Shown here piece after piece: positions 1 through 64,000 of a stretch of DNA of 64,000 nt. The notes under the pieces were generated by a model that was not told where the DNA came from, searched no databases, and worked only from the letters and a program-made list of their open reading frames with translations. The number at the start of each line of letters is the position of its first letter. Position 1 is the first letter of the stretch. This DNA is from Malus domestica (Eukaryota > Streptophyta > Magnoliopsida > Rosales > Rosaceae): contig NC_091667.1 in NCBI RefSeq assembly GCF_042453785.1, positions 33,658,001 through 33,722,000 of the forward strand, given 5' to 3'. The position numbers were made by a program, and so were the translations under genes.

Positions 1-862
1 TAATTTTTAAAAAATAATGTAAATATTGTTTAATGCTTATTTTACAATAAAAAAAATTATTTAAATCCATATAGGCTCCTGCCTAATCTCGCCTAGGTGC
101 CTAGCTGCTAGGCCTCAATCCGCTGCCTGACTAGCGCCTAATGTTTTTTAGAATCTAATCCTAACCAATTTAAACTTCTTACATGACTTTGATATTACCG
201 CTTACAACCGCTTTGGTGAAGAGATTGTTTTCTGTTATGAATAATGACTCAAAACTTTGCACTTTCTAATGTGAAAGCAACCGCTTCGATTGGACATTGC
301 ACTCTTTTGAATTTCGTCCCTTCCCTTGGCAAATCATGACTTCGCCACTGGTGACAATAACAATTCTTTTCAATTAATCAGTACAATAAATGTATTGTGT
401 TATGTACATGTAAAGACCAAACCCTAATTTAGTTTTATTCATTATTTTAAAGACAAAAGGTCGAACCATGTAATTGTCACACTCATGTATAAGTTGTACA
501 AAAGAGAGGGAGAAACTGGATTTGCATGGAGATTTGGGGACATACAAGTGTCAACATATGTTTGCGTTGAGTAAGATAAGTTCATTCACTTTCCGTTAAA
601 TTTTACTAGATCAACCGCGCAGACATACATGTATACCTTATCCAAACGTCATTGTTCCCAGCTACTGACAAAACCACCATCTTAAACCGAAGAGATAGTG
701 CATGGATCTATCAGATTCTATCACGATCATGTTAATTTAATTTTAAAATAGACAAAACTACAGTTAATTAGCTATGCTAACAATGTTCACGAGGTTGATT
801 TTAAAATATTAAAAAAAATATATTAATTTGACTGTGAGTTAAAGTTAGCTTCATGCACGCTT
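1..862. other. Intergenic, no gene seen
   Basis: AT-rich sequence without a supportable coding region. Around 70-130 it has a cluster of GCCTAG-type words in both orientations, as seen in degenerate plant repeats, but no element ends could be fixed. Confidence 0.5.
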
Positions 863-894
863 AAGTCCAAAAATGGACACCCACCAACTAAAAT

Positions 895-897
<3 letters not shown>

Positions 898-946
<49 letters not shown>
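898..946. repeat. (CT)n microsatellite flanked by a direct repeat
   Basis: About 24 uninterrupted CT units. A 25-26-bp near-identical direct repeat (AAGTCCAAAAA.GGACACCC core) lies on either side at 863-888 and 969-993. The microsatellite therefore sits inside a small local duplication. The short ORFs that read Ser-Leu repeats across it are not genes. Confidence 0.95.
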
Positions 947-949
<3 letters not shown>

Positions 950-1012
950 ACGGTCTCTGTGCATTTCCAAGTCCAAAAAGGGACACCCAACAAGGGTTGG
1001 GTTTTTTTTGTT

Positions 1013-2052
1013 TTTCTTCGGGTTGGTTTGGTATTGCTGTGCTTTGAAAAAAAACTGTTTCTGCTGTGCTGTGAGAATAAGCAGCTGTTAAATAAAATAG
1101 CAGAGTGTTTGGTAAACTTTTTTGTAAAAATGCTTTTGGAAAAAAAAAAAACAATATGATAGTGTTTGGTAAATTTTTATGTAAAACAGTTGTGACTGTG
1201 TGAAATTACCAAAATGGTATAATACTAGATATGCTATGACAAGCCATGACGTCGTTCGTTGGCAACCTTTTCACCTTCATCTTCCTCTCCCTCCTCATCT
1301 TCTCCTTCCGCATGGTCGTCGAAAATGGGACCCACCTCCTCACCTCCTTTGTTGACCGCGACCTTTTTCTCAAATCCTTCCTCTCCTGCCTCGACCTAGT
1401 TGGCGTCGGCAATACCAACCACCGCTCTCTCAGATGTCCAGCCAAGTCCCCTTCTCCGTTCTCTCTTCGCCACCGACACCGCCTATTCCTTCACCTCACC
1501 CACGTCGGAACCTTAGACGACGATTTCTTCTCCGGCAAGGACGACGACGCTCGCTCCCTCTTCGGCCCCAATCCTCATTTTCTCCTCCTCCTCTCACTCC
1601 ACCTTTAAATTAGGGTTTAATGGAACTTACAGGACTAGGGTTTCTGAAATTGTGCGCGTCAGCCTCACATTCAAGGCTGAGAAACACCATTTCTGATGAC
1701 AGAGCTAGAGGCAGAGATGGCAACGGAGAAAGCAATGAAGGGGAAGAGAAAGGTGGCGATGAAGAAATGGATGATCGGGTCGTCGATTTGCAATTCTTAA
1801 TCAACGGATTGGAGCTGGGTTGCCGGGACGTGGTGGCGTTGTTCTTCCTCCTGAAAGTGTGAGGAATTAGGAGAAACTTTGAAAATAAGCCACTTTTTTA
1901 AGCCACTTTTTGCAGCTTCCACTTTTTAGCTTTTTTTCATCTGAAACTTTGAAAAAAAAGCTGGTTTGGGGTGTTTACCAAACACCAAAAACTCTCCCAG
2001 CTTTTTTTCATACTAGCTTTTTTTTTTAAATCACCTCAACCCCAAACCATAC
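1013..2052. mobile_element. Non-autonomous DNA transposon-like inverted repeat holding a gene fragment
   Basis: The left part (about 1013-1180) contains GTGTTTGGTAAA twice and a GGTTTGG...A-rich...CTG stretch. The right part (about 1880-2052) contains the complements GTTTACCAAACAC and CAACCCCAAACC with T-rich runs. The two arms are imperfect inverted repeats around an unrelated GC-richer centre. This is the layout of a hAT-like or similar MITE that has picked up host DNA. No clean target-site duplication could be fixed, so the ends are approximate and the superfamily is uncertain. Confidence 0.4.
1246..1860 (+). pseudogene. Truncated, frame-broken host gene fragment (unknown protein)
   Basis: The first ORF (1246-1608) starts with ATG and a hydrophobic N-terminal segment (VGNLFTFIFLSLLIFSFRMV), as in a signal anchor. 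It continues into a Ser/Arg-rich stretch and an acidic LDDDFFSGKDDDARSLFG stretch. A second ORF in another frame (1620-1862) has an acidic Glu/Gly-rich region and then DDRVVDLQFLINGLELGCRDVVALFFL, where it stops. The two read as parts of one protein separated by a frame break near 1590-1640, with the C-terminal part missing. I recall similar unnamed plant membrane proteins with this arrangement but can assign no function. It lies between the inverted-repeat arms of the surrounding element, so it is probably a captured gene piece, not a living gene. Confidence 0.45.
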
Positions 2053-2055
2053 ATT

Positions 2056-5000
2056 CTTCTTATGCGAGAGTTAGGCTTATTTGGCTTAAGCTTATTTTTA
2101 GCTTCGTTCCCCAGAATTTGATTTCAATATCAATTTACTTCCTGTAATTCAAAAGCCGTCATTTTACTCTTTGAAACTCAAAATTTGCTCCACTTTGTCA
2201 CCTGGAACTTGATTTTGATCCCATTTTACCCCCTAAAACTCAAAAGTCGTTTCTATAAAACTCAAAATTCGCTCCACATTGACTTAAATCTATTAACTTC
2301 TCATATGGGTTTGATTTGGGTGTACCATGCTAATTATTTATTTTTATTTTTTTCACCTCTTCAATTTCTTTTAAACTAATATTTTCTTATTGTTGAATGT
2401 TAACGCATAATGGAGATTTATAATCGAATTTACTGCACATGTGGCATGAGCTTATTAAGTGTTGGGTCCCACATACGACCTATGGGTTTCAAAGAATAAG
2501 AGAGAGTCCACAAGTTAAAGTGGAACGAATTTTGAGTTTCAAGAAGTAAAGCGGTGACTTTTAAGTTACAGGAGCAAAGTGAGATCAAAATCAAGCTTTA
2601 GGGAGCGTGGGTAAAAATATATGGAAACCCTTAACAATTGGAGTAATGCGTAGGCGCGTTGGGAATTGCGTTTGAAAGAGTTGAAAGTGCTTCTGATAAA
2701 TAAAAAATTCTTTTGATCATACGTAGGCGAGAATAACTACAGAAAGCACTTTTAAATGCTTTTGTAAAAAGCACTTGGATCTGTTTGTGTAAAATTTGGC
2801 TAAAAGTATTTTTATTATAAACTTGTTGCAATTTGAAAATGCTACATAAAAGCATTTGACATACACTTTTTCAAAAAACGCTTCTGCATTTCTAAATTTT
2901 GCTGTCAAATTTAGATAGAAGCGCTTTTATCTGGTAAAAGATTATTTTATTTATTTCAGAAGCAAGCACAGACGCAAACATGTTTATAAACAGAAGCACT
3001 TTTTTTTATAGAAACATTCTCAAACGAGCTTGGTTGGACTATTGGAGGCAGTGTCATCATTTTCAGTTGAGGCCCATGTTTCCAAGGCCAATTTGCCGAT
3101 CAATATGGACTAGGCCATAACCAATACAGACTCTTTTTAATGACTTCTGTCTTCTAGTTGGCAGATTAACACGTAAAATTTCCTTCTTGAGCCCAAACAC
3201 ACACAGCCGAAGGAGTCCAAGAACTTATGGGAACCCAACTTTTGGAAGAATTTGAACTCTGAAATATGTCAGTTACTGTTTCCTCCGCAGAAAATGATAG
3301 AAACCCATGCCTATGCCTTCCACGTTTTACATTCATTCAGCCTCCTTCCTCCCACAAGATCCGAAACGCTCTCTCCCTCCCCCTCCGTTACAAACGATGC
3401 CAACCAAATCAACTGAGAAACTGTTGGAGCGGAAAATTTCGGTTCCTCCAATCCTCTAACAAGTAAATCTTATAATCATGTTGAGAAGCTTTAGATATCA
3501 TCTTCGCTCACTATCAATAAGAGAGGAGGAAGACCTGCAAGAAAACACTCCGACGCTCAAGTTAGTCATGGTTCAAGATGCTTGTAAAATATAAAACGAT
3601 CTCATACCTCTCTCCCCCATGTTGATGGGATTATTGCCCTTTTATAGGCATTCAAGTCTTGGGCTCCAAGTTCCACTCACCTTCTATTTCTCCATGTTCA
3701 ATGGAGTGGGTTTTATGTTGCTTGATTGTAGCTCCACTCCTCATGTTTGGTGTGCTAATGACTTATTTAGTGGAGGAGTCATTTTGGGCTCCCACAAAAG
3801 CCTCAATGCGTTTCTTCCACTACTCGATTGATGCCTTCAAAATTCGGGTAAGGGAATTGTTCTGCTTGATGCCAACTGTGTTCTGGTAAAAGCCTGAGCG
3901 TCGAATACATGCATGTTGTTTTGTTCATTCATTCAGATGAGTCATAGACAAAATTGCTTCTAGAATTTATACGAAATGAATGAAGCATGTGCCCTCTTAT
4001 CAACTTGGCCAAGTGATTCTTTTCGTTGTTATCAAGTGATCCTTTGGACACGAGTGAAGGAAGCATGCATACTGCTTTAGTCAACTGGCTTATCTCGTGT
4101 CTGGTTAATAGTTTACAGTTGATTAGATACATTATTAGTGAGCAATTATTGTTCTACTTGGACAATTGCATCCCAGAGTTCTCTTGGAAACGTTTATGTT
4201 AATTCCATGATATGTAGTACTGCCAAATTGCAACCACTTCTCCTTTTGTACGACTTGCAACTAAAGTGAATCGACAGGGGTTGACACCAAAGGAAAATGA
4301 TCTTCGCTGAATCCTTTTTATAGGAATTCTAGAAATCCCTCGATCGTGCAATCAATTTTCGTTAACTATTATTTATATTTAATTTTAAATCTTAATTTTA
4401 AAATAATTTATGACTACACAATGTACGATAAATGGTGAAATGATCATGAGCACGAAATCTTTAAGATTCCCAATAAATTGATCCAGCGACGATCCTTTTC
4501 CGACACCAAAAGCAAAACAAAGAGAATCCACTGGAAAGTGACCGACAATATATTGAATTATTTTTTAACTCATCCATCATCATTGAATTCTTGGTTTTCA
4601 TTTTAGTTGCAGGAGTGGCTGTGGTGTAGTTAAAGTGGAGCTTCTGCATTAGCTTCGTTTGGAAGCAATCGATAGTGGTAGGATTCGTTTGGAAGTATTT
4701 TTAAAAGGCTGAAAGAGTTTTTGATGAAAATGCTTTTGAAATCAATTCTTGATAAACTGGCAAGTGAATTTTGAAAAAGCATTTTCTTGCTTCATGCAAG
4801 AAACACATAACTACTGTTTCTCGTAGGAAGTATCTTAAATGCTTTTGGGCCTTGTTAGGGAAAAAGAACTTCGTTCCCCGTGTTTAGTATCTCAAACCAA
4901 TCACAGCATCAGAAGTGTAGGTTAGTTTCTCCGCCATTAAGGGATGGGGAGGGAGAGTGAGTTGTGACTTGTGAGAGACACAAATTTAAATCATTGGATT

Positions 5001-5329
5001 AAGAGACAGAGATCTACATCTGAAAGTTTGGACACTAAATTCCTCTAGTAACAAATATACAGAGAGCCAAATTTATGGAGTATAAGAAAAACCAGAACCA
5101 CAGAAAATGGAAAACGAATTCGAGGACAACAGAATTCGAGAAAGAACATACTGATAATAAATCCCTATTGTAGTAAACCCCATTTATTTCTGATGACCTG
5201 AATGGCAGATTAAAAGGGGTTGAAAACATTTTCTAAGTACAGAAAAGAATGTACAAGATATAGCAAACCCATCGGAGACGACCATATCAAAACACATCCA
5301 CACACAAACAATACATGGTATATGGCGGC
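2056..5329. other. Intergenic with degenerate MITE-like stretches
   Basis: No supportable gene. At 2690-3020 and 4690-4860 words such as AAGTGCTTCT, AGCACTTTTA and AAATGCTTTTG recur in both orientations, as in decayed hAT-type MITEs. The remainder is AT-rich. The part near 5230-5329 is probably the 3' UTR of the BAG gene on the minus strand. Confidence 0.4.
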
Positions 5330-6683
5330 TTACTCAAACGATTCCCAATTAAACCTAGGGTAGGGAGATTGATTGGCGGCCTTGGATGTCGAAGAGGCTG
5401 GGATCAATGCCGGGGCAGAATCGAATGTCTCCCACTGTGTGGTCACAACTACCGGCCCTGATGCCGACTGCCCTGACGGTTGTTCTTGCTGTTGCAGTTG
5501 CTGATTATGCGTAGGTGAATAGCCAACTGAACGCCTTGGTTGATGCTCTTGAATCGGTGCTAGTCTATGTCCATTCCCATTGGAATGACCATTTGAATGC
5601 CTCTGCTGAACTTGCTTTGGAATCTGACTTCCGTTGCTGCTAGGCAAGGAGTTTTTAACTTTCAATACATCTAGAGTTTCGACATACTTCTGCACGCGTT
5701 TTACCTTCAAAACAAATTTGTGATCGCATTTTAAAGTTGTGCTTCAAATTGTGGAGCAAAATCCATGGAATGTGATCACTAACATGACTAGTAATCGAAA
5801 TTACCTGCATTTTCCTCTGTAGTTTCACATCACCGTCTCCCATGATTCCGTCTAATTTAAGCAACTGGTTCATCAACTGATCAATCAGAACAAGCACATC
5901 TTGCTCTGCAACTTTTTTACCTTTACTGATAATTGATTCAAGAGCCGACACCTAGAGTTCCCAAAGCCAAATTTCAATTTCCAAAACACAAAATTCTAAA
6001 TTACACAAAATCTTTGCATACACTTCTTTAACAATACCTGGCCAGCAAGCCTGTCTACTTCCAAGCTGATTTCGGAGATGGACTTCGAAGCCTTTTCCAT
6101 CTTGGCATTGCGTCGCATCTCAAGGTATCGCTTTTCTTGGCTAATAGGGTCCTCAACTAACACCATCTTCGACCGGTCCTTCACCCCAGACATGTCGAGA
6201 AAAGCCTTCGAGTCCCTCTCCTTGTCTTTGAATATCAATTTCTGATCTTGATGGTGCAAACCAGTCGGTCCAACCAACATTTTCTTCAAATCCCCTGCAC
6301 AACAAAAATTACACAATTTTACACACCATAAGTAATTAACAACCACTCAAACATAAATTTCTCAATTCCAATTCCAATTCCAAAGTGTAATTTGAATGAT
6401 GCTAAAAATACCATTTTAGAAGCGCAAATTGAGAATAAAATTTACCAAAAGAAGATTGAGCGCTGATGCTGATTTCATGGTAAATTGACCCATATTTGAC
6501 CCGAACCCGAATTGTCGGTGGAGGCACCGAGTTCCGATCAGAGTCCGGATTCCGTTTCTGAACCAGCATTCCTCCCGGTCTGAGCTCCCACTCTCCCTGC
6601 CCCGAGTCAGCTCCGCCGCCGCCTGACCTTCCATTCAACTCGGCCAGTGACACCCCTGTAGTCTTCGTCTTCATCCTCATCAT
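5330..6683 (-). CDS. BAG-domain co-chaperone with ubiquitin-like domain (BAG1-4 type)
   Basis: Four exons with GT-AG junctions join in frame: 6683-6446, 6294-6038, 5951-5805 and 5704-5330, giving 338 residues. The start is the first of two adjacent ATGs. After a Gly-rich N-terminus, residues about 57-128 form a ubiquitin-like domain (TIRVRVKYGS, then GDLKKMLVGPTGL and KLIFKDKERD). Residues about 145-228 form the helical BAG domain (ISEISLEVDRLAGQVSALES, LIDQLMNQLLKLDGI, VKRVQKYVETLDVLK). The C-terminus is Gln/His-rich and ends in RFNWESFE. Length and order match Arabidopsis BAG1-BAG4 (known family), which bind the Hsp70 ATPase domain and act as nucleotide-exchange co-chaperones in stress and proteostasis. 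The family assignment is firm; which of BAG1-4 it equals is not settled here. No close neighbour shares its function. Confidence 0.93.
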
Positions 6684-7240
6684 TTTTACTCTCTAATTTT
6701 CCACGAAAGATCTCTCAGATTTTTATCTGCTTCACAAAATTAGAAACAACCCAATTGAGAGAAAGGCTTGTAGAACAAAACCCTTGTTTCAGAATTCTCA
6801 GGCTCTGACCCCAGAAGCGTCACACCAACCGCTGAAAAGCCACAGCTTTAATGGCGTCTTGAGAAAGAAATAAACCCAACAAGTCATTCACCTCTAAAGT
6901 TCAAGCCTTGCGCTAGAAGATAGAAACAAGGAAAGGTTTACTGAACCGGGTCCGACACAGAACCCACCAGGACCCGGATCTTCGGCCAAAAAATGCAGAC
7001 TAAACTCAAACACAGGAGAAATTTCTCCCGGAAAAAAAAAACAGTAATTTTCCCGAGAAAACAAAATGAACCAAGTAAGCTGAACCCCGAGATTTCCCAA
7101 AGTGGTGCCGGGAAAATCAATGCGAAATCAGAACCTAACAATCTGATAATTTTGGTTCTCCTTTTTTTTTCTCCTTGTTCTGGAGAACTCGCGGAGGAGG
7201 AAGAGGAAGAGGAAGAGGAGGAAAAATAAATAAAAAAATA
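6684..7240 (-). other. Probable 5' leader and proximal promoter of the BAG gene
   Basis: No independent gene is supported here. Reading toward the BAG start on the minus strand, a CT-rich stretch (GAGGAAGAGGAAG-type on plus, about 7190-7227) precedes pyrimidine-rich sequence typical of plant 5' leaders. The transcription start is not determinable. Confidence 0.4.
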
Positions 7241-7774
7241 AAAAGAGTAAAAGAAACAAGTGGGAAGCCAGCTAGCCTACTGAGCTGTTGGAATTGGAAC
7301 CACATTATTCTACATCTGCATGTATATATGATCAAATCATAGGCACATATAATTATGCGTAAATAATAATTTACTTAATTTATTTTACAAAAATAAATGT
7401 AAGAAAATAAATACGAAAAAAGAAAGTGAAAAAAGCCGCCAAAGTTCCTGTAAAAATAAAACACGGCAACGAAATTTGGGTCGTACAGCGAACTGGGTTG
7501 TGTTCCTGTACCTGCGCACTTCGGATAAAAAAATAGTCGTACCTTGTTTTATGTTTCGACACGTGTCTGGATCGGGGTACTTTGGGAATTAAATGGCGAC
7601 GTAATCATTGTGTTGCTAATTACGGTGGGTTTGAGGTCAACAAGTAGAAGATTAACTTGGAGGGTCGGCGCTAACTTTGGGGTTAAACCGTGGGTGGGTA
7701 GTAATTAAGGGTTGCAGCACACGTGTTTCAACCTTTACGTTTATTTATTTTTGTATTTTTGGTTGTGGAATTAT

Positions 7775-7897
7775 GAAAGGGAATTATTATTAGCATTCTA
7801 AAAATCATATTCTACACTTCGTGTATTTTTCTTTCTAATTATAGAAAGTTTAGAATGTCAAATAAGATTTTTAGAATGCTAATAACAATTCCCCTTT
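7775..7897. mobile_element. Small MITE-like inverted repeat
   Basis: Left arm AAGGGAATTATTATTAGC followed by ATTCTAAAAATC. The right arm is its near-perfect complement, GATTTTTAGAAT followed by GCTAATAACAATTCCCCTT. The arms run for about 40 bp around a short centre, giving an element of about 120 bp. The target-site duplication is unclear, so the superfamily is unassigned. Confidence 0.65.
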
Positions 7898-8855
7898 GAA
7901 ATATGTTTTTGTTTTTCTGAACTAACGTTTTATGAGATTAAACAGGACTTGCACGAACTAAGAACGTCGTTGACACGGTGCTAACAATCTTGTTGGTCAC
8001 CGTAGGATTGCTAACGAGCCCTCAAATCCCACCTTCTCCTTCCCCTTCGCACATCAGCGGCATTTGTGGCTCCCATTCTCCAATCACCAAATTAGTCAAT
8101 TTTTGAGTTGGACCAGAATCTAAACGAATTTTTTTCTCTGTCTCCGACGTCTTCGTGTTTCTACCACCCGCCAACATAGAGGAAATCGTGCAGCTTTACG
8201 ATATAGTATTTTTGGAGCTCGTGTTCAAATCGAAGCTCATCGTTACCTATCTCACTATCATCGCAAAATGGGTATTTGTATTTTGGGTTTCAATTTCTCT
8301 ACAACTCAGGTGTGATTTGCTTTAGAAAGCCATGAGTTTTTTAATCATCTTCAGATTGTTAATGTAATGGATTAGAATTCCTCTAATTAAGCCACAAAAA
8401 CCCCTTTCCTTTTCATAGGTGGTTGTGATTTGTGTGAGAGAGAAGTGATCGTGGTGGCTGGCAGGGGGAGGGATTGAGGTTTTTTAATATGTTTTTAAAG
8501 GTAAAATAATTTAAAAAGGAAAAATAAATAGTAATTTGTGACTTTGTTCGACAATGCATCAAATATTGCATAATTTTTATATTGATGAGTCCAAACTAAG
8601 TCAGTTCAGTTTAATTTATATAGCTAGTCCAGTATAAGATAGTTTATCCGAACAAACGGAAGTTTAGGGTACTAGTTTACGATTTTCGGAGTATAGATTG
8701 CTTTCATAGCACTATAACTAGCTTGGATCATGCTCATTTCATAACTAGGTTGGGTCATGCTCCTAATTATGGTATCAATCAAGATATATAACCTTAGCAT
8801 GCATTTTCCACAACACGTAAATTACCTTTTACATCTCCATATTTTTTTTTCCATG
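7898..8855. other. Intergenic, possible decayed exon-like stretch
   Basis: A GC-richer stretch at 8000-8330 can be read in part (for example QLYDIVFLELVFKSKLIVTYL on plus), but with no start, splice structure or family match I can defend. The rest is AT-rich. Confidence 0.3.
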
Positions 8856-8872
8856 AATGAAAAATCCGTGTG

Positions 8873-9010
8873 CCTTCGCCCATGAGCGGTAGGTCTCGGG
8901 TTCGAAACTTGGGAGCAGCTTCTCCATAAATGGGGGTAAGGCTAGCCGACATTCACCTCTCCCAGACCCTGCGTAAAGCGGGAGCCTTGTGCACTGGGTA
9001 CAACCTTTTT
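8873..9010 (+). mobile_element. Au-like SINE, 5'-truncated, with perfect 17-bp target-site duplication
   Basis: The tRNA-type B box GGTTCGAAAC is followed by the Au-family tail: CTCCCAGACCCTGCG, then GGGAGCCTTGTGCACTGGGT, ending in a short T run. The 17-bp word AATGAAAAATCCGTGTG stands immediately before (8856-8872) and after (9011-9027). About 138 bp is shorter than the usual Au SINE (about 180 bp), and the A box is not clear, so the copy seems 5'-truncated. SINEs are copied by LINE machinery; this window also holds a LINE (RTE type), though no partnership is shown. Confidence 0.85.
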
Positions 9011-9691
9011 AATGAAAAATCCGTGTGAAGTAGGATGTGTAAATATTGATATTGGTTCCTTTGTCATATTTTACTTGGATTTCAACCCAGACGTGATTTT
9101 AGGTTATTAAACAAAGATTTCGGGGCATTTCTTGGAAAAATCTTTAGTTGATTACAAATATAATTTAATTGTTGCTAGTGTTATTTGAGTTAACTAGTTT
9201 TAAGCAGAGTAAAAGCTAAAACAAATTCATATGAGAACTTGTGAGAACAACTCAAATACACATGACTAATTACGCAAATAGAGAAACCCAGAGTGATATA
9301 TAATTTCATATATAATAGTCTTTGGGCATCTCTTTTGCCATTTTTAATTTTGAAACCAATAAAACACCTAATTCCACATAACTTTAGAAGAAAATGAACA
9401 AGAATAATCACCATAAAATAATAAACCGGACCAGGTCAAAGTCTTTTTCTAAATTTTTCTTCTAGAAGTTGGATATTAAATGTTGTATATTTCTTTTAAC
9501 AACGATACTATATATATCAAGAGAGTGAAAATGAGATGAGTCTCATTATGGGCCACAATAATTTGGTTTAAATACGTCATTGACGATAATTAAATCTAAA
9601 ATTTCTCACTCACAAGTAAAAAAAAAAATCATTAATCATAATACTAAAGAGCAAATGTTTTGTATTTTAAAAGTTTCAAAAATAGTAAAAT

Positions 9692-9943
9692 TGTTGTAAA
9701 CATTCCTAGTTTAAGTGTAAATGTATAAATTCTAGATTAGATTTGATTCTAATTATTATTTCCTATTGTATCTTGTATTCTTTAGGGAAGAAGGAATTCT
9801 TCTCTTCTTTTACTACTATACATAAAGACACAATGTAGAAGGGATAACAACACACATATTCCCTTACAATTCTACAAACACATATCTTTCTCTATTCTTC
9901 TTGCCGCCGGCCATCCTAAACTTGGATAAAATAGACCACAACA
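9692..9943. mobile_element. Probable solo LTR (TGTTGT...ACAACA)
   Basis: The 252-bp stretch starts with TGTTGT and ends with the exact complement ACAACA. It is flanked by AAAAT on the left and AAAAC on the right (4 of 5 match). Its second half has the T-rich, then ACACAAT-rich look of plant LTR R/U5 regions. No second LTR or coding part is adjacent, so a solo LTR left by recombination is the best reading. Without a second copy this stays tentative. Confidence 0.5.
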
Positions 9944-10317
9944 AAAACCTTCAAAAAAAATAAACAATTTACGCCACAATGAAATGCCACCGTCTCACCG
10001 ACACTCCCCTACATGCAAGCCAACACGAGGGGGTCATCTGACACGTTGCGAACTGTAAGCCATACAAAGAGTCGAAGCCAAGTCTGAATCGTGCGATTTG
10101 TTAAAGTTGGGAGTCTACGCATGCGTGGCTTGATGGGGACGGTGCAACCTACGACATATTACCTCCCTCTAATTACACGATTATCTTAAATTTTGTTCCT
10201 CTTTTTTTTTCTGATTGAAAACTCTCTCATTAACTAATCTGTCGGCCCCTGCACAACAAAAAAATAAAAAAATAAAAAATAAAAAAGCCAAAACAAAAAA
10301 CAACAACTGTGCCTTAT

Positions 10318-10597
10318 GGGTGCGTTTGGTACGCAGACGGGACGGAACGGGACGGGACGGGACGGAACGAAGGTGTAATTTTTGAAAAAGACATGGGGTA
10401 TATTTGTCTTAAAATGGTAAAACATTGTGTTCCACAGACATGGAACAAACCCGTTCCAGGGGGAGGAGGTGGGACGCAAAAACACCCAAAATCTGTCCCG
10501 TGGAACAGCCCGTTCCACCCATTTTTGACGCACCAAACGCGGGACGGAACGCCTCGTCCCGTTCCGTCCCGTCCCGTCCCACGTACCAAACGCACCC
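10318..10597. mobile_element. GC-rich MITE with pentamer-repeat termini
   Basis: The termini are GGGTGCGTTTGGTACG on the left and the exact complement CGTACCAAACGCACCC on the right. Inside each arm are tandem GGGAC/GGAAC pentamers, in opposite orientations at the two ends, so most of the 280 bp can fold as a hairpin. TAT stands on both sides as a 3-bp target duplication. That and the GGG termini suggest PIF/Harbinger-type mobilisation. The overlapping ORFs on both strands are by-products of the pentamers. Confidence 0.8.
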
Positions 10598-10600
10598 TAT

Positions 10601-12044
10601 GATATCATGTTATGTTTTTATTTATTTATTTATTTATTATTATTATTATTTTATCAAAACCTTATTCTATTATGTAAGGCCAGTTATATGAATCTCAAAT
10701 CTACTCAGTTTTGCGTCAAATCTTTCGTTAGCTTCAAGCACATCATATCTTTTTTTATAGTAGTCTCTTCCCAAGTCTTCATCTACTTCTTTTGCCATGA
10801 GTCTTCATCTCGTAGTCGCATATTTTAACTGGAGCATCTGTAGGCCTTCAGTTCACGTGTTCAAACTATCTTAACCGATTTTCTATCATCTTATCTTCAA
10901 TAGCGGCCACTTCTACTTTACCTCAGATATTCTCATTCTTAATCTTATCATTTCTCGTGTGCCCACACATCAATTAAAGCATTCTTATTTTGGATACAAT
11001 CGGTTTCTCCATGTCTTGCTTTTTGATCCCCTAACATTATGTGCCATAAAATATTATTGGTCTTATTGTCATCCTGTAAAAAAATTTCCTTGAGTTTTAG
11101 TACCATGCAACAATCGCACAACATACTCATAAACTCTTCCACACCATCCATCCTAATTAAAACAAATAATAATTAGTTGAATTATTGTAATTTTCTTTAT
11201 ATTTTTTTTGTTTTGGAAGTAGCATCCAATAAGGAGTATTTTTAATATGAATAAACTTTCCAATGAGTATTTTTAATATAAATAAACTCAATTTTAATTC
11301 ATAGTCTTGTCCTTGATTGGGGACTGGATACCGACCATTTGGTGTATAGAATTTGGGTCATCGCCCGTCGGGGACTGCCTTTGCACTGCCTCGCGGTGGT
11401 TCTATAGACTTTCTGTGGGTCTGATGTTAACTTGTGAGGCACGTGACATCCAGACAGACACAGACTTCTTGTTCTTGTTATTGTTGCTTGTGTGTGTTTT
11501 AAAACAAGAGTTAATTATATTTTTAACGTGCATGGCTTCGTTAGAAAAAGATTTTATGTCCACTGATTTGAGAAATTTTAACATAAGAAGAATATAATTG
11601 AGTGAGATTTGAGCATAAAATATTTCTCCATTAGGATATGTCGAAGTTTTTATTTTATGATGAGAATTTGTTTTCGTGGGGTATTCTTTACTTTTTGTCT
11701 TTTATGTGCTCCGTAATTATTTCAAGTTGTGAATATTTAACTAAGATTATACTCTTGTTCTTAATTTTTATGTTTGAGTTTGAATGCTTCTTTGGCTATC
11801 GTTTGTACTATCTTACAACATTTGAAAATATCAATAACATAACCATTTATGTTTGGAGTGTTGATACGTTCTACCTTATAATTTAATAAGTAAATTAAAA
11901 GAGGGTTTATCTTGACAGTTGACCAGATAGACAAATAGTAGGGACAAAGGCAAAAGAACATAAACCTACCCTAAATAGTGATAAATGTTAATAAAAAAGT
12001 TAAAAGCATAGAACACCCAGTTACATGTGTAACCAGAAGCCAAC
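10601..12044. other. Intergenic, no gene seen
   Basis: AT-rich, with a short TTTA/TTA microsatellite at 10617-10652. A moderately GC-rich patch at 11300-11450 has no coherent long frame. Confidence 0.5.
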
Positions 12045-12356
12045 TGTAAGATCCCACATCGTCCACGGGAGTGAATCCTGTAAGTCTTATATATATATTC
12101 TCATCTCTACCTAGCACGATGCCTTTTGGAAGCTCATTGGCCTTTTGGGAGCTCATTGGCTTCGGGTTCCATCGAAACTCCGAAGTTAAGTAAGTTCGCG
12201 CGAGAGCAATCCCAAGATGGGTGATTCACTCGGAAGTTCTCGTGTGAATTCCTAAAAACAAAACCATGAGGACGTGGTCGGGGCTCAAAGCGGACAATAT
12301 CGTGCTATGGCGGAGTCGATGCCGGATGTGGTAAGGGCCCGAGCCGGGATGTGACA
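12045..12356 (+). mobile_element. Cassandra TRIM solo LTR carrying 5S rRNA-derived sequence
   Basis: The 312-bp sequence starts TGTAAGATCCCACATCG and ends GGGATGTGACA. CCAAC stands on both sides as a perfect 5-bp target duplication. Positions about 12165-12252 are clearly related to 5S rRNA (AACTCCGAAGTTAAG and GATGGGTGA cores), the hallmark of Cassandra LTRs, where the 5S box is thought to supply a Pol III promoter. A single LTR with its own duplication is the product of LTR-LTR recombination. It is a retroelement, not a functional 5S gene: the 5S part is diverged. Confidence 0.92.
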
Positions 12357-13317
12357 CCAACCCTAGAAGAATTCGATAGATGGGGAGGCCATATTTGGAT
12401 CTTCTTGAGGAAATAGTTGGTCAGCTTATAGATTCAAAATGGTTATCAAACTATTAATTCTAAGAGCAAGTCCACCCATAGACATTGCTCGAGGGACATG
12501 GGAGAGGAAAGGGCCCGAGGCCCTGTGAACTTGCTCCAGCCTTGAAGGAGCCCAAGAGGAGGTGAGGCCTGAGCTCCAGGCCTGTGACGAGCTGACAGCC
12601 CGAGCCCCCGAATGGGTGTGACGCCAGGCTGACGCCAACCCTGGCGTCTAATCCTTTTTTTATTTTTTTTCTGTCAGGCGTGTGCACCCACTCGCGTGTG
12701 GGGGTGCGTCGCCCGACCAGTTTTCAGAAAAGTCAGTATACTTTTCAGACAGAAAAGTTACCGTTGGGAAGCCACGTGGCTTCCCACGGTCCATTCGATC
12801 TCAACGGCTCTTTAATTTGGACCGTTGGATCTCAACGGAAAAAAACATAAAAAAAAATCTTATTTAATATCAACCGTTCGATATGAGATCAACGGTCGAT
12901 GTTAATATGCCTTATAAATAAAAGAAAAATAGTTTTAAAATTAAGAAAAGTTACCGTTGTGACACGTGGCACAATCTGGAGTGTTGGAATTCAATTTTTT
13001 TTTAAATCCAACGGTAGAGATTAATTATTTGAATAAAAAAAATTTAAAAATTGTAAAAAATCCAAAAAAATATCTGAAAATTAAAAAAAAATGTTTCTAC
13101 TTTTCTATAAATACCTTCTCATTATCATCTACTTTACACCACAATTTCATATTTCCTCAACTACTTTCAACCACATTCCTATCTTTCTCTCAAAGCTTCA
13201 ATCCAATTTTTTTCAACAAAATGACTACTGATGCAGGTTGGACGCTTCTTAAAGATGTTGTATTGTGTATTAGCTGGGTTGAAGTTACTCATAGTTCGCG
13301 TACGGGTAATGAGATGT

Positions 13318-13953
13318 TGTCACATCCCGGCCCGGGTCCACCACATCCCGGGCCCATTCCACCACCGTAGCACGATATTGTCCGCTTTGGGCTTACCATT
13401 CCCTCACGGTTTTGTTTTTGGGAACTCACGAGCAACTTCCCAGTGGGTCACCCATCCTGGAAGTGCTCTGGCCTCATTCTCGCTTAACTTCGGAGTTCCT
13501 ACGGAACTCGAAGCCAGTGAGCTCTCAAAATGCCTCGTGCTAGGTAGAGATGGGAATATACATTTAAGGATCACTCCCTTGGGCGATGTGGGATGTCACA
13601 ATCCACCCCCCTTATGGGCCTGACGTCATCGTCGGCACACTTCCGGCCAGGGATTGGCTCTGATACCAATTGTCACATCCCGGTCTGGGTCCATCACATC
13701 CCGGGCCCATTCCACCACCGTAGCACGATATTGTCCGTTTTGGGCTTACCATTCCCTCACGGTTTTATTTTTGGGAACTCACGAGCAACTTCTCAGTGGG
13801 TCACCCATCCTGGAAGTGCTCTGGCCTCCTTCTCGCTTAACTTCGGAGTTCCTACGGAACCCGAAACCAGTGAGCTCCCAAAAGGCCTCGTGCTAGGTAG
13901 AGATGGGAATATACATTTAAGGATCACTCCCCTGGGCGATGTGGGATGTCACA
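13318..13953 (-). mobile_element. Full-length Cassandra TRIM retrotransposon
   Basis: Two direct 283-bp LTRs (13318-13600 and 13671-13953) each run, on minus, from TGTGACATCCCACATCG to GGGATGTGACA and contain the 5S-rRNA-related segment. Only 70 bp lie between them. On minus this internal part begins beside the right-hand LTR with a primer-binding site, TGGTATCAGAGCCA (13655-13668), complementary to initiator tRNA-Met. It ends at the left LTR with a purine tract AAGGGGGGTGGAT. The flanks are GATGT and GATGC (4 of 5 match). There is no coding capacity, as expected of a TRIM, which needs proteins from other elements to move. Confidence 0.93.
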
Positions 13954-14186
13954 GATGCAGTTACGAGAAATGTGGAGTCTTATTCATACCAATTATCTTG
14001 AAAAAATGGGTGGGAGTAGAACCAAAGAATCGATGTCTAGTCGTTGGAAATTACTTAGCCAATCGTTTAGTGTTTGGAGAGACGCCTTGACACAAGCAAG
14101 TAGTAATCTTCAAAGTGGGGAAAATTACACGGATCAAGTAACAATATATTATTTATTTGTTTGTACTATACCCAAATTTACATTGT

Positions 14187-14487
14187 AATTATTTGTTTGT
14201 ATTATTTATTTGTTACATACTTTAATTATAATTATTTGTTTGTATTATTTATTTGTTACATACTTTGATTATAATTTTTTGTTTGTATTATTTATTTGTT
14301 TCCTACTTTAATTATAATTTTTTGTTTGTATTATTTATTTGTTACCTACTTTAGTTATAATGATTTGTTTGTATTATTTATTTGTTACATACTTTGATTA
14401 TAATTTTTTGTTTGTATTATTTATTTGTTACCTACTTTAATTATATTTATTTGTTTGTATTATTTATTTGTTACCTACTTTGATTAT
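14187..14487. repeat. Tandem minisatellite, seven 43-bp units
   Basis: Exactly seven head-to-tail units, each containing TTTGTTTGTATTATTTATTT then GTTACATACTTT, with a few base changes between units and no length change (301 bp). It fills most of the intron of the Harbinger accessory gene. Confidence 0.95.
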
Positions 14488-15478
14488 AATTACTTCTTCT
14501 CCCCCATTGTGTAGCTAATTCAAGCACAAGCTTGGTATGGTGCCAAAACCAAAAGCAAAAATAAATCATTCAACCGGTGGGAATGTTGGAACATTGTCAA
14601 AGATTGTCCTAAATTCAAAGTTGTGCCTGTCGGTCCAGAAGTTGTCATGAACAGCACCCCGCTATACTCTACACCTGATAATGACTCGCATGAAGATGAT
14701 GCAAAAGAAGTGCCCGAAACGCCCATCCTTGAACAAGCGTCGGGTTCGACCCGTTATCCAATTAGGCCTTAAGGTAAGAAGGCTTCAAAGAGAAATGGAA
14801 GTGCTTCCAAGCATGATTATGCAAAGTACATGGAAGAACTTATTCGCCGTGGTGAATTGACTTTAGCGCGAGAAATGGCGAAATTTGAGGCTGATAAGGC
14901 TAGAGAGGAGGCAAAAGCTGCAGCTATGGAGAGAGAATTTCAAGCTAATCAGAGAGAAAGAGAGCTACTTAGGCAAGAAAGGGAACTGGTTAGAGAAGAA
15001 AGAATGGCTCAACGAGATCGTGAGATTATGAACACACCTTTAGAAGGGAAGTCTCCAAATTCTAAATATTTTTGGAAGTCGGAGAAAGAGGATGTGGTGC
15101 GTAGGAGGCGTGCAAGAGAAGTGAGAGCAAGAGGAGATGGTCCTAGCAGGAAAAATTGGTTAAGTGATGATGAATATAGTACTTTTTGTAATCGGAGCCC
15201 ATAGTTTTCCAATCACCTTGGGTTGTAATTTATTATTTATTTAATTGAGTATTTTATGTTGTTTCCAATGTATTGAACACCAAATAAAACGTACCAAATA
15301 AAATTACATAAACACACCAAATAATAAAAACCTCACTAAAATAAAACACACCAAATAAAATTACATAAACACACCAAATAATAAAAACCTCACTAAATGA
15401 ACTAAAATAAAAAACACCAAATAAAATTACATAAACATACCAAATAAAAAAAACCTCACTAAATGAACTTAATTATCT

Positions 15479-16876
15479 TCAGCTTGTTTCAATTATCCAT
15501 TGGTGCTCTATCAAGTCATTTTGCCTGGCATTGTGCATGTCTGGCCTTTGAAATGCAATATATCGTTGAATGACCCTTTTATTGTAACGTACATCCCTTT
15601 CTAATGGCTCATGTTGCACGGGCTCATCGGTGGCATCATGAGCACAATATATACGTGTTCTTGAATTGTTCATCGTGTCTAACTCATATTCATCAATGGC
15701 TTCAAAATCGTACTCATTTTCCACAATCATATTGTGAAGAATGATGCACGTCATCATGATGGATCGAAGCGACTCTACATCAAACAATCTGGCAGCACCC
15801 CTGACGATCGCCCAGCGAGCTTGAAGGATACCGAAACAACGCTCTACATCCTTCATGCACCCCTCTTGACACCTTGCAAAGTGTTTTTCCTTTGCACTTC
15901 ACGGACGTGGCACTGTTTTGACAAATGTTGACCACCTTGGGTAAATGTCGTCAGCTAGGTAGTATGACCCGTCATACATACGTCCGTTGACCTCATACGT
16001 GACTTTTGGTGCCTTTCCTTGCAGGACATCGTTGAACACTGGGGATTGGGCAAGGACGTTGAGATCATTTTGAGCTCCCGAAACCTCGAAAAAGGCGTGC
16101 CAAATCCATGTATCAAAGGATGCCACCATCTCCAAAATGATACTTTTTGCTCATTTTCTGTCTCCCTAAGCGTCTTGCCATGCACTTAGACAATTTTTCC
16201 ACGTCTAATGCATACAATCAATGCTCCCAATCATCCCAGGAAAACCTCGCATCTGGGCCTTCTTCAGAAGCCTTTCCAAGTCCATGTGAGTAGGTTTCTG
16301 GAGGTATTCTGCGGTGTAGATAAATTTGATTGCTCCGCAAAACCTCATCAGGGACTTAAGAATGGTTGATTTCCCCATCCTCGCTATCTCATCCACTTGG
16401 TTTGTAGATGCTCCATACGCAAGCATCCGCAACGCAGCAGTAATTTTTTGCTTGGGAATGAGACCCATAACACCACAAGCATCCTTCTTTTGCACAAAGT
16501 AAGAATCATGGTTGCAAACAGCAATCATGATTTTGTTAAACAAATGTCGTTCCATTCTAAAATGATGTCTGAAATACGTATCAGGAAATGCACTATTATG
16601 GACAAAATAATCGTCCAACAGCTCCTCACCTCATTGTTGCATGCTTCTATCAAGGTTTCTAGAACGGGTGGGCCTGCATATTTGACCCACAGCTTGGATG
16701 ACTCGACGAGAAGGTGAGTCTCTGGCCATTCTTGCTTCGTCATCTCTCATTCTCCGCTCCTCATTCTCTTCCTTCTCATTTTGGGCTATATGGAGATTGA
16801 ACATTCCTTTAGATTGGTTAAACAATTCTTCCTCTTTTTGATCGATTTCCCACATCATGCTTGAAGAAGAAGACAT
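15479..16876 (-). pseudogene. PIF/Harbinger DDE transposase, broken
   Basis: Reading on minus from ATG at 16876: an acidic Glu/Arg-rich N-terminus, then after a frame change FRMERHLFNKIM and the helix-turn-helix-like ALRMLAYGASTNQVDEIARM and STILKSLMRFC. The DDE nuclease follows. The first Asp lies in GMIGSIDCMH (about 16210), the second in SGAQNDLNVLAQSP (about 16060) and the Glu in DVERCFGILQARWAI (about 15845). The catalytic residues are visible, but the frame is broken several times. A stop codon takes the place of the Trp that usually follows DCMH (about 16204), and frame shifts occur near 16620, 16150 and 15870. It is the transposase of the surrounding element and cannot make a complete enzyme. 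Confidence 0.88.
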
Positions 16877-16984
16877 TGTAAGTAGCAACTATGAATAATG
16901 ATAGAGATATTGAGAAAATTGGTGTAAGATTTAACAGGATGGATGATGGATTATATGGAGGATTCTGAAATGATTAGGTTGTAG

Positions 16985-17300
16985 ATAGTGCCACGTGGCA
17001 TGCCGTCATTCGTTAAAAATCTCATCGAAATCTATCCTAAAAGATTCTAAAAAGATAACGACACGTGACACGACGGCATTGGATAAAAATCTTATTGAAA
17101 TTCATCACCAATAATTATATTTTCGGATAATGACACATGGCGCAACGAGAACGATTTAAAATTTGATCGAAATCTATCCTCAAATATTCTGAAAAGATAA
17201 CGACACGTGGCACGATGACACTGGATAAAAATCTTATCGAAATCTATGACCAATAATAGTCGTTTTGGGTAAATGACACGTGGCGCAACGAGAACGATTA
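16985..17300. repeat. Subterminal direct repeats of the Harbinger element
   Basis: The words GATAACGACACGTG and GGATAAAAATCTTAT occur at about 17056 and 17196. GGCGCAACGAGAACGATT occurs at about 17140 and 17284, so there are two units of about 140-145 bp. CACGTG is frequent. Such subterminal repeats are typical binding regions for transposon proteins. Confidence 0.7.
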
Positions 17301-17738
17301 AAATATCTTATCCGAAATTACAAATAAATTTATTTAGTATTATTTTGTAAAAAAAAAATAATAATATTTTATTGCCTATTGTCAGGGCTATTCAAGTGCA
17401 AGGGTGGAGATGCAAAATGCAGTTACTGTTCATTAGGGCAGTTACTGTTCACATGGTGGATTGAATAGTGAATTGCCTGGGGGGATGGCTCCAAGGGTGA
17501 AGTTGCTCGGGGGACAGGCGAGGAGAAAGGGCCCGACGGCTGGGGGATAGGGCTCCAGCATATGCGAGCTTGAGGGACAGGTCAGGCCCGAGCGATAGGC
17601 CCGACGGGGATTGCCAGCCCGAGAGCCTGAGGGCTGTGTGATGTATGGCTGATGTGCGGTATCGGTGCATGCGCTCGGTGTTCTCTACGTCCTCCTTCCT
17701 CCTCGTCCTCCTTCCCCTCTTCGTCCTCCTTCCCCTCT

Positions 17739-17909
17739 AGCTTTGATGAGGATAATAACGGATCTGGGCCGTTCGATGGAGAGCACAAAATCGCGAAGGT
17801 TGTAGACGGAGATCGGAAACCCTTTCTCGGCGATGTTAAGGGCGAGATTTTGCCCTATGACAGCGAGGCCTGCCAAGCCTATGTGCGACAGAGCTGGTGA
17901 AGCTTCCAT
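17739..17909 (-). pseudogene. Captured N-terminal fragment of 6-phosphogluconate dehydrogenase
   Basis: On minus, ATG at 17909 opens [20 protein letters not shown] then [17 protein letters not shown], the N-terminal NADP-binding Rossmann segment of plant 6PGDH, with the GLAVxGQNLALN fingerprint. It then jumps to [19 protein letters not shown], a later part of the same protein. Judged against the family, about 25-30 residues between the two parts are absent. After that the sequence turns into a low-complexity Gly/Arg-coding stretch. The catalytic C-terminal domain is absent. The 5' flank is a (GA)n tract, probably carried along from the parent gene's 5' leader. It lies inside the doubled right end of the Harbinger element, so it looks like a host gene piece picked up by a transposon. 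Confidence 0.82.
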
Positions 17910-17918
17910 GGCTGCTGC

Positions 17919-17921
<3 letters not shown>

Positions 17922-17994
<73 letters not shown>
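17922..17994. repeat. (AG)n microsatellite
   Basis: About 36 AG units followed by a G run. It lies just upstream of the captured 6PGDH ATG on minus, where it reads as (CT)n. Confidence 0.97.
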
Positions 17995-18000
<6 letters not shown>

Positions 18001-18181
18001 ACCGGTCAAAATTAGGGAAAAAAAAAATTTATGGATTGGGTGAGAAAAAAATATTAATATTTTAGTACCAATTGCCAGGGGTGAGGGTTCTAAGGGTGGA
18101 TATGCAAATGGCAATTACTGTATTAAGGGATTGAATAGTGGATTGTCAGGGGGGAGGGCTCCAAGGGTGGAGTTGCTCTAA

Positions 18182-21100
18182 GAGTGTTTAATTTACATCA
18201 GCGTGAAGTGACAGTAAATCTCTAGTTATTAAATTTATTATTTATTATTTATGCAATTCATTACTTTAATATTCTACTTAACGACAAACTTATTATTTAT
18301 TATTTATGTAATTAATTACTTTTTGCAACATATTAAGTAGCTATATATATATTTCGACCTGTATAAATCTGTGGCTCGGATGATATAGCAAGTAATCATT
18401 TTTAAAGCAACAACATAGATTCATTGAGAAAAGATAAAGCAAACTTAAACGCTACAATCTGATAACAAGACATCAAGAGGACGTCAGTAGATTCCTCAAA
18501 CCACACTCACAATTGAACAAGAAATGGTATAGTTGAATATCAGAGTACGCATATTATTAAACAAATAAGAATGCATAAACAGCTACAGAACCTCAAGAGC
18601 CTACATCGTAACTAACTTATTATTCATACAAACACATCTCTCTTTATTCTCCAATAAGTATAGCATGCGAGACGGTGAGCAGCCTCGTAATCTGGCAATG
18701 CATGGGCAGCAGTAGCTTCAATGATATCAAACAGCAAGGCCTTCGAGTCTTTCACAGTGCGTCCGATCAGAGACGTTTTGGTAGGACCCTTTTGCAATGC
18801 TAAAATAATCTTAGAGTGAATCGTTGTCAAGAATAAAATTTTGTAGACCCATATGGTTTGACAATAATAGCCCCTCACGAGCCGCAAGAGCTTCAATATG
18901 AAGACACGAAAAGACATACTCAAACACCTAGGTGCAAGCAGCAACAAACTGCCCAAATTAGGTCTCGCATGAAACCCTAGGTTGGTGGTGTTCCAAATTG
19001 GATGGAGGCACCTGGAAAGTGCATGTGTCTAAAGTCTAAACTCTCATCATTTTTACTAACTGGAATGATTTGGGTTTCATAAAACCCTACCAATACGAGA
19101 AGTTAAAGTAAATCTTACGTTTTAAGTGCAGTTCCATTTTTCTTAAACCCTATTACCTGAGAGATTTTTTTTAATGTGTTTTGGACACGGAGGGATACAT
19201 AAATTAAAGGGACATTTAAAAAAAAAATTCCTCCAGTCATATAATTACATGTGATGTACGCCATAGTTCCACTGAAAAATTTCTCGTACTACTAACTAAA
19301 GGGTTCATTTTTTAAAATATAAAAACATAGTTTTTGTATGAAGAAAGAGCATCTGATCCCTAATTGTGTTATATATGAAGAGAGAGGATTTTAGGAAATC
19401 GAAGGATGGTGGAAGGTCTCTTTAATGGTTAGTTAGGCCTTAATTTGAAAACGAAAATCCAACAACTGAGAAATAAAACAATTGAATGCCAGGCTTGTTC
19501 TATATTGACTGCTCGAAACATCTTTAATGGCATTGTGTTGGAAAATGATGGGGCACTGGATTCGCACCTCACTCGCAAGCAAGCAAAAAGGCTGGCATTG
19601 GCATGCCCTAAAATGCTTGCTACAGAATGCAATCTCTCCTACCTGCATGCCAACTGAGCATCTCCAAAAGTCTAGTTAAATGGGGTTTTTTGGTTACTTT
19701 AACAAAAGAATGCAGATGAATCAAGTTTCAACATGCTAGCTAAATGATTAGTTAGTTTAACTTTGTAAACAGTAACTAGCTAAATTTAGTTAGGAGAAAA
19801 GAAAAAGTTAAATTTTTGCTAATATTGTTGGATATGCTACACGCAATGAGTTGCCAGTTTTGACTAATTTTCATATTGGCCTGATTTTGACGACGTGAAA
19901 GTTAAGTTTTGTGGTGAGCTATCAAATTCTAACACCTCAAAATTCAAGACTACATTCTCATTTTTTTGGGGGTGTTTTCTTAATTTAATGATATATTTAC
20001 ACAAGTTTGAGATTTGGGTCAAGCCATATGATAGGTTAGTCATCCACAATATTTAGTATCAAATTCACTATTCATGAAAGTTGAACTTAAAATCTCGTGT
20101 AATGTTATGTAGATTAATTTGTAGACTAAACTTGCAAATTAAATGACGTGTCACCAATAAGAAATAAGCACGTTGAACAATACTTAAGTAATAATTCAAT
20201 TATCAACTTCCATGTCATTTAGCTTACAAAATTTAGTCTACACATTTAGTTTCTCTAGGATTACCTTAAAATATCTCATTCGTAATTTATAAGTGAAAAT
20301 AAATACTACTAAACTATAATTTTATTTGACTTTTTTTATGTTATGAAATAAAAAAGTGTAAAGTGGGAGATAATCATGTTGGTATAATGTCATCTTTTTT
20401 TAAGGAACATCATCAATGAAGAATGAAAGTGTAATTAGGCAATGGCCTTGTGTCCCTCATTAGACCTCCTTTAGGATAATAATCATTTGCTTCTTTGTTT
20501 AATTGGGTTGAATATTAAGTTAATTATGATGGATCTTTGATCCACACGTCCCAACTCAATTCTACGTGTTAATTTCTAGTTAAAAAGTCAAAACTTTAAA
20601 ATATCTCATAAAAATGTAAAAAAATAAAAAAGAAAGAATTACCTGTCACTATCTTTAGTTACTGGTTGGAATTACCAAATGAGCCATTTTTTTTCTTTAA
20701 TCTATTACAGTGGGAGTGGATCACAAGAATTTCTAGTAAATATCAATAGAACTTAATAAGTTAATCCTACGCCAAGAAATTAATTAGGAAGTCTAGGTTA
20801 ATATTTTTAAGAAAACCAACATGCAAAGCAATGTAAATTTTTGTAAAACTGTCATACTGTTAAGTATTGTTGTTAATTTAATAATGTTATAATATATTTT
20901 TATTTATTTATTAAAAAAATCTTAAATTCATAAAATATCACCATTGTCTTCTGTTTATAGTATAACATGTAAATTAATAATAAAACATGTAAAAGCTTAT
21001 TGCTTAATTGTTGTATTCAAGTTAATCAAATCAACTCAACCTACAAATTTATAAGTCTGTTTGAAAATTACTGTATAGTGACATCATTGACCCTATGGTT

Positions 21101-21655
21101 GCATTCTTAGTTTATTACAGGTCAGCACTCCCCATCCAATATATTCATCATAAGCTAGTGAGAGCAATTGGGAAAACTCAGCACACATAATAATGGGTGT
21201 ATTTTTGCTCACTGCCCTCAAGTGGTGGGTAATGCTTACCACTCATATTTATTACGGATGAATTTAAATTTTAAGATTTATGTACAAATTTTGATATTTA
21301 AACTCATCAAATTGTGATAAATAAGGTCACAAGCAAAAATATTCCCCATAAATAATAGGGGGAAAGAATTTGACAAATATACAGCAAATGTGCAAATAAA
21401 AACGGAAGCATGTGGAAACCAAAAAAAATAAAATGTTGCTTGGTTCCAGAGACACATGCGCAAACATGCATGGCCCAAAAAAAAAGCACAAATCGAAACA
21501 TGCATACCTGTCAATGTGGCAATTTTTGTCACACATTTCCCTCCAGACAAAACCAATCCAACAAAACATAAGACCTTATCTTTGAAACCAAAGAAAATGG
21601 CTAGGCCAAAATCCTTATCTTTTACTGTGGGAATTGCTGAACTGAGAAAATAGCC
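18182..21655. other. Intergenic, no gene supported
   Basis: AT-rich. An ORF on minus at 18624-18956 (ending HALPDYEAAHRLACYTYWRI) has no family I recognise and no clear start context. Direct repeats of TTATTATTTATGNAATTNATTACTTT occur near 18230-18310. The last 100 bp before 21656 are probably CRR1 5' leader. Confidence 0.45.
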
Positions 21656-23444
21656 ATGGCAGCACTGAGCTGCAAATTTCATCACCCTATGGTCTGCAAG
21701 AATTATAGACATGCCAAAGCAAAACCCTCCATCTTTTGCTCAATGCAGCCGTCGCAAAACAACATCAAGGTGTTTAATTATATATTAATCTGGATTATAT
21801 TGAAAATTAAATGAAGTTTTTTTGCTAATACCTGATCTCAATGTCTTGAAATAGGTAATTATAAACGGAGCAGCGAAGGAAATTGGAAGGGCGGCTGTAG
21901 TTGCCGTGACCAGAGCTAGAGGAATGGAGGTGGCTGGTGCAGTGGACAATTATCTAGTAGGAGAAGATATTGGAAAGGTATTTTCATTCATTTCTTACTA
22001 CATTGTACTTTTTAAACATATGAGGATATTTGATCTTTCCTTGTAACAAAATTAGGTGTGTGACATGGAAGAGCCTCTGGAAATACCGATAACAAACGAT
22101 CTCACGATGGTCTTAGGTTCCATTTCACAGGTAACAAACTCAACGGTTGAATATTAATAAGCATATACACCCGTGTGATTATTTTGTCGATGCTTCTCAA
22201 TCTTGTGTAAAAATTGGCAGTCTAAAGCATTGGGAGTAGTTGTTGATTTCACTGAGCCTTCGAAAGTCTATGACAATGTTAAACAGGTAATGTTCAACCA
22301 CATTCAAGTAGTATACTTGATACATTAAAAACCCTGATTCTGCTTTCGAATTTGATCGATTATTTCTCCACTAGCAGGCAACAGCATTTGGCATGAGAAG
22401 TGTCGTTTATGTGCCGAAAATTAAATTAGATACAGTATCAGCATTATCTGCGTTATGTGACAAAGCCAGCATGGTGAGCACAGGGTGAGATGTACTTCAT
22501 ACAATAAGTTTTCAGAAGTTCTTTTGCTTTTCTTCCTTCTTTATCACAGAATTAAACCATTCATTTCTCACTGATATGTAGCTGCAACTGTGTTTAGGGT
22601 TGTCTTGTTGCGCCGACTCTGTCAATTGGATCAATACTCCTCCAACAAGCTGCAATTTCAGCATCCTTCCACTACAACAATGTAGAAATTGTGGAATCAA
22701 GAGCATCTGCAATGGTAAATTTGGTTCCTCATCCGTAAAAAATGGCAAACTCTCACTATCTTATATGTATGAAACCACATAATTGTATGCCCTATATAAC
22801 CCGTAACATATGACATATGTATATATCTTAATGTGCCGATAGCTGTTTGCCCTTGAATATGTAACATCAGAAGCCTAGATATCCTACACATGAAAATAAT
22901 ATGCTAAAGTTGCCTTTGGGAAACAGGATTTTCCATCATCAGATGCAACCCAAATAGCCAACAATCTGTCTAACCTTGGCCAAATCTACAACAGAGAAGA
23001 TATTTCAACCGATGTTCGAGTAAGCTCAAGTACAATTTTTTGTCTATCGGTTCTAGTTTTATCCCATGGACTGGAACTCATTACTATATTTTTATCGTAC
23101 GTGCATAAGGCAAGGGGCCAAGTTCTGGGAGACGACGGAGTTCGAGTGCATAGCTTAGTCCTTCCCGGGCTCCCGGCTAGCACAACAGTTCATTTTTCTC
23201 GTCTCGGAGAGGTTTACTCTTTGAAACATGACATCACAGATGTGCAATGTCTCATGCCAGGCCTCCTCTTAGCAATCAGAAAGATTGTGCGCATTAAGGT
23301 AACCAATTTATACATTTCTATCGCATCGCATCTCTTAAAATTTTTCAAGTACATATCCTGCTTCAACCAATACCGATTAATATCTCTTCTGTCTTCGTTT
23401 CTTTACTGCAGAACCTGGTGTATGGCTTGGAGAAATTTTTATGA
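21656..23444 (+). CDS. CRR1: CRR1, dihydrodipicolinate reductase-like protein for chloroplast NDH assembly
   Basis: Nine exons with GT-AG junctions join in frame: 21656-21769, 21855-21977, 22056-22130, 22221-22286, 22378-22473, 22598-22714, 22927-23019, 23110-23298 and 23412-23444, giving 301 residues. The N-terminal 35 or so residues are basic and Ser/Cys-rich, as in a transit peptide. Then come an N-terminal NAD(P)-binding-like strand (VIINGAAKEIGRAAVVAV), the DapB-like DFTEPSKVYDNV, YNNVEIVES, and the C-terminal DapB-like VRVHSLVLPGLPASTTVHF and LKHDITD. The family is plant CRR1 (Arabidopsis protein about 298 aa), a stromal factor needed to assemble the chloroplast NADH dehydrogenase-like complex, not a lysine-pathway enzyme. 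Every intron lies between codons (phase 0). It converges with the SLK2 gene downstream. Confidence 0.93.
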
Positions 23445-25017
23445 ACCTTCGGTCTCGTTGATGTTAAACTCAACCACATACTTTCGACTCCCTTGTAACT
23501 TAGAAAAGAATGAAGATCGATTTTGTTAACTATCTTTATTGCGTTATGCTCCATTGCTCATAGAAATCAGGACTGTCAGCATGAACAACTAACGGAGATG
23601 TTATAAACTAGCCAAAATCGACAAGAAAAATAAAAACTAGTTGGAACGACGGAGATGTTATAGTGTGATACCGTAGTACCACGAGGCAATGCCCAATACG
23701 TGAAAGGGTAAAATGACCAGCTGATTTTGTATGGGAGTCAAAGCTGCCATCGAGCTACAGCCTCTACTTCCGACTTCAGCTAGGCAAAACTTGTCCAAAA
23801 TGATTTGGCCAGCGAGTATGCACTGTTGATCAAGCCCACGGATGGCACATCAAACCTGTCCGATTCCAGTTATCGACGTCGGACGGCCAGCACGCTTTAT
23901 CGGAATGTTATTTGCATGAACAAGGCAGCTGGGTTAATTACCATGGGGGTGATTTTGTTGTCGACAAGCCTAAAATGCCAATCAAGATCAAATTTTCAAA
24001 GGTCCAGGTTGATTGTACACACACCAAAGGTGGTCTCTGCTTGGACTCGGTGTTCATAACCCCTAACAAGTCGAGAGAACGACATACATACATATAATAA
24101 TTAATATTTGGAGAGATTTTTCACTGTACCTTGAAGACCGGCATATATCCTATATGTCATTATTTAAGTTGAGGGTACCTAAAATAAAAATAAAAAATTC
24201 ACTTATATAATAACGTATGGTGAACCGCTCCGCGATCCCAGCGCATTGAAAAATCTTATTTGGAGAAGCAACCCTAACCAAAAGCATGCAATTTGTTGTG
24301 TTTGGCATCTTAATTTAGTGGGTAAGCGGGTCAGATAACATGTTTACATTTGAAGCAAAGTAGTGTGCATTTGTCTTTTCCATATTCTTTCGTGTTTAAA
24401 TGTGAACGGCTTCCCCAAAATAACGCGTATAATTGTCTTTTTCATATTCTCTTTGCTAAGTGATGATCTAAATCAATAATATAATGTCATGTAAAGACGC
24501 TAACACATAAACAGTGAATCTTTTTCATATAAGTTATCATCCTATCTTTTGACATCACGTCAAAGTTCACCAAATTATGCATTGAATAGGATCATACGGG
24601 TGACTAAAAGTAATACCAATTCGGTCTACTGGAGTGATGTAGCACAATGTGACGGGTCAACGAATACACTGGAAAAACCGCTTCAGCATAACGTAAATGG
24701 CGGAAGACTTGAGAAACGAGAAGAAAAACATGTAAAAGATCATATAACTGGGAAATTTAAAGCTCTTCTCAGACTTCTTTTGAATCCAATAGATTACACT
24801 TGCAAGACATGGAGACACATAAAACCCTCAAGAAACACTAAAATTCCTACTCAACTGAACTACTAAAGTACAAGTTGCACAATGTCACAACGATAATGAG
24901 ACCAAAGCGAAAAAGAGGGGGGGGGGGTTAAGAAAACAGCTTTTAAATTGTCCTGTACAAAGATAAATGCCGGTCACATACCCAATGGGAGCCAATTTAG
25001 GCCAAATTATGTTACCG
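23445..25017. other. 3' UTRs and spacer between the convergent CRR1 and SLK2 genes
   Basis: No additional gene is supported. 23445-23600 is probably CRR1 3' UTR, and roughly 24850-25017 SLK2 3' UTR (minus). A G run stands at 24919-24927. Small ORFs here have no recognisable domains. Confidence 0.5.
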
Positions 25018-28000
25018 TCACGCCTTCCAGCCATACATGTTATCATCAAGACTGCTGTTAAAAAAGCCGTTCTCTGTGAATTCACGGGCAATGTCTTGTA
25101 CCAGATCCTCTTGCAAGTGAAGGTTTGAGGGTAAATCCGGGGCTCTTTGGTTGTATGTGTTGTTACCACCACCACCTGTGGAATTGTCGCTGTTTGCAGT
25201 GGCTTTGAAGCTGTTATTCCTGCTTGGAGCAGGGCCGTGACTACCAGACACATTGGAGGTGGATGGTGCTGCCGCTGGATTGTTGCCTCCAAAACTCACT
25301 CCATTCCTCCCAACACTCCCATTTGCACTTGGACTGGGAAGAGATTGTTGTCCTCCTCCCCCGCTGTTATTGGACATCTCCTGTAGCAGTTGCTGGATCA
25401 TCTGTTGCTGCAAGGCCTGGTTACCCTGGGAGCCAGTTGAATGAGTTTGTTGTAGCAAGCTATTGGAACTAAGTGACCGCTGCTGCAGCTGCTGTGGCTG
25501 TCGTGAGGGTAGATGGGGACTTGACAAGGCACTACCAGGTAAGTTCTGCATGGATCCCGGTATCAATGCGGCGGCACCTTGGAATGTTGATGATGGGCTG
25601 TGGTTGGAATTATTGAAGGAAGAAGATGCCTCCTGTTGAAGAGAGTTTGCATTTGAATTCATAGAGTTCTGTCTCAAAAGCAGATTCTGGTAAGCGGCTT
25701 GCGCTGAACCACTCATAGCTCCACGACTGACCATCTGATGGTGGTTGTTCATTTGGTTATTCAGTCCAGGATGCAATGCCATTAGCTTATTGAGTGTGTT
25801 CCTGTCAGTGGGCAAACCCTGAGCACTTGCTAACTGCTCCATTTCCTGCATCTTTTGCATCTGGAGCTTGGCTGCGGTGGCATGCCGAGGATAAACCTTC
25901 AAGCCCTCTGCAATTGTCAACATAAGTTCACCAAGAAAACAAATCATTATAAAAACTGTGTCACAATAGTTGCTAGATAATTTAATATGCATCAATGGAT
26001 GGATGAGAAACAACCGAGAAAACAAAAAACAAGCCAAGTACCCAATTCTTCACCGCATTAAAGATTGACTTGAATTAAAAAAATAAAGGCCATACTGAAC
26101 TAAAGAAACAATGACGAAACTACTTCCTACAGGAAAAATAGGTAGGAGCAGACAGGTCCAGTGACAGGAGAATGTTAGAGGCTGCATCTCCATGAATACA
26201 ATCAGCCATAATATTCGATGCATATTAGCCCAAAACTGAAGCTTCCACAAGATAATGCTTTACTCCGTGAATGACTCGTTAAAGATACAAACAGTAGCAA
26301 GTAGGAGATCAGTTGGGTAATCATGTCATGGTTTGTTTAAGAAGCTGTCTAAAGGTGGTGATGGGATGTAAGTCAGAAGATGGTACTAACAATCAACTAT
26401 CCATGCAAAGCAGCAGCATAGAGTTAGAAAATAACAATATGGGAAAAAGGGAAACTTACCAATTGGCCCAACTTTGTTCTCCCTGCAGAAGTCAACCAAG
26501 TCCTTCATGCTATTGACAACCTCTGAGATCTGTCAAAAGTACAGAGTCAGCAACTAAGACAGAACTCGGAATAAGAGAATATAACTTAAATTTACTTCTT
26601 AGGTCAAAAATCATGTCCATAAATGCAATAGCATATACCTGCAAACACCTCACATATCTCTTAGAAAAACCTAAGTCATTCAACGACTGCAACTCCAAAC
26701 TCTTTGCGAGCTGCCGTCCAGCTGTCAGCACCCTGGAGAAAGCAATCAACATCAGTGCAGCCCTTCAGAATCGAAGTCTAATACCCAATAATTCAACAAA
26801 AGCAGTTCACTGATAGATTCATAAACTCACATATTGCTGTTTGTTTGGAGATCCTGCTGAGAAATCCCATCAGATCCACTTTCAGCTATTGTGCTTTGGC
26901 ATTTCTGAGCAACTTGAACCAACTGATTCACCTGGAGAAAAAGTATGCTTCATAAGTGCAAGGGATAAAGTCTGCCCAATTTAACCTACTTTTATTTTCT
27001 GCTAAAATTTTGGTCTGTTTAATTAAATTGAATCACTGACCAAAAGACCACAAAGATATTAGGAATGTTAGCACTACTACTAAAATCAAACTAAGATGGC
27101 TCACTGGAAAACAATCAGATCAAGGAATAACACCAGTACAACCAATTTAACGTGTCTTAGTAGATTCCCAAGAAACCTTTATACAAACATAACAGTCTAA
27201 GAGTTAAACTGTCTTTCTAGGTTCCAGAATTGCACATTTCTCATAACACATGAATTAATCAATTAAATCACTGGATATCACTACCAGTCATCATATTCTC
27301 ACAATTACCGAACTTAAAACTGAGAGGTAAGGTAATGCATAAGTCAACCAACCAAATAAGAGGAAAACTTAAATTAAGGCACATATAAACCAGTACCTGT
27401 GGAGCAACCAACCTACGAGGAAGAAGTTCTTCATGTCGTCTTGCACAGAATTCCCAAGACAATATCTGGTAAAGCATAAAGTAGAAGGTTAGAAGCAGGT
27501 TATTTTCCAAGGCACAAAAACTAAAAGCCAAAATTGAGAATTTGTTCTCTTACCTTTAAATCTTGCGTAAATATGATACGAAGCTGACCCTCCCGAACAA
27601 CACGAAGTTGCTCATATACACTCTCTTGAACTGCTTTCCCATACTCCAACATCATCACACCAGAAGGAAATCTACCTTCACGTGGCAAGTCCAAGAATAA
27701 AAGCTCATCGATGACTCCACTGCCAAATTTGATTTCATTAAGTCTAGGAAGCACTTCAAATGTTGCCTCTGTAACCATGAAAAGGAACTAGTTGGTTAGA
27801 TTCAGTTTACCAAATATAAATATATCAAACATTGGAGGTAACGCCACAGAGATTTCTATATATTTCTAAGTTACTTTGGCACAAAAAAGTTTATCAGCAG
27901 ACTATTGATAAAAAAAATGATAGACTGTAAGGGGCATTAGAGGGTAGAAACCTCAAAATAAAATGATGGTAATGTCCAACTATGCGGAAAAAGCATAAAA

Positions 28001-29644
28001 CTTGGAGAAAGAAGCACCTTAAGACAAATAAAAAGCAAAAACTAATTGTCCCCTCAAGACCGTTGGTCTAGTGTTGTAAGTTGTAACCCTTAACAAAGCA
28101 CAAATCAATAAAGCTTCAGATTTTCTTACCAAAACCCCTTCCAGATTTAGAACCACAAATGTCGCATTGCCACGCGTCCTGACCAAAAAGAAAGCAAATA
28201 TTCACATGTACGAACCGTTGACATATGTTCAATCAGGCAGATAATATAAACACAAATGAACTATGAAGTTATAAAAATAGGAGTATCAATTGTAGGGACA
28301 CAGTCACTTATGATTATATGAGAAACAATTTAAATAACTGGACAGAAGAGTTAATTAACACGTATACTAACCATAGCAGCCTGAGGGAAAACACCAAGTG
28401 CGTGATGGCCAACATTATCATATAATGACAAGCACCATCTTTTCTTAGCACGAGGAGAGTAATACTCTGTAACAAACTTCCTCCAATAAGCAATACTATT
28501 GTCCTGTCAACAAAATTCACACATCATTAGATAAACAACGCTGACGGATAGATACTCAAAAGGATAGAAACGTCTAAATAAGATATTTGTAACGAAAAGA
28601 AAAGCATATCTACAAACCCAGTTGAAATGGAACTGAAGAGAGAAAAGAAACAGCACAATGAAGTGCATAAACAAGGGAACTCACAGCAGGCCGTTGCCGC
28701 TGATGATATAAATATTGCATCAGCCTACGAGCACATACACCACCATCATAGGGACGCTTAATGGAAGATACTGGCTGCATTGGTTGTTGAAATTGCTGTT
28801 GTCTCAACTGCTGCTGTTGTTGTTGCTGTTGTTGCTGTTGCTGCTGCTGCAACTGGGCTCTCTGCAGTTGAGGCATTGACTGCAAAATCTGTTGCTGTTG
28901 CTGTTGCCGTAATCTCTGCTGGTGAAGTATGGCTTGTAACTGGGGATTCCGGCCTTGGAATTGCATTGGATCCTGTCTTTGCAGTAACTGTTGTATCACT
29001 TGCTGCTGCAGAATATCTTCCTGCTTGATATCCAGACGGGGTTTTTTCTGGACATGGGACAAATTGTTTGGATCCTGAATAAAAGTTCCAGGTACTCGCG
29101 CTCCCATGGGAAGGGAAACCTGGCCAGTTTGGGACGTTGGTAAAGAAGTAGCACTTGAAGCCCCTTGCTGCCGTTGGTTTTGGTGCTGCTGATTCTGCTG
29201 CATTTGTTGAGAATTCTGGTCATGCTGAGAATTCTGTTGCACTACAGAAGACCCATCCATAATTGATGACCCTGACATGCTAATATTGTTGGAAGAGAAT
29301 GACATGGGCGATGCTGGTAAGCGCATGTATGACTCGTTATTGATGCTTGCACTTCTTTGCAAATGGGGACCTCCAGAAAATACAGAGTTTGCATCTGTGA
29401 CCAAAGAACTTGCGCCAACACTCGGACCTGAGTTCGCCACACCACTCAAAACTGCATTATTCATGTCCCCAGAAACCGGTCTGAGATTTGAACGCCCAGT
29501 TCCAAGAAAGGAATTAGAAGAGTTCCCAAAAGATGAGCTCAAGTGTGAGTTAACTGCAAGCTGAGACTGCCCATCCCCTTGGAAGAAAATTCCAGAACTT
29601 GGTGAAGACTGAGCTAATCCTCCAGCCACACGAGAAGGCACCAT
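25018..29644 (-). CDS. SLK2: SEUSS-like transcriptional co-regulator (SLK2 type)
   Basis: Nine coding exons with GT-AG junctions join in frame: 29644-28685, 28503-28372, 28178-28130, 27768-27554, 27465-27397, 26931-26831, 26732-26639, 26529-26460 and 25907-25018, giving 859 residues. The start MVPSRVAGG follows an in-frame leader just inside the acceptor near 29700. Residues 1-300 are Ser/Asn/Gln-rich with a basic KKPRLDIKQE (nuclear-signal-like) and long Gln runs. The LIM-binding (LDB-like) domain spans about 305-540: VCARRLMQYLYHQRQRP, FEATFEVLPRLNEIKFGSG, ILSWEFCARRHEELLPRRLV and LNDLGFSKRYVRCLQISEVV. The Gln/Asn/Ser-rich C-terminus ends ENGFFNSSLDDNMYGWKA. SEUSS/SLK proteins are nuclear adaptors that partner LEUNIG-type co-repressors in floral, meristem and embryo patterning. 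Broken partial copies of this gene occur at 37.6 and 62.0 kb. Confidence 0.95.
28808..28910 (-). repeat. Poly-glutamine CAG/CAA repeat inside SLK2
   Basis: On minus, mixed CAG/CAA codons encode a Gln tract (about 13 consecutive Gln, then further short runs) just before the LIM-binding domain. Mixed codons make it less prone to slippage than pure CAG. Allelic length variation is likely but not shown. Confidence 0.9.
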
Positions 29645-30717
29645 AGGAGGCACCGCACTTTGGTGGCCAGAGTCTAAGTAGCTCTCCAGAGCCAGGCCTG
29701 ACAATATTTTTACAATAATTAATATGCTCAGCCCACTCAATAGATACAAAAACAAAATAAACAAGGAACTCCTCTTAAAAAAAAAAAAATCTCAAAAATA
29801 CAATACGGGCAGGGTCAACAATACAAATACATACAATTTCAGAACCCTCACCTCACTGTGTCACTAATTTCACCAGTTATCCAATAAATATGCGACCCAA
29901 AAAGGTGCACAATATTTATTTTCTGTATGACCTTTCAACAATTTCTTATGGGATCTAAGATAAACAAGAGGAAACAACACTATCAGCAGTAGAACAAGAA
30001 CTAAAAACATAAACCAAACTAAATTCCAAACCAATACCATCCAGATAAGTAAATTAAACACTTACAACAAGCAAGAAACACGAAATCCAACCCAAACTAA
30101 AGCCCCCTGGGGTTCCAAAATGTTGATTTTTTAGTGAGCCCCACAAAAACCCTAATTTCCAACCAAGCTACCCATGAAACAATGACATAAGCTTATCAGC
30201 CCCGAACCCAGCAATTTCTAGATGATCTAAACCCAACCCAGTTCAACCGAACCGAAAATTACCAAAACACAATTGAAACAATCAAACATTTAGCTCAATC
30301 TTTATCAATTAAACTGATAATTACAGACTAAAGATCGAACTTAAAGCAGCTCCAGCTCAAATTTTGAACAAAATTAAACTAGTAAAACTCGTAATTAAGC
30401 AGAAAAACAGAAGATCGAGCAGCAAAAACGAAATTTCGAAGACTAAGTAGAACAAAAAATCAGTGAGCTTTTTCCAGTCCAGAGATCGATCAGAGCATAA
30501 TTTAATTAACCAAATTAATTAATCTGAACTAGCAGCAAAAATCAAACCAAAAAATTGAACAAGTAATCGAATTAGATAAATGCACGGCACCTACGGACCT
30601 CAGGAATCGGGAGCTGTAAAAATCCGCAACGCTGCCTTAATTTGGAAACAAAAACCCGAAATTTGCAGAGAAATTTTAGAGAGAGATAGAGAGAGGAAAG
30701 CAGTCGGAGGGACGCTG
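29645..30717 (-). other. SLK2 5' UTR exon, large 5'-UTR intron and leader
   Basis: The coding exon begins after an acceptor (TTGTCAG) near 29700 with untranslated sequence before the ATG. Upstream is about 0.9 kb of AT-rich, intron-like sequence. Around 30595-30690 a CT-rich leader (TCTCTCTCTATCTCTC on minus) ends in a donor candidate near 30592-30600. Parts of this leader and intron are recognisable in the SLK2 relics at 38.6 and 62.2-63.1 kb. Confidence 0.7.
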
Positions 30718-30725
30718 TTTATATA
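30718..30725 (-). promoter_or_regulatory. TATA box of SLK2
   Basis: TATATAAA on minus, about 30-40 bp upstream of the CT-rich leader. The same box and surroundings (GTTTATATAC on plus) are kept in the relic at about 63316-63325. Confidence 0.6.
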
Positions 30726-32492
30726 CCTAGCGGGAATTGCAGAGGAGTAGTGACCGGCTGCATCGGTGTCCTGCCCTACATCACCGGCTACGCTCGGTGA
30801 ATCAAGGAACACGTGTTTCGTGATCGGTTGAGAATTGTAGTCGGTGAGAGATCGGGCGATGTCAACCCGAGGATTAAGACACGTGGTGCAACCCAACTGG
30901 TTGTTTTCTAGGTTGCATATGATGCAATGAGGATATTACCTGGATTAGCCTGTTGAGCTTCGATGCGGTGCACCCGGTTGTACGTGAGTTTGTCTACGAT
31001 CTTTGTCCTTCTCGGTAACGGAAACGAGGGCAAATGCGACAATTCGAAAGGATAATTGAAGAATTGGGGACACGTGTGCGAATCGAATTGGGTGGATCTT
31101 TCCGTTTCTAGTCGTGTGGGATTTTACCATATTGGGTTAACGGATGTTAGATATTTTTTAGTGTGACCGTCACACGGGATGATATACCACGTATCGCTAT
31201 ATAAATTGTGAGATATATGTGTTAAAAATTTAATAACTTAAAAAATAAAATTTCTCACAACTTACATAAAAACATATGGTGTACCACCTGTGTTCCCATC
31301 ATAATAAAAAATTTCTCAACGGATAGAGACAGAACGTCTGATTCTGCCACGTGTGGCTGACACGCACAATAGAACAAGGCCTCGTGTGGCTTATGTTCTG
31401 ATTAATTTCGTTAAAAATTGCTCTTCCAAAAAAAAAAAAAAAAAATCGTTAAAAATTGTGCTTGACTAATTTAACCCCGGGGACAGAAATACATGCGATG
31501 AAGAATCTTAGGATTTTTTTTTTTTTTGTGTCAAAAAATCTTAGGATGTTTCAAGATGATGTTTCTGTTGCACAACATCATTTTTTTAATACATTGATAT
31601 TTTTACACTAAGGAAATGAGAAGTTCGGTTAAGCCACATAGTAGGAAGCCTAATTTGGTATCGAATTCGCAATCCACAATATTCAAACCTAAGATTTCTT
31701 ACTTCCTAGTGAAGATGAATACTACTAGACCGTAGTACTGAGTAACGTTACACAACATCATGGTAATTGCAAAAATAATGAAACCAAACAGTATAGGTGC
31801 GGTGTCCTTTTTTAAAGGCCCAACAAAGTCGAGACTCGCACCTAATATCGGCCAAACAAACTTTACTTGTTCTTATTATCTAATCATTGGTTATAGAATA
31901 TGCCCAATCCGATATAAGGAGAAATTTTTTATGAGTTTCGAAGGTGTGAAATTTTTTGTCATTCTACCGTACTGTACCATTATTATACCATATCATATTG
32001 ATTTTGTGCCAAACTATAATACTACGATAATCGTACTAAACCAAAGATATTTGGTAGTATATGACAACGATACTAGATTTTTTTTCGTACTAAAAGTTGG
32101 TACAAATGTTTTGATACTGTAATAGTAACGAACTCATCTTTATTTGAAAAACAAGCTAGTACATCACTTGTTATAGTATAAGCAAAATTTGAACCCTCCG
32201 TCAAAATTGTATATGTTGAATAGATTTGAAACCGGAAGCACAAGTTGAGAATATTTTTGGAACAAATTTTTACGTTTCTCGTTTTGGTTGATTCTCCATA
32301 AATTGAATAACCATATTTCATTAGGAAAAAAGAAAAAAGAATATCATTTCTCATTAAAATTGACGGAGCCAACAGCCACAATAGGAAAAGAAAAATGCAG
32401 CGACATTTTTAGGACTAGAACATGACTTAAGATACAGTGGACGGGAGGAAGATAATATGGCAAACATGAGAAACAAATTAGATAAAGCCCTT
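30726..32492. other. Intergenic between SLK2 and the first F-box copy
   Basis: No gene supported. 30726-31130 is GC-richer SLK2 upstream sequence. Later parts are AT-rich, with an A run at 31429-31445 and a possible small MITE at 31160-31320 whose ends I could not fix. Confidence 0.4.
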
Positions 32493-33638
32493 TCAGAGCT
32501 TAAAAGGTCGCTCAATCCAAATTGTAGGTCGATTGGTGATGTGCATTAGGGTCGTAATATCTTCTGGGTAAGGTTGCGATAAGCTTTGATCCTTGACGTT
32601 ATACACACCAAAATCATGTGATTTCAAGGGTTGGAAAGGTCTTGACTCATGTAATCATGGTTGAAGTATATGCAGTTGGGCTGACATCCTGAATATTTCG
32701 AAGCCGCCAAAGCTATCGAAGAGTTATCACCAACGAAGAGAGCAACATCACCCAAGTCGTATATTTCAGTCCGCTCACACTTGTGATGCTTGAGTTCAAA
32801 AATTCTGAATTGATAAGTCATCCGTCTCCCATCCATAACATTCCCATACCTTTCAACCATTAAAAATCTTGTCTCATTTAAATCCACAAGGTATTTCTTG
32901 GCTGGCGCTCCGTCCGTGTAGCCTAGATCCAATATTACATTGCACTTGTACTGAGCAGTAGTATCAAAAGCCACAAGATTGCGGCTGCTTTGATCAACGC
33001 CGTAAAACTCATCTTCAACTGGAACAACATCTTCAATTATATGCCGACTATCGGCAACAAAGGTCCATGTTGTATCTTTACCAGGTCTAATAAAAGCCAA
33101 TTGACAGTATACCTCGCATATCACCACGACAATGTAATTGTCTGCACATAATACAGGGTCTGCTGAAAGTATAGCCTTGTAGGCAAAATAGTAGCTGATA
33201 GACGAATCCCAATTCTTCAATGGTGGAACACCGCCGATGAGTGGAGGAAGGCGAATGATGGAATTTTCTTTCTTTCTCGTCCCTTTAATTAACCCTAAAG
33301 AATGGATTAACCAGGGTTACTACAGAATCCTTGTCCACGTATATCAACCATCCCTTCGAAGAGTCGCAGAATTATCGCACGTTCGGAACCTGTACGTGAA
33401 AATCAAGGACCTTATTCTGCATGGCATCGCACAACGACCATGTGCCTCTTTTTGCAGTCTGAATCATCAAGAGCACTGGAGTTGTCACCTTAGCGCGTTC
33501 ATAGTAGTTATGCTTTGCTACTGAATACAACCACTTAAAAACAATGCTGAAACGCAAATAATCTTCTGGCGACTCCAATCTCTCAAAGACGGAATCTAAA
33601 AGGTGCTTACGCAAATTCTGCCAAACTACCGAAGCCAT
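32493..33638 (-). pseudogene. F-box/DUF295 gene, copy 1, broken
   Basis: On minus from ATG at 33638: MASVVWQNLRKHLLDSVFER (F-box), then the DUF295 (KIB1-4-type) region ending ERPFKL before TGA. Compared with the open copy at 60296-61435, three extra bases near 33374-33380 create a stop after QVPNVR. Four extra bases near 33284-33290 shift the frame, and another shift near 32635 alters the C-terminal part (ends QDLSNP). In the F-box the usual VCKWW reads VFKWL. It would have been an SCF ubiquitin-ligase substrate adaptor. Its 5' flank departs from copies 2 and 3 right at the start codon, so it also lacks their promoter. Confidence 0.88.
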
Positions 33639-35059
33639 AGTTTTGGCTTTAGAAAACAAGAACATCTAACATCTTTTAATTGATCCAAATCAAAATGTGA
33701 GTATAAGATTAAGTATGAGAAATATGAGGTGAGATGAGTATGAGAAATACTAACGTTCACATTTTTCTCTCGCTAATTTGACGAAACCAGGTAAATTCAT
33801 ACAAAAGACGAAGGGAAATTTTATTTAAACTCATATAACATTTTTCTACACTCAACTAATTCACTACACCCATATTAATTTCAATTAAACTATCAATATC
33901 TCTTTAAACCCCAAATATCTACGTAAACTACCCTCACGAACCCAATCTAATATATAAATTTATCTTTACACCCATTTAGAAAATAAACCCAAAATCAGTT
34001 GGAGACAACTTTGTTTTTGAAACTATTTTCATATCTGATTCTTAAGTGTGTGAACCTTTTACTCCAATATTTCTTAGGAAGAAAGTGCCCATGCAGGATG
34101 GTGATCTTTTTCTCTTTTTTCTCGCTAGAGTCGAAAATATAGTCACAATGATATACATTATTCTCATCGGTATAGGACGAATGATAATCGTTATCATCAA
34201 TGTCCCAATCTTCTTCTATTTTAGTGCCACGAATGATAATCGTTATCATCAATGTCCCAATCTTCTTCTATTTTAGTGCCACGCAAAAACCATATTTGCT
34301 TAATGCATCAATCATATGCTATCTGTTGAGTTCATGTTCATCGGTTTAAATTATTCTTGAATATATATCAAAGCAGAACTCAAGGACTTTATCATAGCCG
34401 TATTTGTTGTATTTCAAGTTGTTAGAAGTAAGAACAATTTTGCTAATTATAAATATGTTCCAGATTTGGACTTCACTTTTGGAGATGAATCCTTTCGCAT
34501 TGGTTGATGGATGACACTGCTGCCTTCAAGAACTTCAAAAAGTACATTTCTTCACTTCAGTTGTTTTTACCTTGTTTGTTTTGTTATGTATAAGCCCAGC
34601 TATCAACTAGCGTTTTAGCTTCATTATTTTTATGTTTCGGTTGGTGGCAGTATTGAATTCCCAATGCCTTTTGGAAGAGTTATATGAGTCCTATAAAGAA
34701 ATTTATTAACGGGCTAACAAAGACTTTCTTTGCAAGCAATATACTTTTAAACTCTAAAAAAAATTAAAATCAAATGAAAAAAACGTGGATAAATCGATTT
34801 ATATCTTAGTTGAAGGATTCAGAACTTCAAAATCATCATCCATTAGTCAAAATGAACGTATGATAAAGATTAAGTGATGATAGAGTTTGATTATTGAGTA
34901 TGGGTTTATTGATAACTTTTAGTTTTATTATTAATTTCATCTTGTACTTAATAATAATAGTAATTATGCAATAAGATAAAAAAGACAATTAACATTTAAA
35001 ATTTAAGTTGGGTGTAATAAGGTTATATGAGTTCAAATAAAATTTTTCTCTCCTTCCGT
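33639..35059. other. Intergenic flank of F-box copy 1, with a 52-bp tandem duplication
   Basis: 33650-33800 resembles 46850-47030 (CATCTTTTAATTGATCCAAA and TTTTTCTCTCGCTA words), tying the two flanks together. At 34178-34283 a 52-bp unit (CGAATGATAATCGTTATCAT start) is repeated twice exactly. There is no gene. Confidence 0.6.
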
Positions 35060-37230
35060 CCAGTGAAGTGTTCAAGGTTTCTGAAAGATCTTTATCTTTT
35101 TACCAATATAGTGAAATCAGCTAAGAGGTAATAAACAAAGTCATTTTCGATCTATTAAATTTCTTCACCTAAGATTTCCTTTCTTTCTCTCTCTCTCCAT
35201 TCGTCTAGTGAAGTGTTCAAGGTTTCTAAGAAATCTTTATTTTTTTTACCAATATAGTGAATCAGCCAAGAGATAATAAACAAAGTCACTTTCAATCTAT
35301 TAAATTTATTCACCTAAGATTTCATTTCTTTCTCTCTCTCCCTCCATCTAGTGAAATGTTCAAGGTTTCTGAGAGATCTTTATCTTTTTACCAATATAGT
35401 GAAATCAGCCAAGAAGTAATCAACAAAGTCACTTTGTATCTATTAAATTTTTTCACCTAAGCTTTCCTTTCTCTTTCTCTCTCCCTTCGTCCAGTAAAGT
35501 GTTCAAGGTTTTTGAGAGATCTTTATCTTTTTACCAAGATAGTGAAATCAGCCAAGAGGTAATAAACAAAGTCATTTTCTATCATTTTCTATCTATTAAA
35601 TTTCTTCACCTAAAATTTACTTTCTTTCTTTCTCCCTCTCCCTCCGTCCAGTGAAGTGTTCAAGGTTTCTGAGAGATCTTTCTCTTTTTACCAATATAGT
35701 GAAATCAGCTAAGAGCTAATAAACAAAGTCATTTTCTATTTATTAAATTTCTTCACATAAGATTTCCTTTCTTTCTCTCTCTCTCTCCCTCCGTCTAGTG
35801 AAATGTTCAAGGTTTCTGAGAGATCTTTATCATTTTACCAATATAGTGAAATAAGTCAAAAGGTAATAAAAAAAGTCACTTTCTATCTATTAAATTTCTT
35901 TACCTAAGCTTTCCTTTCTCTCTCTCCCTCCGTCAAGTGAAGTGTTCAAAGTTTCTGAGAAATCTTTATCTTTTTACCAAGATAATGAAATCAACCAAGA
36001 GGTAATAAATAAAGTCATTTTCTATCTATTAAATTTCATCACATAAGATTTCATTTCTTTTTCTCTCTCTCCCCCTCCGTCTAATGAAGTGTTCAAGATT
36101 TCTGAGAGATCTTTATATTTTTACTAATATAGTGAAATCAGTCAACAGGTAATAAAAAAGTCACTTTCTATCTATTAAATTTCTTCACCTAAGTTTTCCT
36201 TTCTCTCTTTCCCTCCGTTTAGTGAAGTGTTCAAAGTTTCTAAGAGATCTTTATATTTTTACCAATATAGTGAAATCAGCCAAGATGTAATAAATAAAAT
36301 CACTTTCTATCTATTAAATTTCTTCACCTAAGCTTTCCTTTCTCTCTCTCCCTCAATCCAGTGAAGTGTTCAAGGTTTCTGAGAGATTTTTATTTTTTTA
36401 CCAATATAGTGAAATTAGCCAAGATGTAATAAATAAAGTCACTTTTTATCTATTAAATTTCTTCACCTAAGATTTCATTTCTTTCTCTCTCCCTCCCTCC
36501 GTCTAGTGAAGTGTTTAAGGTTTCTGAGAGATCTTTATCTTTTTACCAATATAGTGAAATCAGCAAAGAGCTAATAAACAAAGTCACTTTCTATCTATTA
36601 AATTTCTTCACCGAAGATTTCCTTTCTCTCTCTCTCCCTCCGTCGTCTAGTGAAGTATTTAAGGTTTCTAAGAGATCTTTATCTTTTTACCAATATAGTG
36701 AAATCAACCAAGAAGTAATAAATAAAGTCACTTTCTATCTATTAAATTTCTTCACCTAAGCTTTCCTTTATCTCTCTCCCTCCATCGTCTAAGGAAGTGT
36801 TTAAGGTTTCTGAGAGATCTTTATCTTTTTACCAATATAGTGAAATCAGCCAAGACGTTATAAATAAAGTCACTTTCTATCTATTAAATTTCTTAACCTA
36901 AGCTTTCCTTTCTCTCTCTTTTTCCCTCTGTCCAGTGAAGTGTTCAAGGTTTATGAGAGATCTTTGTCTTTTTACCAATATAGTGAACTCAACCAAGAGG
37001 TAATAAACAAAGTCATTTTATATCTATTAAATTTCTTCATCTAAGTTTTCCTTTCTCTCTCTCCCTCCGTCGTCCAGTGAAGTGTTCAAGGTTTTTGAAA
37101 GATCTTTATCTGTTTACCAATATAGTGAAATCAGCCAAGAGGTAATAAACAAAGTCACTTTCTATCTATTAAATTTCTTCACCTAAGTTTTCCTTTCTCT
37201 TTCCCTCCCTCCCTAGTGAAGTGTTCAAGG
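35060..37230. repeat. Satellite of about 143-bp units, about 15 copies
   Basis: The unit contains AGTGAAGTGTTCAAGGTTTC, TGAGAGATCTTTATCTTTTT, ACCAATATAGTGAAATCAGC, AAAGTCACTTTCTATCTATT, AAATTTCTTCACCTAAG and a CT-rich spacer. Unit starts fall near 35063, 35208, 35351, 35494, 35651, 35798, 35937, 36084, 36222, 36361, 36506, 36650, 36791, 36934, 37077 and a partial one at 37215. Spacing is 138-157 bp, most variation being in the CT tract. Some units are open and could encode repeated peptides of about 48 residues, but frame and start vary, so I treat it as non-coding. Short remnants occur at 48.93 and 61.79 kb. Confidence 0.96.
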
Positions 37231-37552
37231 TTCTGATTAACTAACCCCTTTTTATGTTTGTTGGGACTTGCTGCAACAATGCTTAAAATCATTAAAGTAA
37301 AATCTGAGATGTCATTCTCCACTTATTGATTGTGATCAGTAAAACTTTCCTCGCTCTTTCTCTCCTCTAGTGATTTAATCTTAAAGACCTAGACTAATTA
37401 AGATAATTGTACTAAGTAAGACATGTTCAAAAAAGTAAGACATATTCAAGAAGGGTAACATAAGGGATAATAATTAAGAACGTCTAAACAATACATATTT
37501 CTCAAAGAAAGGAAGCCATGTTTATTATCCCAGCTGAGAAGGGATTGAACAA

Positions 37553-38640
37553 AAAAAGAAAAAGAAGCCCAATTAAGTGCATTAAACAAGGAACTCAATA
37601 GCTCATAGTTCCACGACTCACCATCTGATTGTGGTTGTTCTTTTGGTTATTCAGTCCATGATGCAATACCCGTAGCTTATTGAGAGTGTTCGTGTCGGTG
37701 GGCAAGGCAATCCCTGAGAACTTGCTAATTGATCCATTTCCTGCATCTTTTGCATCTGGAGCTTGGCTGCAGAGGCATGTCAAGGATAGACTTCATGCTC
37801 TCTGCAATTATCAACACAAGTTCACCAAGAAGATAAATCATTAGGAAAACAGTCTGCACAACAAGTTCAGATATCCAAAATGCAACTGAGACAAAAAGAG
37901 GCCAACTATCGGATTTAAACTTCTAACTTAACAAGAGATAAAATAGCGTCACAATTAAAACGTTAACTCAATAAAAACTAAAGGCACAATACTCAAGAAG
38001 CATATTTAGCTACAAAACTGAAGCTTCTTTCCACACGATGATAAAATAGCGTCACAATTCAGTAGTATAATCATGCCTTAAGAAGCTGTCTAAGATAGTG
38101 CTGGCCAAGCAAATAATGCCAGAGGACGCTACTAATAACACAATCAAGCATGCATGCAAAGCAGCAAAACATAGAGTTAAAAAATATATGGGAAAAGAGG
38201 AGGCCTACCAATTGGCCCAACTTTGTTCTCCTGCAGAAGTCCAGCAAGTCTTTCATGCTATTAACATCATCTATGATCGGTCCAATGGGAAGGGAAACTT
38301 GGCCAGTTTGGAACGTGGGTATGTAGCACTCAATTCCCCTTGCTGCCGTTGGTTCTTGTGTCATTGATTTTAGCTTAACTTTTTTAGAGTTCTGGGGATG
38401 TTGAGAATTTAGTTGCACTGCAGAAGACCCATCCATAATCGATGATCCCGACATGCAAATATTGTTGGAAGAGAACGACATGAGCAGTGCTGATAAGCGT
38501 AAGTATGACTTCCTATCGATGCTTTCACTTCTCTGAAAATGGGGACCTCCTGAAAGTACAGAGTTTATATTCATCACCAGCTTTTAACAATTAATCATGG
38601 GGATGAAAGATAAACAAATGAAAGCAAGTCGGGAAACCAA
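37553..38640 (-). pseudogene. Rearranged SLK2 fragment, copy 1
   Basis: Pieces of the SLK2 gene lie in the same relative orientation but with large losses. An intron-2-like bit (37553-37600) abuts exon-10-like coding (37603-37800, LPTDTNTLNKLRVLHHGLNN). Intron-like DNA follows, then an exon-9-like piece (38208-38270, SMKDLLDFCRR) joined directly to mid-exon-2 sequence (38276-38580, including SFSSNNICMSGSSIMDGSS), then 5'-UTR-intron-like sequence. The SLK2 exons between 3 and 8 are missing. The remaining frames are broken, so no functional protein is possible. A Copia element is inserted about 50 bp further on. Confidence 0.9.
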
Positions 38641-38691
38641 ATCCAAGTTAGAAAATCTTGATTCACGCAAAGAAAAAATATGGGATGGGAG

Positions 38692-41600
38692 TGTTGAATT
38701 ATAAGTATTTGAGCTGAAAAGTTTTTTAGAATAAGTTTCTGTTTTGAATTGGTGTATTCACTTGTGCAAATGAGGCAAAGTGTAAATGTCTAGTTTTGTA
38801 AAAAGGCCATGAGTGCCATGTGTTGAGTGATCCATGAGATTAGAAAGATGTGTGTCTAGGATGAAATGTAGTGTATGTGTGGTCCCAAGTGCTAGGCCAT
38901 CAGTTATGTAAAAGCATGTGCTTCGTGTTTTTTCATTAACATAGAAAGATATTCCTCTGCAATTTGACAGAGAGTAGAAGAAAACTATTCATCTTCCATT
39001 GTGTTCTTCGGTTTGTTTTTGCTCTTAGTTAAGCTTCCTTTCTTAAGTTTAAATCTCTTAAAATTCAGAAACACTAACATGGCCTCAGAGCCTGGTTGGA
39101 TTTAACAATCTGGGCGTAAATCTGTGAAGTTGTCGAGCTCAATCGAAGCTCTCTTGAAACTCTGTGAAGGTTGTCGATTCAGATCAAAACCATGTCTGGA
39201 TCTGGAGGCTCGGAAGTGAGGACTCCAATCTTCTCCGGTGAGAACTACGAGTTCTGGAGAATCAAAATGGTGACAATCTTCAAATCACATGGGTTGTGGA
39301 ATCTGGTGGAGAAAGGAGTTAAAACGTCGGATCCGAAGAAGAAGAAGTCTGAAGGATCGTCGGAGGATGATGGAGATGAAGAAATGTCAGCTGTGTTGAT
39401 GCAAGACGCAAAGGCTTTGGGAATCATTCAGAATGCAGTCTCGGATCAAATCTTCCCTCGAATCGCCAATGCCGAGTCAGCGAAGATGGCATGGGATTTG
39501 TTGTATGGAGAGTATCATGGTGGTGATCAGGTACGATCTGTGAAATTGCAGAATCTTAGAAGAGAATTTGAATATGCTAGGATGCGAGATGATGAGTCTT
39601 TGTCTAGCTATCTTACACGGTTGAATGATCTAATAAATCAGATGAGAACATTTGGTGAATCTTTGTCGAATGAGAGACTAGTGCAGAAGGTCCTGATAAG
39701 TCTTAGCAAACCTTATGATTCTATCTGTTTGGTTATAGAAAATACAAAGTGCTTAGAGACTGTGGAATTGCAGGAAGTAGTTGCAATCTTAAAGAGTCAA
39801 GAACAACGGTTCGATTTGCATATGGTTGATGCAAATGAGAGAGCATTCTCTTCACTCTCAGTGAATCCAAAGGAGCAGAACAAGAGTGGTGGTCATTCGA
39901 GTTCATCTAGAACTCAGAGAAATTGGAATTCTAAAGGCAAGAAATGGGAATCAAAACCCAAATTTCAGCAGAAATCTCCTCTGCACAATTATCAGAGTGC
40001 AAATGCACCTCAGTCTGTGGGTCAGGAGGTTGCAAAGCCTCAGTGCAAAGTGTGTTCTAAGTATCACTTTGGTGAGTGTAGATACAAAGGGAAACCAAAG
40101 TGTTTCAACTGTGATAAATTTGGGCATTGGGCTAGGGAGTGTAATGTAGGCAGGTCAGTGCAAAAGGCAAATAATGCAAGTCAACTGGAGATGACAGGAA
40201 ATCTGTTTTATGCAAACAACACTGTCACAGAACCAAAGGTGAATGGAGAGTGGTATGTAGACAGTGGTTGTAGCAATCACATGACAGGAAATGTCGATTT
40301 GCTTGTTGAGGTTAGAACCAATGTAGCTGGTAAAGTCCAAATGCCAACTGGAGATCTTGTGAATGTTGCAGGAATGGGATCTTTAGTTATTTATACAAAT
40401 AAAGGGAGAAAATATGTTAGAGAAGTAATGTATCTTCCCGGGTTAAAGGAGAACTTACTCAGTGTTGGTCAGATGGATGAACATGGATACTTCTTGGTGT
40501 TTGGAGGTGGAATGTGCAATGTGTATGATGGTCCATCACTAGAATGCTTGGTTATGAGAGTGAAAAAGAAAGTAAATAGGTGTTATCCACTGACTTTGTT
40601 CTCTGAAAATCAAATGGTGCTGAAAGCAAGTGTTACTCACTCCACTGAGATTTGGCACAGGAGATTTGGACATCTACATTTTGGTGGTCTCAAACAATTG
40701 AGAGACAAGGAAATGGTACATGGTTTGCCACAGCTTGCAGAGTACAATGGAGTCTGTGAAGGATGCCAATTTGGTAAACAGCACAGAGAAGAATTCCCTA
40801 GAAATCAGGTGTATAGAGCAACTGCTCCACTTGAATTGATTCATGTCGATTTGTGTGGACCTATGAAGACTGAGTCACTTGCTGGAAATAAGTATTTCAT
40901 GCTGCTGATAGATGATTTTACCAGAATGATTTGGGTCTATTTCTTGAGATATAAGTCAGATGCGTTCAACTGTTTTAAGAAATTCAAAGCTATGGCAGAA
41001 TTACAAAGTGGTTTCAAGATTAAAACATTGAGAAATGACAGAGGAGGGGAGTTCAAGTCTGCAAAATTTGATCAGTTCTGTGAGAAAGAAGGTTTACAAA
41101 GACAGCTTACTCTTGCATATACTCCACAACAAAATGGAGTAGTGGAAAGAAAGAACAGAACAGTGATTGAAATGGCGAAATCTATGTTGCATGAGAAGAG
41201 GATGCCATACTTTCTCTGGGCAGAAGCTGTGCATACATCTGTGTATATTCTGAATAGATGCCCCACAAAGGCCTTAAACAACATTACACCTTTTGAAGCT
41301 TATTCTGGTAGAAAGCCAGGAATAGCTCATCTGAGAGTATTTGGATCTCTGTGTTATGTTCATGTTCCAAGTGAACAGAGACATAAACTGGAACCAAAAA
41401 GTCTAAAAGGAGTATTTGTGGGGTATGCAACTTGTGAGAAGGGGTATAGGGTGTTTGATCCATTATCTAAGAAGTTGTTCTTGTCAAGAGACATTGTGTT
41501 TGATGAAGAAGCTGTCTGGAATTGGGAAGAGAACTCAGGGTCAACATTTCTTAATACTGGAAGTTTCATGCACAGTGATATAAGCACAGAAAGTAATGAC

Positions 41601-43742
41601 AGAATGGTGTTGTCCCCTACATCACCTATTCTATCTCAGTCTAGAAGAACTCTTAATAGTGAAGACTATGAATCTGAATCAAGGTCACCTATCTTAGGTG
41701 AATCTTCAAGCATGTCAAATGCAATTGAAGGACAAAATCAAGCATTTGACAATACACCTTTGAAATGGAGAAATCTGAATGATGTATTGGCTCAATGTAA
41801 TCTGTGTATCATGGATCCAGAGAAGTATGAGGATGCCAAACAAGATGAGTCTTGGTTAAAAGCTATGGAGGATGAGCTGTTTATGATTGAAAAGAATAGC
41901 ACCTGGAAGCTTGTTGACAGACCAACTGAAAAGCCTGTCATAGGGGTTAAATGGGTTTACAAAACCAAATTAAACCTTGATGGTTCAGTGTTGAAGAATA
42001 AAGCCAGGCTGGTGGCAAAAGGCTATGCACAAAAGCCTGGTTTGGACTACAATGAGACTTATACACCGGTTGCTAGGTTGGATACCATTAGAACCTTAAT
42101 AGCTTTGGCTGCACAAAAGAGCTGGAAACTGTATCAACTAGATGTGAAATCGGCTTTTTTGAATGGAGTTCTACAAGAAGATGTCTATGTTGAGCAGCCT
42201 GAAGGTTTTGTAGTAAAAGGCAAGGAAGAAATGGTGTACAAACTTCATAAGGCCCTCTATGGTCTAAAACAAGCTCCGAGAGCTTGGTATGGAGAGATAG
42301 ACAGTTATTTCTCACAGTGTGGTTTCAAGAAAAGCTTGAGTGAACCAACACTGTATATAAAAGCAAGGGGAGAGGATATTCTGATTGTCTCTATCTATGT
42401 AGACAATATTGTCTACACTGGCAATTGCAAACCAATGCTAGAAGAGTTCAAAGAAGATATGAAAATGAAGTATGAGATGACAGATTTAGGTCTCCTTCAC
42501 CACTTCCTTGGGATGGGAGTGATACAAACTGATTCCTGCATCTTCATTAATCAGAAGAAGTATGCTAGCTCTTTACTGAGCAAATTTGGTTTAAATGAAG
42601 CAAAAACTGTCTCAACTCCTTTGGTAGCTACGGAAAAATTGTCTAAAGATGATGGAAGTGGATCTGCAAGTGATGAATTGTATAGGAGCATTGTGGGAAG
42701 CCTTCTATATCTCACTGCTACAAGGCCGGATATAATGTATGCAACTAGTTTATTGGCAAGGTACATGCACTGTCCTACCAATAGACACTATGGGACTGCA
42801 AAGAGAGTACTCAGATACATCAAGGGAACTCTGGATTATGGCTTGGAGTATGTGAAAGGAAGAAAATCATGTTTAATTGGCTTCTGTGATAGTGATTGGG
42901 GAGGTTCATTGGAAGACAGCAAAAGCACATCAGGATATGCATTCTCCTTTGGCAGTGGTGTGTTCTCTTGGGCTTCTGTCAAACAAAACTGTGTGGCATT
43001 GTCCACAGCAGAAGCAGAGTACATAAGCGCATCCGAAGCCACAGCACAAGCAATATGGCTGAGATTTGTCTTGGAAGATTTTGGAGAATTACAAACTGTA
43101 GCCACTCCTCTTCACTGTGATAACACATCTGCCATTGCTATCACAAAGAATTCTGTGTTCCATCAAAAGACAAAACACATTGATAGGAGGTATCACTTCA
43201 TTAAGGATGCACTGCAAGAAGGAATCATTGATTTGATATACTGTCCCACTGAAGAACAGATTGCAGATATCTTCACAAAACTTTTGGCTAAGGATCGGTT
43301 CAATTTTCTCAGGGATATGCTTGGTGTGAAATCAGCTCAAAACTTAAAGGGGAGTGTTGAATTATAAGTATTTGAGCTGAAAAGTTTTTTAGAATAAGTT
43401 TATGTTTTGAATTGGTGTATTCACTTGTGCAAATGAGGCAAAGTGTAAATGTCTAGTTTTGTAAAAAGGCCATGAGTGCCATGTGTTGAGTGATCCATGA
43501 GATTAGAAAGATGTGTGTCTAGGATGAAATGTAGTGTATGTGTGGTCCCAAGTGCTAGGCCATCAGTTATGTAAAAGCATGTGCTTCGTGTTTTTTCATT
43601 AACATAGAAAGATATTCCTCTGCAATTTGACAGAGAGTAGAAGAAAACTATTCATCTTCCATTGTGTTCTTCGGTTTGTTTTTGCTCTTAGTTAAGCTTC
43701 CTTTCTTAAGTTTAAATCTCTTAAAATTCAGAAACACTAACA
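38692..43742 (+). mobile_element. Copia LTR retrotransposon, very recent insertion
   Basis: The left LTR 38692-39079 and right LTR 43355-43742 (388 bp each) start TGTTGAATTATAAG and end AACACTAACA. By eye they differ at a single base (c/a in the TAAGTTT.TGTTTTG word). GGGAG stands on both sides (38687-38691, 43743-43747) as a perfect 5-bp target duplication. A primer-binding site TGGCCTCAGAGCC follows the left LTR (39080-39092). A purine tract AAAGGGGAG precedes the right LTR. The single long ORF between them is described separately. It landed beside the SLK2 relic. Confidence 0.97.
39192..43367 (+). CDS. Copia Gag-Pol polyprotein, open frame, altered RT core
   Basis: The frame runs uninterrupted from ATG 39192 to a TAA inside the right LTR, about 1391 residues. 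In order: Gag (UBN2-like, EFWRIKM, AWDLLYGEYHG), a CCHC knuckle (CFNCDKFGHWAREC), an aspartic protease (YVDSGCSNHMTG), GAG-pre-integrase (IWHRRFGHLHFGG...CEGCQFGKQ), the integrase core (HVDLCGP; LRNDRGGEF; VERKNRTVIEM), reverse transcriptase (KWVYKTKLNLDG, YQLDVKSAFLNG, LYGLKQAPRAWY) and RNase H (FCDSDWGG, STAEAEYIS, HIDRRYHFI). The RT catalytic motif, normally YVDD in Copia, reads YVDN here (about 42400), so a metal-binding Asp is lost. The family copies element RNA to DNA and integrates it; with this change the copy's own RT is probably inactive, although it was mobilised recently. Confidence 0.95.
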   Translation: MSGSGGSEVRTPIFSGENYEFWRIKMVTIFKSHGLWNLVEKGVKTSDPKKKKSEGSSEDDGDEEMSAVLMQDAKALGIIQNAVSDQIFPRIANAESAKMAWDLLYGEYHGGDQVRSVKLQNLRREFEYARMRDDESLSSYLTRLNDLINQMRTFGESLSNERLVQKVLISLSKPYDSICLVIENTKCLETVELQEVVAILKSQEQRFDLHMVDANERAFSSLSVNPKEQNKSGGHSSSSRTQRNWNSKGKKWESKPKFQQKSPLHNYQSANAPQSVGQEVAKPQCKVCSKYHFGECRYKGKPKCFNCDKFGHWARECNVGRSVQKANNASQLEMTGNLFYANNTVTEPKVNGEWYVDSGCSNHMTGNVDLLVEVRTNVAGKVQMPTGDLVNVAGMGSLVIYTNKGRKYVREVMYLPGLKENLLSVGQMDEHGYFLVFGGGMCNVYDGPSLECLVMRVKKKVNRCYPLTLFSENQMVLKASVTHSTEIWHRRFGHLHFGGLKQLRDKEMVHGLPQLAEYNGVCEGCQFGKQHREEFPRNQVYRATAPLELIHVDLCGPMKTESLAGNKYFMLLIDDFTRMIWVYFLRYKSDAFNCFKKFKAMAELQSGFKIKTLRNDRGGEFKSAKFDQFCEKEGLQRQLTLAYTPQQNGVVERKNRTVIEMAKSMLHEKRMPYFLWAEAVHTSVYILNRCPTKALNNITPFEAYSGRKPGIAHLRVFGSLCYVHVPSEQRHKLEPKSLKGVFVGYATCEKGYRVFDPLSKKLFLSRDIVFDEEAVWNWEENSGSTFLNTGSFMHSDISTESNDRMVLSPTSPILSQSRRTLNSEDYESESRSPILGESSSMSNAIEGQNQAFDNTPLKWRNLNDVLAQCNLCIMDPEKYEDAKQDESWLKAMEDELFMIEKNSTWKLVDRPTEKPVIGVKWVYKTKLNLDGSVLKNKARLVAKGYAQKPGLDYNETYTPVARLDTIRTLIALAAQKSWKLYQLDVKSAFLNGVLQEDVYVEQPEGFVVKGKEEMVYKLHKALYGLKQAPRAWYGEIDSYFSQCGFKKSLSEPTLYIKARGEDILIVSIYVDNIVYTGNCKPMLEEFKEDMKMKYEMTDLGLLHHFLGMGVIQTDSCIFINQKKYASSLLSKFGLNEAKTVSTPLVATEKLSKDDGSGSASDELYRSIVGSLLYLTATRPDIMYATSLLARYMHCPTNRHYGTAKRVLRYIKGTLDYGLEYVKGRKSCLIGFCDSDWGGSLEDSKSTSGYAFSFGSGVFSWASVKQNCVALSTAEAEYISASEATAQAIWLRFVLEDFGELQTVATPLHCDNTSAIAITKNSVFHQKTKHIDRRYHFIKDALQEGIIDLIYCPTEEQIADIFTKLLAKDRFNFLRDMLGVKSAQNLKGSVEL

Positions 43743-44059
43743 GGGAGAGGGAGATTACCACTGTACCGACTCCCCATAGGGAGATTGAAATAGTATAGGT
43801 TGGATTTATTTGAAATTTGAAGCACATGGTAAGAATATTTTTGGAAAAAATGTAGGTCAAATTTTCTATTTCTCGTTTTGCTTGATTGTCCATAAATTGA
43901 ATAACCATATTTCATTAGTTCGAAAAAAAATAATACAATTTCTCATTAAAATTGGAGACAATAGACAATGAGACAATAGGGAAAGGAAAATGCAGCGACA
44001 TTTTTAGGCATAGAACATGAGTTAAATATGACAAACATTAGAAACAACATAAAGCCTTT

Positions 44060-45197
44060 TCAGAGCTTAAAAGGTCGCTCAATCCAAATTGGAGGTCGGT
44101 TGGTCATTTGCATTAGAGTCGTAATATCTTCTGGGTAAGGTTGCGAAAAGCTTTGATCCTTGACGTTATACACACCAAAATCATGTGATTTCAAGGGTTG
44201 GAAAGCTCCTTGACGCATGTAATCATGGTTGAAGTATATGCAGTTAGATTGACATCCTGAATATTTTGAAGCCACCAAAGCTATCGAAGAGTTATCACCA
44301 ACGAAGAGAGCAACATCACCCAATTCGTCTATTTCAGTCCACTTACTTGTGAGACTTGAGTTCAAAAAGTCTGAATTGAACAGTCACGCGTTTGCCATCT
44401 ATATCATCCGTACACCTTTCGACCATTAAAAATCTTTTCTCGTTTAAATCCACAAGGTACCTCTTGACTGGCAGTCCATTCCTTTCCGGTTCATCCAATA
44501 TCAGATTGCACTTGTATTGAGCAGTAATATCAAAAGTGACAAGATTTTGGTTGCGTCGATCAACGCCATAAACTTGATCTTCAACAGGAACAACATCTTC
44601 AATTATATGCCGACTATCGTCAACAAAAGTCCATGTTGTGTCTTTGCCGGGTCTAATAAAGGCCATTTGACAATATCCCTCGCATATCACCGCAACAATG
44701 TAATTGTCTGCACATAATACAGGGTCTGCTGAAAGTATAGCTTTGTAGGCAAAATAGTAGCTGATAGACGAATCCCAATTCTCCAATGGTGGAACACCGC
44801 CGATGAGTGGAGGAAGGCGAATGATGGAATTTTCTTTCTTTCTCGCCCCTTTAACCCTAAAGAATGGATTAACCAGGGTTACTACAGAATCCTTGTCCAC
44901 ATATATCAACCATCCCTTTGAAGAGCCGCAGAATCGCACGTTAGGAACCTGTACGTGAAAATCAAGGACCTTATTCTGCATGACATCGCACAATGACCAT
45001 GTGCCTCTTTTTGCAGTCTGAATCATCAAGAGCACTGGAGTTGTCACCTTAGCACGCTGATTGTAGTTATCCTTTGCCACAGAATACCACCACTTACAAA
45101 CAATGCTGAAATGCAAATAATCCTTTGGCGACTCCAATCTCTCTAAGACGGAATCTAAAAGGTGCTTATGCAAAATTTGCCAAACTACTGAAGCCAT
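44060..45197 (-). pseudogene. F-box/DUF295 gene, copy 2, frame-broken near the C-terminus
   Basis: On minus from ATG at 45197 the frame is open for about 284 residues: F-box (ILHKHLLDSVLERLESPKDY, VCKWWYSVA) and most of DUF295 (GWLIYVDKDSVV, RYLVDLNEKRFLMVER). A 2-base loss relative to copy 3, in the words after LKSHK (about 44345), produces a TAA. The rest (DELGDVALFVGDNSSIAL ... IERPFKL) continues in another frame to 44060. The missing part includes the NCIYF motif, so the product would be truncated. The upstream 280 bp, including a TATA box at 45284-45291, is nearly the same as upstream of copy 3. Confidence 0.88.
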
Positions 45198-45283
45198 AGC
45201 TTCGACTTTCAAGCACGAATTTGCTTTGTCTCGGTTTTGTTTTTTTTTTTTTTTGTGAGCAAAACCCGTACTCCTCTTGTTTA

Positions 45284-45291
45284 TTTATATA
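45284..45291 (-). promoter_or_regulatory. TATA box upstream of F-box copy 2
   Basis: TATATAAA on minus, about 90 bp before the ATG, in a segment shared with copy 3 (45212-45490 resembles 61450-61745). The T-run lengths in between differ. Confidence 0.5.
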
Positions 45292-45921
45292 CACTAAATT
45301 CTTTCCTTCCTGGTAGTGGTAACATCGTAATCCCTCCCTGCAAGAGTAGGAGAAGATGATTTTAAGGACTAGGAAACAATAAATTACCCAAGTCTCTAAT
45401 AAGTCTCTAATGCTTGTTTCCCAAAACAAATAGATCGGAGTACCAGGATTTCCTATAACATTAAGGAAATTAATTACTCACAAACAAAAGTTTTTTTCCG
45501 GCCGCTGCTGGTCACTCACCCATTTTTATATGTGGCCATCCGATTGAACATGTGAAGTGCATACAACGAACTTGATTATGCAAGGCTGTGTAAAAGAGTA
45601 AAAATGTATGTATTTATTATTTCCTTGTAAATAATAACCGGTCTTTCATTTTAATATTTTCTTCTCTTTTCATATTCAAAAATCTCTCAATATGGAAAGT
45701 TTATTTAAGCAAATTTAATAGAGGAAATTTCAAGCATGAAAAATTCAAATTCGTAGGTTTGCAAAACCTGAACCCTCATTCTTGAAAGCGTCCTGGTGCG
45801 AGGAATTTCAACACGAACCCTTCTGGGTTTTTTTTTAAATCAGTTCATGGGCTCTTCTTTGTTTAGGATATTTAGCCTCATAAATTAATCTACCGTTAGA
45901 TTAGTTCAAGAGCTCCCTTAA

Positions 45922-46832
45922 GGGGGCGTTTGTTTGGCCTCATTAACTGGGACTGGACTGGACTAGACTGTAGTCCCATGTTTGGTTTGTATTGGAGCTA
46001 AGTTAAATGGGACTAAATGGGACTCGCGTGAATTAGAGGCCTTGCTAGGAGTTCTTAGCGAGATCCCCGCAAAACCACGGGATTGTTAAGACCTTCGTCT
46101 TCTCTCGTCTGTTCCTGCACTTCGTATCCTCTCTCTCCCTTCCTCTATCTCTTTGCACCGACATCCCAGACTCGGATCAATGTCGGCACCAACATCTAGT
46201 CCCTGGGCTTCTAACTTCTTTCTTCTGCGGCCCCGCCACTGTGGCTAGGCAGTCAGCAGTGCTTGCTCTCCCGTGGCCCGATCTGGAGGAACAACATCTC
46301 ACAGCCGATGTGGCCACACCCACCGCTTAAATATCAAAATTCGACACGGTCCGCCGTCCACGCCCACCGCCGAAATCTCAAAATCTTATCTGTTTTTTTT
46401 AGCGTAGAGTTGCAGATGGCGAAAAGAACCACCAAAATCCACCCAGATCTATATCATTTGCCATTAGTTGGGGAAGGAGTAGAGAAATGGATTGAAAAGG
46501 GGAGAGAAAGTTGTTATGGGGACGAAGAGAAATAGAGAGATGGAAAAGCAGAAAGAGGGAGATAAAGACCGGACGGAAACAAAGAGGAGAAAGAGAAGTT
46601 TCCAGAGCAGGATTTTTTTGGAAAAGCATGGAAAAAAGTAGAATTAATAAAAAAATATTATTAAATATGTATTGAATAATACAATATTGTAGTTTGTTAA
46701 GTATCTACTTTTTAGTCCGACATTACATCAAACGCTTCACTAAGTTAGTCTAGCTTAGTCTAGTCTAAGCCAGTCCAACTTAGTCCCTGAAGCTAGTCCA
46801 GTCCGAGACAGTCCGGTGCAACAAACGCACCC
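45922..46832. mobile_element. Non-autonomous PIF/Harbinger element, 911 bp
   Basis: The left end is GGGGGCGTTTGTTTGG, and the complement of the right end is GGGTGCGTTTGTTGC. TAA stands on both sides (45919-45921, 46833-46835). Subterminal GGACTGGACT / AGTCCAGTCC words are arranged in inverted fashion. The middle (46080-46620) is GC-richer, with a short frame (MAKRTTKIHPDLYHLPL) but no transposase. It may hold captured DNA; its source is not identified. It lies between the promoter of F-box copy 2 and that copy's older flank. Confidence 0.85.
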
Positions 46833-47050
46833 TAATAGTCCTCAAGATGAACATGTAACATCTTTTGATTGAACCAAATGTGAGTATGAGAAATACTCAC
46901 TTTGGCCCCAAAAGTAAGTATGAGAAGTATTTACTAGTGAGTGTGTAAGTACTATTGTTAAAATTTCTCTCTCGATAAGTATCATTGTTAACATTTTTCT
47001 CTCGCTAGCTTGACAAAACCGGGTAAGTAGGAGTTTTTACTAAAAATGAA

Positions 47051-47422
47051 TTACAAGTAAGGTCCTCTTGTAATAAATAGGACACGACTAACACAACGTG
47101 AGGCCTCTTGTGAAGAGGTTGGAGGAGCTACGGACAAAAAGAAGACCCAACTTAACCTTCCTACTACTTTGCCGCTGCAACCATGGTCGCTGAGATCCGA
47201 AGTTTTGATGAAGATATGACTGCAACTGTGGCAAACAAACTTCCCTTCATAGTCCTTCTTGTGAAGCTTTTTGGCATGAGTGACCACGCCACCTTCTTTA
47301 TCAAATTGTTTCCCACAGTTAAAGCAGACGAATTTGGGGAAATCCTCATGGACAAGGCAATTGTGTTTGGCCAAATCATCTTTGCTGGAAAACACAAGAC
47401 CACAAGCGCTGCACTCCGTCAT
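47051..47422 (-). CDS. C2H2 zinc-finger exon, possibly the 3' exon of a small gene
   Basis: About 123 residues from ATG 47422. Finger 1: C4-C7-H20-H25 (CSACGLVFSS...HNCLVH). Finger 2: C33-C36-H49-H54 (CFNCGKQF...HAKKLH). A third, imperfect one: C64-C67-H80-C82 (CHSCSHIF...HGC). The spacing CX2CX12HX4H is canonical for the first two. A pyrimidine tract and AG (TTTTTAACCTTGCAG) end exactly at the ATG, so this is probably a downstream exon and the true N-terminus lies upstream at higher coordinates, where I could not identify it. The tail after 82 shows no domain. It could be a nucleic-acid-binding protein fragment or a relic; it is unlike the plant QALGGH-type fingers. Confidence 0.5.
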   Translation of the reverse strand: MTECSACGLVFSSKDDLAKHNCLVHEDFPKFVCFNCGKQFDKEGGVVTHAKKLHKKDYEGKFVCHSCSHIFIKTSDLSDHGCSGKVVGRLSWVFFLSVAPPTSSQEASRCVSRVLFITRGPYL

Positions 47423-47750
47423 CTGCAAGGTTAAAAAGAAAAAGGGTTTTTAAACATTAGTCCTTGCAAAAGATTAAAATTTAAAAAAAAAACCTGGTGC
47501 TAGTTACATATTCAATTTAATCCCTTAAAGTGTACTTTTATCAAAATTTATATTCAATTTTTGTTATTTAATGTGTATTTTTATTTAATCTCTCCACATT
47601 AAATTTTAATTTTATTAATATGCATATTTAGTTCTTTAATTATAAATGAACATAAATGAGAAAATATTAAAAGAAATTTGTGATACAAAATATATAAATA
47701 CATGATTGTACTGTGCCGAAATATATATAATTGACTTTTTTGTACCTACA

Positions 47751-48200
47751 TGATTGTACCGAAATATATTATAATGAACCTAAATGTATGTACCGAAATG
47801 TATTATATTGAATTAATGTACCTAAATATCAATACCGAAATGTATGTACCGACGTACAGAAATGTATGTACCGACGTACCGAAATGTATGTACCGACGTA
47901 CCGAAATGTACGTACCGAAATATACGTACCGAAATGTACGTACCGAAATATATATACCGAAATGTACGTACTGAAATGTATTATATTGAATTAATGTACC
48001 TAAATGTCAATACCGAAATGTACATATCAAAATATACGTACCGAAATGTATGTAACGAAATATATGTACCGAAATGTATGTACCGAAATGTACGTACCGA
48101 AATATACGTACCGAAATGTATTATATTGAATTAATGTATCTAAATGTCAATACCGAAAAGTATGTACCTAAATGTATGTATTGAAATATAGTATATTGAA
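47751..48200. repeat. Minisatellite of about 14-bp GTACCGAAATGTAT units
   Basis: Repeats of GTACCGAAAT(G/A)TA with several higher-order blocks (TATTATATTGAATTAATGTA recurs four times). It extends weakly to about 48480. ORFs across it read Tyr-Arg-Thr-Glu-Met repeats and are repeat by-products. Confidence 0.93.
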
Positions 48201-48924
48201 TTAATGTACCTAAAAGTCAATACTCAAATGAGATGTATTAGGTTCGAATCTCGTGGATTGCGAATTCGATACCAAATTAAGTTGTCTATTGTGTGGCTTA
48301 ACCGAACCCCCATCGCCTTAGTGTAAAATATATCGTTGTACTTAAAAAAAAAAATAAATAAAACTCAAATGTATGTACCGAAATGCATGTATATGTTTGT
48401 ATCGATGAATTAATGTACCTATATGTTTGTATTGATGGATTTACCGAAACATTCAAATATATTAATGTACCTAAATGAAGAACATACAAAATTGTTATCT
48501 GACTATATATTATAAAAAAAATTAGTTGCCTAAATGTAGACATTAAAATATTATGATAAATGAAATGAAAATTAAATTTAAATGTAATTAATACATTAAA
48601 ATAGGAATAAAAAGATAAATAAAACATCAAAATATAACTAATAACTGAGATGATTAAATGTACTAGGGACTAAAATTGGATTTTAATTTTACACAAGATT
48701 ATAGTGTAAAACTCATCTTTTTTAAGAATTAAAATGAAGTTTTCTAAAAAGAAAAATATCAGAAAAGAAAAACAAAATAAGATGCATCATAGAAAGTGGG
48801 AAAAGAAAAGAAATGCATATCATATAAGCAAAAAACCTTCCACTTTTGGAGTTTCTACTGCAATAAAAAGCAACTAGGTTTTTGAAGTTTTGAATTGCCT
48901 TGCCTATTATATGGCAAGACATGC

Positions 48925-49080
48925 AAGTAATGAAATCAGCCAACAGCTAATGAATACGGTCACTCTCCATCTATTAAATTTCTTCACCTAAGTTTTCTTT
49001 TCTCTCTCTTTTTCCAGTCACTCTCCATCTATTAAATTTCTTCACCTAAGCTTTCTTTTCTCTCTCTTTTTCCTCCCACC
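48925..49080. repeat. Remnant of the 143-bp satellite
   Basis: ATGAAATCAGCCAACAGCTA, then TCCATCTATTAAATTTCTTC and ACCTAAG followed by a CT tract. The last part is present twice. It matches about 1.5 units of the array at 35060-37230 and lies upstream of F-box copy 2, as the main array lies upstream of copy 1. Confidence 0.9.
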
Positions 49081-49860
49081 AGCGAATTGTTTGAGCTTGA
49101 AATTTCAAAATATAAATCACTGCAATTATTTGAGCCTGAACTTGCCAGATCTGTAAATGTACTACTTGTGCCTGCCTAAAATATGAATTAGGTTATGTCG
49201 CATAAATCTGTGTAAAGTAGTGCTTTTTTATTTCAGTGTGTTCATGCATCAATGGTTTTAGTCTACTATCTGCAAGCTCATGAATGTGTTATGTATATTG
49301 CATGTCTCTATTGATGAACGCATGAGCCCAAATATATGCATATGGATGGTCCTGATGACTGTTCTTCTCTGTGCTGCTTGGATCCCTACCCCCAAACTTC
49401 AATGTAATTATATTTTCAATGAAGTGTGAGAGAGTGAGAGAGTGAAAGGGGTCCATTAGCATAGAGGTCTTCTCAGCTCCCCACTGTGAGTATCCCTGGA
49501 CCTCATCCTGTGCTCATTCTGTATTATGTGCTTGCATTTGTGTTGAATTTGACTACCATGAATATTCTTATGAATGTGATGATGAATTTTGTTGTGATGA
49601 ATGGATGGTTGAATGCATACTAAGATGAATGGATGAATGTATGAATCCACAAGTAGTTGAGATTAGATCAAATTAGTTCCGAATGCAGCCTGCAATCACA
49701 AATCAAAAACCTAATTAGATAAGTAAAGAAGAATAACAAGAATTAAAAATTGCAATATTTTTTTTTCAATTTTCTGATTTTGTGTTGTTGTGATTTTTGT
49801 AGTTAGGAATAAAAACAGGAAAATAAAATAATAAACGAAATAAAAAGAAAAGAGTTAGAA
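49081..49860. other. Intergenic, no gene seen
   Basis: AT-rich, with GAATGGATG-type short repeats at 49590-49640. If the Gypsy relic had a 3' LTR, it would be expected about here on minus, but I see no match to the right-hand LTR-like sequence. Confidence 0.4.
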
Positions 49861-50027
49861 AAATTGGGTTGTCTCCCAATTAGCGTTTTAGTTAACGTCT
49901 ATAGCTAGACGGATTTGAAAGAAACCGGTGATCACATTACTTGTCATTTTAGAATCAACCACTCTTTTGCAGCATCATAAGGCAATGGTAGGTAAGGATT
50001 GTCTTGAACTGTGCATTTAAATTCATT
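49861..50027 (-). mobile_element. 3' part of the Gypsy-like relic, left of the LINE
   Basis: On minus this reads a frame ending YLPLPYDAAKEWLILK, then after a short spacer ATTGGGAGACAACCCAATTT, a motif common at the end of the internal region of plant Gypsy-type elements. It is the continuation of 57379-59760, separated by the LINE that inserted between (shared 17-bp word). Confidence 0.5.
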
Positions 50028-50460
50028 GGTTGAATCTTTCTTGTAACTCCGCCTATGTAAGTTTATCTTACATTGCCGGTCCCAAGCCCGGGTAAAGGAG
50101 GAGGGGGAGGGCGTCAGGTAGTCGACAGCCGGCACTCCACAGTTACGTCGAATCCTTATGAAAATGAATTCAGAACGAAATCGCGCTAAAGCTAGGGCGT
50201 CACCCGTAAGTGGCGCGCTGTGTGGCCCGAGCACAGTGATAAGTGAGCAAGGGTCGCTGTATCTCCATAGGCACCCGGATGCAGTGTTAAATGAGCAAGG
50301 GGGCCATAAAAACTTCTTTTCGAACGACTCCACTCAAAGTTGTTTGGGAGCATATGCACCTATCAACTTTACACGGGACACACAAAAGAAGTACTTTGAT
50401 TCCATTGGACGGGGGAGGGTGAAGAAGCTAGGACAGAAGGGTAGAGTTCAGGAGAGTAGA

Positions 50461-53310
50461 ATGCGTTTAGGAACGTGGAATATAGGAACCTTAACGGGAA
50501 AATCTATGGAAGTAGTGGAAGTTATGGTGAGGAGAAGGATAAATATTATGTGCCTACAAGAAACTAAGTGGGTTGGTCTTAAGGCAAAGGATCTAGAAAA
50601 CTCAGGGTTTAAACTTTGGTACTCGGGCACAAATAGAACGAGAAACGGTGTTGGCATCATCGTGGACAAGACCTTGACACAAGATGTTGTAGATGTCAAG
50701 AGGGTAGGAGATAGAATCATGGCAATCAAGATTGTAATATGACAAGAACTTATCAATGTGATTAGTGCATACGCACCTCAAGTAGGGTTGGATATGAGTT
50801 CGAAGGAGAAATTTTGGGAAGACCTTGGAGACTTGGTGCAAGGAATTGCTCAGACGGAGAAGTTATTTATAGGAGGAGATTTAAATGGACACGTGGGCAG
50901 AGAGACAGGCAACTATGGAGGTTTTCATGGTGGCCATGGTTTTGGGGAGAGAAACGAGGATAGGGAAGCTATCTTGGATTTTGCAATGGCATATGATCTC
51001 TTCTTAGCCAACACCTTCTTTAAGAAGAGAGAAGAACATGTGATCACCTACAAGAGTGGGTCGTCAAAAACACAAATAGATTTTCTTCTAATGAGGAAAG
51101 GGGACCGTATAACTTGTAAGGATTGCAAAGTTATACCAGGAGAGAACATGGCTAATCAACATCGCTTGTTGGTGATGGATGTACATATCAAAAGAGTGAG
51201 AAAAAATAACAAGACTTGGAAGTGCCCAAGGACTAGATGGTGGAATCTAAAAGAAGAAAAACAAGTCATTTTCAAAGAGAAAGTAATCACCCAGTGTGTG
51301 TAGGATAGAGAGGGGGAAGCTAGCCAAATGTGGGATTCCATGGCTAGTTGTATCCGAAAAGTAGCAAAAGAGGTATTAGGAGAGTCCAAGGGCTTTGCCA
51401 CACACCAAAAGGAATCTTGGTGGTGGAATGAGGAGGTACAAACAAAGGTGAAGGCTAAGAAGGAATGTTGTAAAGCCTTATACAAGGATAGGACCGATGA
51501 AAATGGTGAAAGGTATAGAAAAGCGAAGCAAGAGGCGAAGAAAGCTGTGAGAGAAGATAAGTTAGCGGCTTATGACGATATGTATAAGCGACTAGATACC
51601 AAAGAAGGAGAGTTGGATATCTATAAACTAGCTAGAGCAAGGGAAAAGAAGACAAGGGACCTAAACCAAGTGAGGTGCATCAAGGATGAGGATGGAAAGG
51701 TTCTTGCTACAGAGAACGCGGTTAAAGATAGATGGAGAGGTTATTTTCATAATCTTTTCAATGAAGGACATGAAAGGAGTGCTTCTTTAGGGGAGTTGAG
51801 TAACTCAGAAGAGTGTAGAAACTACTCTTTTTATCGTCGAATCCGGAAGGAATAAGTGGTTGTAGCTTTGAAGAAGATGAAGCATAGAAAAGCAGTAGGC
51901 CTAGACGATATACCAATCGAAGTGTGGAAAGTTTTGGGAGAGACATGTATAACATGGCTCACTGACCTTTTCAATAGGATTTTGAAAACGAAGAAGATGC
52001 CAAATGAGTGGCGAACGAGCACTTTGGTGCCTATCTACAAGAATAAGGACGACGTACAAAATTGCATGAACTATAGGGGTATTAAGCTAATGAGTCATAC
52101 AATGAAGCTCTGGGAGAGAGTCATTGAGCATAGATTGAGGCAAAAGACATGGGTTTCGGACAACCAATTCGGGTTCATGCCAGGGCGCTCAACCATGGAG
52201 GCAATCTATCTCTTACAAAGATTGATGGAAAGATATAGAGATGGGAAAAAGGATTTACACATGGTCTTTATAGATTTGGAAAAAGCGTATGATAGGGTCC
52301 CAAGAGACATTCTTTAGAGGATTTTAGAGAAGAAAGGAGTACGAGTAGCATATATCCAAGCTATAAAAGATATGTATGAAGGAGCAAAGACTGCCGTAAG
52401 AACTCATGAAGGACAAACAGAAAGCTTTCCCATAACTGTAGGATTACATCAAGGCTCATCCTTAAGTCCTTACCTTTTTGCGTTGGTAATGGATGAGTTA
52501 ACAGGACATATTCAAGATGATATTCCTTGGTGTATGCTTTTCGCAGACGATATAGTATTGATAGATGAAACTCAGGAAGGGGTAAATGCAAAGCTTAACC
52601 TTTGGAGAGAAGTGTTGGAATCTAAAGGTCTTCATCTAAGCCGATCAAAGACAGAATATATGGAGTGCAAGTTCAGTGCAAATGGAAGCCAAAACGAGTT
52701 AGGAGTGAGGATCGGAGATCAAGAAATACCAAAGAGCGATCGTTTTCATTACCTAGGATCTATCTTGCAAAAGAACGGAGAATTAGATGGAGATCTCAAC
52801 CATAGAATACAAGCTGGATGGATGAAGTGGAAGAGTGCATCCGGAGTGTTGTGTGACCGCCGTATGCCACTGAAGCTCAAGGGTAAATTTTATAGGACGG
52901 CAATAAGGCCGGCGATGCTGTATGGCACAGAATGTTGGGCGGTGAAGCATCAACACGTACACAAAATGGGTGTAGCGGAGATGAGGATGCTTCGTTGGAT
53001 GTGTGGGCACACAAGAAAGGATAAGATTAGGAATAAGGATATCCAGGGTAAAGTAGGAGTAGCCAAAATTGAAGGAAAGATGAGAGAAAATCGGTTACGG
53101 TGGTTTGGACATGTACAAAGAATGCCTACTGACGCTCCGATTAGAATATGCGACTATGGGACAGAGGTTCAGGGCCGAAGGGGCAGAGGAAGACCTAGGA
53201 AAACTTTGGAAGAGACTCTAAGAAAAGACTTAGAGTACTTGGATCTAACGGAGGACATGACACATGACCGAGCATAATGGCGTTCAAAGATTCATATAGC
53301 CGATCCCACT
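50461..53310 (+). pseudogene. RTE LINE endonuclease-reverse transcriptase, nonsense-mutated
   Basis: One single reading frame from ATG 50461 (MRLGTWNIGTLTGKS) to about 53310. The apurinic endonuclease domain has LQETKWVG, GGDLNGHVG, SSKTQIDFLLM and NQHRLLVMD. The reverse transcriptase has [68 protein letters not shown] and the catalytic LFADDIVLID. A C-terminal region includes WFGHVQRMP and GRRGRGRPRKTLEETL. Five in-frame stops interrupt it (near 50740, 51301, 51853, 52315, 53275), but I see no frameshift. Plant homologues are often mis-annotated as craniofacial-development-protein-2-like. It cannot make a full enzyme now. Confidence 0.9.
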
Positions 53311-53575
53311 CAGTGACTTGGATTTTCCAAGTCTCCAACCGAGAAGTTTTCCTCACTCGGGAAATTAAGGGAATACTACCTCAACCTACATGCTCCACTC
53401 ACAAAGCTTCAACATACAAGCTTCAACAAAAGAAAATTCAGAGAACTTAGCGAAGAAGGCTTTGGTGTATTTAACACAATACGTTGAAATGAAGGAAAGC
53501 TATTTATTGATATCCCCGATAAGTCACAAATATGTACATATACATGAGTCAAAATAAACGAACAAGAGGGAGCCT

Positions 53576-54250
53576 TCACAAAGGTTGCTTAGGAGAAGTC
53601 TCAGCAGTCGGTAGAGCCCCAGAAAGAGCAGGCACTGGAGAGGGATCATTTGGAGCCGCAGTACTGGACAGAACCCTAGAAGGATGAGGCATCAGAGGTT
53701 GATCATTTGGAGCTTCATTACGCGGTACAGCCCCAGAAGACGAAGGCAATAAATGCCTTTGGAACAAACCCACAAATCTCTGATGATCAAGTAAAACCTG
53801 ACCATCAGATTCCTTCATCTGGTCAAGCTTCCTCTTCATGTTTGTAGCATAGTCATGTGCGAGCCGGTGTAACTGTTTATTCTCATGCTTGATCCCTCTA
53901 ATCTCCTGTTTGAGACTCATCACTTCAGCCGCCAATGATTCAACTTGGCGGGTTCGAGCAAATAGGCGTTGGGCCATGTTAGACACAGAACCTGCACAAT
54001 GAACACTGAGAGCCAGAGAATCCTTAACAGCCAACTCATCAGACCGTTTAGAAAGTAGTCTGTTATCTTTGGGAGTGAGAAGGTTCCTGGCCACTACCAC
54101 AACGGTCATATCATTCTTCATCACGGAATCCCCAACGGTAAGAGGACCAGTAGGGGAGACGAAGGATGGGCGCCATATGTTGTCTGGAAAAGGCGTGGCT
54201 GCCTCTTCAACAAGGTTCAAGTCAAAACGACGGTCGGAGGGGCCAGACAT
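53576..54250 (-). CDS. Repeat-encoded protein of unknown function with coiled coil
   Basis: ATG at 54250, 224 residues: MSGPSDRRFDLNLVEEAATP at the start, NMAQRLFARTRQVESLAAEV and SLKQEIRGIKHENKQLHRLA forming a heptad-like coiled coil at about 100-150, then a Pro/Ser-rich tail with a repeated APNDQPLMP / APNDPSPVP word. I recall related ORFs in plant non-autonomous LTR elements but know no function. It lies in the repeat DNA inside the LINE, so it is a transposon protein, not a host gene. Confidence 0.55.
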   Translation of the reverse strand: MSGPSDRRFDLNLVEEAATPFPDNIWRPSFVSPTGPLTVGDSVMKNDMTVVVVARNLLTPKDNRLLSKRSDELAVKDSLALSVHCAGSVSNMAQRLFARTRQVESLAAEVMSLKQEIRGIKHENKQLHRLAHDYATNMKRKLDQMKESDGQVLLDHQRFVGLFQRHLLPSSSGAVPRNEAPNDQPLMPHPSRVLSSTAAPNDPSPVPALSGALPTAETSPKQPL

Positions 54251-54390
54251 TTTCAAAGGTGTTGAAGAGAGAAGAGGTCGGACAAATCAAGATCTTAGAA
54301 GTGCAAGAATGGAGCTTCTACTGGTGGAGATTCAAGTGTGTTTTGGAACTTAATGCCAGCCTCTATAAAAATCTGCACTCGACGGAGCTT

Positions 54391-54590
54391 CAGAAATCGA
54401 AGAGGCGTTTGCTTTCTCAAAAGCTGGGCTGCTCAGAGACCACGAGACGTTTGCTTTCTCAAAAGTTGGGCTGCTCAAAGACCACGAAGGCGGATCTCAG
54501 AAATCGAAGAGGCGCTTGCTTTCTCAAAAGCTGGGCTGCTCAGAGACCACGAGGGCCAATCTCAGAAATCGAAGAGGCACCTACTTTTCC
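54391..54590. repeat. Minisatellite, about 60-bp units
   Basis: Units contain CAGAAATCGAAGAGGCG, TTTGCTTTCTCAAAAGCTGG and GCTGCTCAGAGACCACGA, three to four copies with one shortened. Confidence 0.85.
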
Positions 54591-55009
54591 AGCCTTGTCA
54601 GCACCTGTCAGCTTTGCGGAAATTATGGGCATTATGTCGAAGATTTCTGGTGAAGTAGAAAGCACATGAATCTTACTGTTCAATCACCCACTTCCCACAC
54701 ACAACATTAGCTCATGGGTACCACAGATAACTTTGCCAAAGTTCTCTGACAAAGTTGAGACACGTGAAGCTTGTAGCTCCCACTACACCGCTCTGACCAA
54801 GAAGGGTAAAAGAATAGCAAAGAAACAGCACTAACAAAGTTTAAACACATAAATTTTGAAGGTCTAGCTACCATATTATTACCCACAAGGGTAAAGGAAC
54901 AGTACCATTGCTGGATAATTGGAAAGTCCCTGTGTGTCAACCTCTGTGCTTCGTGGCAAGATAGATTAGCAAACATGCCCAACCTTTTCTCACATTCGAG
55001 AAAACACTC

Positions 55010-55267
55010 CCAACAAGATTGCTTGCTCCAAAATCGAAGAGGCACCGCCCTCCGAATCTCGAGAGCCAGACTCCCAACATGATTACTTTCTCAAAAATCG
55101 AAGAGACACCGCTCTCCGAATCTCGAGAGCCAGACCCCTAGCAGGATTGCTTTCTCAAAAATCGAAAAGGCATCGTTCTCCGAATCTCGAGAGCCAGATC
55201 TCCGACAGGATTGCTTGTTCGAAAACCGAAGAGGCACCACTTTCCCAACTTCAAGAGCCGGATCTCC
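55010..55267. repeat. Minisatellite, four units of about 64 bp
   Basis: Units contain AAATCGAAGAGGCACCG, TCCGAATCTCGAGAGCCAGA and GGATTGCTTTCTCAA. Unit cores start near 55033, 55097, 55161 and 55225, a regular spacing of 64 bp. Confidence 0.88.
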
Positions 55268-57378
55268 TTGGATAAAGCTTGTCTGTAATCTTTACACACA
55301 ACATCAGCTTTCCAGATACCACATACCACTTTTTGAAAGTGATCTGACAGAGTTAAAACATGTGAAGCTGGCAGCTCCCACTACCGTGTTATGACCAAGC
55401 AGGGTAAAGGAATAGCATTACTACTTGTTGTTAGGGAGACTCCTATATATGTTGACCTCCATCCCCAACAGACAGGCAGACTTGCAAAAATGCTCAACCC
55501 TTCTTCATATCTGAGAGGGCACTCCCAAAGAAGCCTTTCGAAATATTCAGCTTTCTTTCCCCCCGATAATACCTCTGCAAACAAGCTATACTAGAGCAAG
55601 AATATCTTATATCATCAGGGTTAAAAGCAAGAGTATCCCATATCATGTTTTTTCCCTGTCTTTTCCTTTGGCCTTGTTCTTACCTGCAAGACAAGGAGAA
55701 AGAGAGCAATCAGTCAACACTTGGAATCAAGCTTCCAGTCAGGAACTGACTGCCTGGAACCCCTTACTTGATTACTTACCTGGCATTGCTCTCGAGTACT
55801 CATCTTCAACATCTTATGCTTCCAGGGAAGATACCGCATCTGCCTGAGGAACATATAGGGCAAGTGAGAAGGATACAAGGAAGCATGTGGAGACAAGCGT
55901 AACAGCACACGTGCCGATACATCCACTACTCTGTCAAAAGCAAAAGTATCCCATATCAGCAGGGTCGAACGTACTATAGATTTGATGGACTTGTTTTGAC
56001 CCTCAAATTCTTCAGTCGGCCTTATACTCTGGAGGAAACCAGAAAACCCTTCAGCCCAGTTCAAGAATAAGCCTGTGGAAAGTTACTTCTTCAAAAGCAA
56101 AAGTATCCCATATCATCTCTTCTCATTTTTCTTCTCTTTATCCTTCATGCTGCCTGCAAGATAGGGAGAATGTGAACAATCAGCCGGAACTCGAAATCAA
56201 AGTTCTGATCTGGGACTGATTGCTTGGAGCTCTGATTGCTTACCTTGTCTGTCACCTCTTTCAGCAGATCCCCTAGCTCAGCGACTTGGATGACTCCTAC
56301 TACATGGTTTGTATCGCGCTTGACCAAGCCTGAAACTACAAGTAAGCTTCAAGTGAAATTGATACATTACCTTGTGCATCTCCACCAGTTAAAGATACCA
56401 CCCCTGGATGGAGAAAGAGTACTTCCAGAGAAGATGCCACATCTACCTACGAGACAGATAAGGCAAGTCAAGACGATACCACACTCCGGAACTTAGAAGT
56501 TTCGTGATTACGAGATCATTCTCCCACAATATTTCCTAATGTCATTTGTATTAAATCATTCACTTGTACTCACTAAAAGAGAGCTTGAACCTATGTACTT
56601 GTGTAAACCCTTCACAATTAATTAGAACTCCTCTATTTCGTGGACGTAGCCAATATGGGTGAACCACGTATATCTGGTGTTTGCTTTCCTATTTCTATCC
56701 ATTTATATACTTATCCACACTAATGACCGGAGCAATCTAGCGAAGATCACAAAAAGCGACCGTTTTCGCTACCTAGGATCTATCTTGCAAGAGAACGGAG
56801 AATTAGATGGAGATCTCAACCATAGAATACAAGCTGGATGGATGAAGTGTAAGAGTGCATCCGGCGTGTTGTGTGACCGTCGTAGGTCCCTGAAGCTCAA
56901 GGGAAAATTTTATAAGACGGCAATAAGGCCAGCGATGTTGTATGGCACAGAATGTTGGGCGGTGAAGCATCAACACGTACAAAAAATGGGTGTAGCGGAG
57001 ATAAGGATGCTTCGTGGGATGTGTGGGCACACGAGAAAGGATAAGATTGTGAATGAGGATATCCGGGGTAAAGTAGGAGTAGCCGAAGTTGAAGGAAAGA
57101 TGAGAGAAAATCGGTTACAGTGGTTTGGACATGTGCAAAGAAGGCCTACTGACGCTCCGGTTCGAAGATGTGACTACGGAACAGAGGTTCGGGGCCGAAG
57201 GGGTAGAGGAAGACCTAGGAAAACTTTGGAAGAGACCCTAAGAAAAGACTTAGAGTACTTGGATCTAACGGAGGACATGACACAAAACCGAGCGCAATGG
57301 CGTTCTAGGATTCATATAGCCGACCCCACTTAGTGGGAAAAGGCTTTGTTGTTGTTGTTGTGGTTGAATCTTTCTTGT

Positions 57379-59760
57379 CCACCATTTTTTGTGATTAGTC
57401 TTTCAAGGCAAATAAGGTCTCTTCCAGCGAGGCTTGTGTCTTCCTTGAACTGAATTAAATCTTGTATTTAATACCCACAATTTATGCACTGGACGAATTT
57501 GTCTATGAGGAATTTGGCTGCCACAAAACGTCTTCTTTTCCTTGTATGTCTTAGCCTTCTCAATGGACCTGCACTCAATTTCTGCAATTATGATTGGCTT
57601 TGCTGGTTCATTGTCTGTTACAATAGCAAAAATTATTTTATCTTGAGTTGTTTGCCCTGTATCTAAATCTGGCATATTTGTCAAGTGCTGGTTATGTGTT
57701 GGATTAGCTTCTGAATTTATATGAATAACCCTTCGAACATGTCGGTTCCAATGCATTCATGCAGCTTTGTTGGTTGCTTTGCAGCCTCTGGATAGGGAAT
57801 GTGTGGCATATAAGTCTGGGTAGGAATGGGTTCTGTGGGAATTTCAAGATTAGCAGTTTCCTCCATTAGGCGAAAGTCAATGCCTAGTGGCTTCTTAATT
57901 CTAGCGTCTTCTTGCATGTAGTCATAACTCTCTACACATTGCGGTGTTTGAATTACACACCATTCCTCTGAATCTTGTGGGCCATCAATTTGTTGACAAG
58001 GAAACTCGCATTCCTTGTGTTCGTCCCATTGATGCATGAGCTGCCCAACTTGTTGCGCCAAATTATCTAATGAAGCCTAGGTATCTTGAATCATACGGTG
58101 GTTGTTTTAAGAGGATTTAGCCATGTTTTCGATTGCAATCTCCCAATCAGCTTTTGCTGGTGCATGAGGTTGTTCAAAAGGTTGATGGTTACCCATTCAC
58201 ATATGATTTTGATGCTCTGGCCATGAGGAATTTTAAAATTTTGAGTAGGAAGTGCACCTAGGCTTTTGAAAAATGTTCCTCATATTAATATGGTGCTGCA
58301 CAAACTCTGGAAAATACTGCCTTTAAGGACAATACATAATATCATGGGTATTTAAATTGCAAAGAGCACAAATTGTAGGTGCTTCTTGTGAGGCTCCAAA
58401 CCAATCCATTGCTGCAATTCTCTTAAAACCAACAAATTGTTACCTAAAAAAAATTAAAATCAAGTAAATAAAAAATATATACAAAAAATAATTAACTAAG
58501 AGTTGATAAACACAAATTATTTAAAACAATCCCCGGCAACGGTGCCAATTTCTTGATAGGATTTTTATCACCTACAAAAGTATGGATAAAAACACTTAAA
58601 AATACTTGCAAGAGTACAATGTTATTGTAGTATAATTGGCTCAAGTAAGGTCGTTCTCCATAGGGATTAATTTAAAAAGATCAAAGCGAAATCAATTATC
58701 AACTAATTAATTAAAACAAAGTTTTTAATAACCTAAATTAAGAAAAACGAATTTAATTAAAAAATTACTTAAAAACTGCAACGTTAAAGAAGGAGAAAGA
58801 AACAGTTTTTTAGAATTCCAAGTGAGAAAGTATTAAGGTTCTGCCGTCACCCTAACAATCCTATATAGTTCTTCTAATTACTTATGACTTATACATGCAT
58901 ATTTTGAATGTTAGGTTTTCCTAAAATATGCCCTACTTGGAACTTCCAACATAAAACGTATATCTAACATGCAACCTGTTCGTGGCGTCCAGATCGAATG
59001 TGAATATGCAAAACTCATTAAGTTTTGTGAAAACCTTATGAAAAACCATATAACCCTTAAGACGTGTCGCTCATCCCAAGAAGTGTAATTAACCATAAGA
59101 AGCCAGACCAATTTCAGGGACAACCCTCCACCAAAATTGCATCAAATTACTTTTCTTTAATGGTGGCCAATCATCAAGACAATTAGATAGTTTAAACCGG
59201 TGATTAATAATTCAAAACCTGCATGCATAATATCATAAGCAAATTGAAAAGAAACTACATATTCTTGCTAAGGCTCGTCGTCTCGCCCTAGCAAACGGAA
59301 ATTAGTTACGAACAATCATAAAACTAAATATTATTAAAAACATGAATAGAAAACACCTTGAAAATAAACTTGAAGCGTCAAAAGCTCTCTAAAGCCAAAG
59401 TGTGTGCGTTCTCCTCCTTATCTCCCTCTTAAACCCTAATGGCTAAAAAGCCTTATTTATACTACTGCAAAATAAAACCCTACCTAGAAAAGGTCTTAGA
59501 ATAAGATTAAGAAACCAAATCAATTGAAATAAATTAGGAAACATAATTCTAAATTAACTTGGAAATTCGCCCAAAATTCTTTACACCCACGTTTTGGACC
59601 CATATCAGCTCCAAAATTGGCCCAAAATATCTGAGTTTAAAGCTTGGACTATTCAGAACACTTCTCCAGAAGGCCACAAACTCATCTGAGATCATCTTGG
59701 GCTCCAAAAACTGCACTAAAGCCCAAAAACAACACTTTCCAGCAACGTACACTGCTAATT
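57379..59760 (-). mobile_element. Gypsy-like LTR retrotransposon relic, 5' part
   Basis: On minus, 58531-58547 reads TGGCACCGTTGCCGGGG, the primer-binding site typical of plant Gypsy-type elements. Just upstream is the LTR end GGTGATAAAAATCCTATCA, with the conserved CCCTATGGAGAACGACCTTA further up (about 58650). The LTR would extend from about 58554 toward 59.7 kb; its outer end is not fixed. Downstream of the primer site is a gag-like broken frame. No pol domain is seen, so it was probably a non-autonomous form. The RTE LINE split it at 57379/50044. Confidence 0.7.
57403..58196 (-). pseudogene. Gag-like frame of the Gypsy relic
   Basis: On minus from ATG 58196: MGNHQPFEQPHAPAKADWEI then two in-frame stops, LAQQVGQLMHQWDEHKECEF, KKPLGIDFRLMEETANLEIP and, after a frame change near 57720, FAIVTDNEPAKPIIIAEIEC. 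I see no zinc knuckle. The gag assignment rests on position after the primer-binding site, not on a domain match. Confidence 0.45.
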
Positions 59761-60053
59761 CAGTATACTAAAAATTTATGGCACAACGAAGTCCAATATA
59801 CTAAAAATTTGGTGTGGTAAGGGTACTAGATTTTTCCGTAACCTGCTAAACTTTTTGGGTGGAAAAATGTACATATTACATATAGTAACTCCATGTGATA
59901 GAGCAAATTCAGTAGATGAATGATAACATAGAGATTGGATGGTATTGGTAGTAAAGTTGTTATGCAACACTTTTAAAATATGAAAATGCATCGAGAAATA
60001 TTATAATATGTTGTATGTATGTATATATATATATATGAAAACCTTAAGAATTA

Positions 60054-60099
<46 letters not shown>
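60054..60099. repeat. (TA)n(TG)n compound microsatellite
   Basis: About 13 TA units followed directly by about 10 TG units. A shorter TA tract lies at 60022-60036. Confidence 0.95.
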
Positions 60100-60295
60100 T
60101 TTGTTTAGTAAATTCTTGAATTGTTTTAATTTGAACGACCATATTCATTAGTTAAAGAAAACAAAAAAAGAATACCATTTCTCATTAAAATTGGAGGAGC
60201 CAACAGCCAATAGGAAAAGAAAAATGCAGCGACATTTTTAAGCATAGAACATGGGTTAGGATATGGCAAACATGAGAAAGAAAAAGTAAAGCCCT

Positions 60296-61435
60296 TTAGA
60301 GCTTAAAAGGTCGGTCAACCCAAATTGGAGGTCGATTGGTCATCTGCATAAGGGTCATAATATCTTCTGGGTAAGGTTGCGAAAAGCTTTGATCCTTGAC
60401 GTTGTACACACCAAAATCATAAGATTTCATGGGTTGGAAGAATCCTTGACTAATGTTGTCGTGGCAGAAGTATATGCAGTTGGGCTGACATCCTGAATAT
60501 TTCGAAGCCACCAAAGCTATCGAAGAGTTATCACCAACGAAGAGAGCAACATCACCCAAGTCGTATATTTCAGACCACTCACACTTGTGAGACTTCATTT
60601 CAAAAATTCTGAGCTGATGAGTCATTCGTCTCCCATCTATAACATCACAATACCTTTCAACCATTAAAAATCTTTTCTCATTTAAATCCACAAGGTATCT
60701 CTTGGCTGGCACTTCTCCCGTGTAGCCGGCATCCAATATTACATTGCACTTGTACTGAGCACTAGTATCAAAAGCTACAAGATTGCGTCTTCCTTGATCA
60801 ACGCCGTAAAATTCATCTTTAACACGAACAACATCTTCAATTATATGCCGACTATCGGCAACAAAAGTCCATGTTGTGTCTTTACCGGGTCTAATAAAAG
60901 CCAATTGACAGTATACCTCGCATATCACCACAACAATGTAATTGTCTGCACATAATACAGGGTCTGCTGAAAGTATAGCTTTGTAGGCAAAATAGTAGCT
61001 GATAGACGAATCCCAATTCTTCAATGGTGGAACACCGCCGATGAGTGGAGGAAGGCGAATGATGGAATTTTCTTTGTTTGTCTTCCCTTTAACCCTAAAG
61101 AATGGATTAACCAGATATACTACAGAATCCTTGTCCACATATATCAACCATCCCTTTGAAGAGCCGCAGAATCGCACGTTAGGAACCTGTACGTGAAAAT
61201 CAAGGACCATATTCTGCATGACATCGCACAACGACCATGTGCCTCTTTTTGCAGTCTGAATCAACAAGAGCACTGGAGTTGTCACCTTAGCACGCTGATT
61301 GTAGTTATCCTTTGCCACAGAATACCACCACTTACAAACAATGCTGAAATGCAAATAATCCTTTGGCGATTCCAATCTCTCCAAGACGGAATCTAAAAGG
61401 TGCTTATGCAAACTTTGCCAAACTACTGAAGCCAT
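60296..61435 (-). CDS. F-box protein with DUF295 (KIB1-4-type) domain, intact copy 3
   Basis: Single exon, 379 residues from ATG 61435. Residues about 6-43 form the F-box (WQSLHKHLLDSVLERLESPK, FSIVCKWWYSVA). About 60-345 is the DUF295 beta-propeller-like region, with RFCGSSKGWLIYVDKDSVVY, RYLVDLNEKRFLMVERY and the signature GCQPNCIYF. The end, MTNRPPIWVDRPFKL, is the usual tail of the family. F-box/DUF295 proteins are predicted SCF (Skp1-Cullin-F-box) adaptors that choose proteins for ubiquitination. KIB1 acts in brassinosteroid signalling, but many others have no known target, and the target is unknown here. Of three copies in this window it alone has no break. A TATA box lies about 105 bp upstream. 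Confidence 0.92.
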   Translation of the reverse strand: MASVVWQSLHKHLLDSVLERLESPKDYLHFSIVCKWWYSVAKDNYNQRAKVTTPVLLLIQTAKRGTWSLCDVMQNMVLDFHVQVPNVRFCGSSKGWLIYVDKDSVVYLVNPFFRVKGKTNKENSIIRLPPLIGGVPPLKNWDSSISYYFAYKAILSADPVLCADNYIVVVICEVYCQLAFIRPGKDTTWTFVADSRHIIEDVVRVKDEFYGVDQGRRNLVAFDTSAQYKCNVILDAGYTGEVPAKRYLVDLNEKRFLMVERYCDVIDGRRMTHQLRIFEMKSHKCEWSEIYDLGDVALFVGDNSSIALVASKYSGCQPNCIYFCHDNISQGFFQPMKSYDFGVYNVKDQSFSQPYPEDIMTLMQMTNRPPIWVDRPFKL

Positions 61436-61539
61436 AGCTTCAACTTTCAAGCACGAATTTGCCTTGTCTCTCTATTTTTTTTTTCTTTTTTTCTTTTTTC
61501 TTTTTTTGTTGTGAGCAAAACACGTACCCCTCGTGTTTA

Positions 61540-61547
61540 TTTATATA
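61540..61547 (-). promoter_or_regulatory. TATA box of the intact F-box gene
   Basis: TATATAAA on minus, in a 280-bp upstream segment shared with F-box copy 2. A T-rich run on plus (61467-61509) lies between the box and the start codon. Confidence 0.55.
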
Positions 61548-61789
61548 CACTAAATTCTTTCCTTCCTGGTAGTGGTAACATCGTAAATTCGTAATCCCTC
61601 CCTGCAAGAGTAGGAGAAGATGATTTAAGGACTAGGAAAATAAATTACCCAATTCTCTAATGCTTGTTTCCCAAAACAAATAGGTCGGAGTACCAGGATT
61701 TCCTGTAACATTAAGGAAATTAATTACTCGCAAACAAAAGTTTTTTTCGAACTAAAGATACATTGCCGCTGCCTCTTATATAGCAAGGC

Positions 61790-61885
61790 ATGCAACACAA
61801 AGCAGTAGAAATCACTCTCTTTATGACAGCTAATAGGTAATAAATAATGTCTCTTTCCCTCTATTAATCTTATTTAACTAAACTT
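61790..61885. repeat. Degenerate remnant of the 143-bp satellite
   Basis: GACAGCTAATAGGTAATAAA, then TCTTTCCCTCTATTAATCTT and AACTAAACTTTCCTTA, matches the second half of one satellite unit with many changes. It sits between F-box copy 3 and an SLK2 relic, the same position the large array has in the first block. Confidence 0.7.
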
Positions 61886-62011
61886 TCCTTAATCTCTAAC
61901 AAGTTAAGATATTCATAGAATTTTTTTTATCGAAATGGAAAGATCAATTAACCCTTTTGTGTTTACTATGTCATACAATAAGCTTAAATCATTAGCGAGG
62001 AGAAGAGAAAG

Positions 62012-63340
62012 GAAACCAGGCTGGGACATTGTTAAGGAAGTAGCACTGAATGCCCCTTGCCGCTATTGGTTCTGGTGTTGCTGGTTTTGCTGAATATGTT
62101 GAGAGTTCTGATCATGCTAATATTGTTGGAAGAGCATTACATGGCCGGTGCTGGTAAGCGTAAGTACAACTCTGTATTGATGCTTACACTTTTCTGAAAA
62201 TGGAGACTTCGTAAAAGTAGAGAGTTTATATTCTGTATGAGCTTTCAACAATTTATGATGGGGATCTAAGATAAAAGGAAGGAAACAACACTATCAGCAG
62301 CATAACGAGAAAAAATAAACACAGAAATTGAACTAGTTTCCAAACCAACATTAGGCAGAAAGTAGATTCAACATTAACAACCAGCACGAAACACACAATC
62401 GGATGTCTTCAAATCTAGCATTGAATTAGAATCAATTATTGCAATTGAGAAGTTGGCCCTAAAAAAGTGGCTAAGTGGAGGGCTACATTTGATCAGCGTG
62501 ATGCCCCTTTGGCCAAATAATGGTTTGGTAGGCTCCACAGAATTATACCCCAGCTATCAATTTGAGATGAATTTTTGGCAAATCAGGTCATCGTTTGCCT
62601 TTTGGACAACCTTTAGCCCTCCCCATTGGAGATGGCCTAACTTGTAACCAAACTACCCTTGAAAAAATGACATAAGCTTGTCAACCCTGAACCCACCAAT
62701 TACTAGAGAGCCTAAACAAAACCAGTTCAATTGAGCTGAAAATTTAACAAAGTAAAACCGGAATAAAGAAATTATAAGCTAAATTCTTATCAGAGAGACA
62801 GATTTCAGACTAGTAACAAAATATTAACGAAATTAAACTAGTCAAACTCTTAAGCAAGTAGAAAAACAAGAAGATCGAGCAGCAGAGTCAAAATTTTGAA
62901 GACCAAGTAGAACAAAAAATCAGTGAGCTCTTTGCATTCCAGAGATCGATCGATCATAGCTTAATATACATAACCAAAACGAATAATCCTAACTAGCTGC
63001 AAAAATTTAAGCCAAAATACACGGCCGCAAATGACCTCAAGAATCGGGAGCTGTACAAGCGGAACGTTACCTTTTCGTCGACCAAAAATTTGCAGACAAC
63101 TTTTAGAGAGAGTGAAACGGCAGACCTAAAACTTAAGGGGTGTGCTATCCACATATCCTATTTTACTTCTCACATATCTTTTGATAATTTTTGTCTGTTG
63201 ATCTTCTTAAATTCATTCGATCCGAATGTTAAAAATTAAAAAGATGTGTAAGAAGTAAAATAGAGTGTGGATATCACACCCCAAAACTTAAAAACATGAA
63301 GAGTGAAAACAGTAGTGTTTATATACATGGCTGCATTTGA
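62012..63340 (-). pseudogene. SLK2 5'-end fragment, copy 2
   Basis: 62012-62230 resembles SLK2 exon 2 (the 29110-29370 part) with losses. 62235-62400 and 62640-63110 resemble the SLK2 5'-UTR intron and leader (for example GGATCTAAGATAAA, ACACTATCAGCAGCA, AGAATCGGGAGCTGTA). The TATA region is kept at about 63316-63325. About 200 bp at 62455-62645 is extra and MITE-like (ends GGCCCTAAAA / GGAGATGGCC). It is interrupted by a 146-bp Mutator-like MITE at 63137-63282. There is no usable frame. Confidence 0.85.
63137..63282. mobile_element. Mutator-like MITE with 9-bp target duplication
   Basis: The left end GGGGTGTGCTATCCACA and the complement of the right end GGGGTGTGATATCCACA are nearly identical. 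The arms extend about 45 bp (TATTTTACTTCT shared). AAAACTTAA stands on both sides (63128-63136, 63283-63291), the 9-bp duplication expected of Mutator-type transposition. It splits the leader/TATA region of the SLK2 relic. Confidence 0.88.
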
Positions 63341-64000
63341 AACTCTAGAAGAATATTATTCTTGCTCATATTCATCTATGCACATTTGTTCAAGCCTTGT
63401 TGTCAGTGTATGGTTGAGATGATTCTAGGTGAGTCTTGGGTGTGTTGATCCATAAAGAAAGAAAGAAAGAAGCCAGGTTAACTTCTCTATCTATACTTGG
63501 CAAGTTATTTGGTAGCGTTACTCGGTAGGAGTAATGTTAGGTATACCAAAATTTTAAATTTAATTTACAAACTAAATAATTTATTACCAATATAAAGTAG
63601 GAAACCTTAAAAAAAACACTCTCGGTACTATTCATTTTAACAAAAAACCACATTTTTACACTAAAAAGTCAATCATGTACTATTTACTTTACCTTCTATT
63701 TTATCTTTATCATTAAAACTCAAAGTTTTCAAACCATTTTCATTAGTTTCTTTATAAAATAAGCACTCCAGCATATCTATTTCAACATTTAATCCCAATG
63801 TCTATATAAATTAGACAAACAACACCACCCCAACGTGCATCATAACCCTATTTCTTTGGGATTTGGATCCTCTCCTGGGCCCAAAGAGAGGATCTTTCCG
63901 TACCACCCAACCTCCAAGCCCTCCAAACCCTCACTATTCCCTTGGATAAAACGCAACGTCTACGACTACACCTTACCCGTCATCCTCTTCCTCTGCATCT
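63341..64000. other. Window end, no gene supported
   Basis: AT-rich until about 63800, then CT-rich and more GC-rich sequence, which may be the leader of a gene beyond the window. There is no start codon with a usable frame inside. Confidence 0.4.

What the first reader, a model, noticed from the sequence alone, without database searches (positions are those of the whole stretch)
32493..63340. Triplicated F-box / satellite / SLK2-fragment block beside the intact SLK2 gene
Seen directly: F-box copies at 32.5, 44.1 and 60.3 kb on the same strand; a 143-bp satellite (or its remnant) upstream of each (35.06, 48.93, 61.79 kb); SLK2-derived relics after the satellite at 37.6 and 62.0 kb. The upstream flank of copy 1 (33.65-33.80) matches 46.85-47.03, upstream of copy 2. 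Inference: a partial SLK2 5' region, an F-box gene and satellite DNA duplicated as a unit, then decayed and were invaded by retrotransposons. The satellite may have promoted unequal crossing-over.
Basis: partly seen in the sequence, partly recalled or inferred. Interest (0 to 1): 0.72.

Follow-up and report, generated by a model that had tools for sequence, protein, structure and literature searches.

The report
Old decayed tandem gene block, apple
Beside a working developmental gene on an apple-like chromosome lie the eroded remains of an old local duplication (broken pieces of that gene, three F-box gene copies of which one is still open, and a short tandem repeat found only here), a clear but ordinary record of how plant genomes duplicate and decay.

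Summary
Three KIB-type F-box copies lie on one strand (32204-33650, 43788-45498, 60127-61748). A 143-bp repeat array or a single-unit remnant lies upstream of each, and SLK2 relics lie at 37479-38627 and 62002 to about 63340. Units 1 and 3 repeat the order F-box, repeat, flank, SLK2 relic, and both relics share one deletion that removed the start codon. They therefore descend from one already broken SLK2 copy, later copied together with its neighbours. No relic was found in unit 2.

Three corrections. (1) The relics are DNA-level copies, together spanning TATA region to exon 10 with intron sequence, not just a 5' piece. (2) The 'satellite' is private: all 17 genome-wide matches to its core lie in the window, and sister units carry about one unit. 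It looks like local growth of F-box upstream DNA and probably did not cause the duplication. (3) The relics are about equally far from the chr7 gene and its chr1 homoeologue, and far more diverged than those two from each other, so the SLK2 duplication probably predates the chr7/chr1 split. No relic or array was found in the homoeologous interval (7.2 kb versus 31.6 kb).

F-box copy 3 looks like a mosaic of copies 1 and 2. Ordinary in kind.

The parts
25018..29644 (-). Intact SLK2-like gene, coding exons 29644-28685, 28503-28372, 28178-28130, 27768-27554, 27465-27397, 26931-26831, 26732-26639, 26529-26460, 25907-25018 (859 aa); 5' UTR exon and TATA near 30600-30725
32204..33650 (-). F-box (KIB1-4) copy 1, broken: 3-bp insertion carrying an in-frame stop, 4-bp insertion, 1-bp deletion
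33655..33794 (.). Unit-1 upstream flank shared with unit 2 (46844-47026)
33811..35045 (.). Dispersed terminal-inverted-repeat DNA element between F-box 1 and the array
   Evidence: 106 matches; 40 of 1346 candidates scored
35047..37236 (.). 143-bp tandem array, 15.3 copies, private to this locus
37479..38627 (-). SLK2 relic A: intron-2 piece (out of order), start of exon 10, intron 9, exon 9, part of exon 2, piece of intron 1
38692..43742 (+). Copia LTR retrotransposon with GGGAG on both sides (38687-38691, 43743-43747); the two LTR regions align at 99.5% over 396 bp
43788..45498 (-). F-box (KIB1-4) copy 2 with 5' flank, broken by a 2-bp deletion
46844..47026 (.). Unit-2 upstream flank shared with unit 1
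48894..49098 (.). Unit-2 pre-repeat flank and single repeat unit with an internal 58-bp doubling
60127..61748 (-). F-box (KIB1-4) copy 3 and flanks; open frame 61435-60296, 379 aa
61762..61999 (.). Unit-3 pre-repeat flank, one decayed repeat unit (61827-61897), post-repeat flank shared with unit 1
62002..63340 (-). SLK2 relic B: part of exon 2, intron 1, 5' UTR exon, TATA region; MITE at 63137-63282 with AAAACTTAA on both sides

Best explanation
This is the eroded remains of a local tandem duplication upstream of SLK2. Shown: a copy of SLK2 (TATA region to exon 10, with intron sequence) lost about 0.5 kb containing its start codon, and this already broken copy exists twice, each time next to the same repeat and F-box neighbours in the same order and orientation. 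Inferred: the F-box + repeat + broken-SLK2 unit was multiplied by unequal crossing-over or a comparable tandem event. F-box copies then exchanged sequence (copy 3 is F2-like in its 5' part and mostly F1-like further on). In unit 1 a single upstream repeat unit grew into a private array of 15 copies. Mobile elements then helped spread the block to 31.6 kb. The SLK2 copying probably happened before the chr7 and chr1 homoeologues diverged, with loss on chr1. No present function is shown; only F-box copy 3 has an open frame.
For: Same order in units 1 and 3, with alignable flanks. Same deletion junction in relics A and B; the chr7 and chr1 genes keep that stretch. Of 272 four-way columns 14 join A+B against the two genes, 1 and 0 support the other pairings; leaving out columns at the junction, 12, 1 and 0 of 249. 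Intron 9 and TATA region kept, so not a retrocopy. Divergence: intron-1 region K chr7-chr1 0.126, relic B-chr7 0.315, relic B-chr1 0.335, transversions alone 0.056/0.145/0.151. Relic branch 4.4 (3.3-6.0) times the mean gene branch in intron 1/5' UTR and 3.0 (2.1-4.4) times in intron 9. Relics match chr7 at 71 and chr1 at 53 diagnostic sites, p 0.13. Homoeologue colinear on both sides of the block; between them no match to SLK2, relics or array better than E 0.03. Array core: 17 of 17 genome matches lie in the window, reversed control 0. F3 mosaic: maximum chi-square 28.3, 0 of 5000 permutations as high.
Against: No SLK2 relic was found in unit 2, so three full units are not shown. If the duplication predates the homoeologue split, chr1 must have lost it; the one F-box trace found there is inverted and closest to another paralogue. 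Relic A has a piece of intron 2 out of order. F-box divergence (CDS K 0.08-0.10; Ks 0.145-0.178) is lower than relic A-B divergence (K 0.28 over 273 columns), so one simultaneous event needs selection or exchange among F-boxes; the 3' flanks (K 0.21-0.23) fit better. Relics could mutate faster than gene introns.
Confidence: 0.8

Rival explanations
1. The block arose after the homoeologue split, on chr7 only, from the chr7 SLK2 gene, and decayed fast because pseudogenes mutate faster.
For: No relic or array was found on the chr1 side; relics are slightly closer to chr7 (71 versus 53 sites).
Against: The 71:53 split does not differ significantly from equal (p 0.13). Transversions, which methylation-driven decay should not raise, are also 2.3-5.2 times longer on the relic branch.
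Confidence: 0.2
2. SLK2 pieces and F-boxes came together by transposon capture (Helitron or MULE-like) and spread as captured fragments.
For: Other SLK2 fragments exist on chr2 (91-97% to the chr7 gene) and chr15 (95%), so the gene is copied in pieces; relic A has a scrambled piece.
Against: Those fragments cover largely other parts and are much less diverged. The relics include the promoter region and two introns in part, and lie next to the parent in the same orientation with shared unit flanks. I recognised no element ends around the unit, but did no systematic search for them.
Confidence: 0.08
3. The 143-bp array is ancestral and large in all three units, drove the unequal exchange, and collapsed to one unit in units 2 and 3.
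For: Monomers are not recent copies (mean identity 88.5% over 14 monomers).
Against: Units 2 and 3 carry about one unit, and unit 3 keeps flanking DNA on both sides of it that is shared with unit 2 on one side and unit 1 on the other.
Confidence: 0.2
4. F-box copies and SLK2 relics are independent insertions that sit together by chance.
For: No relic found in unit 2.
Against: Shared deletion in both relics and shared flank order; none of the 23 F-box DNA matches lies near the chr2:7.9 Mb or chr15:20.2 Mb SLK2 pieces.
Confidence: 0.03

Closest known systems
Tandem segmental duplication with pseudogenisation and TE invasion in plant genomes
   Same: Head-to-tail unit, same strand, truncated gene copies, TE infill
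   Different: Nothing in kind; here two sister relics preserve a shared deletion that orders the events
KIB1-4 (DUF295-type, name recalled) F-box gene clusters
   Same: F-box-like + KIB1-4 beta-propeller; further relatives nearby at chr7 33.84-33.85 and 34.07 Mb
   Different: These three form a close group; the five other loci compared are 61-64% over their longest alignments
Satellite DNA
   Same: Head-to-tail 143-bp monomers
   Different: One locus only, 15 copies, single-unit homologue upstream of sister genes; better called a local minisatellite-like array
SEUSS / LDB1-type co-regulator genes (LIM_bind)
   Same: Intact neighbour gene has a LIM_bind domain over the full profile
   Different: Relics lack most domain exons (3-8) and the start codon

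Membership tests
Tandem segmental duplication | Units in same order and orientation with alignable flanks | tested here: met
   (units 1 and 3; unit 2 in part)
Tandem segmental duplication | Shared derived breakpoints between units | tested here: met
   deletion near 29404-29914 in both relics
Tandem segmental duplication | Three complete units | tested here: not met
   No SLK2 relic found in unit 2 at E 1e-5
KIB1-4 F-box proteins | KIB1-4 beta-propeller domain | tested here: met
   F3 161 bits, F1 fragment 122, F2 87; cut-off 27.4
KIB1-4 F-box proteins | F-box domain | tested here: inconclusive
   F-box-like 21.9 (F3) and 22.2 bits (F2), below cut-off 24.3
SEUSS-like (SLK2) | LIM_bind domain in intact gene | tested here: met
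   E 4.1e-66
SEUSS-like (SLK2) | Orthology to SLK2 rather than SEU/SLK1/SLK3 | not tested
   no annotated plant proteins in these tools
Satellite DNA family | Occurs as a genome-wide or multi-locus repeat | tested here: not met
   17 of 17 pattern matches in 651 Mb lie in this window; one search agrees (9 matches, all here)
Processed (retro) pseudogene | Introns absent, no promoter | tested here: not met
   intron 9, intron 1 and TATA region in part present

The most novel reading that the evidence does not exclude
The locus preserves the birth of a tandem array: a single 143-bp piece of F-box upstream DNA, still single in two sister units, grew to 15 copies in the third and, as far as the searches see, nowhere else in the genome. 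With the relics around it, this would be a polarised case of in-situ array birth inside a block about as old as, or older than, the homoeologue split.
Probability: 0.5. Interest if true: 0.4.

Novelty: new member of a known kind. Interest (0 to 1): 0.25.

Why it matters
It is a well-resolved example of several steps in one place: tandem copying, shared decay, exchange among F-box copies, private array growth, TE infill, and an asymmetric homoeologue. Annotators should not call the SLK2 relics or F-box copies 1 and 2 intact genes, nor the array a genome satellite. It does not point to a new mechanism.

Tried and rejected
Retrocopy origin of the relics: rejected, since intron and TATA-region sequence is present. 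Orthology of the chr1 F-box remnant to this block: not supported; of 8 F-box sequences compared its best match is the chr7 34.07 Mb paralogue. Purifying selection on F3: not shown; unique changes N:S are F1 23:17, F2 33:18 plus 1 stop, F3 27:12, so the open copy looks no more constrained than the broken ones.

Literature. One search listed 5 papers for SEUSS-LIKE + apple + genome; one passage of PMC7297030 was read, on the LEUNIG-SEUSS complex, not this locus. One search found 0 papers. Searches (1 paper; 10 of 109 listed; 10 of 112 listed) were seen as listings with starts of abstracts. Passages of PMC5120355 added nothing. Nothing on this locus was seen in these searches, which are few and cover open-licence papers only.

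Limits. No other Rosaceae genome was available. One search scored 40 of 2079 candidates and its list misses relic B, so SLK2 fragments elsewhere are a lower bound. One search scored 40 of 235 and did not list the known 74-79% match in unit 1, so it cannot exclude weak copies of that flank. The pattern does not see the decayed unit of unit 3, so single decayed units elsewhere could be missed. In one search relics A and B overlap in part of exon 2, so the pooled 71:53 count uses some sites twice. The first SLK2 exon borders were wrong and replaced; the exon/intron split used the earlier borders, off by about one base.

Full report
Setting. The window is G000:C7:33658001-33722000 in a 651-Mb assembly of 19 contigs. 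Contig sizes and number point to Malus (recalled, not tested). The intact gene is on the minus strand with nine coding exons and 859 codons; a 300-aa stretch carries a LIM_bind domain (E 4.1e-66). Its homoeologue lies at C1:29495323-29501835, with Ks 0.205 and Ka 0.020 over 856 codons.

What is there. Reading the + strand: SLK2 (25.0-30.7 kb), its upstream region (to about 32184), F-box 1, a flank, a TIR element (33811-35045, dispersed in the genome), the 143-bp array, a short flank, SLK2 relic A, a Copia element (LTR regions 99.5% identical, GGGAG on both sides), F-box 2, about 3.4 kb that unit 3 lacks, one repeat unit, about 11 kb that includes reverse-transcriptase pieces, F-box 3, one decayed repeat unit, a short flank, SLK2 relic B, and then DNA colinear with chr1 from 63776 on.

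Unit structure. Beyond the coding part, all three F-box pairs align in the 3' flank (K 0.21-0.23). F2 and F3 share 287 columns of 5' flank at 95%; F1 does not share it (12 columns only). F1 and F2 share a further upstream piece (33655-33794 ~ 46844-47026), U2 and U3 share the DNA just before the repeat, and U1 and U3 share the DNA just after it. Local-alignment scores against the maximum of 1000 dinucleotide shuffles were 105/61, 49/33 and 47/43; the last margin is narrow.

SLK2 relics. Relic A matches part of exon 2, then exon 9, intron 9 and the start of exon 10, with everything between exon 2 and exon 9 gone, plus an out-of-order piece of intron 2. Relic B matches part of exon 2, intron 1, the 5' UTR exon and, past a MITE, the TATA region (score 63 against a shuffle maximum of 41). 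Both lack the same stretch, near 29404-29914, with the same junction; the chr7 and chr1 genes keep it. Of 272 four-way columns, 14 join A+B against the two genes, 1 supports one alternative and 0 the other; without the columns at the junction it is 12, 1 and 0 of 249. This is the strongest argument that a broken SLK2 copy was itself duplicated.

Age. In the intron-1 region, K is 0.126 between the two genes, but 0.315 and 0.335 from relic B to them. With bootstrap, the relic branch is 4.4 (3.3-6.0) times the mean gene branch there and 3.0 (2.1-4.4) times in intron 9 from relic A; with transversions alone 5.2 (3.4-8.4) and 2.3 (1.4-3.7). The difference between the distances to chr1 and chr7 includes zero in all four tests. 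At diagnostic sites relics match chr7 71 times and chr1 53 times (p 0.13). With equal neutral rates this puts the SLK2 duplication at roughly 1.6 to 3 times the age of the homoeologue split (inference). Faster mutation of the relics cannot be excluded.

Homoeologue. Strong colinearity with chr1 runs to window 31924, a weak 40-bp match (E 2e-4) to 32184, and it resumes at 63776. Between these chr1 has 7.2 kb where chr7 has 31.6 kb. In that interval no match to SLK2, the relics or the array was better than E 0.03. It has an inverted KIB F-box remnant whose best match is the paralogue at C7:34.07 Mb, not this block. If the age estimate is right, chr1 lost its copy.

F-box copies. The Pfam hits are KIB1-4 beta-propeller (above cut-off) and F-box-like (just below cut-off). 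Copy 1 has an inserted in-frame stop and frameshifts, copy 2 a 2-bp deletion, copy 3 is open for 379 codons. Of the sites that tell the copies apart, F3 agrees with F1 at 69, with F2 at 61, and differs from both agreeing at 53. The 24 first F1/F2-type sites from the 5' end are 23 F2-like to 1, the rest 38 F2-like to 68 F1-like: maximum chi-square 28.3, 0 of 5000 permutations as high. F2-F3 Ks is 0.051 over the first 128 codons compared and 0.22 over the rest; F1-F3 is 0.165 and 0.135. In the alignment stretch around the stop codon and 3' flank the two patterns are about even (17:16), so the mosaic is not a single clean switch. Unequal exchange or gene conversion explains this. Branch-unique N:S counts (23:17, 33:18, 27:12) give no sign of stronger constraint on F3.

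The repeat. The array core, searched with up to 2 mismatches over the whole genome, gives 17 matches, 15 in the array and 2 in unit 2; the reversed control gives 0. A DNA search with 431 bp of the array gave 9 matches, all at this locus. Monomers average 88.5% identity (14 monomers). Because units 2 and 3 carry about one unit, and unit 3 keeps shared flanks on both sides, local growth in unit 1 is more likely than collapse elsewhere, but collapse is not excluded.

Verdict. A real and readable case of local tandem duplication and decay; ordinary in kind.

Noticed in passing
L028 (C2:7886001-7889500) 794-2649; C15:20228113-20228395: SLK2 fragments elsewhere, 91-97% and 95% like the chr7 gene, the chr2 one with intron sequence and internal gaps; against a pure chr7 origin, one 121-bp piece of the chr2 copy is 98% like the chr1 gene.
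   Followed up: partly
31149-31317: Dispersed repeat of about 168 bp in the SLK2 upstream region, many copies on other chromosomes.
   Followed up: no
33811-35045: TIR DNA element of about 1.23 kb with four near full-length copies at 82-86% on three chromosomes in the listing.
   Followed up: partly
45931-46834: MITE-like element with terminal inverted repeats flanked by TAA, read by eye.
   Followed up: no
47051-47449: C2H2 zinc-finger open frame on the minus strand in the stretch that unit 3 lacks; no other DNA match listed to most of it (40 of 235 candidates scored).
   Followed up: partly
37479-37597: Intron-2 piece of SLK2 lying out of gene order next to the exon-10 piece of relic A, as if two SLK2 copies had been joined head to tail.
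   Followed up: partly
L029 4027-4641 (C1:29507027-29507641): Inverted KIB F-box remnant beside the chr1 SLK2, closest to the C7:34.07 Mb paralogue of the 8 sequences compared.
   Followed up: yes
22900-23529: Open frame on the + strand with a DapB C-terminal domain match, E 2.6e-12, left of SLK2.
   Followed up: no
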